DNA of 32,352 nucleotides from Candidatus Aminicenantota bacterium (GTDB taxonomy: Bacteria > Acidobacteriota > Aminicenantia > UBA2199), in assembly GCA_029938635.1 (NCBI GenBank), contig JAOZUQ010000007.1, positions 1 to 32,352 of the forward strand, given 5' to 3'. The position numbers and the translations under genes were made by a program. Positions 1 to 32,352 of this stretch are shown here, in pieces. The notes below the pieces were generated by a model that searched no databases, was not told the origin of the DNA, and saw nothing but the letters and a program-made list of their open reading frames with translations. Numbering within the stretch: the first letter of the stretch is position 1; each line of letters starts with the position of its first letter.

Positions 1-932
1 AATATTTTATTTATCAAAGAATTAGTCCCCTTTTTTGATGCAGCTCTCCATTTTTCAATACTATCTTTAGGAACCGGGTTGATTTTTAATCCATTTTTTT
101 TCATAGTTTCAATTGCTTTAAATTCCAAAGTTTTTGTTTTTTCATAAAGATCCACTGCGATCGTATTTGCAGAACTTATTAACTTATCCTTGAATTTAAC
201 CGGTATCTTTTTCCATATTTTATTCGACAATACAATTCCTCCATACAAAGGGGCAATTCTCATTTCAAACATATTTGGAGCTAAGGGAAAATATTGTCCT
301 GAAGCTGCTACCAGAGGTGGAAGAAAAAAAGCATTCACCATTCCACTTTGAAGCCCCATCATAAGATCATTCATGTTGTTAGGTATCACATGATATCCGG
401 ATTTTTTCCAAACTTGTTCAAATTCAGGTTCCCCGGTTACAAAAGACAATTTATGCTTTTTCAGATCTTTTGGATATCCGATTTTATTTTTTGAGAAAAA
501 ATTTAACCACCCAGCCATCGACAAAATTATCACTTTATAGCCCTTTTCCTTAATCCCAGCAGCAAACAATGGATTCATTTTTTCTGTCACATAGAGGAAT
601 TCTTTTTCAGAATTAAATATAAAAGGAGTACTAAGTACATAAAAATCGGAATATATTTTAGAAATCCCAGCATTTGCTAATACAGCACCTCCTAAAATTC
701 CAATTTCCATTTTTCTGATCATATCCTCTTCTGACCCTGCTATTCCCCCCGGATAGATCTTCACATTAATCATTCCATTAGAGATAGATTTCCATTCCCT
801 TCCTAATTCTCTCAATGCTTTATCCCATGGAGATTTTGCCGGTGCAATACTTCCGATCTTTATTGTCAGAGGAAAAAGCGATTCTGTGAGGACGATAACT
901 ACTACTAGAATAAAAAATATTCCTTTTTTCAT
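1..932 (-). CDS. TRAP transporter substrate-binding protein, DctP family (3' end cut by window edge)
   Basis: The frame is open from an ATG at 930-932 to the left edge, giving 310 codons without a stop. The protein starts with a Lys-Lys signal peptide (hydrophobic to about residue 20). DctP features follow: KIGSIAPAKSPW near the N terminus, a YPGG segment, and a long C-terminal region with regularly spaced Lys and Trp. DctP proteins bind organic acids or similar solutes in the periplasm and pass them to a DctQM membrane pair. No permease genes are in the window; they may lie past the left edge. No good ribosome-binding site precedes the ATG. The ligand cannot be predicted. The full family length is about 330 residues, so only the last 15-30 residues are probably missing. 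Confidence 0.85.
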   Translation of the reverse strand, partial: MKKGIFFILVVVIVLTESLFPLTIKIGSIAPAKSPWDKALRELGREWKSISNGMINVKIYPGGIAGSEEDMIRKMEIGILGGAVLANAGISKIYSDFYVLSTPFIFNSEKEFLYVTEKMNPLFAAGIKEKGYKVIILSMAGWLNFFSKNKIGYPKDLKKHKLSFVTGEPEFEQVWKKSGYHVIPNNMNDLMMGLQSGMVNAFFLPPLVAASGQYFPLAPNMFEMRIAPLYGGIVLSNKIWKKIPVKFKDKLISSANTIAVDLYEKTKTLEFKAIETMKKNGLKINPVPKDSIEKWRAASKKGTNSLINKI

Positions 933-987
933 TTTATTATGAGTAAATAGTTGAACCAAATCTTATATCAGAAGCGAGGCTTGCCCC

Positions 988-1014
988 AAAAAAAGGAGTA
1001 GTAATATTCTCCTT
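988..1014 (-). terminator. Possible intrinsic terminator after the RND pump gene
   Basis: Read on the minus strand, AAGGAG and CTCCTT form a 6-bp stem around a 10-nt loop, followed directly by five T. It lies about 80 bases after the stop codon of the RND gene and before the TRAP gene, where an operon end is expected. The stem is short, so confidence is moderate. Confidence 0.4.
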
Positions 1015-1091
1015 GTTTAGTTGAAGTTTAAGTTTCTTATTAATTATATTCTTGTTTTTATAAAAAATGTACATAGTGATATATATTACTT

Positions 1092-4000
1092 TTACTTAAC
1101 CTTAATTTTTGCAAAATATGTATATAGTATAGGAATAACAAATAAAGTTAAAAATGTTGATGCAAGAAGTCCTCCAACAACTGCAATGGCCATAGGAGAT
1201 CTCATCTCAGACCCTTCTGATACCGATATGGCCATAGGTAACATACCAAGAATAGTTGAGAAAGCTGTAATTAAAATTGGTCGGAATCTTACTACAGCAC
1301 CTTTAACAACTGCATCAAATTTATTCAGGCCACCGGCAATTAATTGATTTATATAATCAACCATAACAATTCCGTTATTTACAACAATACCTGCAAGCAT
1401 AATAAAGCCCATTATTGAGGCAAGGGATATGTTTTTTCCTGATAATACTAGCAACAGTACAACGCCGATAAAAGCCAGAGGAATTGTAAACATAACTATA
1501 AAAGGATATAACAAATTTTCAAACTGTGATGCCATAATAGCATATACAAGAATAATTGCTAATAATAGGGCAAGAAACATAGTATTGAATGATTCAGTCA
1601 TATCTTTATACTGCCCGCCCATTTCAGCAAAATACCCATCAGGAAGATTATCTGTGATGTGTTTTGATTTCTGAGTTATTTCCTCAACGATATCTCCTAA
1701 ATTCCTATCAATATAATTTGCATTCACACTTACTTTTCTAACCTGATTCTCCCTTTCTATTTTTACAGCTCCAAAAGAATCTTTAAACTCAACTATTTGA
1801 GATAAATATATTTTTTGTCCCCTTGGGGTCATTATTGGTAATTTTTTTATAGATTGAATTGTATCTCTGTCTTTTTTATTTAACCGAACCCTGATATCGC
1901 GTTCTTCTCCATTCAACATCATTCTTGTTGCCACAGAGCCAACTGTATATAATTCAATTTGACTTGATATATCATAAGATGTTAAGCCTAATTTAGAAGC
2001 TTCTTCTTTTTTAATTACCATATTTAATTCTGGTTTACTCTTTTCGAGAGTTATTTTTACATCCCTTATTCCCTTAATTCCGGAGATCTCGTCTTTAACT
2101 TTATTTGTAATCTCTTCAAGAATCTTCATCTCCTTTCCAAAAAAACTAAATGAAATAGGACTGGAACCACCACCAGTAAAACTTGCACCTATATCAATGA
2201 ATTCAAGTTTACCTTTTTTAAGATCAGGAAAATACTGACGCCATTGTTCAAGAATCATTTTGTCTGAGATATTTCTTTTACTACTTGTCTTTAAATAAGC
2301 CCAGAGCATTGCTTCATTCGAACCTGAAGGACTAATTCCGGATTCTGATCCGCCTTGTTGTTGACTATTCTTCCCAACACTAACTATTGAGCATAGAGCA
2401 TTCTTGTCTTTCATTGCCTGATCTTCTATATACTTTATCATTCTACTTGTTTCCTTTATTGTTGTTCCAACAGGCATTTTCAGTTTTAGCAGGATTAAAG
2501 ATTTATCACTTTCCGGCATAAACTCTGTTCCCATATATAAGGCTCCAATAATAGAAAAAATAAATAGAACTAATGTAAGAATTAATACAACAGCTCTTTT
2601 TTTCAGAACTTTGTTTAATAATCTCCCATAAAAATATCTGATTCCTTGAAACTTTTCTTTTCCTAATTTTACCCCCTTTTTTTCATTTGTCCCCTTTTTT
2701 TTAAAAAACCAAGAGGCTAGCATTGGTATAATTGTTAATGCAACAAAAAGTGATGCTAAAAGTGAAAAAGAAACCGATGCTGCTATTCCTCTGGATAAAG
2801 TCCCGGCAATTCCCTCACCAAATAACATTGGGAAAAAAACAGCAATAGTAGTCATGGTTGATGCGGTTATCGCCATACCAACTTCAGTTGTCCCGATATT
2901 TGCCGATTCAACAGGTGATTTCCCCTCCTCCAAATGCCTGAAAATATTTTCTATTACAACAACCGCATTATCAACAAGCATTCCTACACCCAAGGCAAGC
3001 CCTCCAAGTGTGATTAAGTTCAGAGTATAATCTGCTAAGAATAAAGCAATAAATGTTGTAATAACCGAAAGTGGAATTGCAATTGCAATTGCAATGGTAG
3101 GTCGGTAATTTCTTAAAAATACAAAAATTAATATCATAGCAAGAAGGCCACCAAGAATAATATTACTTGCACTTTTAGATGACATAATTTCAATAATTCT
3201 TGAAGAATCCATACCGATATATAAATTTACTTTTTTATTTAATGTTGGTAAGATTTTTTCCAAAGTCTCTTTCACATCTCTTGCAACTAAAACCGTATTA
3301 GCCCCTGAACTTTTGGTAACTATTAACATTACCCCCTTATGGGCATTTATCCTTATCATACTTCTTAGTTCTTTAGAAGTTTCTTTTACAGTGCCGATAT
3401 CTCTAAGAAATATTGGATTTCCTTTTTTTCCGGCTCCAATAACCAAATCTTTAATCTCTGAAACTTTTTTAAACTCACCAATTGTTCTGATTAAGAACTC
3501 TTTATGACCCTCAGTAATATATCCGGATGGTAAATTTATATTTGAAGCTCTAATCACCATCTTCACTTGACTAATTGATAAACCTCTTGATTCGAGTTTA
3601 CTTTTATCAATATTAACCAGAACTTCAGACTCTTCCGGCGACATGACCAATACTGATGCAACTCCACTTAACCTTTCTAATCTGGATGCAACTTCATTAT
3701 CTAAAAATTCTCTTAACTCTCTCAAATTACCTGATTCCCATGTTGCCCCATAAATTAAGATCGGGAAATCTGCAAAGTTAAATTTTACAACCATAGGGGT
3801 CATGGCTCCATCAGGCAGATAGCGGTTGAAAAGACTGATTTTTTCTCTAACATCCTGAGCTGCAAAGTCAAGGTTTGTTCCTGAATCAAACTCAATCATT
3901 ACAATAGATGATCCCTCCTGAGAAACAGACTTGACCTCTTTCACATTTGAAACAGTTGACACCCACTGTTCTATTGGTCTTGTAATATTTTTTTCAATAT

Positions 4001-4172
4001 CCTCAGATGAAACACCCTGATAACTGGTGACAACTGAGATATTGGGTAATTCCATATCTGGCAGCAGATCTAGTCCTAACCTGGTATAGGACACAAGTCC
4101 TAATATGACAATTACTACAACTACCATTGAGACGGTAACGCGCCTCCTTATTGAAAATTCAACAATCTTCAC
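1092..4172 (-). CDS. RND efflux pump inner-membrane subunit (AcrB/HAE1 family)
   Basis: This 1026-residue protein has full RND length. It has an N-terminal cytoplasmic MKIVEFSIRRR and a first transmembrane helix, a large periplasmic pore domain, helices 2-6, a second periplasmic domain, and helices 8-12. The TM4 motif GMLVDNAVVVIEN lies near residue 400 and the TM10 motif GIVVNNGIVMVDY near the C-terminal end. Such pumps use the proton gradient to export hydrophobic or amphiphilic compounds through an adaptor and a TolC channel. By eye, the second Asp of the AcrB TM4 pair and the TM10 Lys are both Asn, as in SwrC-type relatives. The start is GTG, overlapping the adaptor stop (GTGA), which suggests translational coupling. 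It is the last gene of a TetR-TolC-adaptor-pump operon. The substrate is unknown. Confidence 0.93.
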   Translation of the reverse strand: MKIVEFSIRRRVTVSMVVVVIVILGLVSYTRLGLDLLPDMELPNISVVTSYQGVSSEDIEKNITRPIEQWVSTVSNVKEVKSVSQEGSSIVMIEFDSGTNLDFAAQDVREKISLFNRYLPDGAMTPMVVKFNFADFPILIYGATWESGNLRELREFLDNEVASRLERLSGVASVLVMSPEESEVLVNIDKSKLESRGLSISQVKMVIRASNINLPSGYITEGHKEFLIRTIGEFKKVSEIKDLVIGAGKKGNPIFLRDIGTVKETSKELRSMIRINAHKGVMLIVTKSSGANTVLVARDVKETLEKILPTLNKKVNLYIGMDSSRIIEIMSSKSASNIILGGLLAMILIFVFLRNYRPTIAIAIAIPLSVITTFIALFLADYTLNLITLGGLALGVGMLVDNAVVVIENIFRHLEEGKSPVESANIGTTEVGMAITASTMTTIAVFFPMLFGEGIAGTLSRGIAASVSFSLLASLFVALTIIPMLASWFFKKKGTNEKKGVKLGKEKFQGIRYFYGRLLNKVLKKRAVVLILTLVLFIFSIIGALYMGTEFMPESDKSLILLKLKMPVGTTIKETSRMIKYIEDQAMKDKNALCSIVSVGKNSQQQGGSESGISPSGSNEAMLWAYLKTSSKRNISDKMILEQWRQYFPDLKKGKLEFIDIGASFTGGGSSPISFSFFGKEMKILEEITNKVKDEISGIKGIRDVKITLEKSKPELNMVIKKEEASKLGLTSYDISSQIELYTVGSVATRMMLNGEERDIRVRLNKKDRDTIQSIKKLPIMTPRGQKIYLSQIVEFKDSFGAVKIERENQVRKVSVNANYIDRNLGDIVEEITQKSKHITDNLPDGYFAEMGGQYKDMTESFNTMFLALLLAIILVYAIMASQFENLLYPFIVMFTIPLAFIGVVLLLVLSGKNISLASIMGFIMLAGIVVNNGIVMVDYINQLIAGGLNKFDAVVKGAVVRFRPILITAFSTILGMLPMAISVSEGSEMRSPMAIAVVGGLLASTFLTLFVIPILYTYFAKIKVK

Positions 4173-5260
4173 TTTTTAGCTCCCTTATAACTTATCTCTG
4201 AATTTTCCTTTAAATCATAATTTCCATCAATTACAACTATTTGTCCCTCTGAAAGTCCCTCTGTAATTTCAAAATTATATTTATTTGTTAATCCGGTTTT
4301 AATAATTTTGATTTTTGCCCGGCCATTATTATATAAAACAACGGAAAAGATTTTATCATTTTTAATTAAAGCAGCTAAAGGAAGATATAATACATTTTCT
4401 TTTCTAGTGATTTCTATGTTTACATCAGCTAATATTCCAGCTTTTATCTTCATATCAGGATTATCAACAACTATATCTACCTTAAATGTTTTTGAACTAT
4501 ACTCTGCTGCAAGATTTTTCAAATAGACTTTTCCATTATATGTCTGATTTTTATCTGAATTTAATTGTATTTTACAATCCTGGCCAATCTCAATTTTATC
4601 AATTTCATCTGAGGGGATATCTAAAATAATTTTAACCTTATCTATATTCATTAAGGTTAATACACCTGTAGATCTTCCCATATTCGGGTTTATTATATCC
4701 CCCTCCTCCATGTTTTTTGATGTAATTATGCCATTAAAAGGGGCACTCATATAAGTTTTTTTTAATGTATGATTAATAACATCAACATTTGCTCTTGCAT
4801 TCTTTTTCTGTGTTAAAGCTGATTCTAGACCAAGTTTTGTTTTTTCAAAACGGATCTTTGAAACAGCCTGCTGAGTATAGAGTTCTTTTAACCTTGAAAA
4901 ATTAAGTAATGCATCTTTATATAAGGCATTTGAAACCTCCATGGCTGCATTTGCCTGCTTTAATCGTAGTTTAAGTGTTGTTGTGTCAAGCTCAGCTAAT
5001 AAATCTCCTTTTTTTACGATATCTCCCGGTTTTTTGTAAATTTTTAAAATTCTTCCTACGGTATCGGGTAATATATTTGCCTTTTTCCATGGATATACCG
5101 AACCTATATAATTAAGTGTCTTTGAAAGAGTGCCTCTTTCTACCTTTTTAACCTTAACTGTGATTGCTCTTTTTTTTATGTTTTTGTTTGAAGTTTCATC
5201 TTTAGTACAACCTGCAAACATAAATAATAAAGCTAATAATAATATAAAATAATTTCTCAT
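4169..5260 (-). CDS. Periplasmic adaptor lipoprotein of an RND pump (HlyD/AcrA family)
   Basis: The protein has 363 residues. A signal peptide ends in a lipobox, FAGC, so Cys18 is probably lipidated. A barrel-sandwich (lipoyl-like) half follows around residues 55-95 (KPGDIVKKGDLLAELD), then an alpha-helical hairpin rich in Lys and Leu, the second half of the lipoyl-like domain (SAPFNGIITSKNMEEGD), a beta-barrel and a membrane-proximal domain. It bridges the inner-membrane RND pump and the TolC channel. Its ATG overlaps the TolC stop codon (ATGA), and its own stop overlaps the pump start, so the three genes are likely translated together. Confidence 0.92.
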   Translation of the reverse strand: MRNYFILLLALLFMFAGCTKDETSNKNIKKRAITVKVKKVERGTLSKTLNYIGSVYPWKKANILPDTVGRILKIYKKPGDIVKKGDLLAELDTTTLKLRLKQANAAMEVSNALYKDALLNFSRLKELYTQQAVSKIRFEKTKLGLESALTQKKNARANVDVINHTLKKTYMSAPFNGIITSKNMEEGDIINPNMGRSTGVLTLMNIDKVKIILDIPSDEIDKIEIGQDCKIQLNSDKNQTYNGKVYLKNLAAEYSSKTFKVDIVVDNPDMKIKAGILADVNIEITRKENVLYLPLAALIKNDKIFSVVLYNNGRAKIKIIKTGLTNKYNFEITEGLSEGQIVVIDGNYDLKENSEISYKGAKK

Positions 5261-6582
5261 AATTTTCCCCCATTAATTTTTAATCCTGATATTTTCTCTA
5301 ATTCTGCAATGGCAATATTATAATTATAAACAGCCTGAAAATAAGTTGCCTTTGATCCTGTTAATGCCATATATGACGAGTTTAACTCAAGAAGTGAGAT
5401 TAATCCCTCTTCATAATTTAAATCAGCAATTCGAACACCTTCTTCAGCTGTTTTTTTATTTTTTAAGGCATTCTGAATATTCTCATATTCCTTCTCAATA
5501 GTTAAACAATAGTCAACAACCTGAATTTTAGTTAAATCATCGATCTGTTTTTTTTTAATTTTTAATACTTTTTTTAGAACTTTTAATTCACCTATTTGGC
5601 CCTCTCTTTTCAAACCTGAAAATATTGGGAAATTTATCCCCAGATTAATTGTATAATAATTTGTCCAGTTTCCCTTATTTAAATTAAACAGGTCTGAACG
5701 GTAGCTATACCTTGCTAAAAGTGATATATTCGGAATATATTGAGCATATGCAATTTTTAACAGATTCTTTATTTTTTTTTGCTCTATATTGATTTGGTTG
5801 ATCTCAGACCTGTTAATTAATGACTTCCGGATAAACCTTGAATGTTCTAAGTAGTATTTATTATAATTTAACTTTCCCTCAATAACAATATCCTTGTTTT
5901 CAGCAATACCCAGCATAATTTTAAACCTGAGAACCAGTAAGTTTATTATCTTTTTCACATTTAATAATTTGGGTAGCTGCGAAGTTACATTTAATTCAGC
6001 TCTTAACAAATCATACTTTGATACCATTCCAAGTTTATATCTTTTTTTTATGTTATTAAAATTGTTTTCTGCTAATAATAATCCTTCTTTTTGCACTTTT
6101 AATAATTCTTCCATTACAAGTATGTTAAAAAACACCTTTTTTATATTTAAAACTAAAAGATTCCTTGAGTCTCTTTGCTTTTCCTTTACTAATTTCAGGT
6201 CCAGTTTTGCATTTTTAAATGAATTTAAAATCTTACCTCCGGTAAATATAGGCTGGACGATCTGTAGAGCAAACTCATAGTTTTTTGTAAAATCAAGTGA
6301 AATCTTTGTGCTGTCCCCTCCGGCAAACATTGCAGGCATTTCAATTTCCATTAACTTCTCATCCAGGTTTTTAGAACCATCAAGTGTTATACTGGGTAAA
6401 AACCCCATGCTTTGTTTTAACTTATACTTATACTGGTTAACATATTCCTTATTTAATAGAATTGTATCGTTATTTTTAAGAGCCAGTTCTATTGCATTTT
6501 CAATTGTAATTTTTTGTATTTCTGATGAAAATATAAAAGTAGTGATTAAAACCAGAAATACAGTAATGAATACTTTTCTCAC
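5257..6582 (-). CDS. TolC-family outer-membrane efflux protein
   Basis: The protein has 441 residues, a signal peptide ending near residue 20, and two repeats of long amphipathic helices with short beta segments, the layout of the OEP family. Typical pieces are IENAIELALKNN near the mature N terminus, QIVQPIFTGGK, and a second repeat containing INLGINFPIFSGL. It forms the outer-membrane exit duct for the pump encoded downstream. The start is GTG, chosen because a strong AGGAGG lies five bases upstream and the next residues form the signal peptide. The 143 bases before it, up to the TetR gene, are very AT-rich and show no clear promoter, so it is probably read through from the TetR promoter. 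Confidence 0.92.
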   Translation of the reverse strand: MRKVFITVFLVLITTFIFSSEIQKITIENAIELALKNNDTILLNKEYVNQYKYKLKQSMGFLPSITLDGSKNLDEKLMEIEMPAMFAGGDSTKISLDFTKNYEFALQIVQPIFTGGKILNSFKNAKLDLKLVKEKQRDSRNLLVLNIKKVFFNILVMEELLKVQKEGLLLAENNFNNIKKRYKLGMVSKYDLLRAELNVTSQLPKLLNVKKIINLLVLRFKIMLGIAENKDIVIEGKLNYNKYYLEHSRFIRKSLINRSEINQINIEQKKIKNLLKIAYAQYIPNISLLARYSYRSDLFNLNKGNWTNYYTINLGINFPIFSGLKREGQIGELKVLKKVLKIKKKQIDDLTKIQVVDYCLTIEKEYENIQNALKNKKTAEEGVRIADLNYEEGLISLLELNSSYMALTGSKATYFQAVYNYNIAIAELEKISGLKINGGKL

Positions 6583-6725
6583 TTTTTCCTCCTTTTTTGC
6601 AAGTCCATGCTTAATAAATTTTATAATTTCTTTTTTATTTCCTTTTATCTATTTTCAATAGAGGAATTTTTTAAAATATAATTTTTACTTTTCTAATATA
6701 AAATCCCCTTTAGATTCTTTCATTT

Positions 6726-7316
6726 TTACACATTTAAAATTCCATTGAATAGTATATCTAGCATTGCATCAGAATCTTTATTATCCATTTCACGATTCAG
6801 ATATATCAATAGAGATGATTCCATTCCCTTCATACTGGCAATAATAGCGACGGCAACAAATTCAGGATCAACAATTTTAAAAATATTTTCATCTATTCCT
6901 TTTATCAAAATAGAAAAGAGTATCCTTTTTTCAGCTTCATTAAAAAAATCCCGTTCTTTTTCAACAAGAGGCAGTATCTCCTCAGCTGCTTTTCTGGTGA
7001 TTTTTTCTAAATTAACAAGGTTATTTAAGTGATCCATTCTTGTTTTAAAATAAGTTTTTAACTTATCTTGAGGAGAATCATGCTTTCTGATCTCTTCTTC
7101 AATTTTATTTATTAAAATTTCCCCTTCATATCTAATAACTGCATTAACAAGCTCTGCTTTACTATCAAAATAGTGATATATTGAAGTTTTTACATGACCA
7201 AGAGATTTTGAAATATCTTCAAGAGATGTTTTTCTTATTCCATATTGACCAAATAGTATTTTTGCTGCATTCAGTATCTTAATTTTCCTGCTTTCCTTAT
7301 CAATTGAATCCTGCAT
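6726..7316 (-). CDS. TetR/AcrR-family repressor of the RND efflux operon
   Basis: The protein has 196 residues. An N-terminal TetR helix-turn-helix spans roughly residues 10-56, with the typical TSLEDISKSLGHVKTSIYHYF and then a DSKAEL segment. The remaining helices form a ligand-binding and dimer domain that cannot be assigned. AGGAG precedes the ATG. The gene is first in a minus-strand unit followed by TolC, adaptor and pump, so it is most likely their ligand-responsive repressor. Its promoter overlaps an imperfect inverted repeat at 7342-7362, consistent with autoregulation. The inducer is unknown. Confidence 0.88.
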   Translation of the reverse strand: MQDSIDKESRKIKILNAAKILFGQYGIRKTSLEDISKSLGHVKTSIYHYFDSKAELVNAVIRYEGEILINKIEEEIRKHDSPQDKLKTYFKTRMDHLNNLVNLEKITRKAAEEILPLVEKERDFFNEAEKRILFSILIKGIDENIFKIVDPEFVAVAIIASMKGMESSLLIYLNREMDNKDSDAMLDILFNGILNV

Positions 7317-7341
7317 TTAGTACTTCTCCTGTAATTTGAAT

Positions 7342-7362
7342 ATTTAAACTTTTCGTTCAAAT
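7342..7362. promoter_or_regulatory. Candidate TetR operator (imperfect inverted repeat)
   Basis: ATTTAAAC and GTTCAAAT are inverted repeats (7 of 8 positions match) separated by 5 bases. The site covers the expected transcription start of the tetR promoter at 7365-7393. It is the likely binding site of the TetR protein encoded just downstream. Confidence 0.45.
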
Positions 7363-7364
7363 GT

Positions 7365-7393
7365 AGAGTATCATTAAAAAATAATACTGTCAA
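7365..7393 (-). promoter_or_regulatory. Sigma70-type promoter of the TetR-efflux operon
   Basis: On the minus strand, TTGACA is followed after 17 bases by TACTCT, with a TG one base upstream of the -10 (extended -10). The predicted start falls inside the inverted repeat at 7342-7362. Confidence 0.55.
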
Positions 7394-7402
7394 GGGAATT
7401 AT

Positions 7403-7447
7403 TGGTCTTCTCCCTGAATCTTGGTCAAAAATTCTGGGTGAAGACCA
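7403..7447. repeat. 45-base inverted repeat (strong hairpin) between patatin and TetR genes
   Basis: The arms TGGTCTTC and GAAGACCA pair perfectly. Inner CCC/GGG and GAAT/ATTC pairs extend the stem to 15 of 17 positions around an 11-nt loop. It lies 36 bases past the patatin stop and about 10 bases before the -35 of the efflux operon. No T-run follows on either strand, so it is not a standard intrinsic terminator. It could still end or stabilise the lipid-operon transcript, or bind a regulator. Confidence 0.6.
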
Positions 7448-7482
7448 TAGGAAAAATCACTCATACTATGCTTCCAATATAT

Positions 7483-8448
7483 TTAATGTACATTATTGTT
7501 CGTAATACCCTGATTATGGAAATCAATATTTTTGTAATTAAATGATAGGTTCCTGATATCTTCTAGAGTAGTATGATCAACAGCTTCAGTTCCTAACTCA
7601 ATACATCTCTTTGAAAACCAAAAGTCATACCATCTAATATTTTCGACTCTTGGTTTGATGATAGCCACATTGGAATCATTATGAATATATACAAATTTAT
7701 CTTTATTGTTTTTAACAACCCTAAGAGCATGCCCAATGTTTTTAAATCCTTCAGGAAGTATACTATGAACTTTATCTGAAATTCTCCCAAAAGAAACAAC
7801 ATCGCTTAAATAAGGTATCTGATAAATATTTTGTAGTAAATTCTTGGAAAACTCTATCAGTGTTATAAAGTGATTGTTTTTTTTATCAGTTGAGGAACTG
7901 ACATCAACAGCAATTACAAGATCAGCCCCCAGATCAAATGCTGTTTGTATGGGAAGAGGATTAACAAGAACACCGTCAACCAGCCTTCTATTATCTATTT
8001 CCACCGGTGAGAAAACACCCGGGAATGCTGAACTTGCTAAAATTGCATTTGATACCGGTCCTTTATTTATAAGTATTTCATCTCCTGTTTCAATATCAGT
8101 AGCGACAATAGTTAAAGGAATTTCTAAATCAGCAAAGTATTTCTGTTGTGTAATGATTGAAAAAAATCTCTCTACTTTCTTTTTAGAAAATATCCCTCTG
8201 GGAAGTATAATATTTACCATCTTTAATATTTTTATCCATCCGGTCTTATGTGCGATTTTTTCTAACTCGTAAATACTATATCCTGCCGCATATCCGGCTC
8301 CAACTAAAGCTCCAAAACTTGTTCCTACAATAAAATCTATTTTTATGCCTGCTTCATATATAGCTTTAAGTGCTCCTAAATGAGCATATCCACGAACTCC
8401 TCCACCCCCAAGAACAAGTCCGATCTTAAAGCCTTTACTATTTTGCAT
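7483..8448 (-). CDS. Patatin-like phospholipase/lipid hydrolase (RssA/YchK type)
   Basis: The patatin fold is clear. The oxyanion loop GGGGVRGYAHLGAL is at residues 14-27, the nucleophile motif GTSFG has Ser44, and the catalytic Asp158 is in VDGVLVNPLP. The family hydrolyses acyl esters of lipids with a Ser-Asp dyad. There is no signal peptide, so it is probably cytoplasmic or on the inner face of the membrane. I chose the ATG at 8446-8448 because AAGGAG lies nine bases upstream. The frame also extends to an ATG at 8455-8457 and to a TTG at 8466 that overlaps the acyltransferase stop. It is the last gene of the lipid operon, next to an acyltransferase, which suggests acyl-chain remodelling or turnover of the product. 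The substrate is unknown. Confidence 0.9.
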   Translation of the reverse strand: MQNSKGFKIGLVLGGGGVRGYAHLGALKAIYEAGIKIDFIVGTSFGALVGAGYAAGYSIYELEKIAHKTGWIKILKMVNIILPRGIFSKKKVERFFSIITQQKYFADLEIPLTIVATDIETGDEILINKGPVSNAILASSAFPGVFSPVEIDNRRLVDGVLVNPLPIQTAFDLGADLVIAVDVSSSTDKKNNHFITLIEFSKNLLQNIYQIPYLSDVVSFGRISDKVHSILPEGFKNIGHALRVVKNNKDKFVYIHNDSNVAIIKPRVENIRWYDFWFSKRCIELGTEAVDHTTLEDIRNLSFNYKNIDFHNQGITNNNVH

Positions 8449-8462
8449 TTTTTTCATCTCCT

Positions 8463-9050
8463 TCAATATATTTTTTTCATATAAGATTTAGCTATGTCTT
8501 CTAGAATTTTTTTATTTAGTCTATTTATTTCTGAGCAATAAATCGGCTTCCCTATTTGCACTTCGAGTTTCTTTAATCTGGGGAATTTTGCTCCAAGTGG
8601 TAACGCTTTGTTTGCCCCTTTGATTTTCATGGGAATAATTGGAACTACTGTCTTTACTGCAAGATATGCAGCTCCGGATTTTGTTGAAAAATCATCTTTT
8701 CCGTTAGTGATTTTCCCGGAAGGGAAAATCCCCAAAACTCCTCCTGTTTGCAAAACTTTTATAGCCTTTCTTATAAGTTTAATACTACTGCCGTTGTTTT
8801 GATTAGGAATAGCCCCAAGTCCTTTTAGAACACTACCTACGAAAGGTTTTCTGAAAAGATAAGCGGCAGATATAAATGTTATTTTCGGGTTAACAATTGC
8901 TGTAAGAATAAATCCATCTAAAAAGCTTGAATGGTTTGCAACAACGATAAAAGGGCCGGTCTCTGGTATATTTGAACTCTCAGATACTTTCAATCTGAAA
9001 ATCAATTTAAAAACAATCAAACTCAAATTTTTTACTACAAAATATAACAA
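8463..9050 (-). CDS. PlsC-family acyltransferase (1-acyl-glycerol-3-phosphate acyltransferase-like)
   Basis: This is a 195-residue PlsC domain with an N-terminal hydrophobic segment. Motif I is NHSSFLD (His40 and Asp45, the H-X4-D catalytic pair). Motif III is FPSG at 109-112 where most relatives have FPEG, and the usual Thr-Arg after it is Lys-Ile. A late VPIIPMKIKG segment matches motif IV. The family moves an acyl group from acyl-ACP or acyl-CoA to a hydroxyl or amine of a lipid at the inner membrane. The changed motif III suggests an acceptor other than lysophosphatidate. The start appears to be TTG, preceded by GGGAG at good spacing. It sits between the amino-lipid synthase and the patatin gene, so it may add the second acyl chain to that product. 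Confidence 0.85.
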   Translation of the reverse strand: MLYFVVKNLSLIVFKLIFRLKVSESSNIPETGPFIVVANHSSFLDGFILTAIVNPKITFISAAYLFRKPFVGSVLKGLGAIPNQNNGSSIKLIRKAIKVLQTGGVLGIFPSGKITNGKDDFSTKSGAAYLAVKTVVPIIPMKIKGANKALPLGAKFPRLKKLEVQIGKPIYCSEINRLNKKILEDIAKSYMKKIY

Positions 9051-9107
9051 AATATTTCTCCCTGATCGCTGAGGACCAATTTCAAAATAAAAATGTTTTT
9101 TAGATAA

Positions 9108-10289
9108 CTATATAATTCCCAGAGCTTTTCCGCCCTTTTTAAAGCCCTCCAGAATAAACTCAAGATCTTCATCTGAATGAGTTGCAGAAAAAGAAGTTCT
9201 AATTAGTGTCTCTTCAGGTGGAACAGCTGGAGCAACTACAGGATTAGTAAATATTCCGAATTCTTTTAAAAAATACCATAACTTAAATGTCTTCTCTTGA
9301 TCATTAATTAAAACGGGAATTATTGGAGATTCGGAATTACCTGTATCATATCCCATTGCTGAGAACTCTCTGATCATTGTTTTTGTAATCTCCCAAAGAC
9401 GTTCTCTTCTCCACGGTTCAGTTTTAATAATCTCAAGAGCCATATCAGCTGCTGCTATAGCTGCAGGTGTAATAGATGCAGAAAAAATAAGTGACCTTGC
9501 CATATGTTTTATATACTGTATAACCTTTTTGTCTCCCGCCACAAAACCACCTAAAGAGGCAAAGGCTTTTGAAAAAGTAGTGGTTATCAAATCAACCTCA
9601 CCCTCCATTCCAAAATGTTCACATGTTCCTCTTCCGTTCTTCCCCATTACCCCGACACCATGTGCATCATCAACAATTACTCTTGCATTATATTTCTTAG
9701 CTATTTTGATTATTTCAGGAATATTTGCAAGATCGCCTTCCATACTAAACACACCATCAACAATGATTACTTTACCCTTATCATCAGGGATTCTCTTAAT
9801 TTTCTCCTCCAGGTCATTCATATCGTTATGATTAAATTTTACAATTTTGGAAAAGGATAATCTTGCAGATTCCATTACTGAGGCGTGTACCAAGCGATCA
9901 ACCAAGATTATATCATTTCGCCCGGCAACTGCAGGAATAACCCCCAAATTAACCTGGAATCCGGTTGAGAAAGTCAAAGCTTCATCTCTTCCCATAAAAT
10001 CAGCAAGTTTTTTCTCTATATCAACATGAAGAGAATAAGTACCATTAAGAAATCTTGAACCACATGTAGAGGATCCGAATTTATCTGTTGCATCTTTAGA
10101 TGATTTCTTTATCCTCTCATCATCAAAGAGTCCAAGATAATTGTTTGATCCAACCATAAGTGTTTTCTTACCGCCAACCCATACATAATTACCCTCAACA
10201 TTATCTATTTGTGTAAAATAGGGATACAACCCTGAAGCTTTTGCTTCTTCTGCTCGTGTAAAATTAAAACATTTTTCAAAAACATCCAT
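9108..10289 (-). CDS. Alpha-oxoamine synthase of the serine palmitoyltransferase-like clade
   Basis: This 393-residue PLP enzyme condenses an amino acid with an acyl thioester and releases CO2. The PLP lysine is Lys241 in TTFSKAFASLGGFVAG; DDAH at 207-210 supplies the Asp and His that hold PLP. The N terminus (EEAKASGLYPYF, then GSNNYLGL) and the FSKxFASLGG motif resemble Bacteroidetes-type serine palmitoyltransferase and cysteate acyltransferase more than BioF or Kbl. There are no bioA, bioB, bioD or tdh genes nearby. It follows the barrel gene after 27 bases and has AGGAG before its ATG. Neighbours are an acyltransferase, a patatin and a lipid-type exporter, so I infer it makes a sphingoid or sulfonolipid-like base. 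The amino acid used (Ser, Cys, cysteate, Gly or Ala) cannot be read from the sequence; BioF/Kbl activity remains possible. Confidence 0.85.
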   Translation of the reverse strand: MDVFEKCFNFTRAEEAKASGLYPYFTQIDNVEGNYVWVGGKKTLMVGSNNYLGLFDDERIKKSSKDATDKFGSSTCGSRFLNGTYSLHVDIEKKLADFMGRDEALTFSTGFQVNLGVIPAVAGRNDIILVDRLVHASVMESARLSFSKIVKFNHNDMNDLEEKIKRIPDDKGKVIIVDGVFSMEGDLANIPEIIKIAKKYNARVIVDDAHGVGVMGKNGRGTCEHFGMEGEVDLITTTFSKAFASLGGFVAGDKKVIQYIKHMARSLIFSASITPAAIAAADMALEIIKTEPWRRERLWEITKTMIREFSAMGYDTGNSESPIIPVLINDQEKTFKLWYFLKEFGIFTNPVVAPAVPPEETLIRTSFSATHSDEDLEFILEGFKKGGKALGII

Positions 10290-10316
10290 TTATTACTCCT
10301 TATGATTTTGTAGACA

Positions 10317-11690
10317 CTAAAAATTGAATTTCAACCCAAAAAAGACTTCATCGAGATCTTTAACTTTTCCGAATACTGTCGAATCTTTACCATCTAACAA
10401 TCTTATACCTAAACTGATTTCTATATTATCTATAGGTTTAAAGGTTATTGAAGGGGAATAAATAAAAGCATAATTATTTTTCAAATCTTTGAAATCCTTT
10501 ATTTCAATTCCTCCTGTTAGTGGCATTATCTTTATTTTTTTGTCCATCAATTCCCATTCCATACCAAACATAAAATAATCTTCCAGATTTTCTGCTCCTC
10601 TCTCATGAACAAATCCGTGAAGATATTGGAAATTTAAATAAATCCCATTTTTGAATGTATAATCGGCTCCGATTACATATTTAACGTATGGTTTGTTATC
10701 CAGAGCAATTGAATCAAACATTCCCATTCCAAGAGAAGTAAGATCAGAGATCATCATTATCTCTTCAGGAAAAGTGACAGCTACCTCTGCCCAAACGCCA
10801 ATTTGACCAAGAGCTCCAGCCAGATCTGCCCCGACAATATTCAATTCCGGAAAAATAAGTTCACTATAGATATCAACTGTACCTGGAATAGCTGTTGGGG
10901 TTAATACTGATTTATTAAGAAGAGGTAAACTATCTCTTGTGTGAACATAGCTTAAAGATAAATCGAAATCCAAAATGCTCTTTGAGACTTTAATTCCAGT
11001 TATAGACCCCTCTTTTATGTTGTTTTCAGGTAAAATAATTTTATCAGATAGGTTACCAACAATTATACCATCAGGGAGATCTCCTGAAGGTGACAGAGCT
11101 GCTGCCAGATCTCCCAATGGCAAAATAGAAGGTGTAAATTGAGGGAAATACACTAGTACAATTGTAAAATCTCCAGGATAAAACGAAATTTTTATTCCGT
11201 CAGAACCTAAATGCCTTCCAAAATCCCATATGTCTTCGAGATCATTTGGATTAAGGTTATCGGTTGGATTCAGTTTGTCTCCAGTTCCCCATGCGACCCG
11301 TTGTTTCCCTATGCGAATATCGATATTGTCAGAAACAACTCCCAGAAGATCTACATAAGCTTCCTTTATCACTAAATCCCATGGAGAAATTTTGTTCCTA
11401 TCAACCAGATCAATGCTACTTTGTACATTTGAAAACCCTAATGATCTCACCCATAACTCACTATAAAAGTGAACTTTTTCAAGAGGTTTTACTTCGGCTT
11501 TAAGATCAAGTCTGTATTCTTTCCAAGAAAATTTATTCCCATTTTCCAAGAGTAATCTGTTGTCAGTCTGAAAATACCCACTCCATTTCAACTCTTTCTC
11601 AGAGGACTCATCCTCTTGAGCATTTAAGATTGGAGTAAAAGAGAATAAGAATATTAAACATATCAGTATAAAGAATTTTTTATTTTTCAT
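10317..11690 (-). CDS. Outer-membrane beta-barrel of the RND/LolA-like lipid route (DUF1302-like)
   Basis: The protein has 457 residues, a signal peptide (MKNKKFFILICLIFLFSF..NAQ) and many alternating amphipathic strands ending in Phe (KFNF at the C terminus). The signature IRIGKQRVAWG...NPTD lies at residues 125-144. The same signature is in the barrel at 21302-22567, and both mature N termini begin with a WSGY/FSGY strand. I start at the ATG at 11688-11690: it begins the signal peptide, has AAGGAT upstream, and lies 19 bases past the carrier stop. The open frame runs further upstream to 11762, but that would overlap the carrier gene and lack a signal peptide. It probably receives or inserts the cargo at the outer membrane. 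It could also be a porin-like uptake protein working in the opposite direction. Confidence 0.82.
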   Translation of the reverse strand: MKNKKFFILICLIFLFSFTPILNAQEDESSEKELKWSGYFQTDNRLLLENGNKFSWKEYRLDLKAEVKPLEKVHFYSELWVRSLGFSNVQSSIDLVDRNKISPWDLVIKEAYVDLLGVVSDNIDIRIGKQRVAWGTGDKLNPTDNLNPNDLEDIWDFGRHLGSDGIKISFYPGDFTIVLVYFPQFTPSILPLGDLAAALSPSGDLPDGIIVGNLSDKIILPENNIKEGSITGIKVSKSILDFDLSLSYVHTRDSLPLLNKSVLTPTAIPGTVDIYSELIFPELNIVGADLAGALGQIGVWAEVAVTFPEEIMMISDLTSLGMGMFDSIALDNKPYVKYVIGADYTFKNGIYLNFQYLHGFVHERGAENLEDYFMFGMEWELMDKKIKIMPLTGGIEIKDFKDLKNNYAFIYSPSITFKPIDNIEISLGIRLLDGKDSTVFGKVKDLDEVFFGLKFNF

Positions 11691-11709
11691 AGCAATCCTT
11701 AACTGGTTT

Positions 11710-12462
11710 TTATCTACTAAGATATCTTTTTGAAAATTTTGCATCGGATAAATTCGAATCAAATTTTACATCTGAAATTATCATCTTTGTTTTATGCTTT
11801 TTTCTCAGATCTTCCATTTCAGATTCTTTAGATATCCAATACTCATTAATTTTTTCAATTTTAGATCTTCTCATTATCTTATAAAGCTTTTTCCCTTTAT
11901 TATAATGTTCGATCATGACTGGATAAAAATTATCTGTTCTTACCCACATGATTAATTTCGAATATTCTGTTTTTATCCCTTTCTTAGGATCAAGCTGAAG
12001 AACATACGCATTCTCTTCTGTCTTTAGTAATTTCGAATTATACTTATCTGCAAACCTGATAGCTTCCATATCTTCGTAAGAAAAATCTGTACCGGCAAAT
12101 TTTGTGTTTTTCACATGAGATGCAATTCTTCTAACTTTTTTAAATGCCGGCAAGTAAAAGTACATAACATCTTTGGGAAGTGACAGAAATGCAATTCCTT
12201 TCTGATCAGCCGGTGAAAGAAATTTAACTATTCTTTTATCACTCCCTTTCTGAAGCATACTCATCTTACGTATTTTTTCTTTTCCTTTCTTGTCAATTAA
12301 TACTAATTTGATTGTCAAAGCCTGATCTTTAGGAGCATTGATAACATTATCTGCTTTTTCAAGGATTTGTAATGCTGAAATCTGGTTGTTTGCACTCAAA
12401 CCTTGTGACAAAAATATGCTAATACTAAAGATAATTAAACTTAATACAGTGATTTTTTTCAT
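11710..12462 (-). CDS. LolA-like periplasmic carrier (outer-membrane lipoprotein-sorting family)
   Basis: The protein has 250 residues. A signal peptide ends near residue 24, followed by a half-barrel of strands like LolA/LolB. Features shared with the homologue at 17344-18105 include a YFYLPAFKKVRRI segment (101-113), the GTDFSYEDM motif (124-132), and a late WxSKESEMEDLRKK region. It lacks a lipobox, so it is soluble in the periplasm. Proteins of this fold bind acyl chains in a hydrophobic cavity and shuttle them between membranes. It directly follows the exporter gene (TAA then ATG, no gap) and has AAGGAG before its start. It is the likely carrier between the exporter and the barrel encoded next. 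Confidence 0.88.
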   Translation of the reverse strand: MKKITVLSLIIFSISIFLSQGLSANNQISALQILEKADNVINAPKDQALTIKLVLIDKKGKEKIRKMSMLQKGSDKRIVKFLSPADQKGIAFLSLPKDVMYFYLPAFKKVRRIASHVKNTKFAGTDFSYEDMEAIRFADKYNSKLLKTEENAYVLQLDPKKGIKTEYSKLIMWVRTDNFYPVMIEHYNKGKKLYKIMRRSKIEKINEYWISKESEMEDLRKKHKTKMIISDVKFDSNLSDAKFSKRYLSR

Positions 12463-14775
12463 TTATTTTTTCTCCTTTTTGATATTATTTAAATGATTTT
12501 TTGTTTTATTTAAAATTCGACTAAATTCCCCAATGAAATTTGCCTTTGTTACCAAAATTACGGCAGGAAGTATTGTTATGGCACCAATTCCTGAGCCGAC
12601 CATTGTAAGTGCGATCAACACTCCAAATCGTTGAAGAGGGATCATGTTGGCTAAAACCAGGACCAGAAAACCCATCATAACAGTTATTACATTTATCAAA
12701 ATAGCTCTGCCGGTTGTTTCTAAAGTTTTCTGGAGTGCATTTAATCCATTTTTATGTTTTTTTGTTTCTAATTTAAATCTGCTGACAAAATGTATCGAAT
12801 AATCAATCCCGATTCCAATAGATATACTTCCCACCAGGACTGTTGCTATATCAAGCGGGATTGAAAAGTAACCCATAAACCCAAACAAAACCAAGAGTGT
12901 AAACCCTATAGGTAACAACCCTATAATTCCTCCAATGAATGAACGTAATAAAAAAACGAGCGAAATAAAAACTAATATAATTGCCAGCACCATACTCTGG
13001 AACTGGCTATTCATAATGCTATCATCAAGGTTTTGATATATTAATGGCATTCCTGACTGACTAAAGCTAATGACTGAGCTATCTAAACTTTCAATAAATT
13101 TATCTACAGCTTTTACCAGATCCTTCAACTTTTTTGTGTCTGCATTAGCGATTGTAGCTTGGATAATGGCTTCAGTTTTTTCATCATTAACAAGTTGGCT
13201 TAATACATCTTCTCCATCCAAAAGAAACCATAAGTTAGTAACCTTTTCTTTGCTGTCCGGAATCATCCGGCCTTCACCCATAACATCAGACATCTCAATA
13301 ATTAGATCTGCAACTGATTGAGCATTACTAACATTGTCTTGAGAATCTAAAAAATCTCCCATTAGTTTCATTTCATTGAGGATAATTGGATCTTGTATAT
13401 CGCCTTTAACCAGAATTTGAATTGGGATTGAACCCCCAAACTTTTTCACCATTAATTCTTCAGTATTTCTTATCTCACTTCCTTTTTTGAAGTAATCAAT
13501 CATATCAACCTTACGCTCGATTCTAGGGATTCCAATGATACCAATAATAGCAATTATAACTCCACCAACTACAATCAGTTTAGAATTATTCAACACCCAT
13601 GTTCCAAATTTATCCATAAAAATGATGATCCCTGTTTTCTTCTCTGTACTTTTCATCATTGACTTTAATCTACTTTTTACCGGAAGTAAGTATAAAACTG
13701 AGGGGACAAAAGTGATCGAAATAATTAATGAAAATAATACTCCAAGACTTGAAAATAGTCCGAATTCCTGGATCAATGTTAAATATGAACCAAAAATGAA
13801 TGCAATAAAACCCACTGCTGTAGTTATCGCTGTCAGAATTACCGGGATCCCTATTTTCCCAAGTGCATTTATGGATTTTTTCTTTTTATCAGTATTATCT
13901 TTTATCTCTTCATCAAATATGTTGATGACATGAATACAATATGCAGTTCCAATTGCAATTAAAATTATTGGAATTATATTGGAGATCGCTGTAAGAGAAA
14001 CATTGAAAATACTCATTGTTCCAAGAACCCATATTGTGCTCATTGAGACTGAAATCAGTGGAAGAAACACTCCCCTGAAAGATCGAAAACTCAAATACAA
14101 TGAAAGGAATATAAGTGTCAATATTAACGGAATTAGAAATTTAAGATCATTTAAAACAATTTTACTCATTTCGATCATTTGAAATGGCATTCCTCCAAAA
14201 TAGTGATTTCCTTTAAGATCAATATCGGAAATAAGCTTTTTCAGGTTTTTTGCAACTTCAATTTTATTAAAATCTTCATCAATCCTGCAAATGATCAGAG
14301 TAGTTTTTGAATCATATGATACTAATTTATCTCTATACATATCTTTAGAAAGAACATAACTTTTCAACTCTTCTAATTTCTTCTCTGCTTTTGGAAGATC
14401 ATATTCGTCTATAAGACGTCCTATTTCTATTCCGTCAATTCCCTTTTTAATATCTAAAACATTTGTTAGGCTTGTAACATAAGATACCCCGTCAAGAAAT
14501 TTGATTTTGTCTGTTAAATCTGCAATATTTTTGATTGTATTCTTGTTGAATATTTCATCTGTTTCTATTGCAATCAAGGCAAGAGAATTTCCCCCATACT
14601 CATCTCCAATATAATTAAATAACTTTACATCAGGATCATTTTGAGGGAGAGCACTTATTATATCAGGGTTTATCTTAAGATCCTTAAGGAAAAACCCAAA
14701 AATTAAAGTCAATACCAATGTTACAAATACTACCAGTTTACTATTCTTTATCACAAACTCAGAAAATTTTTTCAT
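12463..14775 (-). CDS. RND-superfamily lipid exporter (MMPL/HpnN-like)
   Basis: The protein has 770 residues in two similar halves, each with one helix, a periplasmic domain of about 170 residues, and five more helices. The second half has a proton-relay-type motif, GIGIDYSIHF, near residue 657. The matching place in the first half reads GTAYCIHV (near 278) and lacks the Asp. MMPL/HpnN-type members move lipids such as hopanoids or mycolate glycolipids out of the inner membrane. There is no TolC or HlyD partner here; instead a LolA-like carrier and a barrel follow directly. That trio resembles the RND-DUF1329-DUF1302 sets known in Proteobacteria. GGAGG lies 10 bases before the ATG. Confidence 0.9.
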   Translation of the reverse strand: MKKFSEFVIKNSKLVVFVTLVLTLIFGFFLKDLKINPDIISALPQNDPDVKLFNYIGDEYGGNSLALIAIETDEIFNKNTIKNIADLTDKIKFLDGVSYVTSLTNVLDIKKGIDGIEIGRLIDEYDLPKAEKKLEELKSYVLSKDMYRDKLVSYDSKTTLIICRIDEDFNKIEVAKNLKKLISDIDLKGNHYFGGMPFQMIEMSKIVLNDLKFLIPLILTLIFLSLYLSFRSFRGVFLPLISVSMSTIWVLGTMSIFNVSLTAISNIIPIILIAIGTAYCIHVINIFDEEIKDNTDKKKKSINALGKIGIPVILTAITTAVGFIAFIFGSYLTLIQEFGLFSSLGVLFSLIISITFVPSVLYLLPVKSRLKSMMKSTEKKTGIIIFMDKFGTWVLNNSKLIVVGGVIIAIIGIIGIPRIERKVDMIDYFKKGSEIRNTEELMVKKFGGSIPIQILVKGDIQDPIILNEMKLMGDFLDSQDNVSNAQSVADLIIEMSDVMGEGRMIPDSKEKVTNLWFLLDGEDVLSQLVNDEKTEAIIQATIANADTKKLKDLVKAVDKFIESLDSSVISFSQSGMPLIYQNLDDSIMNSQFQSMVLAIILVFISLVFLLRSFIGGIIGLLPIGFTLLVLFGFMGYFSIPLDIATVLVGSISIGIGIDYSIHFVSRFKLETKKHKNGLNALQKTLETTGRAILINVITVMMGFLVLVLANMIPLQRFGVLIALTMVGSGIGAITILPAVILVTKANFIGEFSRILNKTKNHLNNIKKEKK

Positions 14776-14873
14776 TAACTAAAACCTCCACTATTTTATT
14801 ATCCAGTCTCATTATCCAATTCTGTACTGACTTTGAAGATGAGCCTCCAAATACAGTTCCAAGAAATTATTTT

Positions 14874-15512
14874 TCAGGTTTTTCTCCTGTAAATTCTATA
14901 CAAAACAAATACAACTATAAGTTCAGCAATTACCAATAGCTCCCAATGATAAGGGGATGGCATTTCCTTTAATAAGATGCTTCGAGAATCAAAAACAAAT
15001 GATATAAATATTACGGTAGAAGCTGTTATTAAAAACATCCAATCAATTTTATTGATTCTCAATATATAAGTTTTGCTTTTTAAATATGCTAAAAATAAAG
15101 CAAATAAGATCATTGTTATTGAAACCATTATTGGAGCCAGGACAGGCCCTACCCATGGCACAGGTATTAGAAAAAGAAGATCGTCTGTAATAATTGAAGC
15201 TGGCCATCCTAATGTAATTTTCAACCAGATATAATAGAAGATGTCCCAAATTCCGAAAGTATAAATAAAAAAACAAAGTTTTTCTAAAAAATCTCTCCCC
15301 GAAATCATACTTACGGTAATAAGCATTAATATTGTTGAGATTTCTCTTCCTATTTCGAATAGAAAAAGATTTGAGGGGATGTCTTTTAATGGAAAACAAA
15401 ATCCTTCAGGGTATATAATAGCTCTTAGGTATATAACTACAGCCGCTTCTAAAAAGCCCATTGCAATTCCAAAAAGAGTTATTTTCCAGAATTTTTTTAT
15501 TAATATTTTCAT
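14874..15512 (-). CDS. Six-helix membrane protein of unknown function
   Basis: The protein has 212 residues and about six predicted membrane segments: roughly 10-30, 47-68, 78-97, 112-145, 157-174 and 192-206. It has polar residues in or near helices that look conserved-type: GFLEAAVVIYLR, GREIST, WDIFYYIWLK, WPASIITDD and FLIPVPWVGPVLAP. I recall similar unnamed membrane proteins in several phyla but no assigned activity. It lies between the TetR gene and the exporter, with gaps near 100 bases on each side, so it is probably part of the lipid operon. The acidic and aromatic residues near the membrane could form an active site, but that is speculation. Confidence 0.75.
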   Translation of the reverse strand: MKILIKKFWKITLFGIAMGFLEAAVVIYLRAIIYPEGFCFPLKDIPSNLFLFEIGREISTILMLITVSMISGRDFLEKLCFFIYTFGIWDIFYYIWLKITLGWPASIITDDLLFLIPVPWVGPVLAPIMVSITMILFALFLAYLKSKTYILRINKIDWMFLITASTVIFISFVFDSRSILLKEMPSPYHWELLVIAELIVVFVLYRIYRRKT

Positions 15513-15613
15513 GTCCTCATCTTAATTTCAATAATTCTCAACTCCAGTATTCAGGTATTTTATTCCGGATTTAGACTCATTAAGTATTAAAATTGAAAAA
15601 TTCATATTGAGAA

Positions 15614-16189
15614 TCACCTTTTTACCAGCCCAAAAAACAACACTTCTAAAAGGTTATCAATATTTTTTTTTGTTTTTACAAAGTTACTTTCTGCAATCCA
15701 TGGATATTCCAAGCCTTTTAATGCAGTTACAATTGCAAAGGATGTAACATCTAAGTCTTTAACAACAAATTCTCCATCGCTTATCCCTTCTCTTAATAGT
15801 GTTTTGATTAATTCTATTTCAAATTCAAAGTAATCTTTTCTCAATTTTTCGATAAAACTATAGTTATCAAGATATTCGTCTTTCAACGCACTGTAAAAAT
15901 TTGCCAAATCATGAATAATCTTCATTCTGGTAACAACATATGCTTTAAGTTTCTCCTTTGTAGTATTTTTGCTGTTTATAGCTTTCATGAGTTCTATTTT
16001 CAAAACTTCAGTTTCTCTTTTGATAACTTCTTCGAAAATATCCTCTTTACTTGAGAAATAGTGATACAAAGAACTTTTTGCTTTACGTGCTGCCTTTGCA
16101 ATTTCATTCATGGTAGTTTTATTGAATCCGAATTTTGCAAATACAGATCTAGCAGCATTAATAATAATTTCTTTAATATTTTTATCCAT
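15614..16189 (-). CDS. TetR-family regulator of the lipid synthesis/export operon
   Basis: The protein has 191 residues. The TetR helix-turn-helix spans about residues 7-53 (KTTMNEIAKAARKAKSSLYHYF, then SSKEDIFEEVI). The C-terminal domain has no recognised ligand type, though long-chain acyl compounds are plausible given the neighbours. GGAG lies eight bases before the ATG. It is the first gene of the minus-strand unit running to the patatin gene. A promoter at 16242-16269 and a GACC/GGTC dyad at 16217-16241 lie upstream, so it probably represses itself and the operon. Confidence 0.88.
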   Translation of the reverse strand: MDKNIKEIIINAARSVFAKFGFNKTTMNEIAKAARKAKSSLYHYFSSKEDIFEEVIKRETEVLKIELMKAINSKNTTKEKLKAYVVTRMKIIHDLANFYSALKDEYLDNYSFIEKLRKDYFEFEIELIKTLLREGISDGEFVVKDLDVTSFAIVTALKGLEYPWIAESNFVKTKKNIDNLLEVLFFGLVKR

Positions 16190-16216
16190 TGCTAATACTC
16201 CTATTTAAAACACATG

Positions 16217-16241
16217 TCGACCATAATGGTCGAAAGGTCGA
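16217..16241. promoter_or_regulatory. Candidate TetR operator with three GGTCGA-type half-sites
   Basis: TCGACCAT and ATGGTCGA form a perfect 8-bp inverted repeat with a one-base spacer (16217-16233). A third half-site, GGTCGA, follows at 16236-16241. The array covers the predicted start site just downstream of the -10 at 16242-16247. Confidence 0.6.
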
Positions 16242-16269
16242 ATTATACACTCTGCTTGTTTTTTGTCAA
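16242..16269 (-). promoter_or_regulatory. Sigma70-type promoter of the lipid operon
   Basis: On the minus strand, TTGACA (16264-16269) and a perfect TATAAT (16242-16247) are 16 bases apart. It reads into the TetR gene at 16189 and on to the exporter and enzymes. The GACC/GGTC operator overlaps the predicted start. Confidence 0.65.
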
Positions 16270-16358
16270 GGATTAATTTAGTTTTTTTACAATTTAAAAT
16301 ATATTTTAAGTCTGATATTTGTTTTTTCTGATCTGAAACAGTTATATAAACCTGACTG

Positions 16359-16500
16359 TTATTTAATCTTTAATTTTCTTGATTTTATAAAATTGCTTAC
16401 CGTAAGTCTATTAACACTTAAAATTCTGGCGAGAGCACTTGCAGAGATATTTTTGTTTAATAATTCTTTTATTGTTTCTTCTTTTCCGGATAGATCAGTT
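16359..16500 (-). pseudogene. Serine recombinase (resolvase/invertase) C-terminal fragment
   Basis: A minus-strand frame of about 46 codons ends at TAA (16359-16361). It reads SGKEETIKELLNKNISASA, then LARILSVNRLTVSNFIKSR. This matches the short DNA-binding helix-turn-helix at the end of Tn3 resolvases and DNA invertases. The catalytic domain is missing: the frame meets a stop just upstream, where a transposase fragment on the other strand begins. It is the truncated remnant of a transposon resolvase. Confidence 0.5.
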
Positions 16501-16612
16501 CTCACAGTTTGGATCAAAGGTTATTCCTTCAACTGTAAGAGATGCTACTTATGTATTGGATGCAATTCTTGATAATGAGACCGAATTAAATAAACTTGAA
16601 TTAGCTACATGA
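16493..16612 (+). pseudogene. Tn3-family transposase (TnpA) internal fragment
   Basis: A plus-strand frame of about 39 codons reads DQFSQFGSKVIPSTVRDATY then VLDAILDNETEL, which resembles the segment of Tn3-family TnpA just before the conserved HTTDTAGYT region. It then diverges to a TGA at 16610-16612. There is no start codon and no N- or C-terminal part. It abuts the resolvase fragment on the opposite strand, so the two mark the scar of a deleted Tn3-type element. The rest of the 519-base gap between the TetR genes holds only the promoters and operators listed here. Confidence 0.5.
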
Positions 16613-16650
16613 AGTTCGTTGTTTTTCGCTCCGTTACTATCGAAACCCTA

Positions 16651-16679
16651 TTGACAAGGTCTGAAAAAAATACTATATT
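16651..16679 (+). promoter_or_regulatory. Sigma70-type promoter of the TetR-LolA-ABC operon
   Basis: TTGACA (16651-16656) and TATATT (16674-16679) are 17 bases apart. The predicted start near 16686 falls in the inverted repeat at 16684-16703. The promoter lies just beyond the Tn3 scar. Confidence 0.65.
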
Positions 16680-16683
16680 TATA

Positions 16684-16703
16684 TTGACCGAACGGTCGGT
16701 CAA
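16684..16703. promoter_or_regulatory. Candidate TetR operator (perfect 8-bp inverted repeat)
   Basis: TTGACCGA and TCGGTCAA are perfect inverted repeats around a 4-base spacer. The site lies between the -10 and the ATG at 16709 and covers the predicted start site. Its GACC/GGTC core resembles the operator at 16217-16241. Confidence 0.6.
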
Positions 16704-16708
16704 GCAAA

Positions 16709-17347
16709 ATGAGCGCATTAATAGTTAACAAAACAAAAAAAAAGGAAGATATAATCCTTGCTGCTTTAAAAGTGTTTGAAGAAAAGGGATTATCTAATTC
16801 AACTATAAAAGAAATTGCAGAGACGGCAGGTATTGGGAAGGGTACTATATATGAATATTTCAAGGATAAGAATGAGATAATTCACAATTCATTTTTTTAT
16901 TTTCAGAAATTTTTTGAAATGGATATGGGGAAAATACTACTTTCTAATGAGAAAGGGTCTTCAAAACTTAAAAATTTGATAAGATCAATAATGAGCGTAC
17001 TAAGAAGTGAAAACAACGATTATCTTGATCTTATGTTTGATTTTTGGGCGGAAGGAATAAAAGGGCATGAAAAGGGAGTTATGCTAACAGAAATGAACAA
17101 ATTCTACAGATCATATCGGAAATTGTTTGAAGATGTCCTTAGAGAAGGAATTAAAGATGGAAGTATTCGTAAAAATATTGATCCTTTTGAAACATCAAGT
17201 ATTATTATCGGAACATTGGATGGAGTAATGGTACAATGGATACTGGATAAAGAAGTAATTGATTTAAAAAAAATAGAAAAAAATCTGATTAACCTGATCC
17301 TGAATGGTGCCGGTGTCAGTTTAATAAAAAAGGAGGAATCCAAATGA
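16709..17347 (+). CDS. TetR-family regulator of the LolA/ABC trafficking operon
   Basis: The protein has 212 residues, with a TetR DNA-binding domain at about 10-56 (STIKEIAETAGIGKGTIYEYF, then KDKNEI). The C-terminal domain (about 80-200) has the DFWAEGIKG and LREGIKDG segments common in TetR proteins but no known ligand pocket I can name. The ATG is only about 23 bases from the predicted transcription start and has no clear ribosome-binding site, so its translation may be weak. Its stop overlaps the carrier start (ATGA). It heads a plus-strand operon and is probably autoregulated through the dyad at 16684-16703. Confidence 0.88.
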   Translation: MSALIVNKTKKKEDIILAALKVFEEKGLSNSTIKEIAETAGIGKGTIYEYFKDKNEIIHNSFFYFQKFFEMDMGKILLSNEKGSSKLKNLIRSIMSVLRSENNDYLDLMFDFWAEGIKGHEKGVMLTEMNKFYRSYRKLFEDVLREGIKDGSIRKNIDPFETSSIIIGTLDGVMVQWILDKEVIDLKKIEKNLINLILNGAGVSLIKKEESK

Positions 17348-18105
17348 AAAATTTGAAAATTTTATTTTTCTGCTTAACTCTTTTCATTTCTGTTTCTATT
17401 AGTATCAAAGCAAATGATGATCCTAAAGCCAGGGAAATAGTGAATAAAGTGGATGAACTTTACAGGAGCGGTTCCAGTTATGGATTGTTTGAGATGGAGA
17501 TTATTACACCACATTGGAGCAGGAAACTGAAAATTAAATCATGGAGTCTCGGGAAAGAAAAAACATTTATGAGGATACTCGAGCCGAAAAAGGAACGGGG
17601 GATGGCGACATTAAAGCTTGACCGGGAGATGTGGAACTATCTTCCGAAGACAAATAAAGTCATGAAGATCCCGCCTTCTATGATGATGGGGTCCTGGATG
17701 GGCTCTGATTTTACTAATGATGACCTTGTCAAGGAGTACACTTATCTTGAAGATTATAATTTTGAAATAATCAAACTTGAAGGTGGGGACGCATCACACA
17801 CCTATGTAAAATGTATTCCTAAAGAGGGATTACCGATAATATGGGGACATATAATAATTGAAGTCAAAGAGAAGGAGAATATTCCTGTTTCCCAGAAATA
17901 CTTTGATGAGAAAGGTAACCTGATGAGAGAGATGTATTTTAAAGAAACTAAGAAATTCGGTAATAGAGTAATACCTTCCGTAATGGAATTAATTCCAACA
18001 AAAAAGAAGGGAAAAAAGACAATTATCAGATATATCGATGCAAAGTTTGGTCATAAAATCGACAAGAATATATTTGCATTAAGAAATTTAAGAAAAAGGA
18101 TATAA
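17344..18105 (+). CDS. LolA-like periplasmic carrier paired with an ABC transporter
   Basis: The protein has 253 residues and a signal peptide ending near residue 24 (SIKAN). The body matches the outer-membrane lipoprotein-sorting family: MWNYLPKTNKVMKIP at 96-110 and GSDFTNDDLV at 120-129. It corresponds segment by segment to the carrier at 11710-12462. There is no lipobox, so it is soluble in the periplasm. Its start overlaps the TetR stop and GGAGG lies seven bases upstream. The permease gene begins one base after its stop. It probably takes a lipidated cargo from the ABC transporter and hands it to the barrel encoded at the operon end. Cargo could be lipoprotein or free lipid. Confidence 0.88.
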   Translation: MKNLKILFFCLTLFISVSISIKANDDPKAREIVNKVDELYRSGSSYGLFEMEIITPHWSRKLKIKSWSLGKEKTFMRILEPKKERGMATLKLDREMWNYLPKTNKVMKIPPSMMMGSWMGSDFTNDDLVKEYTYLEDYNFEIIKLEGGDASHTYVKCIPKEGLPIIWGHIIIEVKEKENIPVSQKYFDEKGNLMREMYFKETKKFGNRVIPSVMELIPTKKKGKKTIIRYIDAKFGHKIDKNIFALRNLRKRI

Positions 18106-18106
18106 A

Positions 18107-19324
18107 ATGATCATATTCAAGATCGCGTTCAGAAGTATTTTCCGGCAGAAAAGGAGAAGTATCCTGACAGCTCTAAGCATGTTTGGAGGATTCTTCCTAT
18201 CGGCGTTTTTTATTGGATTTTCCGATGGTTCATATAATCAGATAATCAATATGTTTACAAGAAATAATCTCGGACATATACAGATACATGAATCCACCTA
18301 TCTGGATAAACCTTCCCTTTATAAAACCATTAGAGATTATGAGGATATTTATAAAAAGCTTCAAAGTATAAAAGAGGTGGATGCGTTTACTCCGAGGATA
18401 TATTCTGCAGGAATTGTTTCGGTCGGAGAAAAGAGCACAGGAGTTAAGATTACGGGTGTTGATCCTAAAAGGGAGAATATTGCCACTAATTTTAACAAAA
18501 AAATCTATGAAGGAGATGTATTTTCAGATGAAAATTCATATGAAGTAATAATCGGTAAAGGGCTTGCAAAGATATTAAAAGCTTCTCCCGGTGATGATCT
18601 TGTTGTGATCAGTCAGGGTGCAGACGGATCTATTGCAAATGATTCCTTTAAAATTGTAGGGTTGTCAAAAAGTGGGAATGAGTTGGAGGACAGGATCACA
18701 ATGTATATACCCATTAAAGTGGCCCAGGAACTTCTTACGCTGCAAGGCAGGATACATGAGATCGCTATAACAATAAAAAAGCTTAATACTGTTCCTGAGA
18801 TAACTGAGCTGATCAATGAGAAGATCGGTTCAGATAAGATCATTGCAGAGCCCTGGCAGGCATTTGCTAAATCATTCTATAATGCTATGCAGGCTGACGT
18901 GGAAGGGATGTGGGTAATGCTGGTGATCATCATGTTTGTGGTTGCCGTGGGTGTGCTGAATACGGTGCTCATGTCTGTGCTGGAAAGGAGAAGGGAATAC
19001 GGGGTCCTCAAGGCAATGGGAACCAAACCCGGGGATATTATCAAGTTAATTCTGGTTGAGATCAATATTCTGGCAGTAATATGTATTGCATTAGGATCGA
19101 TCGCAGCTCTTGGGATCAATTACTATTTAAGCATACATGGAATAACACTGGCGGAACCGTTTTCCTATGGAGGAATGTACTTCCGGCATATGACTTCTGA
19201 GATCAATTTAAGAAGTTTTGTTATACCTGCTGTTATTGTGATCCTTTCTGCAACTGTTGTAGGATTCTTTCCTGCATTAAAAGCTGCAAAAACTGATCCT
19301 GCAAAAGCAATGAGGACGCACTGA
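18107..19324 (+). CDS. FtsX/MacB-type ABC transporter permease 1 (LolC/E-like)
   Basis: The protein has 405 residues. One N-terminal helix (about 20-42) is followed by a periplasmic domain of about 220 residues and three C-terminal helices (about 270-400), the LolC/LolE/MacB topology. ERRREYGVLKAMGTKPGDI is the coupling segment after helix 2 that contacts the ATPase; the end (PALKAAKTDPAKAMR) is also typical. The family does not move cargo across the membrane by a channel; it uses ATP-driven shape change to lift substrates from the outer leaflet or periplasm. It pairs with the permease at 19347-20570 as a heterodimer, like LolC with LolE. Confidence 0.92.
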   Translation: MIIFKIAFRSIFRQKRRSILTALSMFGGFFLSAFFIGFSDGSYNQIINMFTRNNLGHIQIHESTYLDKPSLYKTIRDYEDIYKKLQSIKEVDAFTPRIYSAGIVSVGEKSTGVKITGVDPKRENIATNFNKKIYEGDVFSDENSYEVIIGKGLAKILKASPGDDLVVISQGADGSIANDSFKIVGLSKSGNELEDRITMYIPIKVAQELLTLQGRIHEIAITIKKLNTVPEITELINEKIGSDKIIAEPWQAFAKSFYNAMQADVEGMWVMLVIIMFVVAVGVLNTVLMSVLERRREYGVLKAMGTKPGDIIKLILVEINILAVICIALGSIAALGINYYLSIHGITLAEPFSYGGMYFRHMTSEINLRSFVIPAVIVILSATVVGFFPALKAAKTDPAKAMRTH

Positions 19325-19346
19325 TGAGATCGCGGAGGAGAGAATA

Positions 19347-20570
19347 ATGTTTTATCTTAAACTGGCGTGGAGAAATATTTTAAGGAATAAACGGAGAACA
19401 ATTATTGCAAGTATTGCGATCGGTGTCGGTCTGGCATCACTGATACTTACCGATGGACTAATGATAGGGATGAAGAACAATCTTGTGGAATCTGCCACAT
19501 CAACACTTCTAGGGCAAGCACAGATTCATAATAAAGATTTCAGGATCACACGGGATATTGAAAAAACAATTGTGGCAAAGGATGATATAACAAGAAAGCT
19601 TGAAAGTGACCCGCTTGTGACTGCATATAGTGAAAGAATTGTGTCACTTGGTATGATCACATCACCGTCCACCGCTGAATCAGTTATTGTGTACGGTATA
19701 GATCCGGAAACCGAAAAGGAACTATCAAAAATTGATGACAGAATTATTGAGGGGACCTATTTTGGAGAGAATAAAGGGCGTGAAATAATTATCGGAAGCA
19801 AGCTGGCTGAAGTTCTGGAAGTTACTCTTGGTGACAGGATAGTAATCACGGTTGCTCAGGCGTTTGGAGGTGATCTGTCGCAGGAGATGTTCAGGGTCAG
19901 CGGGATATACTATTTTGATGTTAAAGAGATGGACAATGGTTTTGCTTTTATAAGAAAAGATAAAGCCGGAACGATGCTTAATATAGGGAATAATATTCAT
20001 GAGATAGCAATAAAATTTTCTGATATCAGAATTGCTGAGAAAAAAGATCTCTCTTTCTGGGGGGAATATAGTACAGGGAACAATGAAGCGGTCAGTTGGA
20101 TCACCATTATGCCCGAGCTTAAGAACATCCTTGATATGACAGATATTTCCCTTTACATGATGGGTGGGATCCTGTTCTTTGTTGTAATCTTCGGTATCAT
20201 AAATTCACTTTTCATGTCCCTTTATGAAAGGATGTTTGAATTCGGGATCCTGAAGGCGGTTGGAACACGTCCATCAGGATTGAGAAAACTGATCATTTTC
20301 GAAGCAGGCTGGTTGGCCATTGTCAGTATAGTTATAGGAGTTATTATCGGTTTTGTGCTCCATCTTCTACTTATCAGGAATGGAATAGACTACGGCGGGA
20401 TAGAGTTCGCAGGTACTTTTATGCATGATAAGATATATCCTGTTATGAATATATCTCAATATATGAAGTACCCTGTATTTGTATTTATCTTTACTATAGT
20501 GGTTGGTTTATACCCAGCCTGGGTTGCAGGGAAAATGAAGGTCACAGATGCTTTACGCAAAAGTATGTAA
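19347..20570 (+). CDS. FtsX/MacB-type ABC transporter permease 2 (LolC/E-like)
   Basis: The protein has 407 residues with the same plan as its neighbour: helix 1 at about 20-42, a periplasmic domain to about 270, then three helices. The coupling segment YERMFEFGILKAVGTRPSGL and the end YPAWVAGKMKVTDALRKSM are typical. It is related to but clearly different from permease 1, which supports a heterodimer. GGAGGAG lies ahead of the ATG, 22 bases past the first permease. The 52 bases between its stop and the ATPase start contain the GGAGG of the ATPase gene and nothing else obvious. Confidence 0.92.
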   Translation: MFYLKLAWRNILRNKRRTIIASIAIGVGLASLILTDGLMIGMKNNLVESATSTLLGQAQIHNKDFRITRDIEKTIVAKDDITRKLESDPLVTAYSERIVSLGMITSPSTAESVIVYGIDPETEKELSKIDDRIIEGTYFGENKGREIIIGSKLAEVLEVTLGDRIVITVAQAFGGDLSQEMFRVSGIYYFDVKEMDNGFAFIRKDKAGTMLNIGNNIHEIAIKFSDIRIAEKKDLSFWGEYSTGNNEAVSWITIMPELKNILDMTDISLYMMGGILFFVVIFGIINSLFMSLYERMFEFGILKAVGTRPSGLRKLIIFEAGWLAIVSIVIGVIIGFVLHLLLIRNGIDYGGIEFAGTFMHDKIYPVMNISQYMKYPVFVFIFTIVVGLYPAWVAGKMKVTDALRKSM

Positions 20571-20622
20571 AATTATGAATAAAATTAAAAAAGCTATATC
20601 TCTTTTTGAATGGAGGATCTAA

Positions 20623-21315
20623 ATGGAACAAAAAACTATTATTTCTACAGAAAATCTTGTTAAGACATATAAAGATAACGGGATGGAGGCAAAAGCGGTC
20701 AGAGGAATAAGTCTTGAAATAACTTCGGGTGAATTTACAGCAGTAGTGGGTCCGTCAGGTTCTGGTAAAACAACATTTCTTAATCTCATCTCCGGCCTGG
20801 ATACACCGACATCGGGGACAGTTCAGATAAATAACAGGCTGATTTCCGAAATGAAAGGGAGAGAGCTTTCGGATTTCAGAAGAGATAATATAGGATTTGT
20901 TTTTCAATCATACAATCTGATCCCTGTACTGACTGTGGAAGAAAATATTGAGTATATTATGTTGCTTCAAAATGTGCCTAAGAGAGAAAGGCATGACAGG
21001 GTTATTAAGATCCTCGACAAAGTGGGTTTAAATGGTATGGAATCCCGGAGGCCAACCCAATTATCAGGAGGGCAGCAGCAGAGGGTTGCAATTGCAAGAG
21101 CAATGGTCTCGAATCCGACACTTATTCTTGCTGATGAACCTACAGCGAATCTTGACTCGAAAATGGGTTCCGAACTTCTTGAAATGATGAAAGTGCTGAA
21201 TGAAACGACAGGGATGACATTCATATTTTCTACTCATGACCAAATGATAATGGAGAGAGCAAGACGTCTTATCACACTCAAGGATGGAATTGTAAAAACA
21301 GATGAGATCAGGTAA
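20623..21315 (+). CDS. ABC transporter ATPase (LolD/MacB type)
   Basis: The protein has 230 residues, the usual LolD length. Walker A GPSGSGKT is at 43-50, the Q-loop in VFQSYNLIP is near 93-101, the signature LSGGQQQR is at 147-154, Walker B LILADEP is at 167-173, and the switch His is in STHD near 204. It powers the two FtsX-type permeases encoded upstream. It has GGAGG before the ATG. The start of the barrel gene overlaps its last 14 bases, so the two are coupled. Confidence 0.95.
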
Positions 21316-22567
21316 CAGCAAATTTATCAGATCATTTATACTTTTAGTATTTCTTGTTATTACACCTCTGATTTCATCAGAGTTTAATTTTTCAGGATAT
21401 TATAAATCATTTTTTACTCTGCTGATACCTGAGGATATTGTCTCCGAAGGCGGCTTCGAGGAGATCCCTGATCTGGGGATGTATTCAGGAAAGATCAGAT
21501 TAAAGATGTTTTATTCCCCGGCGGAATGGATCAGCTTAAGGGCTGAGTATGAACTTACTCCTACAATACTCGACACTGTCGCTCTAAGTTCATTTCAGAT
21601 GCTTTCAGGAGTAAATCCTCCGGGGTACAGGATCGGAGATATTTCTGAGAAATTATATCCGGGCGGCAAAAATCCTGAAGGTGGTTTTTATATAACTCAG
21701 AATCTCGACAGGTTCTTTGCAACTCTTTCATTCAACTTTGCTGATATTTATATCGGACGTCAGGTCATATCATGGGGAAGTTCCTATGTCTTTAATCCTA
21801 CCGATATAATCTCACCTTTTAACTTTAATGAGATCGACAAAGAGGAAAAGAGAGGAGTTGATGCTCTGAGAATCAGAATTCCACTTGGAACAATGGATGA
21901 GCTGGATATTGGATATGTATTCGGGGAAAATCCCGGAATTGAAAATAGTGCTTTCTTTATTCGAGGTAAATTTAATTTGTTCAAATCTGATCTTTCACTT
22001 CTGATATTGGGATTCAGACAGAACTTATTGCTTGGCTTTGATATGTCCGGTTCACTCGGAGGAGCAGGGTTGAGGCTGGAAACAGCATATGTTCTTGACA
22101 AAGTTATGGACAAAGAACTTCCTGAAGAGTTGAAAAACAATTATTTTCGTCTCTCGCTGGGACTTGATTATAATTTCAGTGATAAAATATACGGATATTG
22201 TGAATACCATTTTAATTCACCGGGATCTCTTGATGCGGATAATTATCTATCCTTATCCATAAATAATGCATATTCGGATGGGAGTGTATATCTTCTCGGG
22301 AGGCATTACATTTCTGCAGGAATGACTTATCAATTGCACCCGCTTATTCCGTTTAGTGCTTTTGTTATTTATAATATTTCAGATAAATCAATAATAATTT
22401 CTCCATCTCTGGAATATAATATAAGTGAAAATATTTATTTATCTTTTGGAGCATTCCTCAGTGCTGGAAAAGGAATTCAATTTACAAATATAGATTCTCT
22501 GAATCTGAGATCTGAGTTTGGTGCTTATCCAAACCTCATTTTTACTTCTTTTCGAATATATTTCTGA
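21302..22567 (+). CDS. Outer-membrane beta-barrel of the ABC/LolA-like route
   Basis: The protein has 421 residues with a signal peptide (cleavage near residue 26) and amphipathic strands to a final aromatic residue (FRIYF). The signature YIGRQVISWG...NPTD at 150-168 and the first strand FSGYYKSF match the barrel of the RND operon at 10317-11690. It is the last gene of the ABC operon. A barrel at the end of an ABC-LolA set suggests an outer-membrane acceptor or exit for cargo, which the classic LolCDE pathway lacks. The start ATG lies inside the ATPase gene and directly precedes the signal peptide; no better start is seen. Confidence 0.82.
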   Translation: MRSGNSKFIRSFILLVFLVITPLISSEFNFSGYYKSFFTLLIPEDIVSEGGFEEIPDLGMYSGKIRLKMFYSPAEWISLRAEYELTPTILDTVALSSFQMLSGVNPPGYRIGDISEKLYPGGKNPEGGFYITQNLDRFFATLSFNFADIYIGRQVISWGSSYVFNPTDIISPFNFNEIDKEEKRGVDALRIRIPLGTMDELDIGYVFGENPGIENSAFFIRGKFNLFKSDLSLLILGFRQNLLLGFDMSGSLGGAGLRLETAYVLDKVMDKELPEELKNNYFRLSLGLDYNFSDKIYGYCEYHFNSPGSLDADNYLSLSINNAYSDGSVYLLGRHYISAGMTYQLHPLIPFSAFVIYNISDKSIIISPSLEYNISENIYLSFGAFLSAGKGIQFTNIDSLNLRSEFGAYPNLIFTSFRIYF

Positions 22568-22577
22568 TCAGCAATAA

Positions 22578-23504
22578 CTATTTGTTTACCTGAAATGTTG
22601 TATCGTTCTTTTCAAGAAAGTTTATGATCTGAGTTATTGCTGCAACACCGGCATTTATATTTGCTTCAGATGTCTGCGCTCCCATTTTCTTCGGTGTGAA
22701 GAAACACCTGTTTGTATATTTTTCAACTATCTGCTCAGAACAGTCTGGAGCTATATCGGAAATATAAACAAAGTCTTCTCTATCGGAAAAAGTTTTGAGT
22801 AATTCTGCTTCATCAACAACTTCTTTCCTTGCAGTATTTACAAGAGTGGCCCCCTGAGGCATTTTCGAAAGCAGAGTACTATTTATCGATCCCCTGGTTT
22901 TTTCGTTGTTGGGGATATTAAGGGATATATACTGACATGTTGAATAGAGTTCTTCTACAGTTGAAAGAGGTGAAATACCATCACTTTCAATGACTGAATT
23001 TTCAATAAATGGATCAAAGGCAAAAATTTTCATCCCGAATCCTTTTGCAATTCCCGCAACAAGTTTACCTACATTACCATAAGCATGAATGCCAAGATTC
23101 TTCCCTTTCAGTTCTGTCCCCGATTTTCCATTATATTTATTACGTGCCATCATTACCATCATTCCGATAGCAAGCTCTGCGACAGCATTAGAATTTTGTC
23201 CCGGGGTGTTCATTACAACTATGTTTTTTGCAGAAGCAGAATCAAGGTCAACATTATCATACCCGGCTCCGGCTCTTACTATTATCTTCAGATCTTCTGA
23301 AGAATTAATGATCTCCTGATCGATCTTATCACTTCTTATTATCATTGCATCATATCCGGGAAGTTTGTCGATGATCTGGTTTTTATCTGAATAAGACTCC
23401 AATAGATCAATCTGGTATCCGGCAGATTCTCCTGCTTTTTTCAACTCTTCTACAGCTTTTGCAGCGAATGGTTTAATTGTTACTACTAATACTTTTTTTG
23501 ACAT
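22578..23504 (-). CDS. serA: D-3-phosphoglycerate dehydrogenase-like 2-hydroxyacid dehydrogenase, short form
   Basis: The protein has 308 residues with no C-terminal ACT domain. The NAD fold shows LGIHAYGNVG at 137-146, where the first Gly of the usual GxGxxG is Ala. The substrate segment RAGAGYDNVD is at 77-86 and the catalytic Arg226 is in VNTARKEVVDE. The usual catalytic His (TPHxGA) is replaced: residues 270-277 read TPKKMGAQ, as in Bacteroidetes-type SerA. The reaction would be 3-phosphoglycerate to 3-phosphohydroxypyruvate, the first step of serine synthesis. If the synthase at 9108 uses serine this would feed it, but the genes are not in one operon. It faces the barrel gene tail to tail, 10 bases apart, and has its own promoter at 23530-23558. 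Confidence 0.85.
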   Translation of the reverse strand: MSKKVLVVTIKPFAAKAVEELKKAGESAGYQIDLLESYSDKNQIIDKLPGYDAMIIRSDKIDQEIINSSEDLKIIVRAGAGYDNVDLDSASAKNIVVMNTPGQNSNAVAELAIGMMVMMARNKYNGKSGTELKGKNLGIHAYGNVGKLVAGIAKGFGMKIFAFDPFIENSVIESDGISPLSTVEELYSTCQYISLNIPNNEKTRGSINSTLLSKMPQGATLVNTARKEVVDEAELLKTFSDREDFVYISDIAPDCSEQIVEKYTNRCFFTPKKMGAQTSEANINAGVAAITQIINFLEKNDTTFQVNK

Positions 23505-23529
23505 ACTTTACCTCCCTTGAGAAAAGATA

Positions 23530-23558
23530 ATTCTACAAACTTTTGTTATAAAATTCAA
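23530..23558 (-). promoter_or_regulatory. Promoter of the serA-like gene
   Basis: On the minus strand, TTGAAT and TAGAAT are 17 bases apart, followed by GGGAGG before the ATG at 23504. It sits in the 58-base gap just after the stop of the barrel gene at 23563. Confidence 0.5.
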
Positions 23559-23562
23559 CCAA

Positions 23563-24969
23563 TTATCTGAAAGTTTTTAAAAGAGAGAATTTTACCCCTT
23601 TGAAAGGGGGGAGCACATAACATTGACCACCGGAGCATACCTGTCCGCCTCTGATAGTTCCACCTGAAATCCGTATCTCCATATCATTGTTGAAATTCAA
23701 AACAAGTCCGCCATTGTAGAAGTTGTTAAGGCCTATAATTTTATTATAAGAATATTGATATGAGAAGAATAGTGTTATTCCCTTAGCGTGTGCCACCTGC
23801 ATGGAATAGTCCTGTTCATTAAATTTGAAACTTTTGTCACTATATCTTTTATCTCTTGATGAAATTGTCAGGCTCAGGTAATCTGAAAATTGCCAGGTAA
23901 TATCCACATCAGATTTCTTTATCGGGAAAATAATGTTTCTGATGCCGTATGAGAGATTGAAGGAGAATTTTTCTCCAAGGTCTATTGCACTAACTCCTCC
24001 ATAAATATGGAAACCATTGTCTTCATACTCCCTATACCTGCCAATATTAAAAAAAAATGAAATTTCCGGATCAAAGATCGTATATTGCATAAGCACTCTG
24101 ATCCCTTCAGTGTCATTAATTGAAGCTGTTTCGTCTTCTTTATCAGCTACAGGCGGATTATTCATTTCATTATCAAAATTGGAATATTTTTTATATTCGA
24201 GCAGTAAAGTTGTATGAGATTTATTAAATGTGAGATTTGAATAGAAAGCATGGCCGTTCTTTGTAGAATTTTCAACAAAATCAAGGAATGCCACTTCTGC
24301 ATAATAACTTAAATAACGAAAGAGCTTATTCCCTTTAATATTGAAAGAATATGTCAATCTGTCGCCGAGAAGTCTTAATGTATCTTCATCAATAATATAA
24401 CTGAACCTGCTTCCCAATCTGTTATTCTTTGATATTTTCAGATCGATCTCACCTCCGGCTACCCTCCACTTCTGATCAAATGCATCATCATTGATCTCAC
24501 CGCCTAAAAAACGGAGTTCAACTTTATTTGAAAGGTACTTAATATCTGCACCCAGAATAGTCCTTTCTCTGAAAATTTCATCATTTTTTTGTACAGAAAG
24601 GACAAGTCCATGACCAAGAACTGAATATAGATCACCGACAATAACCTTCAGTTTTTTTGAATTATATCTTACAGTTTTTCTAAAAATATCGAAGTTTGTG
24701 TCTGACAAAGTAGTATTAGGATCTCTTTTATAATAATTATTTGTACGGAGGGTAAGGTTGAAGGACCATTTTTTTATATTGGCAAAAATTGAAAGAGTTT
24801 CATAGAACTGGCCGGAGTTTTCATAAGTGTTGTTTAAATTATAAAGGAGCTTGTTGTTTATGAAAAAATTAAGTTCTCCTGTCTGAAATCCATTAAGATC
24901 TGTTGAACCGGCAATGAGGAGAAATGTGATAAGTAAAAAAAGGATATTCTTATTTATCGGTGAGTTCAA
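23563..24969 (-). CDS. Outer-membrane barrel-like protein with C-terminal CSGGQC (DUF6029-like)
   Basis: The protein has 468 residues with a signal peptide (to about residue 28) and alternating strands throughout. The segment VGDLYSVLGHGLVLSV near residue 110 and the C-terminal GGQVCSGGQCYVLPPFKG with Cys445 and Cys450 resemble an FCB-group barrel-like family I know as DUF6029; its role is unknown. The start is probably a TTG (24967-24969) inside the end of the TlpA gene; the ribosome-binding site is poor and the overlap is 20 bases, suggesting coupling. Two thioredoxin-like proteins are encoded just upstream, so the two Cys may be their redox target. No other Cys is seen in the mature protein, which fits a single disulfide. 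Confidence 0.75.
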   Translation of the reverse strand: MNSPINKNILFLLITFLLIAGSTDLNGFQTGELNFFINNKLLYNLNNTYENSGQFYETLSIFANIKKWSFNLTLRTNNYYKRDPNTTLSDTNFDIFRKTVRYNSKKLKVIVGDLYSVLGHGLVLSVQKNDEIFRERTILGADIKYLSNKVELRFLGGEINDDAFDQKWRVAGGEIDLKISKNNRLGSRFSYIIDEDTLRLLGDRLTYSFNIKGNKLFRYLSYYAEVAFLDFVENSTKNGHAFYSNLTFNKSHTTLLLEYKKYSNFDNEMNNPPVADKEDETASINDTEGIRVLMQYTIFDPEISFFFNIGRYREYEDNGFHIYGGVSAIDLGEKFSFNLSYGIRNIIFPIKKSDVDITWQFSDYLSLTISSRDKRYSDKSFKFNEQDYSMQVAHAKGITLFFSYQYSYNKIIGLNNFYNGGLVLNFNNDMEIRISGGTIRGGQVCSGGQCYVLPPFKGVKFSLLKTFR

Positions 24970-25432
24970 TGACCTTCTCTCTTATTTTTTTTTCGAAGCC
25001 GGGAACATATCCGGTATGTGTAAAAACAATTTTTTTATTCAGATCAATTATCATAGTATATGGGATAGTTCCGGCAGGATTGAATATACCCGAAACACTA
25101 CTATCCGGGTCGAGAAGAACGGTGAACCTGTAACGTCGGCTTTTGACAAAACTTTCTATCCGGGCGAATGAGGAGGATTCATCGGTGGAAATTGCAAGGA
25201 CTATCACCTGATCCCTGAATTCGTGCCCGAGCTCATCGAGCTTTTTAAGCAATTTCTTGCATGGTTTACACCAGGTAGCCCAGAAATCTATTATTATGAT
25301 CTTTTTCCCCAGCACATCGGAAATTGAAAATTGAGTTCCATCAATTTCTTTTAAAGAAAAATCGGGGAGGGAAGAGGGGAAAACTGAAGAAATAAATATC
25401 AATACACTTATGGATATGATTTTGAATTTCAT
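24950..25432 (-). CDS. TlpA/ResA-type periplasmic thioredoxin-like protein
   Basis: The protein has 160 residues and a signal peptide of about 20. The thioredoxin fold has the active site WCKPC (Cys55 and Cys58) and a cis-Pro in TIPYT. TlpA/ResA-type proteins reduce or exchange disulfides in the periplasm. No clear ribosome-binding site precedes its ATG, so it may depend on translation of the upstream TlpA gene 21 bases away. It overlaps the start of the two-Cys barrel gene. Confidence 0.88.
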   Translation of the reverse strand: MKFKIISISVLIFISSVFPSSLPDFSLKEIDGTQFSISDVLGKKIIIIDFWATWCKPCKKLLKKLDELGHEFRDQVIVLAISTDESSSFARIESFVKSRRYRFTVLLDPDSSVSGIFNPAGTIPYTMIIDLNKKIVFTHTGYVPGFEKKIREKVIELTDK

Positions 25433-25453
25433 ATTATTATGTATTATTAATGA

Positions 25454-26002
25454 TCAGAGAAGTTCTTCGATCTTATTTATTATTTCGGTTTTATCAAATC
25501 CTTCCTTCCGGTATCGGATCACAAAATCTCTTCCGACTATTACGTTGAAAGGGATGCCGCTAAAACTGAAGAAATCTGTTAGTGATCCATCGGGATCGGT
25601 CAATACTATAAAACTGAGAATAAATTCATTGACCCATCTTTGAATATCGCTCTGGTCCGAAGAATTGCCTTCTTCATCCTGATAAATGCATTGAACGATC
25701 TCTAAACCCCTCTCTTTATAAGTATTATAGATCTCCATCAGTTCAGATGCTTCACTGCGGCATGGGCTGCACCACATGGCACTGATATTAAGGAGAATAA
25801 CTTTACCTTTATAGTTATCGAGTGAAAAAGTATTACCGTTATTATCCAGCTCAATAAATGCCTGAATGAAATCTCCAATAAACTGACCGATCTCACCTGA
25901 ATCCTGAGTTCCGGTATCTACTGTATTTTCAACGGTTTTACATGATGTCATAATGAATATTGATAGCACTAGAATGAATAGTATCGAAAATATTTTCTTC
26001 AT
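25454..26002 (-). CDS. TlpA-type thioredoxin-like lipoprotein
   Basis: The protein has 182 residues. The lipobox IMTSC puts lipidated Cys21 at the mature N terminus. A Thr/Asp/Gly-rich linker (about 22-40) precedes the thioredoxin fold with active site WCSPC (Cys78 and Cys81) and cis-Pro in GIPFN. It is membrane-anchored, unlike its soluble neighbour, and the CPC surroundings differ (Ser versus Lys), so the pair may act at different membranes or pass electrons in series. It is the first gene of the three-gene unit, with GGAGAG before the ATG and a promoter at 26061-26089. Confidence 0.88.
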   Translation of the reverse strand: MKKIFSILFILVLSIFIMTSCKTVENTVDTGTQDSGEIGQFIGDFIQAFIELDNNGNTFSLDNYKGKVILLNISAMWCSPCRSEASELMEIYNTYKERGLEIVQCIYQDEEGNSSDQSDIQRWVNEFILSFIVLTDPDGSLTDFFSFSGIPFNVIVGRDFVIRYRKEGFDKTEIINKIEELL

Positions 26003-26060
26003 ATTTCTCTCCTGGATTTTCAGTACTTACAAATACAGAAAAATATTTTAAGGGGATTTA

Positions 26061-26089
26061 AATATAACCTAAAAAGTGTGATTTATCAA
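26061..26089 (-). promoter_or_regulatory. Promoter of the TlpA-TlpA-barrel operon
   Basis: On the minus strand, TTGATA and TATATT are 17 bases apart, about 60 bases before the ATG at 26002. Confidence 0.55.
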
Positions 26090-26143
26090 TAGTTTAAAAA
26101 GAAAATCAAAGAATTTTAGAAGAAATATTAGTATTGATGAATA

Positions 26144-26162
26144 AAATATCGCACCTGGCAGG
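26144..26162. repeat. Distal att-like 19-bp repeat of the tRNA-Arg 3' end
   Basis: This is an exact copy of 27843-27861, with no other tRNA sequence around it. It lies 10 bases past the NYN stop codon and about 60 bases beyond the promoter of the TlpA operon. Confidence 0.6.
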
Positions 26163-26172
26163 ATTCCTTTAT

Positions 26173-26784
26173 TTATTTCCAATCAACTGGACATTCAATA
26201 ATTTCGTTTGGAAGTGATATTTTCTCTGGGAATAACGATTTGTTGTAATCTGCCTTTTTTATATATATTACAAAATCACAATTATTAATCAGATCATATG
26301 ATTTATGACCTAATGGAAGTACTACTCCAATTTTAATTTCAGGGAAATCTTTTTTGATTGCGTTGATTGCAGGAATCAGATCACTGTCAGCAGAAATCAG
26401 ATAAAATTTATCATGTTTTTTCTTACTAGCTTCTCTATACATTTGAACACCTATATTGACATCAGTATATTTCTCTTCGTAAGTTGTATAGGTTTTGTGG
26501 CATTTCCTGCATTTTCTTTTAACTTTCTGGAATTTTCCTAGTATTGTTTCAATTCCAGAATGTATTAAAGCTTTAATATAAGTTTCATGTTTCGTTCTTT
26601 TCGAAATACTCCAGGGGGATTTAGCTGTAAAGTACAAAATAGTTCCGATTTCTTCATTCGACCTGTTCTTAGTTAATCGTGAAACCAAAGCCTTAATATC
26701 TAACCATTTATATTTCGGGTTATTAAGATTTTTCAAAGAATGGTATAGATTATATCCGTCTATAAAAAAAACTGATTTTCTCAT
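26173..26784 (-). CDS. NYN-domain (PIN-like, LabA/DUF88-type) putative ribonuclease with zinc knuckle
   Basis: The protein has 203 residues. The NYN acidic core is present: FFIDGYNLY with Asp9 and Asn12, EEKYTDVNIG with Asp108, and SADSDLIPAI with Asp133 and Asp135. An inserted CRKC pair (Cys92 and Cys95) looks like half of a metal-binding knuckle; His96 might complete it. NYN proteins are metal-dependent RNases or RNA-binding proteins. The ATG lacks a ribosome-binding site, and the leader between its promoter and start is almost all hairpin. The gene sits inside an att-flanked island, where members of this family are often accessory. A role in RNA-based defence, toxin-antitoxin function or self-regulation is possible but unproven. 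Confidence 0.88.
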   Translation of the reverse strand: MRKSVFFIDGYNLYHSLKNLNNPKYKWLDIKALVSRLTKNRSNEEIGTILYFTAKSPWSISKRTKHETYIKALIHSGIETILGKFQKVKRKCRKCHKTYTTYEEKYTDVNIGVQMYREASKKKHDKFYLISADSDLIPAINAIKKDFPEIKIGVVLPLGHKSYDLINNCDFVIYIKKADYNKSLFPEKISLPNEIIECPVDWK

Positions 26785-26800
26785 TGAATGTAAATGTCCC

Positions 26801-26842
26801 GGGGGCCGAAGCCCCCAGGCTATAAGGAATTTATCCTTATAG
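26801..26842 (-). promoter_or_regulatory. Two tandem hairpins in the leader of the NYN gene
   Basis: In transcription order, the first stem is CTATAAGGA/TCCTTATAG, 9 bp with a 5-nt loop (26820-26842). The second is GGGGGC-TTCG-GCCCCC (26801-26816), six GC pairs closed by a C(UUCG)G tetraloop, a very stable RNA fold. Three bases separate them. The second ends 16 bases before the ATG. No T-run follows, so it is not a standard terminator. It could hide or replace a ribosome-binding site or be bound by the RNase itself. Confidence 0.7.
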
Positions 26843-26857
26843 GGATCTAATAACTAT

Positions 26858-26886
26858 TATATAATATAAAACCGGATAAAAATCAA
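26858..26886 (-). promoter_or_regulatory. Promoter of the NYN gene
   Basis: On the minus strand, TTGATT and TATATA are 17 bases apart. The predicted start near 26851 lies just before the first leader hairpin, giving a leader of about 67 bases. Bases 26887-27052 show nothing clear. Confidence 0.45.
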
Positions 26887-27052
26887 ATTTAATTAAAAAA
26901 GCTTTATTTAATAAAAATAATTTAATTCACTTAAATATCCGACATTTGCTATATGTTTTCTGGTTAGTGTTGCTTTAGAGGAGCTAATTATTAATTTTCT
27001 AAACAATCTGAACTTGATCGATCTCCTTTGCAGTTAAAAGCAGGTTTCTCAT

Positions 27053-27187
27053 TTAAATGTGGAGATGTAAGTTACAATAATATCTTTTATCTTTAAAAAC
27101 ATCTCTTTCAGTTACGGAAATTCCCGGAACCTTTTCTTTTAATTTCAGAGTGCTTGTTTGAAATTTATAATGTTTGCAGATCTCCAT
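27053..27187 (-). CDS. Possible 44-residue small protein (weak)
   Basis: An ATG at 27185-27187 opens a 44-codon frame ending in TAA, starting two bases after the stop of the secreted-protein gene (TGA, one A, then ATG). It reads MEICKHYKFQTSTLKLKEKV and so on, is basic, and has two Cys. There is no signal peptide or known domain. The close spacing is the only support; it may be chance. Confidence 0.25.
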   Translation of the reverse strand: MEICKHYKFQTSTLKLKEKVPGISVTERDVFKDKRYYCNLHLHI

Positions 27188-27188
27188 T

Positions 27189-27557
27189 TCAGATATCCTT
27201 TTTTTTCATCAGGAAGTGGTAAATACCACCCTTTCCTTTTGATATTAAAAAACTGTCAATATATTCCCAGCCATTCTTAACCATGAAATTCAATATTTCA
27301 ATTACGCTGTAGAATACCTTCTTCTTTTTTGGGCTTTCACCTTCTGTAATATACATATCGAAAGCATATTTTCTAAGGTCTTCCCGACCATAATCAACTT
27401 GAGCGTAGAGTTTTTTGCTTAAGAGTTTGTTTTCAGCTCTAAATTTTATATAAATAACCTCAGGCTCCTGGTTAATATTTATCCCCTTAACAAAGACATC
27501 ACCTGATAAATATTGAACGGTGAAAATGATTAAAAAAACAGTAATGATTTTTTTCAT
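27189..27557 (-). CDS. Small secreted protein of unknown function (DUF4177-like C-terminal part)
   Basis: The protein has 122 residues and a clear signal peptide (MKKIITVFLIIFTVQYLSG). The mature part has a Gly-x-Glu-Asp-Leu stretch after YAQVDYG, a TEGESPKKKKVFYS turn, then NFMVKNGWEYIDSF and a final YHFLMKKK. This pattern, a helix with N-G-W-E and a short strand after it, is seen in small FCB-group proteins related to DUF4177; no function is known. The start has a weak GGTAGAG. The gene is inside the att-flanked island with the NYN gene, both on the minus strand, separated by about 400 bases. Confidence 0.7.
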   Translation of the reverse strand: MKKIITVFLIIFTVQYLSGDVFVKGININQEPEVIYIKFRAENKLLSKKLYAQVDYGREDLRKYAFDMYITEGESPKKKKVFYSVIEILNFMVKNGWEYIDSFLISKGKGGIYHFLMKKKDI

Positions 27558-27842
27558 GAACTCTCTACCTAAAAAATTGAAGTTATGATATTAGAAAAAG
27601 GATGTCAAGTTAATACTCAGAAAACACAGTGTCATCAATTTCCATTCGACCTTCTAAGCAAAGAGAAAACTTTGCCTTGTAATAGGCCTGACTGGTTGAT
27701 AGATAAGGAAGAAAAAGTCTAGTTTTCTATAAACTTAACTCTCGGATATCGAATTTTTTAAATACAAATGTGGCACAGGGCAAAGGGACTAATTTTCTAA
27801 GATTGCTTAAGATATTGGTTATACAACCTATATAGTTGGTTG

Positions 27843-27861
27843 AAATATCGCACCTGGCAGG
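27843..27861. repeat. Proximal att-like 19-bp repeat overlapping the tRNA-Arg 3' end
   Basis: Identical to 26144-26162. It covers the 3' side of the T-stem, the acceptor-stem 3' strand and the discriminator base of tRNA-Arg (27849-27861) plus six bases beyond. Confidence 0.6.
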
Positions 27862-27921
27862 GATCGAACCTGCGGCACTGGGATTAGGAATCCCAAGCTC
27901 TATCCTCTGAGCTACAGGTGC
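27849..27921 (-). tRNA. tRNA-Arg (anticodon CCT)
   Basis: The cloverleaf is complete. The acceptor stem GCACCTG/CAGGTGC pairs seven of seven. A D-arm GCTC/GAGC follows, then the anticodon stem TGGGA/TCCCA around loop TTCCTAA (anticodon CCT, reading AGG), and the T-arm GCAGG-TTCGATC-CCTGC. The discriminator is G and the CCA end is not encoded. The 3' end carries the att-like repeat. Confidence 0.95.
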
Positions 27922-27931
27922 AATTGATTTA

Positions 27932-27960
27932 ATTATAACATCAGGATACCTGCCGGTCAA
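27932..27960 (-). promoter_or_regulatory. Promoter of tRNA-Arg
   Basis: On the minus strand, TTGACC and a perfect TATAAT are 17 bases apart. The predicted start is about four bases before the tRNA 5' end. Confidence 0.65.
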
Positions 27961-27987
27961 TTCTGCTTCGCCAAGGCTACGCAGAAT
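27960..27987. repeat. Nested inverted repeat near tRNA-Arg
   Basis: ATTCTGC and GCAGAAT pair perfectly; inside them GCC-AA-GGC forms a second short stem. It overlaps the -35 of the tRNA promoter by one base. Compact nested dyads of this sort are often dispersed repeats, but only one copy is in this window. Confidence 0.4.
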
Positions 27988-28052
27988 GAATTCCCTCATA
28001 TCCCCTTTTTTGGTTAATACAATATTAAACAATGGATTGAAAAAAGTCATAG

Positions 28053-28061
28053 TGCTATAAT
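28053..28061 (+). promoter_or_regulatory. Extended -10 promoter of the sensor kinase gene
   Basis: TGCTATAAT is a perfect extended -10, with only a weak -35-like TGGATT 17 bases upstream (28033-28038). It would start transcription about 43 bases before the ATG at 28111. Confidence 0.45.
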
Positions 28062-28110
28062 GTAAAATATTGCCTGATACCGGGATCCGGAAGGCTGATG
28101 GAGCAGTAGA

Positions 28111-30291
28111 ATGGAAAAAGAAGAAAACAGGGGAGTAAGATTTGCTGTAATAGGTATCGCACTATTTTTCATAATTTTTGTAATAATAAAAGTTCTATTT
28201 GATGAGAGTAAAAATCTCTCATCGATCCTGACAAATATCCAGAGCAGCCAGACAATTCTTTTTGGTCTCTGGACTATCATAATCCTTTTTAGTATTACAT
28301 TCATGTTTGTTTTTGTAAGAAATCTTGTAAAACTTTATTATGATAAAAATAAAGAAAAAACCGGGAGCAGATTTAAAAAAAGGCTGGTGTTTTTCTTCAT
28401 AACTTTCTCGATAGTTCCGACTATTTTCCTCTTTTTCTTCTCAACGGAATTAATTGAAAGAGGAATCGGGAAATGGTTCACAACTGACATAGACTCCATC
28501 ATGATAAAATCGAAAGAGTTGAAAGAGAGTTACTATGAAAAATCGAAAGATGACCTTAAATACTTCTCAAGGATAGTAGCGGATGGTATAAGTTCAAAAA
28601 GGATGTATACGAAAGAGAATACTATATTCCTGAGAAATTGGGTAAAGAAACAAATGAAGAATTACAGGCTTGATGTTGTAAATATATTCAAGGATAGAAA
28701 GGAGATTGTTTCTCAGTTCAATCCTATAATTCCCCTTCAAGAGTACAAAGACCTGTCTCTTGAGGATGTGTACAAGGTTCTCAGCGGCAGTGATTTTATC
28801 AGGGTTGATTCCCTTCTCAGTGGAGAACTTATAAGGAGCGGTATTCCGTTTAATTCAAGCGAAGGAGATAAGATCCTCGTAATAATAGGGAAATATTATC
28901 CGGAGAATTATATCAAGAACCTTAAGGTCCTGGGTAAAATGGTAGAAAACTATTCTCAACTTAAGCTGATCAGAGACCCTGTCAAAACAACCTATTACCT
29001 TCTTTTTATGTTTATTTCAATCCTTATAGTTTTTTCCGCATCCTGGGTTGCCTTATATCTTGCAAGAGGGATAACAACCCCCATAGAAAAACTTGTAGAG
29101 GCTGCGACGGAGATAACTAAAGGTAATCTTGATGCGAAGATCGATTATATAGCGAAAGATGAGTTTAACATTCTAATAACCGAGTTCAATAATATGACCT
29201 CCGATCTGAGAGATAACAGAGATAAACTGAGCAGACGAACAATAGAATTGAGACAGAGGAGGAGTATTACCGAGAATATATTAACCAATATTACATCCGG
29301 AGTAATGGCGATAAACCTGAGAGGTGAAATAATCGAGATAAATCCGGCAGTAGAAAAAATGCTGGGTTTGAAAAAAGAAAAATTCATTAAAAAACAATTT
29401 GGTGATATTTTTTCCAATAATCCCTACAATGAGATAAAGGATCTGATAGAAAAGGGATTTAAGTCGAAATTCAAATTAATAGAAAAAGAGATTGATATTA
29501 AAATCAAGGGAAAAATTCTTAACCTGGCAATCAAGATATCCCAGACAAAGAATCCTGTTAATAACAAATTTTCCGGAATACTTGTAGTGCTTACAGACCT
29601 GACTGCGTTAATGAAGGCACAGCGGCTCCTTGTATGGAGGGAAGTTGCCAAGAGGATCGCTCATGAGATCAAAAATCCTCTTACTCCAATAACTATATCA
29701 TCGGAAAGGATTCTCAGATCAATAGATCTTCCTGAGGATAAGTTCAGAAAGATCGTCGAGGATGGTCTGAATATAATTCTTACCGAGATCGATTCGATCA
29801 AGAATCTTGCCGATGAATTCTCCAATTTCGCACGTCTGCCCGAAATTAAATTTTCGAAAGGGGATATCAATCAGATCCTTGAAAAGCTTGTTTCCGTCTA
29901 TACATCTATCTATAGTACAATTGAATTTAAGGTTGATCTTGATGTAGACATCCCGATCCTGATCAAAATGGATACAGAGCAGATCAGGAGAATATTTGTA
30001 AATATAATCGATAATGGAATTGAAGCCAACGATAAACAGGGAACAATAGAGATCGTCACCAAATATAATGTCGAGAGTCAATTCGCCCGTATAGAGATCG
30101 CAGATAACGGAAGCGGAATAAGTGATGAAGATAAGGAGAAACTCTTTATGCCCTATTTTTCACGAAAAAGCAACGGGACCGGGCTTGGTCTTGCCATAAC
30201 TCATAATATTATTGAGGAACATAACGGTATGATATCAATAATTGATAATACTCCAAAAGGGACAAGATTTATAATTGAACTTCCAGCCTGA
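28111..30291 (+). CDS. NtrY-like membrane sensor histidine kinase
   Basis: The protein has 726 residues. Three N-terminal helices (about 12-30, 48-70 and 90-112) are followed by an extracytoplasmic sensor region to about 290, a fourth helix (about 292-315), a HAMP linker (to about 370), a PAS domain (about 385-490), the HisKA phospho-site His518 in AHEIKNPLTP, and an ATPase domain with N-box NIIDNGIEAND, G1 DNGSGISDE and G2 GTGLGLAI. This architecture matches NtrY, which often controls nitrogen or envelope responses. No NtrX-type response regulator is in the window, so its partner is elsewhere. GGAG lies seven bases before the ATG. The signal sensed is unknown. Confidence 0.92.
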   Translation: MEKEENRGVRFAVIGIALFFIIFVIIKVLFDESKNLSSILTNIQSSQTILFGLWTIIILFSITFMFVFVRNLVKLYYDKNKEKTGSRFKKRLVFFFITFSIVPTIFLFFFSTELIERGIGKWFTTDIDSIMIKSKELKESYYEKSKDDLKYFSRIVADGISSKRMYTKENTIFLRNWVKKQMKNYRLDVVNIFKDRKEIVSQFNPIIPLQEYKDLSLEDVYKVLSGSDFIRVDSLLSGELIRSGIPFNSSEGDKILVIIGKYYPENYIKNLKVLGKMVENYSQLKLIRDPVKTTYYLLFMFISILIVFSASWVALYLARGITTPIEKLVEAATEITKGNLDAKIDYIAKDEFNILITEFNNMTSDLRDNRDKLSRRTIELRQRRSITENILTNITSGVMAINLRGEIIEINPAVEKMLGLKKEKFIKKQFGDIFSNNPYNEIKDLIEKGFKSKFKLIEKEIDIKIKGKILNLAIKISQTKNPVNNKFSGILVVLTDLTALMKAQRLLVWREVAKRIAHEIKNPLTPITISSERILRSIDLPEDKFRKIVEDGLNIILTEIDSIKNLADEFSNFARLPEIKFSKGDINQILEKLVSVYTSIYSTIEFKVDLDVDIPILIKMDTEQIRRIFVNIIDNGIEANDKQGTIEIVTKYNVESQFARIEIADNGSGISDEDKEKLFMPYFSRKSNGTGLGLAITHNIIEEHNGMISIIDNTPKGTRFIIELPA

Positions 30292-30323
30292 TTTTGATCT
30301 GTCAAATCTCAAAAATTTCACTA

Positions 30324-30353
30324 TTGCCTTGACTAAATCGTCCAATTTATATT
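30324..30353 (+). promoter_or_regulatory. Weak candidate promoter of the porin gene
   Basis: TTGCCT and TATATT are 18 bases apart in the 100-base gap after the kinase gene. The porin could also be read through from the kinase. Confidence 0.3.
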
Positions 30354-30394
30354 AACATGATTAAAGATTTATAATTAAATACATGGAGGTAAAT

Positions 30395-31402
30395 GTGAAA
30401 AGGATATTATTTGTTGTTCTTCTTTTAGTTTTTTTATTCACAACAGTACATAGTGAAGTTAATTTTAAAGGATTAGTACAGAGCTGGTTCTCAATATCAT
30501 CTCAGGCGAACGGAGATACCACAGATTCAATTTATGGTTTCTCAAACCGAAGGATCAGGTTAGCTCCTTATGGGACATTCAGCAAGAAGATGAGATGGGG
30601 AGTTCAATTTGCATTTGACAAATTTGCACCTCCTTCAGTCCTGGATGCATATATGGAATATTTTTTATCAAGAGAGGCTATCGTAAAAATCGGAAAATTC
30701 GCACCTCCTGGAGTTAAGGCTGCGGCTCTTACATCTTCTGGTGCACTTGATCTAATTGAGAGAGCATCGATAGTTCAGTTATGGGGTGGAAAAAGCGGCC
30801 TTCACGGATACAGAGCATTCGGGACCCAACTTAGTGGAAAACTGATGGAAGGGAAAATATATTATGCTTTCATGCTTTCAAATGCACTAACTGCTTCTAA
30901 TAATTGGTTGCCAACTGTAAAAAATGCTACAACAACAAATGCTCATAATGGTATGGGTATATGGGGAAGACTTGAAGCTTATCCGGTTCCAGGATTGCAA
31001 ATAGGCGGTTTCCTCGGGTCAGGTTCAGAAGCAGATCCGGCAATTGTAGAAAGTGATATAAAAAGAACCTCTTATGGAGGAAACATTTTTTATAAGAGAA
31101 ATAACATTAATCTTAAATTTGAATACATAAGTGGGGAAAGTAATGGTATCAAGTATTCAGGGATGTATGCAGTGGCTGGATACAGATTCAATAAACTTGA
31201 ACCGGTAATCGGATTTGAATCATTTACACCAATTTATGAAGGTGAAAAATATACAAATTTTTCAGGTGGTATCAATTATTTCCATTCAAAGAATGTTAAA
31301 TTACAATTCAATTATATAATGAGATCAGAGGATATCACTGATGTTGACAATGATATCATCTATGCTAATTTCCAGTATTCATTTAATTCAAAGAAAAAAT
31401 AA
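30395..31402 (+). CDS. OprP/OprO-like outer-membrane porin
   Basis: The protein has 335 residues with a signal peptide (MKRILFVVLLLVFLFTTVHS) and then strands typical of phosphate-selective-porin-like proteins: VNFKGLVQSWFS at the mature start, RRIRLAPYGTFSKKMRWGVQ, VKIGKFAPPG and a final QYSF. I start at GTG (30395): the frame extends four codons further to an ATG at 30383, but the GGAGG that would serve as the ribosome-binding site lies inside that extension, five bases before the GTG. It may take up anions or other small solutes; true phosphate selectivity cannot be judged. It ends at the hairpin shared with larC. Confidence 0.85.
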   Translation: MKRILFVVLLLVFLFTTVHSEVNFKGLVQSWFSISSQANGDTTDSIYGFSNRRIRLAPYGTFSKKMRWGVQFAFDKFAPPSVLDAYMEYFLSREAIVKIGKFAPPGVKAAALTSSGALDLIERASIVQLWGGKSGLHGYRAFGTQLSGKLMEGKIYYAFMLSNALTASNNWLPTVKNATTTNAHNGMGIWGRLEAYPVPGLQIGGFLGSGSEADPAIVESDIKRTSYGGNIFYKRNNINLKFEYISGESNGIKYSGMYAVAGYRFNKLEPVIGFESFTPIYEGEKYTNFSGGINYFHSKNVKLQFNYIMRSEDITDVDNDIIYANFQYSFNSKKK

Positions 31403-31418
31403 GATATCAAAAATAAGA

Positions 31419-31446
31419 AGGCCCGGAGATACTATGTCCCGGGCCT
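31419..31446. terminator. Hairpin terminator between porin and larC
   Basis: AGGCCCGG and CCGGGCCT pair perfectly (8 bp, GC-rich) around a 12-nt loop. T-rich sequence follows on the minus strand. It lies between converging genes, so it can serve both. The larC stop codon is in the loop and the last larC codons are in the stem. Confidence 0.65.
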
Positions 31447-32214
31447 CATTCCTTTTGCAATAAGATAGATCTTTAAAGGCGGGATAGGGAGTATCTTAGT
31501 CCCTCTGGAAAACCCTTCTCCAAGAATATTTAATTCTTCCATATCAGGAGTAGTTTCATTATCAATTAGTGCTGCCAGTAATGATGCGCCTGTCGGCGTA
31601 CAAAGTTCTGTGTCGATAGGCCCTTTTTGCCACTTAATATTAAATTTATCAAGTATAATCCTGGTTGCCGGAGCAGGAACGTCAAGGATCCCATGAGAAA
31701 ATTCAATTTTCCCTTGCCCGGTTCTGACCGGTTTCAGGAGAAAAGCCGAAGGTGATATCCCGAGCAATTCCATTCCTGAAGCAGCTCCTATGATATCGAT
31801 CAGTATATCCTGGGCCTCGTGTAGAACAGTCCCCTTGTGATCATGGCCATGGTGATGCATAAGTTTTTCAAACACCTGCATTTTATGTGCTTCTCCTTCC
31901 GCTTCAATGAGGATTTCCAGCACTTTTTTTCCGAATTCTCTATAAATACTTCCAATATTCAATTCTTCAAAACTTTCAATTAAAAGTTCTTTTATCAGTT
32001 CTGCATCGACATGGTTCTTTTCAGCTTCAAGTGAGATGATCAATTGAGTAGATCCATCTCCGGTTTTACCTGAATTTATCCGGATATTGCCAATTTTTTC
32101 TCCGGTTTGTACCATTGCAAGGGAAACTGCATTATAATCAGCTCCTGCATCAATAAGTGCGGCAGTGAACATATCACCGGCAAAGCCACCTGAGCCATCC
32201 AATACAAGTTTCAT
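31432..32214 (-). CDS. larC: LarC-type nickel-pincer cofactor protein, LarC1 domain only
   Basis: The protein has 260 residues. The family start DGSGGFAGDMF is at 6-16, a His-rich HHHGHDH at 120-126 may bind nickel, and the GEGFSRGTKILPIPPLKIYL end matches the end of the LarC1 domain. LarC inserts nickel into the pincer cofactor of lactate racemase, using CTP. The usual C-terminal LarC2 domain (about 130 residues, which binds CTP) is missing: the stop lies in a terminator loop and the converging porin follows. No larA, larB or larE is in the window. GGAG precedes the ATG and a promoter lies at 32260-32288. Confidence 0.85.
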   Translation of the reverse strand: MKLVLDGSGGFAGDMFTAALIDAGADYNAVSLAMVQTGEKIGNIRINSGKTGDGSTQLIISLEAEKNHVDAELIKELLIESFEELNIGSIYREFGKKVLEILIEAEGEAHKMQVFEKLMHHHGHDHKGTVLHEAQDILIDIIGAASGMELLGISPSAFLLKPVRTGQGKIEFSHGILDVPAPATRIILDKFNIKWQKGPIDTELCTPTGASLLAALIDNETTPDMEELNILGEGFSRGTKILPIPPLKIYLIAKGMRPGT

Positions 32215-32259
32215 CTGTTTCTCCAGTATGAGTTATTTTGATCCATTATTAGAAAATGC

Positions 32260-32288
32260 ATAATATCAGAATAACCTGAAACCGTCAA
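32260..32288 (-). promoter_or_regulatory. Promoter of larC
   Basis: On the minus strand, TTGACG and TATTAT are 17 bases apart, about 40 bases before the ATG. Confidence 0.5.
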
Positions 32289-32310
32289 AAAATGTGTTAA
32301 AAATATAGAA

Positions 32311-32339
32311 TTGAAATTGGTGAAGTTTTTTGTTATATT
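32311..32339 (+). promoter_or_regulatory. Promoter pointing out of the right edge
   Basis: TTGAAA and TATATT are 17 bases apart, with a TG that extends the -10. An ATG at 32346-32348 lies at the predicted transcription start, so a gene starting there would be leaderless; the true start may be past the edge. Confidence 0.45.
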
Positions 32340-32352
32340 GGAATTATGGAAG

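Follow-up and report, generated by a model that had tools for sequence, protein, structure and literature searches.

Two neighbouring operons in an Aminicenantota genome combine a LolA-like carrier and a predicted porin-type barrel with either an RND or an ABC motor

Described systems nearest to the locus

How the bacterial outer membrane receives lipids other than LPS is, for the most part, an open question. RND motors serve membrane lipids in the MmpL3, HpnN and BstABC exporters, and we know of no description of these motors with a PF17131 carrier and a DUF1302 barrel. In the LolCDE-LolA-LolB pathway, a LolC/E permease pair and the LolD ATPase work with the LolA-fold carrier. Castellaniella AmeABCD brings together an HAE3-like RND protein, a periplasmic protein of the LolA superfamily and a DUF1302 barrel in one operon (PMC6394551). 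In Porphyromonas gingivalis, PG1178-PG1181 (TetR, MMPL, LolA-like and hypothetical proteins) rank with the most strongly induced genes when iron or heme is limiting (PMC10434189, PMC10470040). Induction on n-C28 alkane has been described for the RND-LolA fusion TOL_3187 together with the porin TOL_3188 (PMC6304351). The Borrelia BBJ23-BBJ29 cluster groups a MacB-like ABC transporter, a LolA-like protein and an outer-membrane barrel reported as Omp85 (PMC13078400).

The window (the whole stretch of DNA analyzed, 32,352 nucleotides) carries two operons that invite comparison with these systems. Operon 1 (16189-7483, minus strand) begins with a TetR-family regulator (15614-16189; PF00440, E=6e-18), with the palindrome TCGACCATAATGGTCGA (16217-16233), an inverted repeat that is probably its operator, close by. 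The regulator is followed by 'imp' (14874-15512), a small multi-span membrane protein with neither a Pfam nor an NCBIfam match, whose gene was found in 6 of the 101 RND-type operons versus none of the 39 ABC-type operons of our survey. Next come an HAE3-like RND/MMPL transporter as the putative inner-membrane motor (12463-14775; PF03176, E=1.7e-52), a LolA-like periplasmic carrier with a signal peptide (11710-12462; PF17131, E=1.5e-55) and a predicted outer-membrane barrel ending in phenylalanine (10317-11690). The listed open reading frame of this barrel opens at 11762, but translation more likely starts from the Met at 11690. The operon closes with an alpha-oxoamine synthase nearest to serine palmitoyltransferase (SPT; 9108-10289), a PlsC-type acyltransferase (8463-9050; PF01553, E=4.9e-24) and a patatin-like phospholipase (7483-8466; PF01734, E=3.4e-34). 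These three genes at the 3' end went unmentioned in an earlier note on this DNA, yet they lie inside the region it described.

Operon 2 (16709-22567, plus strand) is preceded by the inverted repeat TTGACCGA-ACGG-TCGGTCAA (16684-16703), likewise a probable operator. It encodes a TetR-family regulator (16709-17347; PF00440, E=9.8e-15), a LolA-like periplasmic carrier with a signal peptide (17344-18105; PF17131, E=2.8e-46), two FtsX/LolC-E-like permeases with MacB_PCD and FtsX domains (18107-19324 and 19347-20570), a LolD-like ABC ATPase (20623-21315; PF00005, E=3.7e-39) and a second predicted barrel, also with a C-terminal phenylalanine (21302-22567). The inventory that the earlier note had given for both operons (TetR, carrier, barrel, and an RND or an FtsX-type ABC motor) was recovered gene for gene.

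Operon 1 resembles AmeABCD in its RND, carrier and barrel. However, its carrier belongs primarily to PF17131, although it also exceeds the DUF1329 cut-off; an AmeC-like second periplasmic protein is absent from the operon (16189-7483); and lipid-synthesis genes accompany it, whereas AmeABCD stands in a setting of terpene catabolism. The P. gingivalis operon appears similar by its gene descriptions, not by sequence comparison, and the genes after it encode ABC ATP-binding proteins, not lipid enzymes. MmpL3 and HpnN were both recovered as relatives of the operon 1 RND in a sequence search of solved structures. Operon 2 shares permeases, ATPase and carrier fold with the Lol pathway but falls under the family cut-offs, contains no LolB and has an extra barrel. 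The Borrelia cluster matches it in overall composition, but both barrels of the window are porin-type by model, unlike the reported Omp85.

Carriers, barrels and motors

Both carriers matched the Pfam family LolA_like (PF17131), at 188.1 bits for operon 1 and 157.9 bits for operon 2 against a gathering cut-off of 30 bits, and the former also matched DUF1329 (28.9 bits, cut-off 23.1). The sequences GTDFSYED (operon 1) and GSDFTNDD (operon 2) fit the motif reported earlier, and the two proteins share 25% identity (two-sequence BLASTP, E=5e-16). Among solved structures, relatives of the operon 1 carrier were 9tp6, 3bk5, 4z48 and 3buu.

The barrels carry the signatures WGTGDKLNPTDNLNP (operon 1) and WGSSYVFNPTDIISP (operon 2), and BLASTP aligned them across this region. 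Separately built profiles of the two barrels aligned over 358 columns (E=1.5e-38, probability 100), whereas two negative controls, both of them further outer-membrane proteins of the window, gave probabilities of 0.8-13. Homology within the pair of carriers and within the pair of barrels, both named as checks in the earlier note, is thus borne out. The operon 1 barrel itself scored 22.1 bits against DUF1302, where the Pfam cut-off is 23.2, and 40 of the 44 members of the RND-type barrel family matched DUF1302 (best 2.9e-30). None of the 17 members of the operon 2 barrel family had a Pfam match, and no NCBIfam match was found for the operon 2 barrel. The ABC branch therefore gains a barrel that Pfam and NCBIfam miss, and its putative membership in the DUF1302 superfamily comes solely from profile comparison with the RND barrels.

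AlphaFold2 modeled the barrels with pLDDT values of 89.8 (operon 1) and 74.3 (operon 2). General porins, Occ channels and AlgE were among the 50 best listed PDB matches of both models; no Omp85-type structure (BamA or TamA) appeared among the 50 best listed for either. A search with the barrel profile against PDB sequences gave nothing significant. The resemblance to general porins was low in TM-score (0.4-0.57), and the fold search, with porin-like matches only, revealed no lipid path, so that a hydrophobic conduit is not demonstrated by it. Taken together, sequence and structure model support the proposal that a dedicated barrel, probably porin-type, has been added to what classic Lol contains.

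The RND protein matched TIGR00921 (HAE3) best among RND families, at 283.4 bits (cut-off 351.9), and scored 133.6 bits against the hopanoid exporter HpnN, far under the cut-off of 751.85. The motif GxGxD[YF] was present in 99 of its 104 relatives, and its relatives of solved structure include sterol, hopanoid and mycolate transporters. Against the lolCE model, permeases 1 and 2 scored 142.8 and 135.3 bits, both below the cut-off of 362.45, and LolF and LolE were the solved structures closest to permease 1. The ATPase, with Walker A, LSGGQ and Walker B all intact, reached 220.1 bits against the LolD model (cut-off 307.75).

The genome that contains the window harbors five carrier-motor-barrel sets (two RND, three ABC), and a sixth PF17131 match in it is a stand-alone carrier-like protein with no motor or barrel nearby. 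Across relatives and many phyla, the 63 carriers with enough flanking sequence were all accompanied by a barrel within 4 kb, and 62 of them by a motor. The recurrence of carrier, motor and barrel in other genomes, also named as a check in the earlier note, thus extends to many phyla and to either motor type. Carrier and barrel distances showed a correlation of rho 0.80 among RND sets and 0.54 among ABC sets. For 69 of the 124 sets, versus about 1 expected, the set with the closest carrier also had the closest barrel. This survey merges as one family the RND-DUF1302 cassettes and the ABC-LolA-barrel clusters, which have been treated in two separate literatures.

Proposed route, cargo and rival readings

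Building on gene content, homology and conserved clustering, on the topology of the trees and on the fold of the barrels, all observed in this analysis, we propose, with a probability of roughly 0.6, that both operons are three-step inner-to-outer-membrane routes for hydrophobic cargo and represent two anciently separated branches of one system. The inner-membrane motor would extract cargo from the outer leaflet of the inner membrane, powered by the proton gradient in the RND of operon 1 and by ATP in the LolCDE-like ABC complex of operon 2. The soluble LolA-fold carrier would then ferry the cargo through the periplasm, and the dedicated porin-type (DUF1302-superfamily) barrel would take it at the outer membrane. 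For cargo, export direction and energy source, the proposal draws on family knowledge and the company of the genes, and contact between carrier and barrel is presumed. The induction of the apparently similar P. gingivalis operon under iron or heme limitation counts against it, as this would not be predicted from a plain membrane-lipid role.

The cargo of operon 1 would most likely be a membrane lipid that its co-transcribed enzymes (SPT-like synthase, PlsC, patatin) make or modify; these enzymes point to a lipid resembling a sphingolipid or to another acylated lipid. Counting against this, the SPT-like enzyme scored 541.5 bits against NF047600, below the cut-off of 640 (the next family is about 150 bits lower, at 389), and a 73% paralogue adjoins glycosyltransferases elsewhere in the genome. 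Lipid-enzyme genes recur within RND operons (PlsC, patatin, GT2, SPT, GNAT and SDR) and are scarcely found in ABC operons: PlsC occurred in 12 of 101 RND versus 0 of 39 ABC operons, and patatin in 15 of 101 versus 0 of 39. One RND operon (L057) has the order RND-carrier-FabH-methyltransferase-GNAT-SDR-PlsC-patatin-GT-barrel. Just three others among the genomes sampled (L011, L201 and L211) have an SPT gene downstream of the set. In G016, PlsC and patatin were not found near a further SPT fragment that is possibly the rest of the RND-linked copy, which leaves the window genome as the only one with the full SPT-PlsC-patatin order. We gave no weight to an RND-SPT-glycosyltransferase superoperon in L011: contigs of that genus break at two similar copies of SPT, and the superoperon may stem from a chimeric join in the assembly.

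Transporters that carry bacterial sphingolipids to the outer membrane were unidentified as of 2024 (PMC11087976). Because operon 1 joins an SPT-like enzyme to what would be a complete inner-to-outer-membrane route, the question becomes testable, and the recurrence of lipid-enzyme genes in RND operons makes operon 1 a candidate sphingolipid transporter, with cargo and direction inferred. A more specific version, which is tentative and somewhat doubtful, takes operon 1 as dedicated outer-membrane export of a sphingolipid or other SPT-derived aminolipid and operon 2, driven by ATP, as the equivalent for another lipid. If true, the two operons would establish a general system of lipid export in many Gram-negative phyla, built from carrier and barrel and run by either of two engines.

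Alternatively, the operons may be TetR-controlled pumps for efflux or detoxification of solvents, hydrocarbons or toxic amphiphiles, with the carrier as periplasmic adaptor. TetR genes in 70 of the 101 RND operons, the proposed monoterpene efflux by AmeABCD (PMC6394551) and the alkane induction of TOL_3187 and TOL_3188 (PMC6304351) are consistent with this. We regard it as unlikely, since only 6 of 39 ABC operons include a TetR gene and lipid synthesis better accounts for the PlsC, patatin, SPT-like, GNAT, SDR and GT2 genes that are co-transcribed.

It is distinctly unlikely that the sets are specialized Lol pathways, in which motor and carrier would sort only some lipoproteins, for the barrel to place on the surface. 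The operon 2 permeases are closest to LolF/LolE and its ATPase to LolD, and the Borrelia ABC-LolA-Omp85 cluster has been so interpreted (PMC13078400), but the LolCE and LolD cut-offs were missed by far, the carriers belong to PF17131 and not to the LolA equivalog, the barrel models are porin-like rather than Omp85, and half of the family uses an RND motor, a type without a known lipoprotein role.

RND and LolCDE/MacB-type ABC motors are known to extract their substrates toward the periplasm. This direction and the biosynthetic, not catabolic, genes of RND operons make import or retrograde traffic of hydrophobic nutrients or surplus outer-membrane lipid highly improbable, even though a porin-type barrel could serve for entry and both alkane (PMC6304351) and a limited supply of iron or heme (PMC10434189) induce related genes.

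History of the motors

The carrier tree contained a single change of motor type (support 97/92, in 96% of bootstraps), compared with a mean of 24 after shuffling, which argues that motor, carrier and barrel have been co-inherited since one ancient split. The barrel tree needed three motor changes, of which well-supported branches force only one; long branches blur this tree. The module exchange suggested in the earlier note is therefore not upheld: recent swapping of motors around a common carrier and barrel is scarcely credible, as the adjacency of two operons with common carrier and barrel families and the three changes on the barrel tree are set against the single supported change on the carrier tree, the one change forced on the barrel tree and the lack of this adjacency in a congener. 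The branches would instead have parted anciently along with their motors, with no recent trading of parts, giving a motor history of a single ancient change rather than repeated swaps.

We also considered, and rejected, the idea that the two operons are conserved as neighbours. The congener genome lacks operon 1, while its operon 2 and downstream genes are syntenic with the window, indicating that the pairing of both operons is local. A TetR gene likewise stands ahead of the carrier gene in several operon 2 relatives (L212, L214, L215, L217 and L218).

Organization of the two operons

The window comes from contig C131 (69 kb) of a 3.05-Mb draft genome and covers its first 32 kb. Operon 1 is transcribed right to left (minus strand) and encodes a TetR regulator (16189-15614), an unnamed multi-span membrane protein of ~212 aa without a Pfam or NCBIfam match (15512-14874), an RND motor (14775-12463), a PF17131 carrier (12462-11710), an outer-membrane barrel (11690-10317), a serine palmitoyltransferase (SPT)-like synthase (10289-9108), a PlsC acyltransferase (9050-8463) and a patatin (8466-7483). 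Operon 2 is transcribed left to right (plus strand) and encodes a TetR regulator (16709-17347), a PF17131 carrier (17344-18105), two LolC/E-like permeases (18107-20570), a LolD-like ATPase (20623-21315) and a barrel (21302-22567). Overlap or abutment is the commonest gene spacing in both operons. The palindromes TCGACCATAATGGTCGA (16217-16233), ahead of the operon 1 TetR gene, and TTGACCGA-ACGG-TCGGTCAA (16684-16703), ahead of the operon 2 TetR gene, are probably operators, one per operon. The ~440 bp intergenic stretch between the two promoters (16240-16680) holds no ORF of ≥100 aa and is possibly the remnant of a lost gene.

Operon 1 is directly followed by a tripartite HAE1 efflux set with all its parts (TetR, TolC, MFP and AcrB-type RND; 1092-7316, minus strand), and a comparable TolC-MFP-AcrB set was observed upstream of the RND set at another locus, L028. 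Synteny between the window and the congener G001 covers operon 2 and the genes that follow it (74-92% identity), and what precedes operon 2 in G001 corresponds to a different contig of the window genome. Operon 1 was not found in this 87% complete draft, where absence is uncertain (best RND match, 30%). Given the G001 layout, we reject conserved adjacency of the two operons and regard the pairing as local, and the comparison implies that operon 1 and the adjoining pump form a segment either gained in the window genome or lost in G001.

A shared carrier and barrel with either motor

The earlier note proposed that both operons contain the same kinds of carrier and barrel, and both homologies were confirmed. 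The carriers belong to the same Pfam family and, when just these two sequences are compared, prove 25% identical (E=5e-16). A profile built from the five carriers of the window genome matched the solved structures 9tp6, 3bk5, 4z48 and 3buu, named lipoprotein-sorting or LolA-superfamily proteins. The two barrels show weak pairwise likeness, but separately built profiles of RND-type (n=44) and ABC-type (n=17) barrels matched over 358 columns (E=1.5e-38), whereas a porin and a DUF6029 outer-membrane protein from the same window, used as controls, gave no match to them (probability ≤13). With AlphaFold2 the operon 1 barrel was modelled confidently (pLDDT 89.8, pTM 0.83) and the operon 2 barrel fairly well (pLDDT 74.3, pTM 0.74); both models resembled porins, Occ channels or AlgE from the PDB, at low TM-score. 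DUF1302 was matched by 40 of 44 RND-type barrels. None of the 17 ABC-type barrels matched any Pfam family, and this branch is therefore unrecognised by the databases searched.

The window genome contains five sets, two RND and three ABC. When the carrier alignment was used to scan contigs of public genomes, 80 loci were returned, with record names including Bacteroidota, Cloacimonadota, WOR-3, Calditrichota, KSB1, Spirochaetes, Aminicenantes and Deltaproteobacteria, among others. Nearly all those with adequate flanks showed RND-carrier-barrel, mostly with TetR in front; the genome holding the nearest relative of operon 1 (L011, submitted as Candidatus Aminicenantes CSMAG_2431) shares its contig coordinates with G010, a member of the window genome's family. 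Both motors were seen among 80 further neighbourhoods, drawn from PF17131 genes of relatives and of scan host genomes. Of 153 distinct carriers, 63 had ≥5.5 kb on both sides and were used for counting; all 63 were accompanied by a barrel and 62 by a motor within 4 kb (43 RND, 19 ABC), the remaining one having FtsX genes at 4.2 kb. The proposed association of carrier, motor and barrel thus holds in other genomes, although, because samples were picked via carriers, these counts describe co-occurrence given a carrier rather than prevalence. Among the 54 genomes whose carriers were resolved, at least 15 possess both motors. The genome of locus L012 has twelve PF17131 matches, with both motors among seven resolved sets. 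The ABC sets of L009 and its relatives (L223-L227, L237) have one FtsX permease, presumably acting as a homodimer, as in LolF.

A single motor change

A tree of 140 carriers requires one change of motor label (shuffled mean, 34), and a careful tree of 72 carriers groups those of the ABC sets into a single clade (97/92 support, 96% of bootstraps). The barrel tree needs three changes, only one of them forced by well-supported branches, and several long branches meet there. Carrier and barrel distances correlate (rho 0.80 within RND, 0.54 within ABC), and the nearest barrel comes with the nearest carrier in 69 of 124 sets versus ~1 expected; part of this tracking is shared species history. The single change and the tracking distances argue for an old split after which the motor was co-inherited with its carrier and barrel, contradicting the earlier suggestion of module exchange between the operons. 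Four RND sets (L198, L230, L251, L254), ordered (TetR-)carrier-barrel-RND, have carriers nearest the ABC carriers on the 140-row tree and may represent the state preceding the motor change.

Proposed mechanism and lipid genes

Most likely, the RND protein or the LolCDE-like ABC complex would raise cargo out of the inner membrane, the LolA-fold carrier would shuttle it and the barrel would take it over; cargo identity and export direction are those we infer. Of 104 relatives of the RND protein, 99 carry GxGxD[YF], a motif expected where RND proteins are proton-coupled. The proposed mechanism is supported by Thalassolituus, in which an MMPL-LolA-like fusion protein and a neighbouring porin are expressed on long-chain alkane (PMC6304351). 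However, one observation is not simply accommodated: in P. gingivalis, a similarly arranged operon belongs to the most strongly induced genes when iron or heme is limiting (PMC10434189, PMC10470040), so certain members may handle a different cargo or answer envelope stress.

Parts of the system were already known, namely RND-DUF1329-DUF1302 cassettes (PMC6394551), iron-regulated Bacteroidetes operons and a Borrelia ABC-LolA cluster, in which the barrel is instead Omp85 (PMC13078400). We found no account uniting both motor classes in one family, and no description of the ABC branch with this barrel, in the open-access literature searched, a scope that falls short of proving novelty.

Lipid-related genes occur within RND operons (n=101): PlsC in 12, patatin in 15, GT2 in 10, SPT-like in 3, the small membrane protein in 6, GNAT in 5 and SDR in 3. 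None of these occurred in 39 ABC operons, two of which carry a FabH relative. The contrast gave Fisher p values of 0.011 for patatin and 0.02 for PlsC, uncorrected for shared ancestry or several tests. In Proteiniphilum (L057) the order is RND-carrier-FabH-methyltransferase-GNAT-SDR-PlsC-patatin-glycosyltransferase-barrel. The small membrane protein of operon 1 (14874-15512) recurs with patatin/PlsC-type RND sets (L014, L015, L022, L045, L205, L255).

For operon 1, we infer that the SPT-like synthase, PlsC and patatin are the cargo-linked genes; SPT also follows the set at L011, L201 and L211. The synthase scored 541.5 bits against the CFB-group SPT model, below the cut-off of 640 but ~150 bits above any other family, and is therefore termed SPT-like. 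In work on Caulobacter sphingolipid enzymes from 2024, sphingolipids are reported to reach the outer membrane, with no flippase or transporter identified (PMC11087976); operon 1 thus offers a testable link to the question of sphingolipid transport in bacteria. The synthase has a 73% identical paralogue adjoining glycosyltransferases elsewhere in the window genome (L260; G000:C132:92774-93952). Behind this copy come GT2, a glycosyltransferase of WecA/MraY type and an FAD oxidoreductase, in an order kept across the family, and the locus has the look of a distinct one for glycolipid or polysaccharide.
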